From assembly GCA_902798015.1 (NCBI GenBank), contig CADBVL010000005.1:1-46716 (forward strand): DNA of 46,716 bases. The letters run 5' to 3'. The notes beneath the pieces are model-generated. The model searched no databases, was not told the origin of the DNA, and saw only the letters and a program-made list of their open reading frames with translations. The stretch is from an uncultured Bacteroidales bacterium. Lineage in GTDB: Bacteria > Bacteroidota > Bacteroidia > Bacteroidales > Paludibacteraceae. Position numbers and translations under genes: made by a program. Shown piece by piece: positions 1 to 46,716 of the stretch (position 1 is the first letter of the stretch; each line of letters starts with the position of its first letter).

Positions 1-958
1 AAGCAGGCTTTCGGTCTGGTGACCACGCATTATACAAATTTGAAGCATTTTGCGGAACAGACGCCGGGAGTGGTGAATGGCGCGATGTTGTACGACCGCG
101 GCGCGATGCGCCCTCTCTTTCAGCTATCCATTGGTCAAGCCGGCAGTTCTTTCGCCATCGAGATAGCACGGCAGACAGGACTCGGAGAACCGATCATTCA
201 GTATGCTACCGAACTCGTCGGGGAGGAACATATCGACTACGACAAACAGTTACAGGACATCGCTCGCGATAAGCGTTATTGGGAGAACAAACGGCAGGCG
301 ATTCGTCAGAAAGAGAAAGTGCTCGAAGAGCGCATTGCCCAATACGAGGAGCAAATGAGTGGCATCAAGGCGAAGAAACGCGAGATGCTGGATGAAGCGC
401 GTCAACAGGCGGAGGATCTGTTGAAACAGTCTAATGCCACCATAGAACGAACCATCCGCGAGATTAAAGAGTCGTAAGGCCCGTGCACGTGTGGAGGAAA
501 TGAAAGAGAAGGTGGCAGTAGTCAAAACGAAAAACGCATTGTCACAGGACCGCGTGGAGACACCCGTAGGAAAGAAAGGAAAAGTGCTCAAAGACTTCCG
601 CGACTTGCGTGTACTGAAAGGTGATTTTCCAGGTAGTCCGGCCACACCGGTAAGTCAGAGCAGTGTTTCCATCGCCCATCAACGTAAAGTGCATTTCGAC
701 CGTACGTTGGACTTGCGGGGCCTGCGTGTCGATGAGGCCATGGAACGTCTTATCGCCTACATGGATGACGCACTTATGGTGGGGGCCGGCGAGGTGACTA
801 TCTTGCATGGTACAGGTACGGGCGCACTCAAACAACTGACACGCGATTACCTCAGCGACCTCAACCGCCAACGCCATAAACGAGGACAGGTGGCGCTCGA
901 CTTCGGCGATGGTGACGTCAACCACGGCGGTGCGGGCCTCACCGTAGTCAAACTATAA
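1..958 (+). pseudogene. mutS2: MutS2 endonuclease, C-terminal part, frameshifted
   Basis: The gene enters from the left edge, reading in frame from base 1. The first part carries the end of the MutS-type ATPase domain (THYTNLK, IGQAGSSFAIEIARQTGL), followed by a long charged coiled coil. Translation stops at the TAA at 475-477. The same protein continues in the next frame (KARARVEEMKEK) and ends with a Smr nuclease domain (LDLRGLRVDEAMERL, ILHGTGTGALKQL). Dropping one base near 472-475 restores a continuous coiled coil, so one extra base is the simplest explanation. MutS2 acts on branched DNA and on stalled or collided ribosomes. The segment between coiled coil and Smr looks shorter than usual, and I do not see the KOW/SH3-like domain expected there. 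A true mutation and an assembly error cannot be told apart here. Confidence 0.85.
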
Positions 959-959
959 C

Positions 960-999
960 ATCGAAATATCGAGATATCGAAATCCCGAATCATCGAACA
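960..999. repeat. Five-unit 8-bp tandem repeat between mutS2 and the next gene
   Basis: Units ATCGAAAT (960), ATCGAGAT (968), ATCGAAAT (976), CCCGAATC (984) and ATCGAACA (992) fill nearly the whole 51-bp gap between two genes. The array is degenerate and belongs to the set of short tandem arrays found throughout the window. Confidence 0.75.
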
Positions 1000-1009
1000 A
1001 AATAACAAT

Positions 1010-1723
1010 ATGAAAAAAACACTATTAATTCTTCTCCTGTCGGCCTTGAGTGCGACTTTGAGTGCGGCGAATCCGGGTTTCGGAGACCGCCGTTACAGCG
1101 TGTCAGGCATGGTGGAGTACAGTTACAATAAGACGTGGGGACATCACGCGAATTTTGACATCCAGTCTCTGATGCCCATCAATCTGCATTTCGAGATGGA
1201 AGCACGCTTGCAGTTCTCCACCGCCAATGTACATTCGGGCGCACTTCAGTTACGCCCTAAATTTGAGTTGCCGGTAGGTGAATTGTTTCTTGAAACAGAT
1301 GTCTATTACCGCGCCTTCGCCCGCAACCGCATCGGAGATATAACTGCGGCTCTGGGAGTAGGCTACCGTATGGACTATGTGTCCATTACTTTAGGCGTTT
1401 TCAGTCGGGTGATAGACGATTGGAATCGCTCATGGTACACGGATGAAAGTTTTGTGGTTGAGCCTTTCAACCTATTGTACCGTATTGAAGTCTTCTGCCG
1501 TCCGCAGAACAACAATTGGAACTTGTCGTTTATGTTCAGCAACATTGACGACTATCAGATGGAGCGTATGTGGCAGCCGCTTTTCGGTATTGGTGCTTGG
1601 TACGATATCAATGAGCATTGGCGCTTGAACTTCATGGCGCAATGCAAGCCTACGGGCATGTTCCACCTTGATGCTACGTTCTACGGCGCTACCGGCCGTG
1701 TTGGTTTCACCTATAGATTCTAA
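1010..1723 (+). CDS. Predicted outer-membrane beta-barrel protein, unknown function
   Basis: A 237-residue protein with a clear Sec signal peptide (MKKTLLILLLSALSATLSA). The mature part is a series of short amphipathic strands rich in Tyr, Trp and Phe, and it ends in YRF, the terminal aromatic typical of BAM-assembled barrels. Its size would suit a barrel of roughly 8-10 strands. I do not recognise a named family. It is followed after 5 bp by a lipoprotein phosphoesterase, so the two are probably co-transcribed. No promoter of the TAnnTTTG type was found upstream, so it may be read through from mutS2. Confidence 0.75.
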   Translation: MKKTLLILLLSALSATLSAANPGFGDRRYSVSGMVEYSYNKTWGHHANFDIQSLMPINLHFEMEARLQFSTANVHSGALQLRPKFELPVGELFLETDVYYRAFARNRIGDITAALGVGYRMDYVSITLGVFSRVIDDWNRSWYTDESFVVEPFNLLYRIEVFCRPQNNNWNLSFMFSNIDDYQMERMWQPLFGIGAWYDINEHWRLNFMAQCKPTGMFHLDATFYGATGRVGFTYRF

Positions 1724-1728
1724 ATTGT

Positions 1729-2613
1729 ATGAAAAAGAGTAATTTTTGGATAGTTATAGTGCTTCTATTCGCATCCTGCGCGAATGAAGACAGCACTCTG
1801 GATATGAAAGGCCTGGTTTCTCCCAACGGTCCTACGGTTGCTATCCGTTTTGAGCAGTCAATGGCTTATAACGCCACGCGCGGCGAGATTCACCTGGACA
1901 TGCAGGTGGATGACTATAATATCTATGTATGTACAGATAGTCATATCATGCGCAAGACGCATCGTAACTTGGATTATTTCATTGCGCAATACAGAGCAGA
2001 GACAACTCCGAAACTCGCCCTGCATTTAGGCGATGTGATTGATGCGCAGAAGAACCTTCCATGTGCTGATAGCATCCTGCATTTCCAAGGCCAGACAATC
2101 AAAGACACCGTGTTCGTCACACCCGGCAACCATGATATATACTTCAAACAATGGGATATTTACCGCGATTTTTTCAAGAGTTCCGTCTATTGGTTTGACA
2201 CTCGCAATGGCACAAAGAAACTAGACCTGTTCATTTGCCTGGACAGTGCCGAAGGCGAGTTGGGTGTTGCCCAGATGAACTGGCTACGTACGTTCTTGGA
2301 TGAGAAGTCGAAAGAAGGTTACCGCCGCATCATCGTCTTTAGTCACACGCATCTATGGAAACTGGATGCCTCGCAAGGTCACACATCCAACATGGCATTG
2401 GAGGCGACGTACGAGTTTACGTCCCTGTTGGCACAGTATGGTGTAGAGTGTTATTGGTGCGGCCACCAGCACGCACGCCAATTGGTGCGCTTCAAAGGTG
2501 TGACGTACAGAGTGCTCAATGCTACGAAAGACAGCGAGTTGGGACAGTCGTACATGATCGCTCACATGGGTGAGCATATCACATACGACTATATCGACTA
2601 TCCGAAAGAGTAG
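1729..2613 (+). CDS. Calcineurin-like metallophosphoesterase lipoprotein
   Basis: A 294-residue protein with a lipoprotein signal (LLFASC, Cys17). It carries the full set of metallophosphatase motifs in order: TDSH (Asp70, His72), GDVID (Asp102), GNHD (Asn134-His135), SHTH near residue 206 and GHQH near 246. These bind two metal ions and catalyse phosphoester hydrolysis. The substrate cannot be read from the sequence; periplasmic or surface nucleotides or phospholipids are possible. It follows the barrel protein by 5 bp. Its stop codon directly abuts the stop codon of the convergent LRR gene with no base between them. Confidence 0.85.
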   Translation: MKKSNFWIVIVLLFASCANEDSTLDMKGLVSPNGPTVAIRFEQSMAYNATRGEIHLDMQVDDYNIYVCTDSHIMRKTHRNLDYFIAQYRAETTPKLALHLGDVIDAQKNLPCADSILHFQGQTIKDTVFVTPGNHDIYFKQWDIYRDFFKSSVYWFDTRNGTKKLDLFICLDSAEGELGVAQMNWLRTFLDEKSKEGYRRIIVFSHTHLWKLDASQGHTSNMALEATYEFTSLLAQYGVECYWCGHQHARQLVRFKGVTYRVLNATKDSELGQSYMIAHMGEHITYDYIDYPKE

Positions 2614-4316
2614 TTATTTCGTCCCTTTGAACGCGTTCTTGCCGATTTCCACCGATGGTGGGAAGTTCGGCGCCCGCATATTGGAGCAGTCCCGGAAGGC
2701 CCCTGCTCCGATTTTTTGTATTGTAGCTGGGAACGAAGCACGGCGTAAACTACGGCATTCCGCAAACGCTTCTTCTCCGATGGTCTTTACCGAGTCCGGT
2801 ACGATGAGTTCGCGCAAACTCATACAATGATAGAAAGCGTAAGGGCTGATTTCTTTAAGTGGAGCAGGCAACGTGATTTCCTCTAATAACTTACAGTCCG
2901 CAAACGCACCTTCTTCAATCATATGAATGTGTTCCACAAGGGCGATAGATCGCAGTTGCTGACAATTACGGAAGGCTCGCACGCCAATACGGAAGGTACT
3001 CTTGGGGATATTGATTTTCTCCAAAGCTAAGCAGCCGTCGAAAGCTTCGTCACCAACGGCGTAAATACCTTCGGGTAACGTGACTCGGTATAAATGCGTG
3101 CAACCCTGACATAGCTGTCTCGGTAAGGTATTGATTCGCGCAGGAATAGTCAATTCGCGAATAGCCGCACAACCGGCGAACGCCACCTCTCCGATAAAGG
3201 TGAGTGTCTCCGGCAGTTTAATCTCTTCTAATCCGGAGCATCCGGCAAAGACACCATTGTCAATGCGGCGCAGATGTATAGGAAAATGCAGGTGCTTGAT
3301 GCCACGGCAGGCATAGAAAGTACCTTGACATAAGACTTCTATCTCGTCACCTAACACTTGTTCCCGCAAGTTGACGCAGCCATAGAAAGCACCCATGCCA
3401 AGAGACTTGAGACCCGTTGGCAGGGTGGCGGCTTTCAGTAACTCGCATTTATAGAAAGCGAAATTTCCCACTTCAGTGACGGTGGCGGGAATGATTACCT
3501 CCATCAGGTTCTCGCACTGATAGAAAGCATATTGGTCAATATAGGTGATATTGTTTGCAGCCAGAAGGTGTGCGTGATCTTCCCTGAGACAACCGTGACG
3601 CGGGTCAATAGATTCTCCAGGGCCGGCTCGATGACCGTGTAATTGCGAAATATATCTTCAAGAATAAAATTCCTATCCGTCTGGCCTTTCTTCCACTTCT
3701 TCTCATTGAGGTAGATACCGCTTCCCGTGAAGGCTTCTTCGCCGATAGAAGTAACGGTAGCCGGGATGATGATCTTCTGCAGGTTCTTGCAGTCCCGGAA
3801 GGTCTCATGGTCAATGCGGGTGACGGATGCCGGCAGTTCGACGCGTTGTAAGGCCTTATTACCCTGGAAGGCGCCGGCGGCGATGATACGTGTTCCTTCG
3901 GGAACGACAAAACGCGGTTTGATGTTCTTGTCTGTCGCGATGAGAATGGAGTCCAGCCACAAGCAACCGTCTTTCCAATTCGCTTTGTTGAGCATAATAC
4001 CTGTGCCATCGAAAGCGGAGCGGTACACGCGTTGAAGCGTTTTAGGCAGAACAACGGCCGTCAGTCCTTTGCAGCCCTTGAAGGCACGCTCACCGATAGC
4101 CACAACAATGTAGTTGTGCTGCCCGGCTACGATATGCTCGGGGATAAAAACTTCACCCGTGGCACGAGGGTTAAGTGTCACTTCTGCCGTCAGGTGGTTT
4201 TCGTCAATAGTATAACGAATGTCCTGATACAATGCGTCGCCGGCATTAACGCGCCATGCGGCGACCAGTAGCGTCATACACAACGCCACTCGCTTCAATA
4301 AACAGTTTGCCATCAT
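2614..4316 (-). pseudogene. BspA-like leucine-rich-repeat surface protein, frameshifted
   Basis: Two pieces of one gene. The upstream piece (4316-3504) starts with a signal peptide (LLVAAWRVNA then GDALY) and LRR_5 repeats of about 23 residues (for example LQKIIIPATVTSIGEEAF). It runs out of frame into a stop near 3504. The downstream piece (to 2614) continues the same repeats (MEVIIPATVTEVGNFAFYKC and about ten more). The total length of 1,703 bp is one base short of a multiple of three, so a single missing base would give one protein of about 567 residues. Both frames are open between roughly 3510 and 3655, so the lesion lies there; the second frame gives NNITYIDQYAFYQCENL, a normal LRR unit. 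BspA-like proteins are secreted or surface adhesins. The start overlaps the 3' end of the PL9 gene by 71 bp. Confidence 0.8.
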
Positions 4317-6381
4317 ATAGAAATTTACGGTTTGACGATTTATGGTTTATCACTTCATCCACGCTCTGCGGCCGGTCTATGTTGAGAAGATACAGAATAG
4401 CGTTCTCAATCAGCTGTTTGCCCTCCTGCGTGAGGAAGGAGGTGGAGTATTCCGATACGCCGATCATCACCAGACGTTGGGGGAGGATAGTGCCATTGCA
4501 ATCCGTTCCGGCAGGCATGTCCGCGATGGTGACACCGTTAGGTTGCGAGACGGGGCTGCCGAGTTGTTCGAAACCCGAAGTGTTCATCCATTCGGAAATC
4601 GCTGTCACGGCATTGGTGCTGCATTTTGAGAAGAGCTGTAACTCAGTGTCAGTGATGGTCAGTCCGCGAAAAAGCGGATGTTCTGGGTTGGTCACTGTGA
4701 CGCTCAGGTCCGCCGTGTTCACCGCCGTGCCCCAATTCCATGCCGAATTCTTGAACAGGAAGGGCTTGAGAACCACCATAGGTTTGTCATAGCCCTTGAG
4801 AGCTGCAAAACCTGCAGCACCACTGTTGGGCTTACTCCCTAATACCAGCACTTCATAGTTGCTGTAATCCACTGTGGGGTCGGTTGCGTCTGTCTCAAAG
4901 ACCCAGAGACTGTCGTTCTCCCTCAGATGTTTGAGTAATGGTTTGTCTTCCGCTGCACCGATAAGGCTGACAAATGCCACCGCGTGGGTGCCTTCAGGCT
5001 GTACGGAAGGAATGGTATCATCCCCTTCAGGTTGGTGCTCTTCGCCAGGGGCCTCGTAGCAACCGATATCGGGCGCATCACCGTTATAGACGAGATGTAC
5101 GTCAATGCCGGCATCAATGAGATCCGAGCCTTCAGCCAAATGCAGGAAAGGACTCTCGGGAAGTTCGCTGTTTCCGTTACGCGGTGCAAGAATCACGGTG
5201 GTGTCCAACGAGAGAAAATCCTCGTCCGTCACGGTGAAACCGTTCCAGCTGTTATGGTCAACCGCCACCACGTTCTGCGATTTGTAACTGTCTTTGTTCT
5301 GACCTTTGTAGGAGAGGCAGTTCTGAATCGTGTTGGTGCCGTAGGCTGTAGTGAAACCATAGTTGGTATAGTTGGCGTATGAGGAGTTGTTGTACAGCCA
5401 CATGGTGCCGCCGTTATTATTCTGGTCGAAGCCGCGGGCATAATTGCCTACCGCATAGCAGTGGTGAATAAACAGTTTATGATCCGTATATTGTCCTCCC
5501 ATCTTGAATCCGTTTCCGTTGCCCTGGCAAGGGTATTTCTCGAGGGTGACGGTGATGGTCTTGCCGTAACGATCCACCATCTGAGTGCCAACTTTGCTGT
5601 CAAACCATGCCTTGTCCACGCCTAACGCCCTCGGGTTTTGACTCATATCGTAATATGGTTGGCCGTTCTGGTAACAGATACAATGTTCGATGATGGAGTT
5701 GGACGTACTGACACGCGCGAAGAAATCCCATCCGTCATCGCTGTTGTTCCAAGCGCGGCAACCGATATAATGGTTTCCCGCCCCGGAGAACTGCTTGTCA
5801 GCAAAACCATCGGCATTGCCTCCGAAGTTGGCGGTCGTACCGGACATGGTCTCATAGTCGAAATTGTCGTGACTGTCCACATTCCGGATGATGTTATTGC
5901 CTCCGTTCTTCATCTGGCAGCCCGTGTCTGCGGAACCGTAGATATCCAGGTTCTCGAAGAGGTTGTAACTGCCTTCGTTATGCAGGTTGTTCTTTCCGGA
6001 ATAGCGCAGCGTAAGATTTTTGATATGTAAGTAGGTTGTGGAACTTTTGACTTGCAGTCCGCGTGTTCCGTATGGCGTAGAGCGGAAATCCAGGATAGCT
6101 GCATACGTGCCACCGCGGGTAATACCTTCGTAGCCGGAGATGACAATGCGTCTTGAGGCACTGCCACTCAGGTTCTGGATGGCCGTATTGCCCAAGTCAT
6201 ATTGACCGCTGAAAAGGTACAGTGTGTCACCAGGGGCACTCAGTTTGCCCAAACCCGATTTGAACGAACAGGGGTTGTTGAACGATCCGTCTCCGGTGCC
6301 GGTAGGCGAAGCATAATAAGTGGCAGCACTCAGACTAATGGATAGCAGCGTAGCTGCGATGAGGGGAAAATAGCGTTTCAT
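4246..6381 (-). CDS. Secreted PL9-family pectate lyase-like protein with amidotransferase-like C-terminal domain
   Basis: The start at 6381 gives a signal peptide (MKRYFPLIAATLLSISLSAA) and a 711-residue protein; its ATG overlaps the stop of the upstream glycosyltransferase (ATGA). Residues about 21-440 form a right-handed beta-helix of polysaccharide lyase family 9. The residues known in PelL are present: NADGF (Asp191) and DDGWDFF (Asp215, Asp216, Asp219) for calcium, and NGFKMGG (Lys293) as catalytic base. After a Pro/Glu-rich linker, residues about 465-640 resemble a class I glutamine-amidotransferase-like fold without an obvious catalytic triad. The protein ends in a short tail (YDGKLFIEASGVVYDATGRR) similar to that of the protein at 29815-31158. 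It probably cleaves pectin outside the cell. A lyase at the end of a glycan-synthesis run is odd. Confidence 0.85.
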   Translation of the reverse strand: MKRYFPLIAATLLSISLSAATYYASPTGTGDGSFNNPCSFKSGLGKLSAPGDTLYLFSGQYDLGNTAIQNLSGSASRRIVISGYEGITRGGTYAAILDFRSTPYGTRGLQVKSSTTYLHIKNLTLRYSGKNNLHNEGSYNLFENLDIYGSADTGCQMKNGGNNIIRNVDSHDNFDYETMSGTTANFGGNADGFADKQFSGAGNHYIGCRAWNNSDDGWDFFARVSTSNSIIEHCICYQNGQPYYDMSQNPRALGVDKAWFDSKVGTQMVDRYGKTITVTLEKYPCQGNGNGFKMGGQYTDHKLFIHHCYAVGNYARGFDQNNNGGTMWLYNNSSYANYTNYGFTTAYGTNTIQNCLSYKGQNKDSYKSQNVVAVDHNSWNGFTVTDEDFLSLDTTVILAPRNGNSELPESPFLHLAEGSDLIDAGIDVHLVYNGDAPDIGCYEAPGEEHQPEGDDTIPSVQPEGTHAVAFVSLIGAAEDKPLLKHLRENDSLWVFETDATDPTVDYSNYEVLVLGSKPNSGAAGFAALKGYDKPMVVLKPFLFKNSAWNWGTAVNTADLSVTVTNPEHPLFRGLTITDTELQLFSKCSTNAVTAISEWMNTSGFEQLGSPVSQPNGVTIADMPAGTDCNGTILPQRLVMIGVSEYSTSFLTQEGKQLIENAILYLLNIDRPQSVDEVINHKSSNRKFLYDGKLFIEASGVVYDATGRRMAR
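4323..4350. repeat. Four-unit heptamer array inside the PL9 gene
   Basis: Units ATTTACG, GTTTGAC, GATTTAT and GGTTTAT, read in frame on the minus strand as VINHKSSNRKF. The peptide VINHKS also occurs at the heptamer array inside the MFS gene. The array lies just before the conserved C-terminal tail. Confidence 0.6.
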
Positions 6382-7070
6382 CGTAGTATAAAATGACATT
6401 GTAAACGAATTGTGGTATACCAAAGAATCATCTTGCCTTTCAGGTTCGCGTCTCTGGCTTTCTCTCGTAGAGTGCGTATCACCTCTTTGCGTGCTTCCGG
6501 ATGAGGCACAGAGGTCGTACTGGTAGGGTTTAGAGTATAGATATACCCTGTGTAGTTGATGCGCCGGTACGTAGCATTGCTCAGCCATAGGTCTGCGGAA
6601 AAGAGCACATCCTCATAGATGAACCCAGGCGCAAACTGCAGTCGGGCAATGGCTTCACGGCGGTACAGACGCATACATGGCGATGTGAACTGATACTGAT
6701 GACATGGTGTCTTGGCACTTAACCGCTTATAGCCGCTTTGCACGTAATCTACACCATCAATAGCTGCAATATGGCGCGCGCACCACTCGGGTTCCAACCG
6801 GTCATCTGCATCCACGAAGGCGATGAACTTGCCATGTGTCTTTGTCATACCCAAGTTCCGCGCGACGGACTGGCCGGCATGCGTTTGTTGTAACACCATG
6901 ATACGCTTGTCCTGCTTCGCCAAGGATTGGGCAAGAAGGAAACTGCCATCGGTGCTGCTGTCGTCCACTAACGCGATCTCAATGTCCGAGTACGTCTGCG
7001 CCAGCAGACTGTCCACACAAGCCTTCAAGTAGTGTTCGGCATTAAAGATGGGTACTATAATACTGATCAT
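6378..7070 (-). CDS. Family 2 (GT-A) glycosyltransferase
   Basis: The start at 7070 (MISIIVPIFNAEHYLKAC) matches the family; longer upstream extensions would only overlap the preceding gene. The 230-residue protein shows the GT2 signature: the nucleotide-binding strand IIVPIFN, VDDSSTDGS, GQSVARNLG and the metal-binding FVDADDR. It probably transfers an activated sugar to a lipid-linked glycan in the cytoplasm. It is short for GT2 enzymes and has no membrane segment. It overlaps the GT4 gene by 29 bp and is coupled (ATGA) to the PL9 gene. Confidence 0.88.
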   Translation of the reverse strand: MISIIVPIFNAEHYLKACVDSLLAQTYSDIEIALVDDSSTDGSFLLAQSLAKQDKRIMVLQQTHAGQSVARNLGMTKTHGKFIAFVDADDRLEPEWCARHIAAIDGVDYVQSGYKRLSAKTPCHQYQFTSPCMRLYRREAIARLQFAPGFIYEDVLFSADLWLSNATYRRINYTGYIYTLNPTSTTSVPHPEARKEVIRTLREKARDANLKGKMILWYTTIRLQCHFILR

Positions 7071-8154
7071 ATTGTGCTTCTCGTGCAAATGTTTCTCTAT
7101 GTCGGGTCGCCTGACGCGTAAATCCCTTCTGTTGCCATTCCTCGTAGCGTTCACGGATGAAAGTTTTGATGGTGTCTATATCATCCGTCGCAATGCCGGC
7201 ATGGGTGTATTTAATAAGTTCTGCCAACGCGCCTTTGTCGGACGGCACGCACAGGATGGGTTTCTCGCATCCCAAGGCTTCATAGAACTTCGTGGTCAGC
7301 ATCCCATGAGTGCGCTCGTTAGTGAGCACCAAAAGAATACTGCTGCGGCGAATGGCATCACCCAAAGCGTCGTGGGGCAGGGTGTTTTGCGTCGGGGTGT
7401 GAAGTGCTAAACGGATGGGCAGTCCTAACTCGTTTATAGCCTGTCTTACTAAGTTCAATCCTGCTTCCTGCCATCCGAAGAGCGTACCGATATACGAGAC
7501 AGTAAACTGCTCTAAAGATATGTCTTGCGGGTAGAATTGCACCGCATCGTAGCCGTTATAGACCACATGAACGTGCGGATTGAGCGGCCGGATGAAGTCT
7601 GCATGCCACGGAGAGACAGTAGTTATTTCCTGCGCTGCGCGCAAGACTTTGTTACGTCTTCGGATATGAATGGCGCGGTAAATACGGCGGAAGGGCATAG
7701 TCCACCATGTACGGTGATGATATTGGTACGTCGAGTCCTCCACTTGTTCGTCCAGGTCGCGAATATCGCAATACAAGGGCACGTTCAGCGCGCGTGCTAT
7801 CCGATGTGCCGCGCCTAAAGGAAAATCGCTGAAGGCAGAACAGAGGACGATGTCAAAGGATCGGCGGTTGACGGTCTTCAGAAACCTGTTCGCAAAAACT
7901 CTGTTATGCCAGTCGGTGAACAATGTCCAGATTGTTTTTACAGCCCAGTCGAAGGTACCGCCGTTATACATACGGATGGTTTCGATCGGATAGGAGTGAT
8001 CAAATGCCAAGTCGCTATATTCTTCAGTCAACAGCGTCACAACATACCCTTTCCGCACGAGGTATTCGCACAAGAAACGCACGCGGGGTAAATAACCCGG
8101 GGCGGCCGGAGGGTCGGAGACCACAAGAATATTCAAGACCTTATCCTTTGCCAT
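7042..8154 (-). CDS. Family 4 (GT-B) glycosyltransferase
   Basis: A 370-residue protein with GT-B architecture: an N-terminal acceptor domain (ILVVSDPPAAPGYLPRVRFL) and a C-terminal donor domain with VSYIGTLFGWQ, LLVLTNERTHGMLTTKFYEA and GCEKPILCVP, where the glutamate of KFYEALG is the conserved sugar-nucleotide contact. It probably adds a sugar to a surface-glycan intermediate. It overlaps the deacetylase-like gene by 14 bp and the GT2 gene by 29 bp. Confidence 0.88.
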   Translation of the reverse strand: MAKDKVLNILVVSDPPAAPGYLPRVRFLCEYLVRKGYVVTLLTEEYSDLAFDHSYPIETIRMYNGGTFDWAVKTIWTLFTDWHNRVFANRFLKTVNRRSFDIVLCSAFSDFPLGAAHRIARALNVPLYCDIRDLDEQVEDSTYQYHHRTWWTMPFRRIYRAIHIRRRNKVLRAAQEITTVSPWHADFIRPLNPHVHVVYNGYDAVQFYPQDISLEQFTVSYIGTLFGWQEAGLNLVRQAINELGLPIRLALHTPTQNTLPHDALGDAIRRSSILLVLTNERTHGMLTTKFYEALGCEKPILCVPSDKGALAELIKYTHAGIATDDIDTIKTFIRERYEEWQQKGFTRQATRHRETFAREAQYDQYYSTHL

Positions 8155-9295
8155 TTAACAATTGGAGGACTTTGGGGTATAACGTCCGATGGTATGTCTC
8201 ATCGTTGATGTTGCTGTTGTGCCATAACAGGCAGAGGTCGCCGTGGTGCATTTGTACCTTTTCGATCAGTCGTTCGCAAAGGAAATACGCCTCGTCTTCC
8301 GTGAGGTTCATATAATTGGCCTGACTGAGGGTGTTGTCCATAATCATCAAGGGATGCAAAGTAAGACGGGTTAACTGCATCGTTATGGGATTGATCCACC
8401 GCACAGCACGGCATGTCTGCAAACGAAAACCGGCCTGATCGGCAAAACCCATCGTGAAATCATCCGTGTAGCCGGCGTCCACCAGACGTTGCATGTGTTC
8501 GATGGAACTGCGAAGGTAATGGGCGCGGAACATTTTGCTATATTGAATCTTCGGTATGTCCCCGTAATAACTGCCGTGCACGCCGAGATAGACGTTGTTA
8601 TGACGCAACATATGTTTCAGATGCTTGAAGTCCCGTCCCCATAAGCAGTATTGCGGATAGTCATAACCACGTCCTTTGGTTCGCTTGACGAAATAGATGG
8701 TGTCAGCATGTTTCACTTTCGCATCTTGTTCGAGCAGCCAAGGGAAGGTGTATAGCGGGTCGTGGTGGATAGAACGCAAGGCGTTCAGCACGGCTTTGAA
8801 TTCACCTCTACGGATACCGCCTAACGCACCGCGCAACGAGCGGTATTGCGTGATAGCATCGATGTCGTGTGTGAGATAGATATGCCCGAAACCGGGTTCA
8901 GGTAACGGTAGATCCAGTTGTTTGAGGACCAATCGGGCGTACTCGTCCAAACGCGGAATCTGCAAACGGCTCTTCTCATTCAGAATAGAATATTTGGCGG
9001 CAAAGCGGCCGTGCTCGTCGCGTTGGGTGTTCACCAATTCCTCCGCACGGGATGTGAAGAAGAAAACGGCATAAACGATGTCCGTGCGAATGATGGTCTT
9101 GCCTTTTGCCGGCTCCTCTACCACAGGGCGTTTCAGTTCCGGAACAACCAGCTCTTTCCCCATTAAACCATTGGGAACAATAATCACATCGTGATCTTTT
9201 AGCGCCTGCTCGTCTGCGGTGTATGCTACACGTTGCGCTGCTTCTTCGTCGCCGTAACACAGCCACGTCAGAATATATTCAATAATCTCTTTCAT
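8141..9295 (-). CDS. Polysaccharide deacetylase-like (NodB-related) protein
   Basis: A 384-residue protein without signal peptide. An N-terminal alpha/beta region (1-130) precedes a catalytic-type domain starting at YLTHDID (His143, Asp144, Asp146). It continues with HGSYYG near residue 240 and TMGFADQAGFR. This arrangement is common in Bacteroidota glycan loci and is annotated there as a polysaccharide deacetylase family protein. The HDxD motif would bind a metal and remove N- or O-acetyl groups. It lies between the ABC-F gene and the GT4 gene, which it overlaps by 14 bp. The activity is inferred only. Confidence 0.75.
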   Translation of the reverse strand: MKEIIEYILTWLCYGDEEAAQRVAYTADEQALKDHDVIIVPNGLMGKELVVPELKRPVVEEPAKGKTIIRTDIVYAVFFFTSRAEELVNTQRDEHGRFAAKYSILNEKSRLQIPRLDEYARLVLKQLDLPLPEPGFGHIYLTHDIDAITQYRSLRGALGGIRRGEFKAVLNALRSIHHDPLYTFPWLLEQDAKVKHADTIYFVKRTKGRGYDYPQYCLWGRDFKHLKHMLRHNNVYLGVHGSYYGDIPKIQYSKMFRAHYLRSSIEHMQRLVDAGYTDDFTMGFADQAGFRLQTCRAVRWINPITMQLTRLTLHPLMIMDNTLSQANYMNLTEDEAYFLCERLIEKVQMHHGDLCLLWHNSNINDETYHRTLYPKVLQLLNGKG

Positions 9296-9330
9296 TTTCG
9301 CCTTTCACTTTTTCACCTTTCAATTCTCAC
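9296..9330. repeat. Degenerate 7-9 bp tandem array before the deacetylase-like gene
   Basis: Repeated TTTCGCC, TTTCACT, TTTTCACC and TTTCAATT fill the 24-bp gap between the ABC-F stop (9320) and the next start (9295), running into the end of ABC-F. Confidence 0.5.
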
Positions 9331-9573
9331 TAAGTATTTCCCATTCGTACATTTTCTGTTCTATCTGGTGCTTGATTGTTTCGTATTTCTGGAAATTCTC
9401 TTGCGTTTGGTTTTCCGGCATCGCTAACACTTGTTCCATCTCTGCTTGCTTTTCTTCGAGGACCGCAATCTCATTTTCAACTTCCGCAATCTGTTTTTCT
9501 TTTTTGCGTTTTTCGGCAGCTGCGGCTTTCTGTGCGGCATAATCCAGAGCCCCGGACTGGTTAGACCCTGGCT

Positions 9574-9606
9574 TTGACTGTCGGTTGACCGTCGGCTGAC
9601 CGTCGG
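9574..9606. repeat. Three-unit 11-bp tandem repeat in the ABC-F C-terminal linker
   Basis: Units TTGACTGTCGG (9574), TTGACCGTCGG (9585) and CTGACCGTCGG (9596). The minus-strand reading is in frame (TDGQPTVNRQSKPG), in the linker before the C-terminal coiled coil. Confidence 0.8.
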
Positions 9607-9953
9607 TGAGAGGTAGTTTTTGCCTTATTTCCAACTCTGTGAGGTTAGTCATCTTTTTCGCACGGAGGAAATCGTATATTCCGCCGAGGTGTTCTTTGAC
9701 TATTCCTCCGCCGAACTCATAGACTTTGCTAACGAGTCCGTTCAGGAAATCGCGGTCGTGACTGACGCATATTAGGGTGCCGTTAAAGTCCTGCAGTGCA
9801 TTTTTGAGCACATCTTTGGACTGCATGTCCAGGTGGTTGGTGGGCTCATCGAGGATGAGTACATTACAAGGCTCGAGTAACAATCGTATCATAGCCAGAC
9901 GGCTTCGTTCTCCTCCGCTGAGCACTTTTACTTTCTTGTCAGATGCTTCGCCG

Positions 9954-9975
9954 CCGAACATAAACCGAACATAAA
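9954..9975. repeat. Exact 11-bp tandem duplication (frameshift cause)
   Basis: CCGAACATAAA at 9954-9964 is repeated without change at 9965-9975. One copy restores the ABC-F frame; two copies shift it. The unit has the same 11-bp length as the repeat at 9574 in this gene and the one at 22118, but a different sequence. Confidence 0.95.
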
Positions 9976-11149
9976 CGCCCCCAAGATGTCCCGTATCTTT
10001 GTCCGGATGTCTCCTACGGCGACATAGTCAATGGTCTCAAACACCGTATTTTCTTCGTCTAATAGCGCAGCTTGGTTCTGGGCAAAATAGCCAATCTTGA
10101 CATTATGCCCGATTTTGAGGGTTCCAAAATAATCCAGTTGCCCCATGATACATTTGACGAGTGTCGATTTACCTTCGCCGTTTTTTCCTACGAATGCCAC
10201 TTTTTCGCCGCGCCGGATAGTAAAAGTGACATCGTGAAAGACCGTGTGCTCCCCAAAGTCTTTGCGCAAATCCTCTACTATCAGCGGGAAGTCTCCGCTA
10301 CGCGGGGCAGGCGGGAAACGCAAGTTCAGTTTACTGGTGTCTTCCAGGTCCACTTCGAGACGTTCCAGTTTCTCCAGTTGCTTGATACGACTCTGTACCT
10401 GTACGGCTTTGGTCGCTTTGTAGCGGAAACGCTCAATGAACTCCTCCGTGTCCTGAATCATCTTCTGCTGGTTCTGGTACGCTCTTACCTGTTGCTCGTG
10501 CCTTTCTTTGCGTAACTCCACAAAGCGGCTATAATTAACATTGTAATCATAAATTCGTCCTAAAGTGATCTCAATTGTCCGACCGCACACATTATCAATA
10601 AACGCCCTGTCGTGACTCACCATCAACACCGCGCTCTGACTGCTTTTGAGGAAGTCCTCCAACCACTGAATGGACTCGATATCCAGGTGGTTTGTCGGCT
10701 CGTCGAGTAATAGCAGATCCGGATGCCTCAAGAGGATCTTCGCCAACTCGATACGCATTCTCCATCCGCCGGAGAACTCCGAACACGGACGCTCAAAATC
10801 CTTGCGCTCAAAACCCAGACCGATGATCGTCCGGTCCATCTCGGCAATGAAGCGGGCATCATTTCCGTCGTCCTCTAATCCTTTATGCCCTTCATTTTTT
10901 ATTGTCATGACCTCTTCGCGTAAGGTCCTGTCATCATGGAAAAGCATGACTTGCGGCAGGTATCCGATCGTCATATCCGCTTCCCGGGCGATTCGTCCGC
11001 TTGTCGGCTGATATTCTCCTGCGATCAGACGCAACAGGGTTGTTTTGCCGGCACCGTTCTTACCCACCAATGCCACGCGCTCCTTGCGATTGATAAGGAA
11101 CGTAATGTCGTCCAACACGGGACGGGCGGAGAACTCCATACTTACATGA

Positions 11150-12226
11150 TCAATGGTCAGCATGCGTAAGAACGATTTGATGGTTAATAACTCTCCAAAG
11201 GAGCAGTGTCAATATAGTGGCAAAACCGAAGTCGGTCAATAACAGTAACCAATTACTCCAATTCCTTCCGATGATTCCAATCCCGATAAATAGCACACTT
11301 GCACTCAGCAACACGCAAGTCGTCTGTATATGATTCAACCCCGTGCGCAACAACAGATGATGAATATGATTCTTATCCGGTTCGAAGAGCGGCCTGCGCT
11401 GCTTGAGACGCGTCAGGCTGACACGGACGGCGTCGAATAACGGCACGGTCAACACACAAACCGCCACTGCCGGTGCTGCATTCATGTGGAGTGTTTCCGA
11501 GACAATATGGTACGCATTGATCTCGCAGAAATGGAAGATAAACGCCGTCAGCAAGTAACCTAACAACAAACTCCCCGAATCGCCCATAAAGATCTTATCC
11601 CGTTTGCCGAATACGTTGTAAATGAAGAAGACCGCCAGTACACCAATCATGCCGATGGCCATATTGGACCAAACTGTTTCGCCCGCCAAGCCAAAATAAA
11701 TCGCGAAAAAGAGGCAGTACAAAATCCCCAAACCGCTGGCCAATCCGTCAATGCCGTCAATGAGATTGATTGCATTGATGACGGTCAAAAGGACAGCGAA
11801 CGATACGAGATAACTCGGAATAATTCCTATTTCCTCGATGCCGAACAAGCCATGCAGGTGGGTGAGGCGAATGTCGGCAAAACCGATAAGGGCAATGCCG
11901 GCCAATGTTTCACCCAGTAGTTTTGCAGTAGGCCGTAACACCAATACATCGTCTGTAAAACCGACCACCATGATGACAAATAATCCAATCAGGAAAAACG
12001 GCGGCTGCTCTATCGGAGTGCATAGCAGGTATGTCAACATAAACGAGAAGCATATATTCAATCCGCCGATATTAGGCACCTCGCCGTCATGACTCATTCG
12101 CTTGTTCGGCCGCACGACAAAACCTTTTGTCTTTGCTACGCGGATGACCACAGGCATAAACAAGGCGCCGAATATAAAACTCAGCAAACCAATCAGATAA
12201 CTATGTGCTATCAGCGCGTTTTGCAT
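11150..12226 (-). CDS. WecA/TagO-like undecaprenyl-phosphate sugar-1-phosphate transferase
   Basis: A 358-residue multi-pass membrane protein of the MraY/WecA family. Conserved motifs: NIGGLNI near the N-terminus, GFTDDVLVLRP, NLIDGIDGLASG, the catalytic-loop FMGDSGSLLLGY, and NHIHHLLLRTGL, the histidine-rich loop that marks WecA rather than MraY. It loads a sugar-1-phosphate from a UDP-sugar onto undecaprenyl phosphate at the inner membrane, the first step of surface-glycan synthesis. Its start overlaps the stop of the CapD-like gene by one base (TAATG), and its end overlaps the ABC-F start by 14 bp. Confidence 0.9.
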   Translation of the reverse strand: MQNALIAHSYLIGLLSFIFGALFMPVVIRVAKTKGFVVRPNKRMSHDGEVPNIGGLNICFSFMLTYLLCTPIEQPPFFLIGLFVIMVVGFTDDVLVLRPTAKLLGETLAGIALIGFADIRLTHLHGLFGIEEIGIIPSYLVSFAVLLTVINAINLIDGIDGLASGLGILYCLFFAIYFGLAGETVWSNMAIGMIGVLAVFFIYNVFGKRDKIFMGDSGSLLLGYLLTAFIFHFCEINAYHIVSETLHMNAAPAVAVCVLTVPLFDAVRVSLTRLKQRRPLFEPDKNHIHHLLLRTGLNHIQTTCVLLSASVLFIGIGIIGRNWSNWLLLLTDFGFATILTLLLWRVINHQIVLTHADH

Positions 12227-14139
12227 TATTGCGGGTCGAGTTGCTCGTAAACGGAATTCTTACTGATGTATTCCGGCACCAGTTGTTTCATCATTTTGAC
12301 GGTCGTAAAGGCCTTGTCTTGATGACTCGTTTCTATCAGTTGGTCAATCAGTTTGCTTACTTTGTCGTAGTCGAATTCGCGAACACGAGCAATCATGATC
12401 ATGTTGTTGCTCGTCGGGAGCGTTAACTCCTTTTGGTTCAGCAGTTCTTCGTATAGTTTTTCGCCCGGACGCAGACCCGTGAAAACAATCGGAATATCTT
12501 TCTCCGGCGTATAGCCCGCCAAACGGATCATGTTGCGTGCCAGATCCAGGATTTTCACCGGTTTACCCATATCGAAGACGAAAATCTCTCCGCCGTTCCC
12601 CAAGGTGCCGGCTTCCATCACCAGGCAGCACGCCTCCGGGATCGTCATGAAATAGCGGATAATATCCGGGTGGGTCACCGTGACCGGTCCTCCGGCGGCA
12701 ATCTGCTTCTGGAAATACGGGATGACGGAACCATTACTGCCGAGTACGTTGCCGAAACGGGTGGTGATGAACTTCGTACATTGAGGATTTTCTTTCTGCA
12801 GTTTATGGAAGAGAGACTGCACATATATCTCCGCAATACGCTTGCTGGCACCCATAATATTTGTCGGGTTGACAGCCTTGTCCGTAGAGATCATCACGAA
12901 ACGCTCTGCGCCGTATTTGACTGCCATGTCGGCCATGTTTTTCGTACCCGACACGTTCGCGCGAACAGCCTCGTTGGGATAACTCTCCATTAACGGGACA
13001 TGCTTGTAAGCGGCTGCATGATAGATGATATCCGGACGTAACTCGCTGAAAATCTGCTCGATACGTTCTCTGTCCCGAACGTCCGCAATAATCGGGATGA
13101 AACGTGCCTCCGGGAATTGCTTTTCTAAATCCAAACTCAAGTCATGCAGCGGAGACTCTGCTATCTCCAGCAGGATAGTCACTTGAGGACCGAATTTCTG
13201 GATTTGACGCACTAGTTCGCTGCCGATACTTCCGGCCGCTCCGCTGACGAGAACCACTTTGTTTTGGATAATCTGCCGCACATTTTCGGTGTTCACCTCT
13301 ATCTGCGGTCGCTCTAACAGATCCTCGATCCGGATAGCATCAATGCGCCCGATTCGTTGTGCATCAATATCGTTCGGGTTCTCTACACTTGTGAAATAGG
13401 GAGTTGTCAGGATGTGAATGTTATGGTCAATGAATATCTGTAAGTCCTTGGCCGGGTTGATCTCGCGCATTTTAAGCGGTGAGACAATGACATGGCGGAT
13501 ATTGCGCGCCTTCATCCAATCGAAGAGTTTCTTGTTGAGTTGCAAGACAGGCAAGCCGGCTACTTCGAAGCCATGTTCGCCGTCAGAGATAAATCCTACA
13601 GGGTGGTACGGCGTGTTGCCGGCAGAACGTAACATCTTGGCGATGGAAACACCGGCGTACTTAGTGCCGAAAATCAAAACACGCGGACTGCCGTTTCCGT
13701 ACTGCTGCAGCACTTCGCCGAACGTCTTGACGGCTACGCGCAGGGTGAATAGCAGTACAAAAGCAATTGGCACATAGATAGCGACAATCGTGTTAAAAAT
13801 CGGATGACTTGCTGTGCTCCAATCCATCACGCAGTTAAACAGGACAATAGCGACTCCGGTCGCCAGATTCGCCAACAGCACCTTGACCATGTCAATGAAT
13901 GTCGAGTAACGCAGAATACCGGAGAAGGTGTTAAAAGCTCCAAAGGCGATCATCTGTACGATGATGATCACAAGGTATTGTTGTCCGATCGGTAATATGC
14001 GCGGGTTATCGGAGGAGTAATTGAAATAGTTACTTCCGATCCATACACTAATCCAAAAGGCAATAGTGCACAGCAATAAATCCAATAATAAAACGCCCCA
14101 ACGGGGTAGATACCCCATATCAAACTTTAAGCTTTTCAT
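12226..14139 (-). CDS. CapD/PglF-like membrane UDP-sugar 4,6-dehydratase/epimerase
   Basis: About 637 residues from the ATG at 14139 (MKSLKFDMGYLPRW); starts at 14163 or 14118 are also possible. Four N-terminal membrane segments are followed by a CoA-binding-like domain (VLIFGTKYAGVSIAKML) and a C-terminal short-chain dehydrogenase domain. The latter has GAAGSIGSELVRQI for NAD(P), YHAAAYKHVPLME, STDKAVNPTNIMGASKR and TTRFGNVLGSNGSV. Such enzymes modify UDP-GlcNAc to make rare amino sugars. With the next gene (WecA-like) it can supply and load the first sugar of a surface glycan. It overlaps the end of uvrA by about 20 bp. Confidence 0.9.
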   Translation of the reverse strand: MKSLKFDMGYLPRWGVLLLDLLLCTIAFWISVWIGSNYFNYSSDNPRILPIGQQYLVIIIVQMIAFGAFNTFSGILRYSTFIDMVKVLLANLATGVAIVLFNCVMDWSTASHPIFNTIVAIYVPIAFVLLFTLRVAVKTFGEVLQQYGNGSPRVLIFGTKYAGVSIAKMLRSAGNTPYHPVGFISDGEHGFEVAGLPVLQLNKKLFDWMKARNIRHVIVSPLKMREINPAKDLQIFIDHNIHILTTPYFTSVENPNDIDAQRIGRIDAIRIEDLLERPQIEVNTENVRQIIQNKVVLVSGAAGSIGSELVRQIQKFGPQVTILLEIAESPLHDLSLDLEKQFPEARFIPIIADVRDRERIEQIFSELRPDIIYHAAAYKHVPLMESYPNEAVRANVSGTKNMADMAVKYGAERFVMISTDKAVNPTNIMGASKRIAEIYVQSLFHKLQKENPQCTKFITTRFGNVLGSNGSVIPYFQKQIAAGGPVTVTHPDIIRYFMTIPEACCLVMEAGTLGNGGEIFVFDMGKPVKILDLARNMIRLAGYTPEKDIPIVFTGLRPGEKLYEELLNQKELTLPTSNNMIMIARVREFDYDKVSKLIDQLIETSHQDKAFTTVKMMKQLVPEYISKNSVYEQLDPQ

Positions 14140-16879
14140 GTTGTGTATTAATAATTTGGGCAAGGTATTTGCCTGTGTAACTTTCTTTGCATTGTGCGAT
14201 TTGTTCCGGTGTGCCGGTGCAAACGATGCGTCCGCCTTGCGTGCCGCCTTCCGGTCCCAGATCGATTACATGATCGGCAGCCAGCACAACGGCGGGGTTG
14301 TGCTCGATAATAATCACCGTGTGCCCTTTGCTGATCAAGCGGTTCAAAGCATTGAGCAGCACTTCGATATCTTTATGATGCAAGCCTGTAGTAGGTTCGT
14401 CAAAGACGAAAATAGTAGGTTTGTTGTCTTCGGAGGCAAGGAACGATGCCAACTTCACGCGCTGGCTCTCTCCTCCGGACAAAGTACTGCTGCTCTGTCC
14501 CAGTTGCACGTATCCGATACCTACGTCCTGCAGCGGTTTGAGGCGTTTTACAATCTTCGCGCACTCCGGGTCTTCGCTGAAAAATTCTACGGCCTGATTC
14601 ACAGTCATGCATAACACATCGTAAATCGACTTGCCGCGGTAATGCACATCCAGGATATCTTGTTTGAACCGCTTCCCGTGGCATTGCTCGCACTCCAACA
14701 CCAAGTCCGCCATGAATTGCATCTCAATCGTGATGGTTCCTTCGCCCTGACAAGTCTCGCATCGCCCTCCCGGCGTGTTAAACGAGAAGTGTGAAGGGCT
14801 CAAACCTAATTGTTTTGCCAATGGTTGCTCGGCATATAGGCGGCGAATCTCGTCGTACGCTTTGAGGTACGTCACGGGATTGCTGCGACTGGATCTGCTC
14901 AGCGGATTTTGGTCCACGAACTCAATATCTTGCATCAAGTGAAGGCTACCGTGCAACTGCCCGAAATCACCCGTGTGCTCGGCAAAGACTCCGCCATAAT
15001 GTTTCTTTAGAGCAGGGTAGAGCACTTTGCTCACCAGACTCGACTTGCCGCTTCCACTCACACCCGTCACTACCGTCATTACATGCAGCGGGAAACGTAC
15101 CGTCAAGTTTTGCAGGTTGTTCTCGCACGCTCCTTCAATCTCGATATAATTATTCCAGTGTCGCCTTTGTGTCGGAATGTTGTAGGTGAACATCTCGGGG
15201 CGCGGTTTGCCTTCATACACCACTTCGCCGCCTAACCGTCCCGCTTTCGGGCCAATCTCGATAATATGGTCTGCGGCTGCGATGATATCTTCGTCATGCT
15301 CAACAACCACAATCGTGTTCCCCAAGTCGCGCAACTCCTTCAGTACGTGTATCAGCCGTTCCGTGTCGCGCGGATGGAGTCCGATAGAGGGTTCGTCCAA
15401 GACGTACAACGACCCCACCAGGCTGCTGCCTAAGGATTTTGCCAACTGGATACGCTGGCTCTCTCCCCCTGACAAGGTGTTGCTCATGCGGTTCAGCGTC
15501 AGGTAACTCAATCCCACGTCATGCATGAACTGCAGACGCTTGTCAATTTCCACGAGCAATATTTCGGCCGTTTGACGCTCGACATCCGTTAACCGGATAT
15601 GTTTGAACCACTCTTGTAACTCATTCAGCGGCATGGTACAAAGCGCCTGGATATTTTTCCCGCTCACCAGTACATAACTTGCCTCATTGCGTAAGTGCAA
15701 ACCGTGACATGCGGGACAAGTGGTACGACCTTTGTACCGCGCCAAAAGCACTTTGTATTGCAGGCGGTTGTATTGCTTGTCCTCCAATTCATGGAAGAAC
15801 TCATTCAACCCGCGGAAGTATTTGTTTCCAGTCCAGATAAGATGTTTCTGTTCCTGTGTCAAAGCATAGAACGGAGTGTGAATAGGGAAATTAAATTTCG
15901 CGGCATTCATCACCAACGCCTCCTGCCATTCTTTCATTTTCTCGCCCTGCCAGCACGCGATGGCCTGTTCATAAATAGACTTCGACTTGTCGGGTACCAC
16001 CAAGTCCGGATCAATACCTGTCACTACGCCTATACCTTTGCACTCCGGACATGCTCCCACTGGGTTGTTGAAATCGAACAGATGTTCGCTGGGCTCGATA
16101 AACTTTATTCCGTCTGCCTCAAAGCGCTCCGAGAAAACCTTGGTTCTTGGCCCTTGTTCGCTTTGAACATGTACTTGACACTCTCCTTTTCCTTCAAAAA
16201 ACGCCGTCTGGACACTGTCCGCAAAGCGATTACTCGTTGCTTGCTCTTTGTCCACTATCACACGATCAACCAAAAGGAATGCTTCGTGTCCTTCTGCCTG
16301 TTTCCATGTCTCGGCGTCCAAACGCACCGTGTCACCGTCAATCAGCAACCGACTGAATCCCTGACTTCGCCATAGCGCCAACTGCTCTTGCAGTGTCCGC
16401 CCTTCAAGCAGGATAATCGGACTCAGCAGGTACAAACGTGTTCCTTTCGGTTGGCTCTCCATGTACGCGACAACATCGCGGATCGTGTTTTTCTTCACTT
16501 CCTCTCCGCTCACGGGCGAGTACGTCTTGCCCACGCGCGCGTATAAAAGTTTGAGATAGTCGTAAATCTCCGTCACGGTACCTACCGTTGAACGGGGATT
16601 CCTGCTGCTCACTTTCTGCTGGATGGCGATAGCCGGCGGGATACCTTCTATCTTCTCTACGTCCGGTTTCTGCATGCGGCCCATGAACTGGCGTGCATAC
16701 GCGCTCAGACTCTCTACATACCTTCGCTGCCCCTCCGCATACAAAGTATCGAACGCCAGCGAACTCTTGCCGCTGCCGCTCACACCGGTCACCACAACCA
16801 ATTGATTGCGCGGTATATCTACCGTTACATGTTTCAGGTTGTGGGTGTCCGCTCCTTCTATTCGAATTATTTCCTGCAA
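14120..16879 (-). CDS. uvrA: Excinuclease ABC subunit A (UvrA)
   Basis: A 919-residue nucleotide-excision repair protein that recognises DNA damage with UvrB. It has two ABC ATPase modules: Walker A GVSGSGKSSLAFDTLYAEGQ and GVSGSGKSSLVSKVL, signatures LSGGESQRIQLAKSL and LSGGESQRVKLASFL, and Walker B LYVLDEPSIGLHPRD and IFVFDEPTTGLHHKD. Zinc-type cysteines are present in the UvrB-contact and C-terminal regions (CPECKGIG, CPACHG, CETCQGEG, CEQCHGK). The position that usually holds the first CxxC (after LLYARVGKTY) reads SPVSGEE, so that zinc site is absent. The gene overlaps the HU-LysM gene by 13 bp. Confidence 0.95.
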   Translation of the reverse strand: MQEIIRIEGADTHNLKHVTVDIPRNQLVVVTGVSGSGKSSLAFDTLYAEGQRRYVESLSAYARQFMGRMQKPDVEKIEGIPPAIAIQQKVSSRNPRSTVGTVTEIYDYLKLLYARVGKTYSPVSGEEVKKNTIRDVVAYMESQPKGTRLYLLSPIILLEGRTLQEQLALWRSQGFSRLLIDGDTVRLDAETWKQAEGHEAFLLVDRVIVDKEQATSNRFADSVQTAFFEGKGECQVHVQSEQGPRTKVFSERFEADGIKFIEPSEHLFDFNNPVGACPECKGIGVVTGIDPDLVVPDKSKSIYEQAIACWQGEKMKEWQEALVMNAAKFNFPIHTPFYALTQEQKHLIWTGNKYFRGLNEFFHELEDKQYNRLQYKVLLARYKGRTTCPACHGLHLRNEASYVLVSGKNIQALCTMPLNELQEWFKHIRLTDVERQTAEILLVEIDKRLQFMHDVGLSYLTLNRMSNTLSGGESQRIQLAKSLGSSLVGSLYVLDEPSIGLHPRDTERLIHVLKELRDLGNTIVVVEHDEDIIAAADHIIEIGPKAGRLGGEVVYEGKPRPEMFTYNIPTQRRHWNNYIEIEGACENNLQNLTVRFPLHVMTVVTGVSGSGKSSLVSKVLYPALKKHYGGVFAEHTGDFGQLHGSLHLMQDIEFVDQNPLSRSSRSNPVTYLKAYDEIRRLYAEQPLAKQLGLSPSHFSFNTPGGRCETCQGEGTITIEMQFMADLVLECEQCHGKRFKQDILDVHYRGKSIYDVLCMTVNQAVEFFSEDPECAKIVKRLKPLQDVGIGYVQLGQSSSTLSGGESQRVKLASFLASEDNKPTIFVFDEPTTGLHHKDIEVLLNALNRLISKGHTVIIIEHNPAVVLAADHVIDLGPEGGTQGGRIVCTGTPEQIAQCKESYTGKYLAQIINTQHEKLKV

Positions 16880-17997
16880 GCTTCTTCTGCTTCTTGAAGT
16901 AACTGCCTGTATGCAGCACTTGTGGTATCTTTCTGCGCTTTCGTCAGTTTCGGAACGCGGATAGGAGTACCTACTTCGATTTGACTCGGGTTGGAAATAT
17001 GGTCTTTGTTGGCGTCATAGATATACGGCCAATATGCTTTCGTGCCATAAAAACGCTTGGACATCCATGTCAGACGGCTTGCCTCGTGCATGGGCTCGAT
17101 AGTGATAAGGTCTTCGTATATCTGGTCGTCCGGTGTTTCAGAACCTTCCGTCTCGCCGGAGGCCTCCAGAAATTCAGCAAGAATCTGTTCTTCTGTCAAC
17201 TCCTCTTCGATCACAGAATCAATCGGCGCAGGAAGAACGGCAGCTGTCGTGTCCGTTGCAACGGCTACTTGCTCTGTCTGTTCTTGCTGCAATAGAGAAT
17301 CGATCCAGCCGCCCAACTGGCTGCGCAGGAAGAAATAGCCTACTAACAGCAGCAACAACAGAATGACTACACAAATCAGAGTGTCGCGTAAGAAATGATG
17401 TCTCTTCTCTTCTTTCTTCGGCGGTTCCGGTTCTTGAACCTGCTGGGACTGAGGAACATAAAATACCGGTTCCGGTTCCTTCACAGGTTCGGGTATCACA
17501 ACGGGTTCGGGTTCTTTAACTGGTTCGGGCGTCGGAAGTAATACCGGCTCCGGTTCCTTAACGGGCTTCTTTTCTTCTTCCTTCGGACTTTGTCCGAGTT
17601 CGCCTAAGATATCAACAATCTCTTCGGCTTGTGAACCCAATTTTTTAATCGGATCCACAACTGCGAAGTCTTCTCCCTTTCCTTCAGGGAGTGGCTGGGG
17701 TGAGACACCTCCTCGTTCAATTAACTCTTTCACTCCGGCTTCAGGAACAAAAGCCACTTTGTTATACCCATCGATGATGATAGCTTCACCGGTAGCTACA
17801 TTCACACTCTTGCGTGGCGCAACTGCTTGCAACTTGAAGATGCCCAAACCGTTGATTTTTACTTGTTTGTCGGTTTTCAAAGCCTCCACAATCTCCGCAT
17901 TTAATGCGGTCAGAAACGCATTCGCTTCTTTTTCGCTTACTCCTGCACGAGACGCCAAAATGCGGCGTAACTCGGTCCAACTAAGTTTCTCTGCCAT
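16867..17997 (-). CDS. Membrane-anchored HU-domain protein with C-terminal LysM-like domain
   Basis: A 376-residue protein with an unusual order of parts. Residues 1-95 form an HU/IHF-like DNA-binding fold (VKINGLGIFKLQAVAPR). Residues 96-110 (GVSPQPLPEGKGED) are encoded by a palindromic repeat also present in rimO. A Pro/Glu-rich repeat (PVKEPEPV units, 147-195) leads to one membrane helix (about 203-225). The part beyond it ends in a LysM-like domain (about 300-352: WMSKRFYGTKAYWPYI, GTPIRVPKL). With the HU part in the cytoplasm and LysM in the periplasm, it could link the nucleoid to peptidoglycan; this is inference. It follows the free HU gene by 3 bp and overlaps uvrA by 13 bp. Confidence 0.82.
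   Translation of the reverse strand: MAEKLSWTELRRILASRAGVSEKEANAFLTALNAEIVEALKTDKQVKINGLGIFKLQAVAPRKSVNVATGEAIIIDGYNKVAFVPEAGVKELIERGGVSPQPLPEGKGEDFAVVDPIKKLGSQAEEIVDILGELGQSPKEEEKKPVKEPEPVLLPTPEPVKEPEPVVIPEPVKEPEPVFYVPQSQQVQEPEPPKKEEKRHHFLRDTLICVVILLLLLLVGYFFLRSQLGGWIDSLLQQEQTEQVAVATDTTAAVLPAPIDSVIEEELTEEQILAEFLEASGETEGSETPDDQIYEDLITIEPMHEASRLTWMSKRFYGTKAYWPYIYDANKDHISNPSQIEVGTPIRVPKLTKAQKDTTSAAYRQLLQEAEEACRK
17671..17706. repeat. Palindromic GC-rich mini-element, copy 1 (in frame in HU-LysM gene)
   Basis: Core CTCCCTTTCCTTCAGGGAG with arms CTCCCT and AGGGAG, followed by TGGCTGGGGTGAG. It matches the copy at 19017-19051 at nearly every position. The host reads it as SPQPLPEGKGED. Confidence 0.75.
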
Positions 17998-18000
17998 ACC

Positions 18001-18279
18001 TTAGATCTTTTTGAGTTCATCTTTCAAGTTGTCAACAGGGCGGAAGACCAGTTGATTCTTTCCCGGGCTTATCGCGCGCTCACCTGTTCGCGGATGCACT
18101 ATAACGCGGGGGGAGCGTTCCTTCACTTCAAACGCACCAAAACCTTGTAGCGTCACAGCTTTGCCTGCCATGAGGTTTTCGCGCAAGATGGCATTGTTCG
18201 TGCTCATCAAGTGCTCTACTTGTTTCTTGCTTAAACCGGTAGCAACCGCTATCCGGCTGATTAAATCTTTCGTCAACAT
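18001..18279 (-). CDS. HU-family DNA-binding protein
   Basis: A 92-residue histone-like protein of normal length: helical dimerisation half (LISRIAVATGLSKKQVEHLM), core strand (VTLQGFGAFEVKERSPR) and the DNA-wrapping arm with the conserved proline region (HPRTGERAISPGKNQLVFRP). It bends and compacts DNA as a dimer. It lies 6 bp after rimO and 3 bp before the HU-LysM gene, so the soluble and membrane HU proteins are likely co-expressed. Confidence 0.93.
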   Translation of the reverse strand: MLTKDLISRIAVATGLSKKQVEHLMSTNNAILRENLMAGKAVTLQGFGAFEVKERSPRVIVHPRTGERAISPGKNQLVFRPVDNLKDELKKI

Positions 18280-18285
18280 GGTATA

Positions 18286-19752
18286 TTAATGTATTATTTT
18301 TCCATATAAATCAAACTCTTCCGCCTTTATGATTTCTACGTCGTAGAACTCTCCAATTTTCAACTCTTCAACTTCTCTCAACTCTAAACTCTCAACTCCC
18401 AACTTTTCAATCAACACCTCGCAATCCACTTCGGGACTGTCATATTGGGTTCGTCCGATCCAATAGTCGCCGTCTTCCCGATCGATGATCACGCGTTCTT
18501 TCTTGCCAACACGTTGTGCCATCAACTCCGCACTGATCTCCTGTTGGATTGCCATCAACTCCGACACTCGACGCTCTTTCACTTCTTGCGGCACGTCATC
18601 CTTATAGTGTTGGTTTGCATACGTGCCTTCTTCGTCCGAATAGGCAAAACAACCCATCCGCTCAAAACGCATTTCTCTTACCCAGGACTTCAACGCTTCA
18701 AAATCTTCCTCTGTCTCACCCGGATGACCCACTAACAGCGTCGTCCGTATGCAAATACTCGGTACGCGCTCGCGAATCTTCTTGATCAACGCGTCCTGTT
18801 CGGCCCGGGTAATGTGTCTGCGCATCAAACCCAACATGTGGTCCGTGCAGTGTTGTAGGGCGATGTCCAGATATTTGCATACATTCGCATGCCGCGCCAT
18901 CACATCCAGTAACTCCTCCGGGAAATCAGTCGGGTAGGCGTAATGCAACCGAATCCATTCCACTCCTTCTATCTGCGCCATCCTGTCAATCAGTTCCGGC
19001 AACAAATGTTTTTTTGTCTCCCTTTCCTTTAGGGAGGGGTTGGGGGTAGGCTTTATATCCAACCCGTAACTGCTCAAATCCTGCGCGATGACGTTCAGCT
19101 CCTTGACACCTTGACTCACTAGCCATTTCACTTCTTGCAGGATCTCATCCATAGGCCGGCTGGTGTGCCTTCCGGTAATCAACGGAATAGCGCAGTAAGA
19201 ACACATCCGGTTACAACCTTCGCTGATCTTCACATAAGCATAGTGCTTGGGTGTGGTCAATTTTCTTTCAAACCCTGCGCACGTCTTGACTTCCGGTTCT
19301 GGCAAGCGCGTGTCCTCACTCAAAACCGTGTGGAGCGGTTGGGGAACGTGGAACCGGAGTCCGGGGCAGGACGTTTTTGATGAGGATGGAGCGCTTGTGG
19401 CCAAGTAGTCGATCATATGTAGGAAGTCAAACTTCCCGTAGTATGCGTCCACTTCCGGCAACTCTGCTTCCAACTCTGCGCGGTAGCGCTCACTCAGACA
19501 ACCCATCACAATCAACAGCCTTAACTTCCCCTTTTTCTTCCGTTCGGCCATCTGCAGGATCATGTTGATGCTCTCTTCTTTCGCATCGCCGATAAAACCG
19601 CAGGTGTTGATTACGCATACTTCCCCTTTCGGTTCTGCCGGATCGTGCACGCACTTCCATCCGGCCGCTTCTAACTGCCGCATCACCCGCTCTGCATCTA
19701 CCAGATTCTTCGAGCACCCTAACGTTATAAAGTCAATAACTCCCTGCTTCAC
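18286..19752 (-). CDS. rimO: RimO-like ribosomal protein S12 methylthiotransferase with inserted segments
   Basis: The GTG at 19752 gives an N-terminus (MKQGVIDFITLGCSKN) like that of the family; a GTG at 19800 would add 16 residues. Domains: MTTase part with Cys13, Cys51 and Cys85; radical-SAM motif CNRMCSYC (Cys180, 184, 187); C-terminal TRAM domain. It adds a methylthio group to Asp of ribosomal protein S12 using two iron-sulfur clusters. At about 488 residues it is some 50 longer than usual. The extra length lies at residues about 121-164 (from APSSSKTSC to AGFERK), at 235-248 (PTPNPSLKERETKK, the palindromic element) and in a heptamer-rich stretch in the TRAM domain (GVESLELREVEELKIG). 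All insertions keep the frame and avoid the motifs, so the enzyme may work. Confidence 0.9.
   Translation of the reverse strand: MKQGVIDFITLGCSKNLVDAERVMRQLEAAGWKCVHDPAEPKGEVCVINTCGFIGDAKEESINMILQMAERKKKGKLRLLIVMGCLSERYRAELEAELPEVDAYYGKFDFLHMIDYLATSAPSSSKTSCPGLRFHVPQPLHTVLSEDTRLPEPEVKTCAGFERKLTTPKHYAYVKISEGCNRMCSYCAIPLITGRHTSRPMDEILQEVKWLVSQGVKELNVIAQDLSSYGLDIKPTPNPSLKERETKKHLLPELIDRMAQIEGVEWIRLHYAYPTDFPEELLDVMARHANVCKYLDIALQHCTDHMLGLMRRHITRAEQDALIKKIRERVPSICIRTTLLVGHPGETEEDFEALKSWVREMRFERMGCFAYSDEEGTYANQHYKDDVPQEVKERRVSELMAIQQEISAELMAQRVGKKERVIIDREDGDYWIGRTQYDSPEVDCEVLIEKLGVESLELREVEELKIGEFYDVEIIKAEEFDLYGKIIH
18355..18412. repeat. Degenerate heptamer array in the rimO TRAM-coding region
   Basis: The plus strand reads TTTTCAAC, TCTTCAAC, TTCTCTCAAC, TCTAAAC, TCTCAAC, TCCCAAC, then TTTTCAATCAAC. 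The central units are exactly 7 bp. The array encodes the Glu/Leu-rich stretch of the TRAM domain. Confidence 0.7.
19017..19051. repeat. Palindromic GC-rich mini-element, copy 2 (in frame in rimO)
   Basis: Core CTCCCTTTCCTTTAGGGAG with the same CTCCCT/AGGGAG arms as copy 1 and a following GGGTTGGGGGTAGG. rimO reads it as PTPNPSLKERE, a different frame from that used in copy 1. Confidence 0.75.
19261..19392. repeat. In-frame ~130-bp inserted segment in rimO with inverted repeats
   Basis: This stretch encodes about 44 residues without counterpart in the RimO proteins I know. It holds imperfect inverted repeats: TTCCGGTTC near 19291 against GAACCGGAGTC near 19351, and AACCG against CGGTT around 19324-19340. 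The layout resembles palindromic elements that insert in frame. The boundaries are approximate. Confidence 0.55.
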
Positions 19753-19771
19753 TCTTTTTCGTCTTTCCTTC

Positions 19772-19791
19772 CTCGCGCATAATTGCGCGAG
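19772..19791. other. Perfect hairpin between recQ and rimO
   Basis: CTCGCGCA and TGCGCGAG form an 8-bp stem around a TAAT loop. It lies between the recQ stop (19804) and the preferred rimO start (19752). There is no T-run, so it is not a standard terminator; it may affect rimO translation or mRNA processing. Confidence 0.7.
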
Positions 19792-19803
19792 CCCTTTCAC
19801 CTT

Positions 19804-21987
19804 TTAATTCCCCAGGTCGCAATGGAATTTCAGCCTTACCAGCCGTACGTGCATCTCATCGTAGTAGTCTTCGCCCAGTTCCTCCATCGCCTTACGGATA
19901 TTATCATCGTCGGCATTCTTGAAATAGTCGTATATCTCTTCCTCCTCGTCGGGGTCGAGCACCTCTTGAATAAAGTAGTTGATGTCGATCTTCGTGCCGG
20001 AGAAGACAATCGCCTCCAACTCGTCCATCATCTCTTCCATGGACATACCGCAACTCTCTGCCAAGTCGTCCAGGTCGACGCGGCGATCGATGGCCTGAAT
20101 GATCTGTTTCTTGCGGGTGGATTTTTTCGCTACCGTGCGGATACGCATGTCGTCCGGACGGATGATTTCGTTTTCCTCCACGTACTCCTTGATGACGCGC
20201 AGGAACTCGTCGCCATAACGCTTCGCTTTCGCCACGCCCACACCGGGGATGGTCAGCAACTCCTCCATCGTGATCGGATATGTCGTCGCCATGGCTTCCA
20301 GACTCGGGTCCTGGAAGATAACAAATGGCGGTACATCATTCTTCTTCGCTACCTTGCGGCGGATGTCCTTCAATATTGCGAACAATACCTCATCGGCTGC
20401 CGCGCAGGTGGCTGCTGCGCCGTCCATCAGATCGTCTTCGTCATTCTGGATCTCAATCGGCACCTCGAATTTACCGGGCTTGCGGATGAATTTCGTTCCT
20501 TCTTTCGTCAACTTCAGGTCACCGTACGAGTCGACATCTTTCTTGAGCATGCCTACTACCAGCGCCTGACGGATGATGGCGTGCAGCGTGCTCTCTTCTT
20601 CATCACTCGCCGCACCGAAATTCTCCAACTCGTCATGGTGGTAACTCATCACCTCCGCCGTCTGGTTACCATGAAGGATATCTACGATATGCTCCGCTTT
20701 TTGTTTTTCTTTTACCTGCTGAATGGTCTCCAAAGTCAACTGCAGCAACTCACTCGCATCCACCTGTTTGTATGTTTTGCGGCAGTTGTCGCAGTTACCG
20801 CATTTCTCCTCCGTGTATTCCTCGCCGAAATAGTGCAGCAGTAACTTGCGGCGGCAAATAGTACTCTCTGCATAACTCTGTGTCTCGAAAAGCAATTGGT
20901 TTCCGATACCTATTTCCTTGGGCGTCTTGCCTTGCTGAAAACGGCGTAAACGCTCGATGTCGTCCGGCGAATAGAAACAGATACATTGTCCTTCGCCGCC
21001 GTCACGTCCCGCGCGACCTGTCTCTTGGTAATAACCCTCCAGCGATTTCGGAATGTCGTAATGTACCACGAAACGTACGTCCGGCTTGTCGATTCCCATA
21101 CCGAACGCGATGGTAGCTACGATGACTTGCACCTCTTCCATCAGGAACGCGTCTTGGTTCGCGGAGCGCGTAGCGGCATCCATGCCGGCGTGGTAGGGAC
21201 GGGCGGAGATGCCGTTCACTTTCAGCACTTCCGCTAAATCCTCCACTTCCTTGCGCGCCAGGCAATAGACTATACCGCTCTTGCCTTCCATGCTGCGGAT
21301 GTAACGCACAAGGTCCTTATCGACATCCGCCGTCTTCGGCCGTACTTCGTAATACAGGTTCGGACGGTTAAAACTGCTCTTGAAAACAGTCGCGTCCGGC
21401 ATGCCGAGGTTCTTCTGGATATCTTTCTGCACTTTCGGCGTTGCCGTCGCGGTCAAGGCGATGATGGGCGCTTTGCCGATACGCTGAACCATGCTGCGGA
21501 TCTGACTGTATTCGGGACGGAAATCATGACCCCACTCGGAGATACAATGCGCCTCATCTACTGCATAAAAACTGATCTTCACTCCCTGCAGAAAGTCCAC
21601 GTTCTCATTCTTCTGCAAACTCTCAGGAGCCAGATACAGCAATTTGGTCCGGCCGCTCACTACATCCTCTTTCACCGCCGTAATCTCAGGACGACTCAGG
21701 CTCGAGTTGATGAAATGCGCCACACCCGGAACCTCCGAGTAGTTACGCATCGCATCTACCTGGTTCTTCATCAGCGCTATCAAAGGCGAGATAACAATCG
21801 CCACGCCGTCCATAATCAATGAGGGTAACTGGTAACAGAGACTCTTTCCTCCGCCGGTCGGCATCAGAACAAAGGTGTCATGTCCATCCATCACATTGCG
21901 GATGATGGCTTCCTGATTGCCTTTAAACGTGTCAAAACCGAAATGCTCCCTCAGAGCCTCTACTAACTGTTCGTGTGTTATTTCCAT
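19804..21987 (-). CDS. recQ: ATP-dependent DNA helicase RecQ
   Basis: A 727-residue 3'-5' helicase. Motifs in order: Walker A MPTGGGKSLCYQLP (about 41-54), DEAH box AVDEAHCISEWGHDFRPEYS, motif V/VI region (IATIAFGMGIDKPDVRFVVH, QETGRAGRDG), the RQC zinc site (CRRKLLLHYF and CGNCDNC) and an HRDC domain (ITMEELLTIPGVGVAKAKRY). The acidic C-terminal extension after HRDC (DLDDLAESCGMSMEEMMDEL) is common in Bacteroidota. RecQ unwinds recombination and replication intermediates. It is the first gene of the long leftward run and has its own promoter at 22050-22080. Confidence 0.95.
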   Translation of the reverse strand: MEITHEQLVEALREHFGFDTFKGNQEAIIRNVMDGHDTFVLMPTGGGKSLCYQLPSLIMDGVAIVISPLIALMKNQVDAMRNYSEVPGVAHFINSSLSRPEITAVKEDVVSGRTKLLYLAPESLQKNENVDFLQGVKISFYAVDEAHCISEWGHDFRPEYSQIRSMVQRIGKAPIIALTATATPKVQKDIQKNLGMPDATVFKSSFNRPNLYYEVRPKTADVDKDLVRYIRSMEGKSGIVYCLARKEVEDLAEVLKVNGISARPYHAGMDAATRSANQDAFLMEEVQVIVATIAFGMGIDKPDVRFVVHYDIPKSLEGYYQETGRAGRDGGEGQCICFYSPDDIERLRRFQQGKTPKEIGIGNQLLFETQSYAESTICRRKLLLHYFGEEYTEEKCGNCDNCRKTYKQVDASELLQLTLETIQQVKEKQKAEHIVDILHGNQTAEVMSYHHDELENFGAASDEEESTLHAIIRQALVVGMLKKDVDSYGDLKLTKEGTKFIRKPGKFEVPIEIQNDEDDLMDGAAATCAAADEVLFAILKDIRRKVAKKNDVPPFVIFQDPSLEAMATTYPITMEELLTIPGVGVAKAKRYGDEFLRVIKEYVEENEIIRPDDMRIRTVAKKSTRKKQIIQAIDRRVDLDDLAESCGMSMEEMMDELEAIVFSGTKIDINYFIQEVLDPDEEEEIYDYFKNADDDNIRKAMEELGEDYYDEMHVRLVRLKFHCDLGN

Positions 21988-22049
21988 ATTATGTGTTTTT
22001 CCTTTCTTCCTTTCAACTATCTACTTTCAACTCTCAACTAATTTCGGCA

Positions 22050-22080
22050 CAAAGATATATCTTTTTTTTTACATGTGCAA
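22050..22080 (-). promoter_or_regulatory. Bacteroidota-type promoter for recQ
   Basis: On the minus strand, TTG (22080-22078), 20 nt, then TATCTTTG (22057-22050). It lies 63 bp upstream of the recQ start. A degenerate TTTCAAC array (about 22011-22039) lies in the 5' leader. Confidence 0.8.
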
Positions 22081-22117
22081 GAGTTTGTGCTTTTTTTATG
22101 AAAATATGCTGTATTTT

Positions 22118-22172
22118 ATCAGAGGTATATCAGAGGTATATCAGAGGTAAGTCAGAGTTAAATCAGAGTTAT
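22118..22172. repeat. Five-unit 11-bp tandem repeat between divergent promoters
   Basis: ATCAGAGGTAT twice (22118, 22129), ATCAGAGGTAA (22140), GTCAGAGTTAA (22151) and ATCAGAGTTAT (22162). Eleven bases is about one helical turn, so each unit faces the same side of the DNA. It lies upstream of both the recQ and MFS promoters, in the 362-bp gap 21988-22349. Confidence 0.9.
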
Positions 22173-22176
22173 ATCG

Positions 22177-22254
22177 GGTTCAGAATTGTATTTGCAACCC
22201 CTTTCGGGTACGTTTTTGGGACCCTTCTGAACCTGTCTTGCGATCCTGCAAATA
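22177..22254. other. Interleaved inverted repeats, possible pseudoknot or structured RNA
   Basis: GGTTCAGAA (22177-22185) pairs perfectly with TTCTGAACC (22225-22233). TATTTGCA (22189-22196), inside that loop, pairs perfectly with TGCAAATA (22247-22254), outside it. This is the geometry of an H-type pseudoknot. Within the loop, ACCC (22197) can also pair with GGGT (22206). No promoter was found that would clearly transcribe it, so it may act as DNA. Confidence 0.55.
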
Positions 22255-22295
22255 GGAAAAATGTAACATTTTTTACAAAAAAATGCAGATACCTC

Positions 22296-22326
22296 TTGTG
22301 TATATAAAAAAAATGTTGTAATTTTG
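22296..22326 (+). promoter_or_regulatory. Bacteroidota-type promoter for the glycan-uptake locus
   Basis: TTG (22296-22298), 20 nt, TAATTTTG (22319-22326). It lies 23 bp upstream of the MFS start at 22350, giving a very short leader. Confidence 0.85.
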
Positions 22327-22349
22327 CGGCGATTTTGAAAAATAATACC

Positions 22350-23705
22350 ATGCAGAAACGAAATTTATCCTTTACGCAACTCTTTAATCTGAGTTTTGGA
22401 TTTTTCGGAGTACAAATTGCTTATGCGCTGCAGAGCGCAAACATCTCTCGTATTTTTGCTACCTTGGGTGCGGATCCGCACACGTTGAGTTTCTTCTGGA
22501 TTCTCCCGCCTTTGATGGGTATGATCGTCCAGCCGCTGGTCGGTAAGTACAGTGATAAGACATGGACCCGTCTCGGGCGTCGTAAACCCTATCTGCTCGT
22601 GGGCGCCCTCATCGCGGTGGCGGTAATGCTGTTGTTGCCTAATGCCGGTGACTTCACTTTCGCTCAATCCGCTTTTCTTGGTCTGAATGCGGCGATGTGG
22701 TTCGGGCTTTTCAGCCTCATGTTCCTGGATACGAGTATCAATATCGCCATGCAGCCGTTCAAGATGATGGTCGGCGATATGGTCAACGAAGAGCAGAAAG
22801 GTACAGCTTATGCTATCCAGTCCGCGCTCTGTAACGCCGGCTCGGTGGTCGGATACCTCTTCCCGATCTTCTTTACATGGATTGGTATTGCCAACGAGGC
22901 GCCGGATGGCGTTATCCCTGACTCTGTGAAGTGGTCCTTCTACGCCGGCGCTGCCATCCTCATCCTCTGCTCGCTTTATACCTTCGCAACGGTCAAAGAG
23001 CTTAACCCCGAGGAATACGCAGAGTTCCATGGCATCAAAGAAGATAATAAATCTGATGTCATAAATCATAAATCCGAAGAGAAGGGCTTTATTGGCCTTC
23101 TCAAGGATGCTCCTTCTGCTTTCTGGACGGTCGGTCTCGTGCAGTTCTTCTGCTGGGCGGCATTTATGTATATGTGGACGTATTCTAACGGAGCTATAGC
23201 ATCGAACTGCTACGGATGGAATGGTGTCAATGCCGCTGATTCGGCATTCCAAACCGCAGGTAACTGGGTAGGCGTCGTCTTCTGTGTTCAGGCTGTCGGA
23301 TCGCTCCTATGGGCAATGATCTTGCCTTTGCTCGAGAAATGGACCGGAAATAAAGGTGCGTACGCTATCTCGCTGCTCGTCGGAGCGATTGGATTTATCT
23401 CCATTTGGTTTGTTGCGAACCCCTACATCCTCTGGATCAGCTACGCCCTCATCGGCGCAGCTTGGGCAGCCATGCTGGCGTTGCCTTTCACCATCGTCAC
23501 CAACGCCATCAAGGGTGGAAACATGGGATATTATCTTGGTCTGTTCAACTGTACGATCTGTGTGCCGCAGATTGTCGCAGCCCTCTGCGGTGGTTTACTC
23601 CTTAAATATATATGCGCGCACGTACAAGCCGGCATGTTGGTCGTAGCCGGAGTGCTTCTTATCCTTGGTGCCGCATCGGTATTCCTGATCAAAGAAAAAG
23701 AATAA
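22350..23705 (+). CDS. MFS sugar symporter (SLC45/GPH-like)
   Basis: The start at 22350 (MQKRNLSFTQLFNLSFGFFG) is 23 bp after the promoter; a TTG at 22335 is less likely. The protein has 451 residues and about 12 membrane helices. MFS-type loop motifs include GKYSDKTWTRLGRRKPYLLVGA between helices 2 and 3 as a conserved basic loop. The fold resembles sucrose/maltose:proton symporters of the SLC45 type, often found beside Bacteroidota polysaccharide loci, where they carry oligosaccharides across the inner membrane. The central cytoplasmic loop holds KSDVINHKSEE, encoded by a heptamer array. It heads the locus that continues with the lipoprotein, SusC and SusD genes. Confidence 0.87.
   Translation: MQKRNLSFTQLFNLSFGFFGVQIAYALQSANISRIFATLGADPHTLSFFWILPPLMGMIVQPLVGKYSDKTWTRLGRRKPYLLVGALIAVAVMLLLPNAGDFTFAQSAFLGLNAAMWFGLFSLMFLDTSINIAMQPFKMMVGDMVNEEQKGTAYAIQSALCNAGSVVGYLFPIFFTWIGIANEAPDGVIPDSVKWSFYAGAAILILCSLYTFATVKELNPEEYAEFHGIKEDNKSDVINHKSEEKGFIGLLKDAPSAFWTVGLVQFFCWAAFMYMWTYSNGAIASNCYGWNGVNAADSAFQTAGNWVGVVFCVQAVGSLLWAMILPLLEKWTGNKGAYAISLLVGAIGFISIWFVANPYILWISYALIGAAWAAMLALPFTIVTNAIKGGNMGYYLGLFNCTICVPQIVAALCGGLLLKYICAHVQAGMLVVAGVLLILGAASVFLIKEKE
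23047..23074. repeat. Four-unit heptamer array inside the MFS gene
   Basis: ATAAATC (23047), TGATGTC (23054), ATAAATC (23061), ATAAATC (23068). It is read in frame as NKSDVINHKS, in the central cytoplasmic loop where added residues are tolerated. Confidence 0.8.
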
Positions 23706-23724
23706 CAAACTAAAATATCTATTT

Positions 23725-24690
23725 ATGAAAAACAAACTACTTGTAAGTGTATTCGCAATGGCGATAGCAGCTTTTGCTTTCACTGCTTGCGAGCCCCAGG
23801 TCGATGTGACAGAGGTGACTACCGACCTGTTGAAACAGACGCTACATGGCGTGAAGGATGGTACGAGCGCTGCACGTGGCTTGACTGAATTGGATGCTGA
23901 GAAACTCTACATCGCAGAGTTTGAGTTCGCGTCCAAAGATGTTAATGATCCTATCTTGTTATTCCGTCAAATCGCTTTCGGTGATGGTGCCTACATGGCA
24001 AAACAGGTGGACACGCTGACCTATGAGTATGCCGGCTGGCGTGATCAGGGTTCGGCTTTCACCTTACTCGTTAAGCCTCGCTCGGGTGAGACATTCCTCT
24101 TGACCTACAAAGGCGATGCCTTTATCGCACCGGATGGTACGGTTTATGGCGGTTCTACCGCTGCAAACGCAGCACGCGTAGAGAAATGGGAGAAAGTAAT
24201 CAACACCTTCCCAAATACCGACTGGGAGGCTACTTTCAAAGGTGATTATGTGTTGGATAGTGCCTTCAGAGATTCTATTAGAACGATTCCGAAGCCGAAG
24301 CTCCACTATGATACCATTAAGGTCTTTGATCATATGGATACAGTCGCAGCGGATACTACTTGCTTCTATAGGTTGATCTTTGAGCGTGACGTGAATACGC
24401 TCGCCAATACCGGTCATTTCTACCGCAAGGAGATTCGCTCGGAATACGATCGTGCAACCAAGGAATCAACTGTCATTAGCGAAAAGGTCTATGAGTATGA
24501 TTTCCACTGGATGTTTACCGAGGTTTCTTCGGATAAGAAGTTCACGGTGCAGTTGGCTAGCACCTCGCCGGACGTAGCGGGAGATAAACTGAGTATTTCC
24601 AAATACGAACTGGACGAAGCGGGTGTTGCCGCCAGTTTCCTCTTGGGTGGCTTGGACTACACGCGTCCTGTCGTAGTTCCCGTTCCTTAA
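23725..24690 (+). CDS. Lipoprotein of unknown function in the glycan-uptake locus
   Basis: A 321-residue protein with a lipoprotein signal (AFAFTAC, Cys21) and no recognised domain. It is rich in Thr, Asp and aromatic residues with predicted beta strands. It begins 19 bp after the MFS gene and ends 27 bp before susC. Its place suggests a surface lipoprotein that binds the substrate or assists SusC/D; this is inference from context only. No sequence motif of a glycoside hydrolase was seen. Confidence 0.75.
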   Translation: MKNKLLVSVFAMAIAAFAFTACEPQVDVTEVTTDLLKQTLHGVKDGTSAARGLTELDAEKLYIAEFEFASKDVNDPILLFRQIAFGDGAYMAKQVDTLTYEYAGWRDQGSAFTLLVKPRSGETFLLTYKGDAFIAPDGTVYGGSTAANAARVEKWEKVINTFPNTDWEATFKGDYVLDSAFRDSIRTIPKPKLHYDTIKVFDHMDTVAADTTCFYRLIFERDVNTLANTGHFYRKEIRSEYDRATKESTVISEKVYEYDFHWMFTEVSSDKKFTVQLASTSPDVAGDKLSISKYELDEAGVAASFLLGGLDYTRPVVVPVP

Positions 24691-24717
24691 ATTTAACAGT
24701 CAAAATCATTCGCAACA

Positions 24718-27700
24718 ATGAAAAACTTTAATATATTTCGTACTATTTCCCTCGCCCTACTGCTGATGCTGGGTACCGCGGCTGCGGTCGCACAAACGGC
24801 AAGCGGTACTGTAATAGACGCGGCGAATGGTGAACCGATTATTGGTGCATCCATCCTCGAGATAGGTACTACCAACGGTACAATCACCGATTTTGATGGT
24901 AACTTTACCTTGAATGTACAGCCGGGTGCTAAACTCGCTATCTCCTACATGGGTTATAAGAGCCAGGAACTGGCCGCTGCGCCGGGCATGGCAGTTAAAC
25001 TCGCAGAAGATACCGAGGTGCTCGACGAAGTCGTAGTCGTTGGTTACGGTGTCGTAAAGAAAAACGATGCAACCGGTTCTGTAACGGCTATCAAACCCGA
25101 TGAGATGAACAAAGGTCTTGTGACGAACGCGCAAGACATGCTCCAAGGTAAGATTGCCGGTGTAAACATCGCTACCAGTGGTGGTTCTCCTGGTGAAGGC
25201 GCTGCTATCCGTATTCGTGGTGGATCGTCTCTGAACGCTTCCAACGACCCGCTCATCATCATCGATGGTCTGGCAATGGATAACAACGGTATTCAGGGTG
25301 TGTCGAACCCGCTCTCTCTGGTCAACCCGTCCGATATCGAGACCTTCACCGTCCTCAAGGATGCTTCTGCAACGGCCATCTATGGTAGCCGTGCTTCCAA
25401 CGGTGTCATCTTGATTACTACCAAGAAAGGTAAATCCGGTCAGAAACTGAGAGTGAACTACGATGGTAACGTAAGCTTCGGTTCCGTGCTCAAGCATATG
25501 GACGTGCTGAACGCGGACGAACTCCGTGCATATGCTACGGCTTCCGGTCAGTCGCACCAGGCTAACGCATACCTCATGAATGATAACATCGACTGGTTCA
25601 GCCAGATCTATCGTACCGCCGTTTCTACGGACCATAACGTTTCGTTGACCGGTGGTTTCAAGGACAAGAACGTGGATATGCCGTACCGTGCTTCCGTAGG
25701 TTATACCCTCAACAACGGTGCCGTAAAAGGTTCACAAATGCAGCGTGTTACTGCTTCGCTCAACCTCAGTCCGTCTTTCTTGGATAATCACCTGATGTTC
25801 AACCTCAATGCGAAGGGAATGTACATCTATACGAAGTACGAGCCGGGTATCGCAAACGCTTACTTGGACAAGGATCCGACCGAGCCGATCTATGCGACTG
25901 GTGACTTGACCAACATCTATGGCGAACCGCTTGTAGCAGGTACAGTGAATGACCAGACATATTATGTGACCCAAGATGAGTTGAACGCTCACTGGGATGG
26001 ATTCTTCCAACCGATAGCTGTTTCCTCCAGCGCGTATGGAGCGTTCGGCGACCCGAACTGGATGTACTACCTTAAGGGAGGTTCGAACCCGTTGGCACAA
26101 TTGAAACACCAATCTAACTCTTCGAACGCAGGCTCGTTTGTTGGAAACTTAGAGGCTACCTATAAGGTACATACCCTCGAGGACCTCGTCTTCCACGCAA
26201 ACTTCGGCGCCGACTATTCGTTCGGTAAGCAAGAAGAGTCGAATAACATGCTTGGTACAGCCAGCCACTATTATGGTTGGAACAAGACCGAGCAGAAGAT
26301 GAAATATAACCTCCTCTTCAACTGCTACGCGCAGTACGGCCACGATTGGGAAGAGGCACAACAGCACTTCGATGTAATGGCTGCTTACGAGTGGCAACAC
26401 TTCTACAATAACTACGAAGGCTGGGGTTGGGGCTGGTATCAACCCACCTATGCAGAGGATCCGACCAAGGCCGGCCAGAAAGCAAACGCATTTACTTCTA
26501 CCGGTTGTGGTGAGAACTACCTCGTATCGTTCTTCGGACGTGTGAACTACATCGGTTGGAACCAATTGATGGTTACTGCAACGCTTCGTGGTGATGGTTC
26601 GTCTCGTTTTGCTCCGGGTCACCGCTGGGGTATCTTCCCTGCAGTCGCTGTAGGTTGGAAGATCAAAGAGACCCTCCTCAAGGATGTTCACTGGATCAAT
26701 GACCTCAAGCTCCGTCTCGGTTATGGTATTACCGGTCAGCAGGAGGGTATCGGTGACTATGATTATTTGCCGACCTATTCGCAGACTACCGGCCATACTT
26801 CCTACTATCCGGTGGGTGGTGATAACTACGCTACCGAGAATTACGATGCAGTTACCGTGGATAAGGTAACGGATAAAGATGGCTATGACCTCTTTATCTC
26901 CGATCGCCCGAATGCATACAACTGGAATCTGACTTGGGAGAAGACCACTACCTACAACGTAGGTATTGACTACGCTTTCCTCAATAACCGTATTTCCGGT
27001 GCGTTGGAGTACTACTTCCGTAATACGACCGACCTGTTGAACGATGTCAAAGTGCCGCTCGGAACCAACTTCCGTACGCGTGTAAGATCGAATGTCGGTT
27101 CGCTCCAGAACCAGGGTATTGAGTTCTCTGTGAACGCAGTCATCCTCGATTACGGCAAACGCTTTAAATGGGACTTCGGTTACAACGTAACCTGGAACCA
27201 GAACAAGATCACTAACCTCAACGGAGAAGACACGATGATTGATGGTTCGGGTTATGCCGGTGGTGGTCTGGGTGGTAAATCTATTACCAAGTACGCAGTA
27301 GGCTATGCGCTCAATACCTTCTACCTCTACGAGGCACGCAAGGGCACGCGAGATGATGGCTCGCAATACTGGTACATCATTGACCAAAATCAAGATAATA
27401 AGATTGACGAGCAGGATAAGGTATTCAAGCACAACCCGGTTGCGCCGGTTACCATGGGCTTCCAGATGAAGTTCCAGTTCTACGGCTTCGACCTCGGCAT
27501 GTCCTTCCGCGCAAATATTGGCAACTATATCTTCAATAACGTAGTTGCATCGCGTCTGCAAACGGTACCTGCCGGATCGCTGGGACAGAATGGATACTAC
27601 AATACCTTGCCGAAGTCGGTATTCAATACCTACTATGCGGATGGATATAATACGCAAATCTGGAACACGGATGGTACAAGTATTATGGGAAATGCAGACT

Positions 27701-27936
27701 ATAGTATTACCGATCGTTTCTTGGAGAACGCTTCCTTCCTCCGTTGTGATAACATCACGCTCGGTTATTCCTTCCAGAAGAACAAAATTTCCGGACGTGC
27801 CTTCTGCACCGTTTCGAACCCCTTCGTGATTACCAAGTACTCGGGTCTGGATCCGGAAGTTGGTCTCGGCGGTGTGGATAACTCCATTTACCCGCGTTCG
27901 ATGACGACCATCCTGGGTATTAACCTGCAATTCTAA
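24718..27936 (+). CDS. SusC-like TonB-dependent outer-membrane transporter
   Basis: A 1,072-residue protein: signal peptide (LLLMLGTAAAVAQ), a carboxypeptidase-D-like domain (about 27-100: SGTVIDAANGEPIIGASI), a TonB-box-like stretch (LDEVVVVGYG), a plug domain (IRIRGGSSLNASNDPLIIID, GSRASNGVILITTKKG) and a large beta-barrel ending in NLQF. It imports oligosaccharides across the outer membrane using TonB energy. There is no N-terminal signalling extension, so control by a linked anti-sigma factor is not expected. The susD gene follows after 30 bp. Confidence 0.96.
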   Translation: MKNFNIFRTISLALLLMLGTAAAVAQTASGTVIDAANGEPIIGASILEIGTTNGTITDFDGNFTLNVQPGAKLAISYMGYKSQELAAAPGMAVKLAEDTEVLDEVVVVGYGVVKKNDATGSVTAIKPDEMNKGLVTNAQDMLQGKIAGVNIATSGGSPGEGAAIRIRGGSSLNASNDPLIIIDGLAMDNNGIQGVSNPLSLVNPSDIETFTVLKDASATAIYGSRASNGVILITTKKGKSGQKLRVNYDGNVSFGSVLKHMDVLNADELRAYATASGQSHQANAYLMNDNIDWFSQIYRTAVSTDHNVSLTGGFKDKNVDMPYRASVGYTLNNGAVKGSQMQRVTASLNLSPSFLDNHLMFNLNAKGMYIYTKYEPGIANAYLDKDPTEPIYATGDLTNIYGEPLVAGTVNDQTYYVTQDELNAHWDGFFQPIAVSSSAYGAFGDPNWMYYLKGGSNPLAQLKHQSNSSNAGSFVGNLEATYKVHTLEDLVFHANFGADYSFGKQEESNNMLGTASHYYGWNKTEQKMKYNLLFNCYAQYGHDWEEAQQHFDVMAAYEWQHFYNNYEGWGWGWYQPTYAEDPTKAGQKANAFTSTGCGENYLVSFFGRVNYIGWNQLMVTATLRGDGSSRFAPGHRWGIFPAVAVGWKIKETLLKDVHWINDLKLRLGYGITGQQEGIGDYDYLPTYSQTTGHTSYYPVGGDNYATENYDAVTVDKVTDKDGYDLFISDRPNAYNWNLTWEKTTTYNVGIDYAFLNNRISGALEYYFRNTTDLLNDVKVPLGTNFRTRVRSNVGSLQNQGIEFSVNAVILDYGKRFKWDFGYNVTWNQNKITNLNGEDTMIDGSGYAGGGLGGKSITKYAVGYALNTFYLYEARKGTRDDGSQYWYIIDQNQDNKIDEQDKVFKHNPVAPVTMGFQMKFQFYGFDLGMSFRANIGNYIFNNVVASRLQTVPAGSLGQNGYYNTLPKSVFNTYYADGYNTQIWNTDGTSIMGNADYSITDRFLENASFLRCDNITLGYSFQKNKISGRAFCTVSNPFVITKYSGLDPEVGLGGVDNSIYPRSMTTILGINLQF

Positions 27937-27940
27937 TAAC

Positions 27941-27961
27941 ATCGTAAATCATAAATCATAT
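27941..27961. repeat. Three-unit heptamer array between susC and susD
   Basis: ATCGTAA, ATCATAA and ATCATAT occupy most of the 30-bp spacer, directly ahead of the susD start, where a ribosome would bind. Confidence 0.7.
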
Positions 27962-27966
27962 ATATT

Positions 27967-29742
27967 ATGAGAAGTATTTTGAAATATATGGCTTTGGCTT
28001 GCATCGCATTAGTGATGGCTTCCTGCGTGCAAGACTTGAACACCAAACCGATTGATCCGAACTCCTCTACGACCTTTAATGCGAATCGAATGTTCACCAA
28101 GTGCTACGCTTGTATGGCTGTTATTGGTCAATCCGGACCGGGCGAGAACTCCGACGTGGACTGGCCGGGCTTGGATGCCGGTACTTCCGGATTCTATCGT
28201 GTAATATGGTATTGCAACGAGCTCTCTTCGGACGAGGCTTGGTGGATTTGGGACGACAAAGAGTCGACACAGTTATGCCAAACGAACTGGGATAATGCCG
28301 GAGAAAGCGTGATGATGGGTGCTATCTATGCCCGTTTGATGCTGAATATCAAGTATTGTAACCACTATCTGGCGCAGGCGCCTAATGTAACGGACGAGGA
28401 TAAATACCGTTTGGCAGAGGTGCGCTGGATCCGTGCGCTCCACTACTTCTACTACATGGATATGTTCCTCTATTCGCCGTTTGTGATTGAGGAGTCGAGC
28501 GACTTCCCGCATTTCCTCCCGCGTCATGAATTGTATGCATGGCTGGTAGATGAACTCAAGGATGTTATCATAGAGTTACCTGCGCAGCGCCTTTCGGACT
28601 ACCGAGTAGGTAAAGCAGCAGCCCAGTTGCTCTTAGCGCGTATCTACCTCAATGCGGATGTATATAATAAGTACAACCCGGAGTGGACTGCGAACGCAGA
28701 CGCAACATGGCAGAAGGCATATACCGCAGCAACATCGGTTATTAACGATAACCCGCAGCATAGCTTGGTAACGGAGAAAGTTGTTACCGACTCTGGCTTC
28801 GTTTATTCGGCATACCAACAACTCTTTATGGCGGACAACCATCGTCCGGATGTCATCAAAGAGTCGCTGTTCCAAATCTATCAGGACGGTAACTATGCGC
28901 AGAGTTATGCCAACTCCATCATGTTGATTGCAGCGTCTCGTACGAAAGGTGGTATGAACCCGTGCGGTGTGGAGGATGAATCCATGTGGCAGTCAATGCG
29001 TACTTCGCCTACCATGGTAGATAAGTTCCTCAAGCCGATGAATATCGATCGTGAGACAGCGAAAGACATGGTGTATGACGAGTATCATATGCCGGCTGTG
29101 TTACATGATGATCGTGCTATCTTAAGTAGCGACGGTTTAACCACTGGTTATAAGTATCAACTGACTGGTAATATGGACCTCGGAAAAGTGGAATATCTGT
29201 TCGAGTCTTGGTCTGCACTGAAATTTACGGGTGTATCCACGGATGCAAGCCTGCCGAAATATCATAAACGCCAAAATAAGAACTGGCCGGATACGGATAT
29301 TCCGATGATGCGTCTGGCAGAGGCGTATATGATCCAGGCAGAGGCACTCTTCCGTCAAGGAAAGACCGGAGACGCTTTGGATATTATCAATAATGTCATT
29401 CGTAAACGTGCAAACGCGGATCCCCTGCCTTCGCTGGATGAAGAGACGTTACTCGACGAGTGGAGCCGTGAGTTCTACTTCGAGGGTCGTCGTCGTATAG
29501 ACCTCATCCGTTTCAACCGCTTCTTTGGACCGGAGTCCGATCAGTACCGCTATCATTGGGAAGGTCGTATGAAGGCAAAAGATATTGGTATCCCTACCTT
29601 TATCGCTGGATCTGCGGAGCAAATGAACTGGTTCCCGATTCCTTCTTCGGATAAACGCCAGAACCCGAACTTCAAGAAAGACGTAGAAGGCGATCCGAAC
29701 AATAAGTTCGCCGCAGAAGGTGGTGATGGACATACCTATTAA
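27967..29742 (+). CDS. SusD-like surface glycan-binding lipoprotein
   Basis: A 591-residue lipoprotein (ALVMASC, Cys20). The helical SusD fold is visible: an N-terminal TPR-like region (LAEVRWIRALHYFYYMDMF), the C-terminal helices (MMRLAEAYMIQAEALFRQGK, DIINNVIRKRANAD) and the hallmark EWSREFYFEGRRRIDLIRFN. It forms the lid on the SusC barrel and captures the glycan. It belongs with the adjacent susC gene. Confidence 0.96.
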   Translation: MRSILKYMALACIALVMASCVQDLNTKPIDPNSSTTFNANRMFTKCYACMAVIGQSGPGENSDVDWPGLDAGTSGFYRVIWYCNELSSDEAWWIWDDKESTQLCQTNWDNAGESVMMGAIYARLMLNIKYCNHYLAQAPNVTDEDKYRLAEVRWIRALHYFYYMDMFLYSPFVIEESSDFPHFLPRHELYAWLVDELKDVIIELPAQRLSDYRVGKAAAQLLLARIYLNADVYNKYNPEWTANADATWQKAYTAATSVINDNPQHSLVTEKVVTDSGFVYSAYQQLFMADNHRPDVIKESLFQIYQDGNYAQSYANSIMLIAASRTKGGMNPCGVEDESMWQSMRTSPTMVDKFLKPMNIDRETAKDMVYDEYHMPAVLHDDRAILSSDGLTTGYKYQLTGNMDLGKVEYLFESWSALKFTGVSTDASLPKYHKRQNKNWPDTDIPMMRLAEAYMIQAEALFRQGKTGDALDIINNVIRKRANADPLPSLDEETLLDEWSREFYFEGRRRIDLIRFNRFFGPESDQYRYHWEGRMKAKDIGIPTFIAGSAEQMNWFPIPSSDKRQNPNFKKDVEGDPNNKFAAEGGDGHTY

Positions 29743-29753
29743 TACAAAGAAAT

Positions 29754-29772
29754 ATACTAATGAACTTAGTAT
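29754..29772 (+). other. Intergenic hairpin after susD
   Basis: ATACTAA (29754-29760) pairs with TTAGTAT (29766-29772) over a 5-nt loop; an overlapping alternative, AATGAA with TTCATT, also exists. It lies in the 72-bp AT-rich gap after susD, has no T-run, and could be a processing or mRNA-stability element. Confidence 0.5.
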
Positions 29773-29814
29773 TCATTAATTTAATTAACATTTATTAACC
29801 AAAATTTATCAATT

Positions 29815-31158
29815 ATGAGAAAATTTTATGCATTTTTGGCAGCTGCGCTGATGAGTGTTAGCGTATTTGCTTCTAAGGACGTAGTTCCTTCTGATGAAGT
29901 GCTGGCAGACTACTTTACCCCGGGTCAGGTGTGCGCATGTATTTTCGTGCCTGCTGACATGGTATGTAATGACATCGTCTTCACTGGTACGTTCAATGGT
30001 TGGAGCGACGATCTTGCAAAGTGCGAGAAGTTCGTGAATGTTGAAGGTTACGACGGATGGTATGTTGTAGCTGTTAACGACACGACGACTGGCGCTGATG
30101 GTTATTGCGGCAAGCCGATCCTTCTCGACGGAGACGGCAAGTTCAACTGGGACTACCAAATTGGTGCTGCTACGTATAAACGCGGTGGTGTAGAAGTAGT
30201 ACAAGGTGCTTACGAAGGTGAGATCGACCTGAAGCACTACAGTTCTGACGTTCCGAACGTTTACACCGTAGATGCATGGAAGAAAAACCCGTGCGACGCT
30301 GTTTACCACAACTACAAATTCACGGTCATCAGTGATGGTTGCGACGGTTATGTAGTTCCGTTTATCGTAGGTTCTTTCACCGGTTGGAAGTTCACCCAAA
30401 TGCAGTACGATGAAGTAGCTTCTGCTGCTCTTGAAGCTGATGTATATGTCCTCACCCTTAAGGCTGCAGAGGAATCTCAATTCCAATATGTTAGCGGTCT
30501 GTGGAATGACGAAGGTGAAGTTGGCGTACAGCCGGATTGGGTTCCTGAAGCTTACCTGCAGAAACTTATTGATGAGCAGTGGGTTCGTATCCCGGGTGAG
30601 AGTGGTGACAACCTCCTGACGCACGAGGATGCAAATATCCTTCTTGACGTTCGTGCTGAGGATCTCCGTTGGGCTCGTTGCGCTCCTGCAGAGCCGGCTG
30701 AGGTTGTAGCATTTGCTGTTAAACTCCCTGCTGAGAATATCCCGGCAACAGTAGAGGTTATCGGTACATTCGATGGTTGGGCTGGTACGGCTATGGAATG
30801 GAATCCTTCGACCGACTTCTTTGAGGCTACTTTCGAGGCTAAGCCGTCTGACTACTTCAAGTTCCGCGGTGCTGGTTCTTGGGATCAAGAGCTCGAACTC
30901 TACAATGAAGAAGAGGACAAGTGGGCTAAGATTGGTGACAACCAACTCGTATTTGGTCAACTTTGGGAGGATGCAGCAGAAGGCAAGAGCTTAGTGCTCG
31001 ACTTCAGCGATCCGGACAAAGCTCGTTGGACCGTAAAGGAGCAAGGTATCGAGAATATCACGCTGACCGAGAAGGCTCAGAAAGTTGTTGTTGACGGTGT
31101 TCTCTACATCGTTCGTGACAACAAGATGTTCAACGTACAAGGTACCCAAGTTCGCTAA
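29815..31158 (+). CDS. Secreted protein with three glycogen-binding-like (E-set/CBM) modules
   Basis: A 447-residue protein with a Sec signal (FLAAALMSVSVFA) but no lipobox cysteine, unlike SusE/SusF. Three modules have the GTFNGW-type signature of starch/glycogen-binding E-set domains: FTGTFNGWSDD, IVGSFTGWKF and VIGTFDGWAGTAMEWN. The C-terminus (KVVVDGVLYIVRDNKMFNVQ) resembles the tail of the PL9 protein and may be a sorting signal. By position, the last gene of the uptake locus, it probably binds the same glycan at or beyond the cell surface. The substrate cannot be read out; the modules hint at alpha-glucan, whereas the neighbouring operon is for galactose. Confidence 0.8.
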   Translation: MRKFYAFLAAALMSVSVFASKDVVPSDEVLADYFTPGQVCACIFVPADMVCNDIVFTGTFNGWSDDLAKCEKFVNVEGYDGWYVVAVNDTTTGADGYCGKPILLDGDGKFNWDYQIGAATYKRGGVEVVQGAYEGEIDLKHYSSDVPNVYTVDAWKKNPCDAVYHNYKFTVISDGCDGYVVPFIVGSFTGWKFTQMQYDEVASAALEADVYVLTLKAAEESQFQYVSGLWNDEGEVGVQPDWVPEAYLQKLIDEQWVRIPGESGDNLLTHEDANILLDVRAEDLRWARCAPAEPAEVVAFAVKLPAENIPATVEVIGTFDGWAGTAMEWNPSTDFFEATFEAKPSDYFKFRGAGSWDQELELYNEEEDKWAKIGDNQLVFGQLWEDAAEGKSLVLDFSDPDKARWTVKEQGIENITLTEKAQKVVVDGVLYIVRDNKMFNVQGTQVR

Positions 31159-31176
31159 TCCGAACAAGTGTATAAC

Positions 31177-31210
31177 AAAAATAGCTCGCAGCAATGCGGG
31201 CTATTTTTTT
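31177..31210 (+). terminator. Bidirectional intrinsic terminator
   Basis: Stem ATAGCTCGCA (31181-31190) with TGCGGGCTAT (31195-31204), one G-U pair, loop GCAA, then seven T. An A-run on the other side lets it also terminate the convergent lacZ operon. Confidence 0.92.
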
Positions 31211-31232
31211 GTTCATGTAGTAGAAAAAATAT

Positions 31233-33701
31233 TTATTTACATAAAATATAGTTTCCTTTTGCGCCTTTTCGAATAATAAACGTGCATTGGCCTGCAAAAG
31301 CGTGCATTTGCGGCTCAACGAAAGAGTCTAAACAAGCAGCGTCGCCATTTGCGGCTGCTACAAAACCGTCACCTTCGTAGCAAATAAGATTATTGGCATT
31401 CGGACAAAGGTTACCGTTCCTATCAACTACTTTTACCGTCATGTAGCATAGTTCTTCTGGGTTTTCCTTCTCATTGGCCCAAATAACTTCCAAATGATCC
31501 GGCTCTCCGGCGGTGCGAATAGTCTCGCGTGCAGCCTCTTTGCCCTTCTCGTCATAAGCAACGACAGTAATTTCTCCTTCTTCAAACGGAATATCAAACC
31601 ACATCAATCGGTAGCGCGGTAATAACTCCGGTCTTGGCGCACTGCCCCAAACAGGCACTTCAAAATCACCTACTTTCGGCATCGCACTTATGCCTTCGAT
31701 CGTTTCGCCTTTCGCCAGACGCTCTGTCTCTTCGGGCGTTGCAAAGCGTAACTTGCCGTAACTCTTTCCGTTCACAAACAACTCAGCGCTCGGATAACTC
31801 GTATAGCAGAAGACCGGCACTAAGTCGCCTTCATTCCAGTTCCAGTGCGGCAGCACGTGTAAAGTCGGCTCTTTCTTGTTCCACTGGCTGCGATACAACC
31901 AAAATCTGTCTTTCGGCAGCGAAGCCAGATCAATGATGCCGAAATAACTGCTGTGACTTGGCCAAGCGTCCGTGTCATACGGAGAGGGCTCGCCCAAGTA
32001 GTCAAAACCCGTCCAAACGAACTGGCCTAAAGTCCAGGTATAATCGTCTTGCAGCTGAAAATCCTGTTCCGGCAGCCCTGACCATGCGCAATACTCCACG
32101 TCATAACCGGAAGATTGATTGTCGGGATACTTGGCGTCCGGCTGGATGACCGCAGGCGTCTTATATACACCGCGACTGGAGACGGTGGACGCTGTTTCAG
32201 AACCCAAAATCATCTTTTGCGGCAGGTTCTCGTATCCCTCTATATAACGACTCGTGCGATAATTGAAGCCCGGCAACTCTACGGCTGCACCGAATCCGTT
32301 ATGAATGACATGCATCGCCTGATCCATTCCGTTGGTAACAGGGCGGGTGGGATCGAGTTGATGGAAAAGGTCTTGTAGTTTTGTTACAATCTCAATGCCG
32401 TCCGGCAGCACTTGATTCCATACTTCATTACCGCTGGACCACAGCATCACACAGGCATTGTTGCGGTAATGCTTGACCATATTCGTAACATCCCATTTCC
32501 ACCAATCGTTGAAATCCTTATTATAGTCATTCTCCGTCTTGCCCCAGTTCCATACGTCGAACGGCTCGATCATCATCATCATGCCCATCTCGTCGCACAA
32601 CTCCACGAGTTCAGGCGCAGGCATGTTATGACTCGTGCGAATCGCATCGCAACCCATGTCTTTCAGCATCGCAATTTGGTGACGCAGCGCATCTTTATGA
32701 ACCGCCGCGCCGAGCGGACCTAAGTCATGGTGGTTGCAGACACCCTTGAACTTACGTGTTTCGCCGTTCAACTGAAAACCATGCTCCGGCGTATAGGATA
32801 ATGCGCGAATACCGAAACGTGTGTTGACTTCGTCAAGTATCTCTGATTTCTGATACACTCGTGTACGTGCAGTATATAAATATGGTGTCTCAGGACTCCA
32901 TAAATGCGGATTCCGCACTTCGGCTACGCCCTGTTGCCCTTCCGCTGACGCGACAACCTTACCCTTATACAGAATATCCGTCTGAATATGAAGCCCTTCG
33001 TTCGTTAACTCGTTCATTCGTTCACTCGTTAACTCCTCTACACCGTCCTGCAACTCTACATCGATGGTTATTTGCGCGAACTCCTTGCTCACTTTCGGCG
33101 TACGAATAAGCACGCCGAAGGTAGGAATATGAATAGGGTCGGTTTCTACAAGGTGAACATTGCGGTATAAACCTGCACCCGGATACCAACGGCTCTGTTG
33201 CGGCTTGTTCTCTAAAAAGACATCAATATCTACGCTGTCGCTTGTGATGAGTTGTGGCAGAATATAGCAATCGAAGGTGTTGTAGCCATAAGGCCAATAG
33301 ACCATTTCTTCGCCGTTCACATAGACGTCCGCGTGACTCATCGCGCCGTCGAAAACGAGGGTATAGAACTTGTCTTTCTTCACTTTCACGCGTGTGCGGT
33401 AGTGCCCCTTACCCATCCAGGGCAATCCTCCGCTACGACCGGTTTTCCAGGTCGGTTCTTTCTCGCCGTTCTGCACTACAATCACTTCCTGCAGATCGTT
33501 CTCGCGGTCAAAAGGACCGCTGATGGCCCAGTCATGCGGGATAGTGACGTCCTGCCATGTCGGGTTGTCGGTCGTGTCTTGCGTGAACTGCCATTGACGG
33601 AGTAAAGTGTCCGTGCGAACAGCTTGCTCTCCTGTACAAGCATAAAACACCATGCTACTGATCAGCAGCATGGCGTATAGGATATTGCACTTACCTTTCA
33701 T
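31233..33701 (-). CDS. GH2 beta-galactosidase, exported
   Basis: An 822-residue glycoside hydrolase family 2 enzyme. The N-terminus has a signal with Cys22 (MVFYAC), probably a lipoprotein, although the lipobox is loose. A sugar-binding jelly roll (WQDVTIPHDWAISGPF), immunoglobulin-like domains and a TIM barrel follow. The acid/base is Glu426 (SSGNEVW) and the nucleophile Glu502 (LGSETAS). It cleaves beta-galactosides, releasing galactose for GalM and GalK encoded upstream. An octamer array (33003-33034) adds ELTSERMNELT at residues 223-233. The start lies 24 bp after galM, and that gap is mostly a heptamer array. GH2 also includes other activities, so lactose as substrate is not proven. Confidence 0.9.
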   Translation of the reverse strand: MKGKCNILYAMLLISSMVFYACTGEQAVRTDTLLRQWQFTQDTTDNPTWQDVTIPHDWAISGPFDRENDLQEVIVVQNGEKEPTWKTGRSGGLPWMGKGHYRTRVKVKKDKFYTLVFDGAMSHADVYVNGEEMVYWPYGYNTFDCYILPQLITSDSVDIDVFLENKPQQSRWYPGAGLYRNVHLVETDPIHIPTFGVLIRTPKVSKEFAQITIDVELQDGVEELTSERMNELTNEGLHIQTDILYKGKVVASAEGQQGVAEVRNPHLWSPETPYLYTARTRVYQKSEILDEVNTRFGIRALSYTPEHGFQLNGETRKFKGVCNHHDLGPLGAAVHKDALRHQIAMLKDMGCDAIRTSHNMPAPELVELCDEMGMMMMIEPFDVWNWGKTENDYNKDFNDWWKWDVTNMVKHYRNNACVMLWSSGNEVWNQVLPDGIEIVTKLQDLFHQLDPTRPVTNGMDQAMHVIHNGFGAAVELPGFNYRTSRYIEGYENLPQKMILGSETASTVSSRGVYKTPAVIQPDAKYPDNQSSGYDVEYCAWSGLPEQDFQLQDDYTWTLGQFVWTGFDYLGEPSPYDTDAWPSHSSYFGIIDLASLPKDRFWLYRSQWNKKEPTLHVLPHWNWNEGDLVPVFCYTSYPSAELFVNGKSYGKLRFATPEETERLAKGETIEGISAMPKVGDFEVPVWGSAPRPELLPRYRLMWFDIPFEEGEITVVAYDEKGKEAARETIRTAGEPDHLEVIWANEKENPEELCYMTVKVVDRNGNLCPNANNLICYEGDGFVAAANGDAACLDSFVEPQMHAFAGQCTFIIRKGAKGNYILCK
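33003..33034. repeat. Four-unit 8-bp tandem repeat inside lacZ
   Basis: CGTTAACT, CGTTCATT, CGTTCACT and CGTTAACT, read in frame on the minus strand as ELTSERMNELT in a domain linker. Further partial units (TTCGTTC) precede it at 32997. Confidence 0.85.
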
Positions 33702-33702
33702 C

Positions 33703-33723
33703 TTTAAACTTTAAACTTTCAAC
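33703..33723. repeat. Three-unit heptamer array forming the galM-lacZ spacer
   Basis: TTTAAAC, TTTAAAC and TTTCAAC make up nearly the entire gap between the galM stop (33725) and the lacZ start (33701), so the lacZ translation-initiation region is repeat-derived. Confidence 0.8.
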
Positions 33724-33724
33724 T

Positions 33725-34735
33725 TTACAAAAACCTGTATTCTGTTGTTTCGTCTAATCGTTCGTCGGGAAGGAGGATGATGTTCGGGAAATCATCGTGG
33801 TGGATGCTGTCCGGCCAGTTCTGTGCCTCCAGGCATACGGCGTGTTGCTCGTCGTACATCGCGCCGCTCTTTCCTTCGTTGCGCTCGATCCAGTTGCCGG
33901 TATAAACCTGCAAACCCTTCATCGTCGTCCAGCACTCCATGGTACGTCCGTCCGCTTGAAGGGTCGCGGCATGGCGCAGCTCTTTCGGTGCGTCGGCCGC
34001 GCACAGACACCAGTTGTTGTCTAATCCGCGCCAAGTGGCGAAGAACGGATCATGGATGCGGTCGCCGATACGTGTCGGCTGACGGAAATCCATAGGAGTA
34101 CCCTCTACGTCTTTGATCTCACCGGTGGGACAAGTGAACTCGTCGAACGGCGTGAACCGGTCGGCATTGACTTGCAGTACATGGTCGTCAATGCGGCCGC
34201 TACCTTCTCCCGCCAAGTTGAAATAGGCGTGGTTGGTCATCGCCACGATGGTCGGTGCATCGGTCTTGGCCTCATAATGGATGACGAGCCTGTTGTCTCT
34301 CGTTGCTGTGTAGGTCACCCATACGTCGAGGTTACCCGGATACCCCTCTTCGCCGTCTTTGGAACGGTAGTGCAACTTGATCTCATAGACGCTTTGCTCC
34401 ACTACCTCCCATATTTTCGCGTTGAAGCCTTCTATCCCGCCGTGCAGGCTGTTAGGCCCGTTGTTGATGGGTAAATGGTACACTCGCGGTTCTCCGTTTG
34501 GGTCTCTCAACTCAAACACTCCGTCTTTGGTTCGATTAGCCACTCGTCCGCAGATGGCGTTGAAGTAGGTCTCTTTCGTGCACCACTCTTCCGCCGTCTT
34601 AAACCCCAAGACGATATCTTTCACCTCACCTCTGCGGTTAGCTACGAGCAGTCTCGTGATCTTCGCGCCGAGATTGCTTACCTCCACCTTCAATCCGCCG
34701 GAACTTTTTATTGTATAGAAATGAATCGGTTTCAT
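33725..34735 (-). CDS. galM: Aldose 1-epimerase (galactose mutarotase)
   Basis: A 336-residue enzyme that interconverts beta- and alpha-D-galactose. Family residues: NSLHGG (His98), the catalytic base/acid pair His169 (TNHAYFNLAG) and Glu303 (VCLEAQNWPD), and the N-terminal motif FNAICGRVANR. There is no signal peptide, so it acts in the cytoplasm. It lies between galK and lacZ in one operon and feeds alpha-galactose to GalK. Confidence 0.95.
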   Translation of the reverse strand: MKPIHFYTIKSSGGLKVEVSNLGAKITRLLVANRRGEVKDIVLGFKTAEEWCTKETYFNAICGRVANRTKDGVFELRDPNGEPRVYHLPINNGPNSLHGGIEGFNAKIWEVVEQSVYEIKLHYRSKDGEEGYPGNLDVWVTYTATRDNRLVIHYEAKTDAPTIVAMTNHAYFNLAGEGSGRIDDHVLQVNADRFTPFDEFTCPTGEIKDVEGTPMDFRQPTRIGDRIHDPFFATWRGLDNNWCLCAADAPKELRHAATLQADGRTMECWTTMKGLQVYTGNWIERNEGKSGAMYDEQHAVCLEAQNWPDSIHHDDFPNIILLPDERLDETTEYRFL

Positions 34736-34850
34736 AATATAAATTTTTTATAATGGGGTCCCCGATGTAACACGTAGTGTTGCAGTGGGGAGAAGCGTAG
34801 CATAGAACGTATGCGTAATTGAGCGATGCCATCGCGAGTCACGCGAAGTT

Positions 34851-36056
34851 CTAATGCAAGCGTGTTACTCCGTCTCCGATCTCTGCTACGTAGAAGTCCG
34901 CCTTCAGACCGGTCTTCTCTTCGTATTCTTTGCCGACGAATGCTTTGAAGGTCTCGATAGCTTCGTCGCGCACGAGGCTGACGGTACAACCGCCAAAACC
35001 TCCACCGGTCATGCGGCTGCCGAGCACACCTTCCACTTGCCATGCCGATTCGGCAAGGGTGTCCAACTCTTTGCCCGTCACTTCGTAATTGTCGCGCAGC
35101 GAGACATGACTCGCGGTCATCAGTTCGCCGAAGAGTTCAATCTTGCCTTGCTTGAGTGCTTCCACGGCTTGCGCGGTGCGCGCTACTTCGCCTACTACGT
35201 GGCATGCGCGTTTCTTGGCAATAGGGTCGGTCACAGCCCCTTCTACTGCCGCCCAGTCTTCCGGCGTCAGTTCGGCGAGGAACTTGATCGGCTTCACCTT
35301 GCTGATCTGCTCAACGGCCGTCTTGCACTGGCGCACGCGGTCGTTATAAGCACCGCTGTCCAGGTGGTGCGGGCTATGGGTGTTGGTGATCACTACTTTG
35401 ATGCCCTCTAACTTCACCGGCACGTGCTCAAACTCCAGGGTGTCGCAGTTCAGGTATATAGCGTGGTCTTTCTTGCCTTGTGCACTCGCAAACTGATCCA
35501 TCACGCCGCACATCACGCCGGCATATTCATGCTCGCAGGCCTGACCGATGAGAGCCAACTCCGTCCGGTATTGTTTATCATCCTTGTACCCGAATGGTAA
35601 CTGCGTGTCGAGGCTCTCGACCATCTCTTCGGTGAAGGCTCTGGCGGTCACAACCTCCATCGCTGCACTGCTGCTCAGACCCGCGCCGGCAGGTACATTG
35701 CCGAAATAGAGCAGGTCATAACCGCGCTCCAACTTAGCCTCCGGATGACGGCGTGCGATGATATCGATACATCCTAATGCGTAGTTGCACCATGCCCGAT
35801 CCGGCTGAGGACGGATAGCATCAATAGCGATCTCGTATCTCTGCGGCATGTTCAGCGATTGGAACCGCAACACCTTGTCTGTATTCGGGGCAAGGAGCAG
35901 CCATGCACCGAAACTCAATGCACAGGGAAAAACGCAACCACCGTTGTAGTCCGTGTGCTCACCTATCAGATTCACGCGCCCGGGGGCGAAAAAGATTTTC
36001 TCTGCCTTGCGGCCGTAGGCTTGCTCAAAAGCCTGATTCATTTCTTGTGTTGTCAT
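34851..36056 (-). CDS. galK: Galactokinase
   Basis: A 401-residue GHMP kinase that phosphorylates galactose. It shows the galactokinase signature near the N-terminus (GRVNLIGEHTDYNGG), the ATP loop (VPAGAGLSSSAAMEVV) and the C-terminal GGGFGGCTVSLV. It is the first gene of the galK-galM-lacZ operon, with its own promoter at 36086-36116. The 115-bp gap to galM contains a possible hairpin (AACAC-GTA-GTGTT, about 34760-34772). galT and galE are not in the window. Confidence 0.96.
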   Translation of the reverse strand: MTTQEMNQAFEQAYGRKAEKIFFAPGRVNLIGEHTDYNGGCVFPCALSFGAWLLLAPNTDKVLRFQSLNMPQRYEIAIDAIRPQPDRAWCNYALGCIDIIARRHPEAKLERGYDLLYFGNVPAGAGLSSSAAMEVVTARAFTEEMVESLDTQLPFGYKDDKQYRTELALIGQACEHEYAGVMCGVMDQFASAQGKKDHAIYLNCDTLEFEHVPVKLEGIKVVITNTHSPHHLDSGAYNDRVRQCKTAVEQISKVKPIKFLAELTPEDWAAVEGAVTDPIAKKRACHVVGEVARTAQAVEALKQGKIELFGELMTASHVSLRDNYEVTGKELDTLAESAWQVEGVLGSRMTGGGFGGCTVSLVRDEAIETFKAFVGKEYEEKTGLKADFYVAEIGDGVTRLH

Positions 36057-36085
36057 AGAAGAAGATTTTTATACTAATTTGTGCG

Positions 36086-36116
36086 CAAAGATACGAAAAA
36101 AAAGGCACATATGCAA
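36086..36116 (-). promoter_or_regulatory. Bacteroidota-type promoter for galK-galM-lacZ
   Basis: Minus strand: TTG (36116-36114), 20 nt, TATCTTTG (36093-36086), 30 bp upstream of the galK start. It is divergent from the promoter at 36156. Confidence 0.85.
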
Positions 36117-36155
36117 GAAAAATGCACTTTTCTGTAAAAAAACATGCCCAAACTG

Positions 36156-36186
36156 TTGCATCTTTCGGAAAAAAGTCGTAACTTTG
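36156..36186 (+). promoter_or_regulatory. Bacteroidota-type promoter for the gene at 36214
   Basis: TTG (36156-36158), 20 nt, TAACTTTG (36179-36186). The predicted start of transcription excludes upstream start codons and supports translation from 36214. Confidence 0.85.
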
Positions 36187-36213
36187 CAGCACAATTCGAA
36201 ACTTCTAAATTTT

Positions 36214-36969
36214 ATGGCCATGAATAATTTGGAAATTTTACTCTATTCCCTTCTCTTCATCCTCATTGGATTGATGTTGGTGTCGTTCTTTTTGGTGTGG
36301 ACCTGGTTCGATGCACGTGAGCGATTGAAAGTGGTGCGTGAAATCACGCGCGACGAGACGATTCGTGCGATTCGTCATAGTCACAACAAGTGCCGTATCC
36401 TCTTATATACGCTCTTGGTGCTTGCCCTCGCATATATTCCTATCCCATTTGCATTGGAGGAGTATTATAGCAGTTTGGCTTATCCGGGCGTTGTGATTGT
36501 AGCGACCTTATTGATACTCTTCGGCTTGCGTGCCCGCGCGAAGATGTACATGCGCTCGCTGGACGATTATATTAATGCGAACGAGGAGCACGTGCGCGAA
36601 GCGGCTGCGGAGCGTGCGCGTATCCGCGAGGAATGGAAACGTCAGGCGGCGGACCTGAACCCCAAAGCGCAGGCGTTTATCAAAGAGAACCTGGGCGATA
36701 ACTACGAGGTTTGGTATAATCACGATATCCTCGTTGGCCGGAACGTGCTGGCGAACATGGAGGCGGAGCTCCTTTATGCGCAGGGTGTCATCCTGCCGTT
36801 TAAGGAGATTATGGAGGTGCGTCCCGGACGTAAGGACCTGAAGCTTGTGACCAGCAACAGTATGCACCCCTTTGTTACGATTGACTTCGGTGCGCTGCCC
36901 ATTAACCCCGAGACGGGTAATAAATACATGGACGAGATTGCTGGGAAGTTGGCTAAAATCCTTCCGTAA
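36214..36969 (+). CDS. Membrane protein of unknown function
   Basis: The start at 36214 (MAMNNLEILLYSLLFILIGL) follows the promoter by 27 bp. The 251-residue protein has three predicted membrane helices (about 7-31, 60-80, 91-105), a charged helical stretch (NANEEHVREAAAERARIREE) and a C-terminal soluble domain (about 155-251). The last part has a pattern (VRPGRKDLKLVTSNSMHPFVTI) that could be a PH-like or similar small beta domain. I do not recognise the family. Its stop overlaps the start of the TrhA-like gene (TAATGA), so the two are translationally coupled. Confidence 0.75.
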   Translation: MAMNNLEILLYSLLFILIGLMLVSFFLVWTWFDARERLKVVREITRDETIRAIRHSHNKCRILLYTLLVLALAYIPIPFALEEYYSSLAYPGVVIVATLLILFGLRARAKMYMRSLDDYINANEEHVREAAAERARIREEWKRQAADLNPKAQAFIKENLGDNYEVWYNHDILVGRNVLANMEAELLYAQGVILPFKEIMEVRPGRKDLKLVTSNSMHPFVTIDFGALPINPETGNKYMDEIAGKLAKILP

Positions 36970-37601
36970 TGACCGCAGAAGAGAGAGCCAACACTTGGAC
37001 ACATCTGATTGCTTTTGTGGCTACGCTTTTCATAGCGTGGCCACTTCTTCATTTAGCCTACCGCTCTCAACTTTCAACTTTCAACTTTCAACTTATAGGC
37101 ACTTCTCTTTTCCTGTTCGGTATGCTTCTCATGTATGGCTCCTCCACGCTGTACCATGCCGTCTCTGCGCCGGAGCACAAGCGTCGCCTGCGGGTACTGG
37201 ACCATAGCGCAATATACGTGATGATAGCCGGATCCTATTCGCCTATATGCCTCTCCGTGATTGGAGGATGGGTGGGATGGAGCCTTTTCATTTTCCTGTG
37301 GGCCTGCGTGATTGCCGGTGTGATTGGGAAAGTGATAGCCTTAGGCAAATATCCGCGTCTGTCGCTTCTCCTCTATCTGATGATGGGATGGGTGGCTTTG
37401 CTGGTGCTGGTCCCTATGTGGCGTAACATGCCGCATGAGGCCTTCTGGTATATAATAACCGAGGGCATTTGTTATACCCTCGGTTCCTATTTCTTCCGCT
37501 TGGATGAAGAGCACGCTTTCTATCATGCTATTTGGCATGTGTTCATCATCCTCGGTTCAGCAGCGCATACGATCGCTACATGGATCATCCTGGCGGCTTG
37601 A
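36969..37601 (+). CDS. TrhA/hemolysin III (YqfA) family membrane protein
   Basis: A 210-residue protein with about seven membrane helices, related to the PAQR receptors. Family motifs: an N-terminal EERANTWTHLIAF, GSSTLYHAV, LDHSAIYVMIAGSYSPI and the C-terminal FYHAIWHVFIILGSAAHTIA, which hold the Ser, Asp and His residues that bind zinc in PAQR proteins. The proposed role in bacteria is membrane-lipid homeostasis or a lipid hydrolase. The loop after helix 1 carries SQLSTFNFQL, encoded by a four-unit heptamer array. Confidence 0.88.
   Translation: MTAEERANTWTHLIAFVATLFIAWPLLHLAYRSQLSTFNFQLIGTSLFLFGMLLMYGSSTLYHAVSAPEHKRRLRVLDHSAIYVMIAGSYSPICLSVIGGWVGWSLFIFLWACVIAGVIGKVIALGKYPRLSLLLYLMMGWVALLVLVPMWRNMPHEAFWYIITEGICYTLGSYFFRLDEEHAFYHAIWHVFIILGSAAHTIATWIILAA
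37065..37092. repeat. Four-unit heptamer array inside the trhA-like gene
   Basis: TCTCAAC once, then TTTCAAC three times, exact. It is read in frame as SQLSTFNFQL between helices 1 and 2. The unit is like those at 22033, 33717 and 18355. Confidence 0.9.
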
Positions 37602-37612
37602 GCCGCACAGGA

Positions 37613-40600
37613 TTAACGCATGATCTTGAAGGTCTCGCCGGTCTCCGTCACGATGACGTAGATGCCGCGCGGCAATACCATGCGGTAGATATCCTCATTG
37701 GTCGTACTTACTTTGCGTCCGAAGATATCATAGATATTTACCCAGTCGCCTACTGCATAGACGTCCTCTATGCCTTCGGAGGAGTAGAAGCGGATGGCTA
37801 CGTCATATACGCGGCGGTTGATGAAGTCGCTCACTTCGTATGCTACCGGATAACTCCAGCTCTCCGAGAAGTCTATTGTCTCTCCCGAAGCAGGTGTCAC
37901 GTGCGTGTAGTCGCTCGCGATGGTCACTTGCGGTGCAATAGCGAACTTGTCGATATCTGTGTGTTCTGCCAAGTCAATCTCGAAAATAATCTTATTCGCC
38001 TCTCCGTCGATCTTGCCGGCGATGCCGTTGATGGTGAAGCTCGTGATCTGCAATTGCGGAATTTGAATACTCGGCTCGCTGCTGAGCAGGTAGTTCACGA
38101 CAGCGACTATCAGGTCTTTACCGGACGTGGTGAGGTTTCTACTGCTGCTCATCGCAATAGGCATACAGATATATTTCTTGCCGCCGCGCATTCCGGCCGG
38201 CACTTCGTGCAGGAAGGTTTGCGGGTCGCCGCTACCGTAGTAATCATCCCTTGCGCGCATCAAGGAGGTGGCCAGACTATGTGTGCCCGGCAGGTCGATA
38301 TCTACCGGCATTAGTCCTTTCTCCGTGATCTTGGAGAGCACCTGGATCTTCGATCCTCTGTTCTTCTGCAGCGCCTTGAAGATAGGATGGTCGTCACGCT
38401 GAACGGTGATATATTGTCCGTCAGTAGCCAGACTACCGTTATTGGGGTCGCCCCAACCCAAACGCTCCGGAGCGTAAGAGAAGGACTTCATGTTCAGTAC
38501 CGGCAGGATAGCGCTCTCACGGGTAAGAGCCAGCACCTCTGCGTTGTCGGCATTGGCGTCTTCAGAGATGAGCACCCAGTTGTATTTCTTATAGTCCTCC
38601 GCGGGACGCAAACCGCTGCGTAGCGCTTTGCGGGGAACGAAATCGTATCCTTTGCTCGCCAGGAGATCCATCACGCCGTCTAACTCATAAGCCTTGGGAT
38701 TGGTGTACAGGTACAGCACAGGGTTGTCTCCGAGAACCAGTTCCATTACGCGAACGACACCATTGATGCTGTTTCCGCCCTTGACACTGATCGTGAACGG
38801 GAAGTCTTTCGGCATGGTGCCGACCTGTGTCGGAGTACCGCTGATGTAATATTTGCCGTTCTCGCCGTGCCCCGAGATGCCGGTCGGCGTACCGTTGGTC
38901 CAAGTGAGCGTGATATCGTCGGCACTCAGAGCATGGTAGTTGAACTCTAACTCCTCCATTGCCTCGCCTTCATATACCTCTATCTCCGGCGTGCCTACAG
39001 CGTGAATATCCGATGTGACGGTGATCTTTCCGCTCGGCAGACGCTTGGTCTCTATGCCGTTGAAGAACGATGATACATGGAACGGATAAACACCTACCGG
39101 ACACAAAGCCCGACCGCCCAGCACAAGGGTGTCGCCTGCTGCGGTAGAAGCCTTGACGCTCAGCGTGATACCGGTAGCCTCTTTGTCTTCCCAAATCACC
39201 TTGGTCTCACCGAGCTTGTTGTATTTCGTATAGTAGATAATCGAACGCTTGAGCTCGTCTGTTTGCAGCACTACCTGCGTCGAGTCATTACCTTTGATAT
39301 GTGATACCATCGGTATTTGGGCTTCACGGAGAGAGAAACCGCCGAGAAGGTTTCCATCGCCTACAGCTTCGATGCGGATAACATGTTCTGCTGCGGAGAT
39401 ATCATAGCGGCGGATAGAAACCTGGGTATCTACATCTTTTACTATTTCTTTGCCATCCACAAGAACTTTGATGTATTTGTTGTTGCTTGGGTTCTTGTCA
39501 GATTTCTTGTCTTGCGCATAAATGGAGAATTGATCAAATCCTTTGACGTGCAATTCATAGTAGTTGGATGCTGTCATAGTATGGCAGCGCTCGGTGGCCG
39601 TGCTAAACTCCTCTTTGGCGGCAAAGCCTGTACCTTTATCCGTACCATTACCCTTGAACCATCCGTCGATAGCCTCGAACGAGGTGTTCGTCTCATTCTT
39701 CGTAATACCGCGCGTCTTATCCTTGGGGACGGTGTGAATAGTCAGTTTTGTTCCTCCTTCATCTAAACGACCGGAGTAGTACACTTCGTATGCGCGGCCG
39801 GTATTGTCGATGTAGAGTTTTGTATCATAACCTCCTTTTTGACCTTCTTCCGCATAGATTCCCGGCTCATGGAGAGTGAGGGAAGTGGGAGGTAGCGGAT
39901 CGCCCTCTTGTACAGTGACGGCACATTCCGCCTTAAACCCTCCGTCTTTGGTTGTTACCGTGATGGTAGCAGTACCATCCTTGATACCGGACACAGTACC
40001 GTTGGTGACAGCGGCAATAGTGGCATCGCTGCTGGACCATGTGACTTCCTTGTTGGTCGCATCGTCCGGGGTGACAGTGGCCTTGAGGGTAGTAGAACTG
40101 CCGATCTTGATAGTAGCAGAAGTCTTGTCCAGGCTGACGCCGGTGACGGCAATCGCTTGTACTGTCACTGCACATGTAGCACTCTTGCCGTTGGCAGTCG
40201 TGGCGGTGATAGTCGTCTTGCCTGCTGCTACACCCGTCACTTTGCCATTGGCATCGACGGTAGCAATCGATGTATCATCGCTTTTCCAGGTCAACGCTTT
40301 GCCTGTGTTGGCGTCCTCGGGGTAATAGGTCACTACCAAGGTCTCGGAACTGCCGATACCAATCGTAGTGGCTGCCTTCATGCTGATGCTCTCCACCTCG
40401 ATCGGTGCAGGCGGAGCAGTAACGGTCACTTCACACGTGGCGGTAAAGCCGCCGTCCTCCGTCGTGACGGTGATAGTCGTCTTGCCTACACCGTTGGCCG
40501 TCACTTTGCCGTTGTCATCGACAGACGCAATAGCCGCATCGCCGGTGGACCAGGAGATGTTTTGGTTATCAGCATTAGCCGGCAGAACGGTCGCTGTCAA

Positions 40601-41227
40601 CTGCGCCGTCTGTCCCGCCTCGATAGACGTACTGGTAGGACTAACCGTCACGCCGGTAACAGCAACCGGACCTACAGGACCGGAAGTGGTCACTACGAGA
40701 TTGTCAATAGCTGCGTACTTACCTGAAGAAGAAGCAAGCAACGTCAATCGTATATGACCCGAAACAGCAGGATTGACATCATCATTGGAAACACCCCATT
40801 TGTTCGTACCGCCGGTGTTGAATCGGTCTTTCGCTCCAACACCTGAGTAGATATTCTTTACTACCTTTCCGTCATCGTCCACAATGTCCAAGGTCCAACT
40901 CGGCTTACTGTTATCATTGGCTACGGCATCGAACGTGATATTACTGATGCCGTCGAAGGATTCCTTGCTGGTGACAACAATAGAAATACCGCTCTTGTTC
41001 TCAAATGCAAAATAAAGATAATTTCCCTTTTTCTCGGAGAACTTGCTCGGAGCGGCTATTTCGCATGTAGCCTTTCCTCCGACAGACGCAGTGTTGTCTT
41101 CTACCGTCCAGTCGGTCGCTAACGCTACGCCATCGTCAAAGGTGTAAGTCCTTGTACCTTGTGCCCAAACTGCATTGGCCGTGAGACAAGCGGCGAGAAT
41201 GAATAAACTCTTAAAAATGTTTCTCAT
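37613..41227 (-). CDS. Large secreted Big_2 protein with T9SS sorting tail
   Basis: A 1,204-residue protein. It has a signal peptide (LAACLTANAVWAQ), an N-terminal galactose-binding-like or carbohydrate-binding-like region (24-182) and three Big_2 immunoglobulin-like repeats (about 188-270, 276-357 and 359-440, each like VTGVTVSPTSTSIEAGQTAQL). A middle beta-rich region follows, then an amidotransferase-like domain (about 830-1040: WVLISEDANADNAEVLALT) related to that of the PL9 protein. The end (VNIYDIFGRKVS to RGIYVIVTETGETFKIMR) is a classic type-A T9SS tail. It is therefore likely secreted by T9SS and attached to the surface. Its role is unknown; adhesion or glycan binding would fit. No catalytic motif was recognised. 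Confidence 0.87.
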   Translation of the reverse strand: MRNIFKSLFILAACLTANAVWAQGTRTYTFDDGVALATDWTVEDNTASVGGKATCEIAAPSKFSEKKGNYLYFAFENKSGISIVVTSKESFDGISNITFDAVANDNSKPSWTLDIVDDDGKVVKNIYSGVGAKDRFNTGGTNKWGVSNDDVNPAVSGHIRLTLLASSSGKYAAIDNLVVTTSGPVGPVAVTGVTVSPTSTSIEAGQTAQLTATVLPANADNQNISWSTGDAAIASVDDNGKVTANGVGKTTITVTTEDGGFTATCEVTVTAPPAPIEVESISMKAATTIGIGSSETLVVTYYPEDANTGKALTWKSDDTSIATVDANGKVTGVAAGKTTITATTANGKSATCAVTVQAIAVTGVSLDKTSATIKIGSSTTLKATVTPDDATNKEVTWSSSDATIAAVTNGTVSGIKDGTATITVTTKDGGFKAECAVTVQEGDPLPPTSLTLHEPGIYAEEGQKGGYDTKLYIDNTGRAYEVYYSGRLDEGGTKLTIHTVPKDKTRGITKNETNTSFEAIDGWFKGNGTDKGTGFAAKEEFSTATERCHTMTASNYYELHVKGFDQFSIYAQDKKSDKNPSNNKYIKVLVDGKEIVKDVDTQVSIRRYDISAAEHVIRIEAVGDGNLLGGFSLREAQIPMVSHIKGNDSTQVVLQTDELKRSIIYYTKYNKLGETKVIWEDKEATGITLSVKASTAAGDTLVLGGRALCPVGVYPFHVSSFFNGIETKRLPSGKITVTSDIHAVGTPEIEVYEGEAMEELEFNYHALSADDITLTWTNGTPTGISGHGENGKYYISGTPTQVGTMPKDFPFTISVKGGNSINGVVRVMELVLGDNPVLYLYTNPKAYELDGVMDLLASKGYDFVPRKALRSGLRPAEDYKKYNWVLISEDANADNAEVLALTRESAILPVLNMKSFSYAPERLGWGDPNNGSLATDGQYITVQRDDHPIFKALQKNRGSKIQVLSKITEKGLMPVDIDLPGTHSLATSLMRARDDYYGSGDPQTFLHEVPAGMRGGKKYICMPIAMSSSRNLTTSGKDLIVAVVNYLLSSEPSIQIPQLQITSFTINGIAGKIDGEANKIIFEIDLAEHTDIDKFAIAPQVTIASDYTHVTPASGETIDFSESWSYPVAYEVSDFINRRVYDVAIRFYSSEGIEDVYAVGDWVNIYDIFGRKVSTTNEDIYRMVLPRGIYVIVTETGETFKIMR

Positions 41228-41286
41228 ATTTGTATATGTTTTTATTCGTTTTGTATGTCCGCATTACCGGATATTAATTCACGCTG

Positions 41287-41317
41287 CAAAATTACAACAA
41301 ATCTTTGGAATATACAA
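41287..41317 (-). promoter_or_regulatory. Bacteroidota-type promoter for the Big_2 gene
   Basis: Minus strand: TTG (41317-41315), 20 nt, TAATTTTG (41294-41287), 60 bp upstream of the start. The sequence after TTG (TATATTCC) and after the -7 box (CAGCGT) resembles the promoter at 46660. Confidence 0.85.
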
Positions 41318-41348
41318 GGATTTTGAGGCGAAAAAGTAAATTATCTAC

Positions 41349-41364
41349 TTTTTTCGCGAAAAAA
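41349..41364. promoter_or_regulatory. 16-bp perfect palindrome between divergent promoters
   Basis: TTTTTTCGCGAAAAAA is fully symmetric. A second perfect hairpin, TCGCAC-AACG-GTGCGA, follows at 41375-41390. Both lie in the 402-bp gap 41228-41629, between the Big_2 and DUF3078 promoters, and could be operator sites. Confidence 0.5.
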
Positions 41365-41401
41365 TCATTGTTACTCGCACAACGGTGCGAACGTAAGTTC
41401 G

Positions 41402-41434
41402 GAGGGTCCCACCCCGTAAGGGGAAGGGGCGTGC
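41402..41434. repeat. GC-rich palindromic element, possible third relative of the rimO/HU element
   Basis: Stem CCCC-GTAA-GGGG (41412-41423) within GGTCCCACCCCGTAAGGGG. The reverse strand (CCCCTTCCCCTTACGGGG) is similar in pattern to the copies at 17671 and 19017. It lies between genes here. Confidence 0.4.
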
Positions 41435-41538
41435 CGAAATTACGGCCAAAGAGTTGCAAACACGTGTGCATATATTCGAAAAAAATGTGGAAAAATTGAC
41501 GTATTTGTCCGAAAACTACGCGCGCGTACTTTATTTAT

Positions 41539-41569
41539 TTGCATGTATGAGATTTTTTTTGTACCTTTG
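41539..41569 (+). promoter_or_regulatory. Bacteroidota-type promoter for the DUF3078 gene
   Basis: TTG (41539-41541), 20 nt, TACCTTTG (41562-41569), followed at once by a perfect hairpin CGGTTTT-TTGAG-AAAACCG (41572-41590) near the expected 5' end of the mRNA. Confidence 0.85.
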
Positions 41570-41629
41570 TGCGGTTTTTTGAGAAAACCGAACAAACAAA
41601 CGTATAACAAACAATCTTTTTTGAATAGT

Positions 41630-42832
41630 ATGCAGAAGAAAATTTTTACTCTTGCGTTGGCCTTGATGGCCGCGCTTACTATGACTGCTCAAAATGTAGA
41701 TAAGGCGACGGTGACGGCCAATGCTGAGGCGGCTGCGAAGGCGGGCGCCGACCTTCAGAAGTTGGAGCAGGCAGAGAAGGCATGGAAATTTGACGGTACC
41801 GTCGGACTCAATGCAGCTGCTACCGGGTTGGTGAACTGGGCTGCCGGTGGTAAGAACAATGTCAACGGCATCGCGTATGCCAAACTTCACCTCTTGTATC
41901 ATAAAAATGCCATCGCTTGGGAGACTAATTTCGATACCGACTTCGGATTGACTTGGATTCAGCAGAAAGAGGACCCCTTCCAGAAGTCTAGCGATAATAT
42001 CAAACTCGCTACCAAATTTGGATGGGAGTTCAAGCAGAACTGGTATCTCACCGTGCTCGGTTCGTTCCAGAGCCAATATGCGCTTGGTCGCAATTATCAG
42101 GATGGGTACAATCCGATTATCTCGAAGTGGCTGGCTCCGTCGCATACGGACATCTCTGTAGGTATCGATTGGAAGAAAAGCTATAAGGGTGCTGACTTCT
42201 CCATCTATCTGTCGCCGATAGCAGGCCGTATCACTACGGCATACATAGGCAACACATGGAATGAGCGCTATACGAAAGAGATGTGGCTGGCTGCAGATCC
42301 AACTCGTACAGAGGCTGACTGGACGCCTGCCGTATATCAGGAACTTATGAATACGCATCAGGACTTGCGCAGTGAATTGCAAGACCTGAACGGTACGATC
42401 AGGTACGACCAGCAGGGTAACATGGTGTACAGCAATGCCCGTATTGAGATGGGTTTGAGTTTTAAGGGCGGTATCGCCTATACCTACAAGGACCTCAAAC
42501 TCAGTACGACCTTGGCGCTCTTCTCCCCGTATCAGGGAAAAGGCTTTAATGTGAAGGACGCATGGTTAGCCGATAATCCCGGTAAGACTGAGGCGGATTT
42601 CTGGGCAGCGGGCTATTACTTCGAGTGGTCGAACAACAACCGTTACTTTGGTATGTTCGATGTGGACTGGGATGTAGCGCTGAGTTACCAGTTCCTCAAA
42701 TGCCTGCAGGTGACGCTGCAAACCAGCCTCAAGTACTATCCGGGTACGCTGGTGGCAGATCAAGAAGGCGTATTGGCAGAGCGCTGCCAGTTCAAAGGCG
42801 TCATCGGTATTGGTGTAGGCTATAGCTTCTGA
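41630..42832 (+). CDS. DUF3078 outer-membrane protein
   Basis: The start at 41630 (MQKKIFTLALALMAALTMTA then QNVDKA) gives a signal peptide and a 400-residue protein; an upstream in-frame ATG at 41546 lies ahead of the predicted transcription start. The sequence (AWKFDGTVGLNAAATGLVNW, AAGGKNNVNGIAYAKLHLLY, WETNFDTDFGLTWIQ) is typical of the Bacteroidota family DUF3078, thought to be an outer-membrane barrel, and it ends in GYSF. Function unknown. It has its own promoter and may start the transcript that continues through zapB-like, zapA and rny. Its stop codon lies inside a heptamer array. Confidence 0.88.
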   Translation: MQKKIFTLALALMAALTMTAQNVDKATVTANAEAAAKAGADLQKLEQAEKAWKFDGTVGLNAAATGLVNWAAGGKNNVNGIAYAKLHLLYHKNAIAWETNFDTDFGLTWIQQKEDPFQKSSDNIKLATKFGWEFKQNWYLTVLGSFQSQYALGRNYQDGYNPIISKWLAPSHTDISVGIDWKKSYKGADFSIYLSPIAGRITTAYIGNTWNERYTKEMWLAADPTRTEADWTPAVYQELMNTHQDLRSELQDLNGTIRYDQQGNMVYSNARIEMGLSFKGGIAYTYKDLKLSTTLALFSPYQGKGFNVKDAWLADNPGKTEADFWAAGYYFEWSNNNRYFGMFDVDWDVALSYQFLKCLQVTLQTSLKYYPGTLVADQEGVLAERCQFKGVIGIGVGYSF

Positions 42833-42882
42833 TTTCTGATTTCTAATTTCTGATTTCTGACATCTGATTTCTGACTTCTGAC
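42827..42882. repeat. Eight-unit heptamer array between DUF3078 and zapB-like genes
   Basis: Eight consecutive 7-bp units: TTCTGAT, TTCTGAT, TTCTAAT, TTCTGAT, TTCTGAC, ATCTGAT, TTCTGAC, TTCTGAC. It is the longest array in the window. It begins within the last codons of the DUF3078 gene, provides its TGA stop and fills the spacer to 42890. Confidence 0.95.
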
Positions 42883-42889
42883 CTCCCCT

Positions 42890-43165
42890 ATGCAGGCTCT
42901 CGATGAACTCTCGAACAACGTACATCTGCTTCTGGAGCGCTATTCGGCGTTGCAGCAGGAGAATGCGCAGCTGCGTCTGGATATCGAGAAACAGCGCCAG
43001 GAACTGATCCGTACCCATAGCGAACTGTTGGACTTGCAGCAGAAGAACCGCCGCATTGCTACGGCCAATGCACTCACTTCTGCCGAAGGAACAGAGGAGG
43101 CTACCAAACGGCTCAATGCCCTCATCGCACAAATCGACCGCGCCATCGCCGCATTAAAAAGGTAA
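42890..43165 (+). CDS. Small coiled-coil protein, ZapB-like
   Basis: A 91-residue protein that is almost wholly coiled coil (LLERYSALQQENAQLRLDIE) with a Thr/Ala-rich break near residue 60. A gene of this kind commonly stands just before zapA in Bacteroidota. By size, predicted structure and position it is probably a partner of ZapA at the division ring. The family is inferred from context and coiled-coil pattern, not from a diagnostic motif. Confidence 0.75.
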   Translation: MQALDELSNNVHLLLERYSALQQENAQLRLDIEKQRQELIRTHSELLDLQQKNRRIATANALTSAEGTEEATKRLNALIAQIDRAIAALKR

Positions 43166-43170
43166 TTTCT

Positions 43171-43458
43171 GTGTCTTTCGACAAACAACATATCAACCTC
43201 CATCTCGATGCCCACATGGTGGGACTCGACGTGCCGCGGGATCAGGAACCCAACTATCGTGCGGCGGCGGAACTGTTGAACAAGCGCTATCAGTATTATC
43301 TCAAACTGCGCCCGAACGCGTCGGCGGAACAACTATGGATGTACACCGCCCTCGAGGTGGCGGTCGCTCTTCAGTCCGACGTGCGCGAGAAGAGTCTCGT
43401 GCCTGTCGAGAAAGAACTGAAGAAACTGAATGAGTTACTGAAAAAAGAACTTTCGTAA
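43171..43458 (+). CDS. zapA: Cell division protein ZapA-like
   Basis: A 95-residue protein starting at a GTG 5 bp after the upstream gene. It has the ZapA layout: an N-terminal beta region (INLHLDAHMVGLDVPRDQEP), the YRAAAELLNKRYQYY helix, the central helix (QLWMYTALEVAVALQ) and a C-terminal coiled coil. ZapA cross-links FtsZ filaments at the division site. It is followed after 41 bp by rny. Confidence 0.82.
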   Translation: MSFDKQHINLHLDAHMVGLDVPRDQEPNYRAAAELLNKRYQYYLKLRPNASAEQLWMYTALEVAVALQSDVREKSLVPVEKELKKLNELLKKELS

Positions 43459-43499
43459 TACCGAAAAAAATAACTTAATTTTTTTAAAACGATAAATCA

Positions 43500-45029
43500 A
43501 TGAACACAGCAATTTTAATCCTTGCAGCAGTAGGCGGACTCCTTCTCGGAGCCGGCATCTACTACTTCATCGCCCGCATGACGGCGTCCAACCTCCTTAA
43601 GAAAGCGGAAGAGGAAGCCGAGGTGATGAAAAAGAACAAGATTGTTGAGGCTAAAGAGAAATTTATCGCCCTGAAGTTAGAGCACGACAATGCCGTGCGC
43701 GAACAGGACAAACGCATACAGCAACATGAGCAGCGCTTGCAGCAACGCGAGCAGCAACTCAACCAGCGTCAGGGAGATATTCAACGCAGTCTCAACGAAG
43801 TGAACCAGAAACTGCAGACGGTAGAGCAACGCCAACAGGCGCTCGACTACAAACAGCAGGAAGTGGACAAACTCCATCTGCAGGCAGAGAAACAACTCGA
43901 GCAGCTGAGCGGCATGTCCGCCGAGGAGGCAAAGAAACAACTCGTGGAGGCCCTCAAAGACGAAGCCAAGACGGCCGCGATGTCCTATATCAACGAGATC
44001 ATGGACAACGCCCGCCTGGAGGCAAACAAAGAGGCTAAACGTATCATCATCCAAACCATCCAGCGTGTGGCGTCCGAGACGGCTGCTGAGAACACCGTCT
44101 CCGTCTTTCATATCGAGAATGACGAAGTCAAGGGCCGTATCATCGGCCGCGAGGGACGTAATATCCGCGCGCTCGAAGCGGCTACCGGCGTGGAGATCAT
44201 TGTGGACGATACACCCGAAGCAATCACCCTCTCCGCCTTCGACCCCGTGCGCCGCGAGATAGCACGCTTGTCGCTCCATCAACTCGTGCAGGACGGACGT
44301 ATCCACCCCGCGCGTATCGAAGAGGTCGTAGCCAAAGTGACCAAACAGGTCGAAGAAGAGATCATCGAGATAGGCAAACGTACCACCATCGACCTTGGCG
44401 TTCACGGACTCCATCCGGAACTCGTGCGCCTGGTGGGTAAGATGAAATACCGCTCGTCGTATGGCCAGAACCTGTTGCAGCACGCCCGCGAGACAGCTAA
44501 CCTCTGCGCCGCTATGGCGGGTGAGTTAGGCTTGAACGTGAAGGCAGCTCGCCGCGCCGGCCTGTTGCACGATATCGGCAAGGTGGCGGACGATGATGTC
44601 GAACTGCCGCACGCAGAACTCGGTATGAAACTATGCGAGAAATACGGAGAGAAACCCGATATATGCAATGCCGTCGGTGCTCACCATGACGAGTGTGAGA
44701 TGACGACGCTGATTGCACCTATCGTGCAAGCCTGTGATGCCATCTCCGGTGCACGTCCGGGCGCACGCCGCGAGATCGTGGAGAGTTATGTGAAGCGTCT
44801 GAATGACCTGGAGAACATGGCGATGTCCTTCCCCGGCGTTGTGAAGACCTACGCACTCCAGGCAGGACGCGAACTGCGCGTCATCGTGGGAGCGGACAAG
44901 ATCTCCGACAAGGATACCGAACTCCTCTCGTTTGACTTGGCTAAGCGTATCCAGGACGAGATGACCTACCCGGGTCAGATCCGCGTCACCGTCATCCGCG
45001 AGGTGCGCGCTGTCAATGTAGCGAAGTAA
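43500..45029 (+). CDS. rny: Ribonuclease Y
   Basis: A 509-residue endoribonuclease of usual length. One N-terminal membrane helix (about 3-25), a long Gln/Glu-rich coiled coil (30-195), a KH domain with [19 protein letters not shown] and an HD domain with [10 protein letters not shown] and GLLHDIGK for metal-dependent RNA cleavage. It starts mRNA decay at the inner membrane. It follows the zapB-like and zapA genes, an order that recurs in Bacteroidota. A heptamer array and a terminator lie just after the stop. Confidence 0.96.
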
Positions 45030-45030
45030 A

Positions 45031-45058
45031 GTTTAGAGTTTAGAGTTTAGGGTTTAGA
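45031..45058. repeat. Four-unit heptamer array at the rny / trmN6 convergent junction
   Basis: GTTTAGA, GTTTAGA, GTTTAGG and GTTTAGA, starting 1 bp after the rny stop. The minus-strand stop codon of the methyltransferase gene (45056-45054) lies in the last unit. Confidence 0.9.
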
Positions 45059-45752
45059 GGTAAAACTCTTGACAGAGTTTCGAATAGGCGGCTGAACGGC
45101 CGCCTTTTTCGTCCTCCAGAACGAGCGTGTCCTCCTCTAATCCACTAACCTCTAATCCACTAACCCCTTTCACAAAAGCCAAAAGGACTCTTTTGGGCTT
45201 TTTGTTCTCCTTAGAATAAACGCGCGTCACGCGCGTGAGGGAGAGCCGTTCCGCGGCGGCGAGACCGCGCACTTCTTTTTCGGACTCGGCAGGCAGGATC
45301 AGTGCCAACACACCGTCTTCTTCGAGCAGCCGCGCGCTATGCTTGATTAGTTCCGCATAACTCAGTGTGTCCGTATGTCGCGCCGTCTGACGACCTTTGT
45401 CGGGGTTCTTAAGACTATTCTGAAAATAGGGTGGGTTAGAGACAATCAAGTCATATTGGTATCCGGGATTCCAGTCTTGTAGTCGGGATAAATAAATATC
45501 TCCCTTCCCTTCACCTTTTACATTCTCCCTTGCTTGCTCTACCGCCGCCTCGTCGATGTCGATCCCTTCTACCTCCGCTTCGGGAAAACGCTGCATCAGC
45601 ATCCGGGCTATCAGTCCGCTGCCCGTCCCGACATCCAATATCCGGGTTAGGGGATTAGTGGGCGCCCATGCCCCTAACAGCACGCCGTCGGTTCCTACCT
45701 TCATGGCGCACTTACTATCCTCAATATAAAACTGCTTGAACCGAAACGACAT
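45054..45752 (-). CDS. TrmN6-like tRNA1(Val) adenine-N6 methyltransferase
   Basis: A 232-residue SAM-dependent methyltransferase. Family features: N-terminal FRFKQFYIEDSKCAMKVGTD, the SAM loop ILDVGTGSGLIARML and the catalytic NPPY of N6-adenine methyltransferases (LIVSNPPYFQNSL). It is predicted to methylate A37 of tRNA-Val. Low-complexity peptides APTNPLTR and GVSGLEVSGLEEDT are encoded by TTAGTGG/ATTAGAGG-type repeats. The ATG overlaps the stop of the upstream permease gene by one base. The 3' end of the gene carries the rny terminator on the opposite strand. Confidence 0.88.
   Translation of the reverse strand: MSFRFKQFYIEDSKCAMKVGTDGVLLGAWAPTNPLTRILDVGTGSGLIARMLMQRFPEAEVEGIDIDEAAVEQARENVKGEGKGDIYLSRLQDWNPGYQYDLIVSNPPYFQNSLKNPDKGRQTARHTDTLSYAELIKHSARLLEEDGVLALILPAESEKEVRGLAAAERLSLTRVTRVYSKENKKPKRVLLAFVKGVSGLEVSGLEEDTLVLEDEKGGRSAAYSKLCQEFYL
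45086..45109 (+). terminator. Intrinsic terminator for rny inside the convergent gene
   Basis: Stem GGCGGC (45087-45092) with GCCGCC (45099-45104), 6-nt loop, then five T (45105-45109). It lies within the last codons of the methyltransferase gene. A smaller hairpin, AAACTC-TTGACA-GAGTTT, precedes it at 45063-45080. Confidence 0.8.
45134..45163. repeat. Exact 15-bp tandem duplication inside the methyltransferase gene
   Basis: CCTCTAATCCACTAA at 45134-45148 is repeated unchanged at 45149-45163, adding five residues in frame (VSGLE twice). A related stretch, GGTTAGGGGATTAGTGGG, lies at 45645-45662 in the same gene. Confidence 0.92.
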
Positions 45753-45772
45753 TAATTCTTAATTCTTAATTC
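45752..45772. repeat. Three-unit heptamer array at the permease / methyltransferase junction
   Basis: TTAATTC three times, exact. On the minus strand it encodes the last residues of the permease (ELRIKN) and its stop, and runs into the methyltransferase start. Confidence 0.88.
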
Positions 45773-46483
45773 CGTGTGCTGCCCGCATGAACAGCCGTCG
45801 TGTTCGTGCGCTTCTATCACGCAATGAACGGCGAGATATACGCCCAGAACGAGGAACAGCACCGCGCATATATGCCGGAACCATTTCTCGAAATGCTGCA
45901 TCTTCTGCGTCAGCTTGCCGATACTCACGGCGCTGTAACTCACCAGCCAGGCGATGAGCATGATCGGCAGACCGGTGCCCAAACCGAAGATGACAGGCAT
46001 CACCCAACTCCAACTGCTCGGCAGCGTCAGCGTGATATCGATCATCGTCAGGAAGTAGATGAGACGGTGCGGGCAGAACGCGATGGCGAAGAAGATACCG
46101 AGGATGAAGGACCATAGCCAACTCTCTTTGCTGTCCGTGTCTTTGAGCCATTTGCTGATGCCGTGGTCGTGCTCATGGTGATGATGTCCGCTGAAGAGCA
46201 GAACGACTCCGCAGATCAACATGAATCCCGCTAAGATAGGCTCGCCGTAATGACCTAACAGATGCTGTATGCCTTCCGTCTGCGCTCCCATCATGAGGGG
46301 GATGCTCAGCAGCACATACGTGGCTAACTTGCCCAATACGAACATCAGGCCGTTCGTCAGCACGAGGCGTTTGTTATTGATCTCCTTATCGATGTATCCG
46401 ATGGCGGTGATACTCGTCATCAGCGTGCACGGGTCTAATATCGTCAGCAATCCCAATACGAATGCCGTCAGTAATTGTACCAT
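45752..46483 (-). CDS. ArsG/DsbD-like membrane permease with metal-binding-type histidines
   Basis: A 243-residue protein with about six membrane helices and the CcdA/DsbD-superfamily pattern LDPCTLMTSI in helix 1 and FCPHRLIYFL in helix 4. In Bacteroidota such proteins are commonly labelled ArsG-type aromatic arsenical efflux permeases or thiol-disulfide (cytochrome c biogenesis) proteins. The loop GHHHHEHDHG and the C-terminal HEHDGCSCGQH suggest binding of a soft metal or metalloid. The substrate is not established. It has its own promoter and is coupled to the methyltransferase gene by a one-base overlap (TAATG). Confidence 0.75.
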   Translation of the reverse strand: MVQLLTAFVLGLLTILDPCTLMTSITAIGYIDKEINNKRLVLTNGLMFVLGKLATYVLLSIPLMMGAQTEGIQHLLGHYGEPILAGFMLICGVVLLFSGHHHHEHDHGISKWLKDTDSKESWLWSFILGIFFAIAFCPHRLIYFLTMIDITLTLPSSWSWVMPVIFGLGTGLPIMLIAWLVSYSAVSIGKLTQKMQHFEKWFRHICAVLFLVLGVYLAVHCVIEAHEHDGCSCGQHTELRIKN

Positions 46484-46511
46484 AAATACTCCTTTTTCAC
46501 TTTTGCGGCTG

Positions 46512-46542
46512 CAAAAGTACTACAAATTTTCCAAACCTGCAA
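46512..46542 (-). promoter_or_regulatory. Bacteroidota-type promoter for the ArsG-like gene
   Basis: Minus strand: TTG (46542-46540), 20 nt, TACTTTTG (46519-46512), 29 bp upstream of the gene start. Confidence 0.82.
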
Positions 46543-46573
46543 ACTTTTAATCAAAAAAATAGTCTGTGCGAGC

Positions 46574-46591
46574 ACAACCTCGATCGGTTGT
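46574..46591. other. Small hairpin in the right-hand intergenic region
   Basis: ACAACC and GGTTGT form a 6-bp stem around TCGATC. It lies in the 233-bp gene-free right end (46484-46716), between divergent promoters. No gene was found there. Confidence 0.45.
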
Positions 46592-46659
46592 CACCGAAAT
46601 GTGCAATCAGTATGACTCAAAGATGCGACTTCTGGGCTAAAAATGCGAGTTTTAGGTAC

Positions 46660-46690
46660 TTGCGTATATTCCTGAAAAGCAGTAATTTTG
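46660..46690 (+). promoter_or_regulatory. Bacteroidota-type promoter at the right edge
   Basis: TTG (46660-46662), 20 nt, TAATTTTG (46683-46690). The gene it drives lies outside the window. The box layout (TATATTCC after TTG, CAGCGT after -7) resembles the Big_2 promoter. Confidence 0.8.
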
Positions 46691-46716
46691 CAGCGTCGAA
46701 AGGACGCTGCTTTTTT
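46690..46716 (+). terminator. Promoter-proximal hairpin with T-run (attenuator-like)
   Basis: GCAGCGTC (46690-46697) pairs with GACGCTGC (46703-46710) over a 5-nt loop, then six T up to the window edge. It looks like an intrinsic terminator but begins at the -7 box, so the transcript would start within it and the stem may not form fully. It may be a 5' leader element, or a bidirectional terminator serving a gene to the right. Confidence 0.55.

Follow-up and report, generated by a model that had tools for sequence, protein, structure and literature searches.

Short tandem arrays with units of 7, 8 and 11 bp in uncultured Paludibacteraceae: evidence for duplication, slippage and copying within genomes

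Short tandem arrays, predominantly with units of 7, 8 and 11 bp, are abundant in a genus of uncultured Paludibacteraceae. We conclude that they probably reflect fast, largely neutral turnover by duplication, homogenization through slippage, and copying to other sites, with the products filtered by reading frame. The starting point was the window, a stretch of 46,716 nt (contig C5) belonging to a Paludibacteraceae MAG of 1.95 Mb with 85% completeness. Related MAGs are mainly ruminant-derived. Comparison of RNase Y places the window among uncultured Bacteroidales/Paludibacteraceae MAGs; among the matches listed, the nearest RNase Y loci are those of RUG372 and a goat reticulum MAG (97% identity). 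The window encodes recQ, a susC/susD pair, galactokinase, aldose epimerase, a GH2 enzyme, HlyIII and RNase Y.

Tandem Repeats Finder (TRF), at a score of at least 30, detected an array at 15 of the 16 positions listed in a preliminary description of this DNA (Table 1); no array was detected at position 4323 with that threshold. That description proposed a comparison with shuffled sequence, and the comparison reveals a clear excess: arrays of period 7, 8 and 11 are nearly missing from shuffles. For periods of 7–16 bp and a score of at least 40, there are 14 arrays in the window, versus a mean of 0.43 (maximum 2) for 30 block dinucleotide shuffles and a mean of 1.03 (maximum 5) for 30 codon shuffles within ORFs. 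At a score of at least 30, there are 27 arrays, versus shuffle means of 4.83 (dinucleotide) and 6.60 (codon). Hence, the lowest-scoring listed arrays, at 9296, 22011, 23047 and 27941 (scores of 31–35, although 9296 also scores 47 as period 15), are each near chance and not significant singly. An additional 399,543 bases of the same genome contain 35, 11 and 13 segments of period 7, 8 and 11, respectively, versus 0, 0 and 1 after shuffling (one shuffle per locus; four for the window), and no segments of period 4, 5, 6, 10 or 13. Based on TRF coordinates and ORFs, nine of the 15 listed arrays are in spacers or span gene ends, and six are within ORFs, in line with the earlier estimate that about half are in spacers. 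Six arrays touch a stop codon.

Table 1. Tandem arrays in the window, with their placement and Tandem Repeats Finder (TRF) scores.
Feature	Coordinates	Strand	Placement	Context	TRF score
8-bp array (ATCGAAAT)	960..983		spacer or gene end	spacer preceding ORF 1010-1723	41
mixed 7/8-bp array	9289..9330		spacer or gene end; touches stop codon	end of ORF 9320-9961 and start of ORF 8141-9295	31-47; weak alone
11-bp array TTGACCGTCGG	9574..9607		within ORF	ABC-F C-terminal ORF	54
perfect 11-bp tandem duplication	9954..9976	-		ABC-F frame break	46 (100% match)
7-bp array CTCTCAA/CTCTAAA	18359..18404		within ORF	RimO-like ORF, TRAM region	34, 46
7-bp array	21999..22040		spacer or gene end	spacer upstream of recQ	32, 35; weak
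11-bp array TATCAGAGGTA, 5.4 copies	22117..22175		spacer or gene end	upstream of recQ	83
7-bp array TCATAAA	23059..23074		within ORF	MFS transporter ORF	32; weak
7-bp array	27936..27960		spacer or gene end; touches stop codon	susC-susD spacer, starts at susC stop	34; weak
8/16-bp array	32997..33035		within ORF	GH2 ORF	47, 54
7-bp array CTTTAAA	33702..33727		spacer or gene end; touches stop codon	between aldose epimerase and GH2 genes, over epimerase stop	45
TCAACTT x4	37067..37094	+	within ORF	HlyIII gene	56
TTCTGAT x7.9	42827..42881		spacer or gene end; touches stop codon	DUF3078 stop into next spacer	82
AGTTTAG x4.3	45030..45059		spacer or gene end; touches stop codon	past RNase Y stop, up to methyltransferase stop	53
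15-bp array, unit of 8+7	45134..45165		within ORF	TrmN6-like methyltransferase ORF	64
TTAATTC x3	45752..45772		spacer or gene end; touches stop codon	methyltransferase start and end of ORF 45752-46483	42

Arrays of this kind also occur in other genomes of the genus. In five deeply sampled genomes (G000, G034, G011, G015 and G005), the favoured periods are 7, 8 and 11, and multiples thereof. Heptamers are the most abundant class in G000, G034 and G015 (41, 12 and 16; 83, 22 and 12; and 107, 30 and 15 segments of period 7, 8 and 11, respectively) but not in G011 (8, 21 and 42) or G005 (20, 2 and 33), where period 11 leads; shuffles yield 0–1. Counts for periods 4, 5 and 13 stay at 0–3. For the remaining periods, in the order of genomes given above, the counts are 0, 1, 2, 3 and 3 (period 6), 4, 9, 0, 8 and 3 (period 9), 0, 6, 1, 10 and 0 (period 10), and 4, 9, 1, 6 and 4 (period 12). 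The density of period-7, -8 and -11 arrays is 0.15–0.38 per kb in these five genomes but only 0.015 per kb (4 arrays in 271 kb) in other Bacteroidales families, represented by the first contig from each of 20 genomes, of which 18 were used. Thus, for the contigs sampled, the density exceeds that of other Bacteroidales, a second comparison proposed at the outset. Rows with no more than 200 unmasked bases were dropped (L221 and L222 of G005; L146 and L149 of the other families). Furthermore, array density drops with distance among the RNase Y loci that we retrieved: there are 119, 42 and 28 segments of period 7, 8 and 11 in 33 loci with at least 90% identity, 30, 4 and 22 in 28 loci with 76–86% identity, and 18, 4 and 3 in 19 loci with 72–76% identity. 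Three units of TCAACTT (up to one mismatch) were found in 24 of 41 genomes of the genus, and in 51 of 393 genomes and 45 of 206 genera of the order; the reversed-pattern control for these searches carries no information, as TCAACTT read backwards is a rotated form of the same heptamer. The 11-bp unit TTGACCGTCGG (array 9574..9607) is also present in locus L158 of G034.

We propose that head-to-tail duplication of a short stretch gives birth to an array; the favoured unit lengths of 7, 8 and 11 bp are seen as the period spectrum. In the window, a perfect 11-bp duplication in the ABC-F gene coincides with a break between two ORFs. All 14 same-genus relatives examined have a single copy at this site, and open frames of 594–689 aa. 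An assembly error could account for this duplication. Exact two-copy duplications of period 11 number 7, 6, 22, 4, 22 and 16 in six samples, as compared to 0, 4, 0, 5, 1 and 1 for period 10, 1, 4, 1, 4, 2 and 1 for period 12, and none in any of the six for period 13; these counts include some pieces of longer imperfect arrays. The peak at 11 is clear in four of the six samples, but G034 (6) and G015 (4) have no sharp peak, and duplications of period 9 are also raised (10, 12, 4, 13, 13 and 15, versus 3, 4, 1, 1, 1 and 1 for shuffled sequence). In addition, G034 and G015 hold 6 and 10 segments of period 10, respectively. Hence, the step preference is not clean. A stretch of ~7 nt has been proposed to contact the polymerase, an idea relayed in sections of PMC4679880 and PMC4692102. 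Conceivably, a lineage-specific polymerase, or an annealing or template-switching activity, with steps of 7–8 and 11 nt, makes and spreads the micro-arrays as a selfish micro-satellite system with unit families particular to each genome, but we regard this as doubtful.

Arrays occupy the same sites in relatives but with different units. Arrays of 7, 8 and 15 bp occur within the genes for HlyIII and a TrmN6-like methyltransferase. In HlyIII, arrays of unlike units occupy identical codons, without a shift of register, in several species: TCAACTT in the window, AATCACA in L112, CAAATTT in L122, and CAATCTG/CAATCAT in L113, with mixed units in L111 and, weakly, in L123. Among 18 same-genus genomes, including that of the window, a period-7 segment (score of at least 7) is found in six, a trace is found in one (L110), and none is found in 11. 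Loops that carry arrays do not differ from one another in length, and a few of the remaining loops are ~4 residues shorter or one longer. In the methyltransferase, four loops differ in length while remaining in frame, and arrays are found at three of them; relatives have 7-bp arrays, 8-bp arrays or no array at the site of the 15-bp array in the window. Thus, as the preliminary description suggested should be checked, arrays are present, missing or altered between relatives at both genes.

Closer comparisons reveal changes in unit number. L031 and L032 share 94.5% identity across 12.9 kb of aligned sequence. Nine of 15 arrays in L031 have both flanks in L032, and five of these nine differ in length or content. 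The coding array in the methyltransferase is 35 bp long in L031 and 56 bp in L032, a difference of 21 bp that keeps the frame. For L038 and L058, the array difference is 7 bp. The 45752 site of the window has other units, CGTCAAT-like and TTAATTA, in L031 and L032. We propose that units are gained, lost and homogenized by slippage: unit number changes between relatives, and homogenization would account for unlike units in the same register. Every genome analysed is a draft, which leaves some room for the arrays being assembly artefacts of metagenome bins. Nonetheless, we consider this explanation highly improbable, since one or more segments of period 7, 8 or 11 are present in 32 of the 33 nearest (same-genus) loci, which come from separate records, and since the 21-bp difference in the methyltransferase preserves the frame.

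Is local template slippage, occurring at each site on its own and with its products filtered by reading frame, sufficient to explain the arrays? This was the view of the preliminary description. It is consistent with the differences in unit number between close relatives, and with the single 11-bp duplication in the ABC-F gene. It is also consistent with the HlyIII array of G026, where a three-unit CAAATTT pattern (up to one mismatch) is found in HlyIII and nowhere else in the genome; the reversed-pattern control for this search is another genuine heptamer. Hence, the HlyIII array of G026 looks local rather than copied, ruling out ectopic copying as the sole cause at HlyIII. However, units are shared between sites more often within genomes than between genomes at all three periods (12.2% versus 5.5% for period 7, 23.1% versus 1.0% for period 8, and 5.1% versus 0.4% for period 11; none of 200 permutations gave values as large). 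Moreover, for 55 of 464 arrays, an imperfect 28-bp core, with variant units in order, is exactly repeated elsewhere in the sample of its own genome, whereas none of the 464 has an exact core match in the four other genome samples. By genome, the numbers are 2 of 69, 17 of 117, 11 of 71, 13 of 152 and 12 of 55; the first is the window's own genome, where evidence of copying by this strict test is thin, as slippage alone would predict. The other 409 arrays have no exact variant-bearing copy within their sample. Overall, we think it unlikely that slippage alone accounts for the arrays. The parts of the earlier view concerning slippage at many sites and filtering by reading frame stand, but its claim that this is not a dispersed family spread by copying is not supported.

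Individual cases illustrate the copying. In G005, the unit order CTTATACTCAT-CCTATACTCAT-CGTATACTC is found at two sites with unlike flanks. Matching blocks around arrays are up to 209 bp long, on both strands, and vary in extent from case to case; the search extended no further than 250 bp from an array. In the window's genome, many contigs carry arrays of TCAACTT and TTCTGAT, with three-unit TTCTGAT matches (up to two mismatches) on nine contigs besides that of the window. The data show that blocks of ~30–200 bp that carry arrays are copied, in both orientations, to other positions of the genome in which they reside; template switching or ectopic gene conversion is the probable mechanism. 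Recurrence is also seen for 28-mers from spacer sequence at a distance from arrays (0.3–3.8%), indicating that copying is not special to arrays; it may act on spacers generally.

Units of the same period share weak consensus letters and form fewer clusters than shuffled letters. The log-likelihoods of the consensus for 7-, 8- and 11-bp units are 119.4, 102.7 and 96.2, versus 21.3, 27.7 and 35.3 for shuffled letters. The weak consensus and smaller number of clusters could reflect common ancestry or a common template. Since the variants of a unit within a family lack independence, we do not take the likelihood as proof of a common degenerate consensus for each period.

Alternatively, the dispersal could be that of non-autonomous mobile repeats, with a transposase, RAYT-like or otherwise, moving them. 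The occurrence of block copies in both orientations is consistent with such movement. Nonetheless, it seems improbable: the extent of the shared blocks varies case by case, and Y1_Tnp, the sole transposase family covered, has no match in any of the five deeply sampled genomes, leading us to reject dispersal by RAYT. Across 41 genomes of the genus, Y1_Tnp matches are above the cut-off in 12, and have E values of at most 0.001 in 16. We also rejected loss of mismatch repair as a cause, since 40 of the 41 genomes have a MutS_V match, and the exception is a 54% complete MAG. The match has an E value of at most 1e-80 in 37 genomes, including the five deeply sampled, and is weaker or partial in G026, G031 and G064.

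What is the functional significance of the arrays? They could be functional elements: binding sites, translation signals near gene starts, as has been proposed for TAACTGA repeats, or stop signals in multiple frames. The contact of six window arrays with stop codons is consistent with such a role, as is the precedent in Beggiatoaceae described in sections of PMC4679880. In addition, 5 of 12 clusters of 8-bp units have stops on both strands, versus 2.6 (sd 1.0) for shuffled letters. In contrast, stops on at least one strand are not enriched (26 of 36, 9 of 12 and 25 of 30 unit clusters, versus 25.4, 8.2 and 23.0 for shuffled letters), which argues against a stop-codon signal, and the unit sequence at a given site is unlike between relatives. 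Based on crude gene calls, and excluding 115 junction and 24 edge arrays, convergent, divergent and tandem spacers hold 1.11, 1.19 and 1.18 arrays per kb, respectively, and ORFs hold ~0.10 per kb. This equal density across spacer types gives no indication of a regulatory role, and we rejected a role as promoters or terminators on the same grounds. Genes were called as the longest ORFs, omitting loci with at least 1000 N; starts are over-extended and 90–94% of bases are called as coding, such that coding and junction counts are rough, including the 128 of 259 period-7 arrays inside ORFs. Taken together, a function as signals appears quite improbable. In our view, duplication, slippage and copying give rise to the arrays as by-products, and these are tolerated. 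Selection would mostly clear arrays that break proteins, such that those remaining would be concentrated in spacers, around the ends of genes and in stop-free protein loops, and no regulatory role would be required.

The arrays belong with known heptamer, LSSR and STRR repeats, but copying and rapid turnover are unusually clear here. The LSSR described by Mrazek (2007), as summarized in part of PMC4679880, have units of 5–11 nt beyond chance, with heptamers as the leading class and, within coding sequence, a preference for unit lengths divisible by three; slippage was invoked to explain them. Tandem units of 5–11 nt above chance are also present here; in contrast to LSSR, two of the five genomes have more 11-mers than 7-mers, and arrays recur as exact copies at other sites of a genome. 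Our arrays resemble STRR of filamentous cyanobacteria by description, these being given in the relevant section of PMC2670836 as usually 7-bp repeats with no known function. In the preliminary description, no named equivalent was recognized in Bacteroidota, yet sections of MacGregor (2015; PMC4679880) describe heptamer arrays in five Bacteroidetes, including Paludibacter propionicigenes. These TAACTGA arrays are 7 bp in period, mostly in spacers and patchy in Bacteroidetes, including Paludibacter; those of two Cyanothece strains differ mainly by 7-nt steps, and in BOGUAY the repeats are near start codons, mostly a short way upstream and oriented forward. The arrays that we describe are likewise 7-bp tandem arrays, but the TAACTGA system, as presented there, has one unit, near BOGUAY starts, whereas here there are many units, no favoured spacer type, and many arrays in ORFs. 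According to part of PMC4692102, GGGNATC heptamers of Xanthomonas and Nostoc are found genome-wide and form arrays that similarly vary in length and sequence; comparison of two closely related species places most of these arrays between the same genes. However, GGGNATC is a single G-rich, quadruplex-forming unit, and the units here are A/T-rich and diverse. No tandem TAACTGA or GGGNATC was found on either strand in the samples of the five genomes or at any of the 33 same-genus loci. In a tree-of-life survey of STRs, the portion of PMC12699852 considered here reports enrichment of a subset with 6–9-bp units in prokaryotic phyla, and a high repeat density in Bacteroidota; that survey covers units of up to 9 bp, whereas we also observe 11-bp units and copying between sites. 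Within a limited literature collection, we found nothing on tandem repeats in Paludibacteraceae or heptanucleotide tandem repeats in Bacteroides, and only MacGregor (2015) on intergenic heptanucleotide repeats in Bacteroidetes.

The genus speaks to the question of how bacterial heptamer arrays spread, for which the sections of MacGregor (2015; PMC4679880) cited above report no evident transfer mechanism. Turnover is fast, sites are fixed with known flanks, certain unit lengths are favoured, and unit sets differ between sister species. Hence, birth, slippage and copying are separately measurable. Since arrays lengthen loops in frame, as in the methyltransferase, and can break genes, as in ABC-F, they are also a source of protein variation. 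In-frame repeats, such as QLSTFNFQL of HlyIII, are to be expected when annotating genes of MAGs in this genus. Among other ORFs with arrays in the window, the 110-aa ORF that overlaps the array at 22117..22175 has no Pfam match, and the TRAM_2 match of the RimO-like ORF covers residues 431–503 against a 63-position profile.

The preferred array period varies among genomes of one genus: arrays with 11-bp units predominate in G011 and G005, and arrays with 7-bp units in G000 (the genome of the window), G015 and G034. Across 18 contigs from other Bacteroidales families, we counted eight segments of period 10, versus one in shuffled controls. Four of the eight are in contig L154, and the others in contigs L135, L138, L140 and L143. 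On the basis of these segments, the preferred step in the other families is perhaps different from that in the genus.

Two open reading frames in the window derive from one ABC-F ATPase gene, which is split at a perfect 11-bp tandem duplication. At the duplication site, a single 11-bp copy is found in all 14 of the same-genus relatives examined.

G011 contains a larger dispersed element built from two 11-bp arrays and the spacer that its copies share. The copies in L178 and L188 have 189 bp in common, at 83%. The same genome has a perfect array of ~12 copies of the 8-bp unit TGAGGAGA. In G026, another genus genome, the stronger match to the mismatch-repair profile MutS_V is broken into two parts that lie in separate open frames.

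Coordinates of individual features
Feature	Genome	Position
ABC-F ATPase gene	G000	window 9320-11163 (-)
Paired-array element	G011	L178:14340-14730
Paired-array element	G011	L188:6800-7080
Paired-array element	G011	L176:14600-14960
8-bp array	G011	L176:789-888
MutS_V match	G026	contig C17:38161-38726
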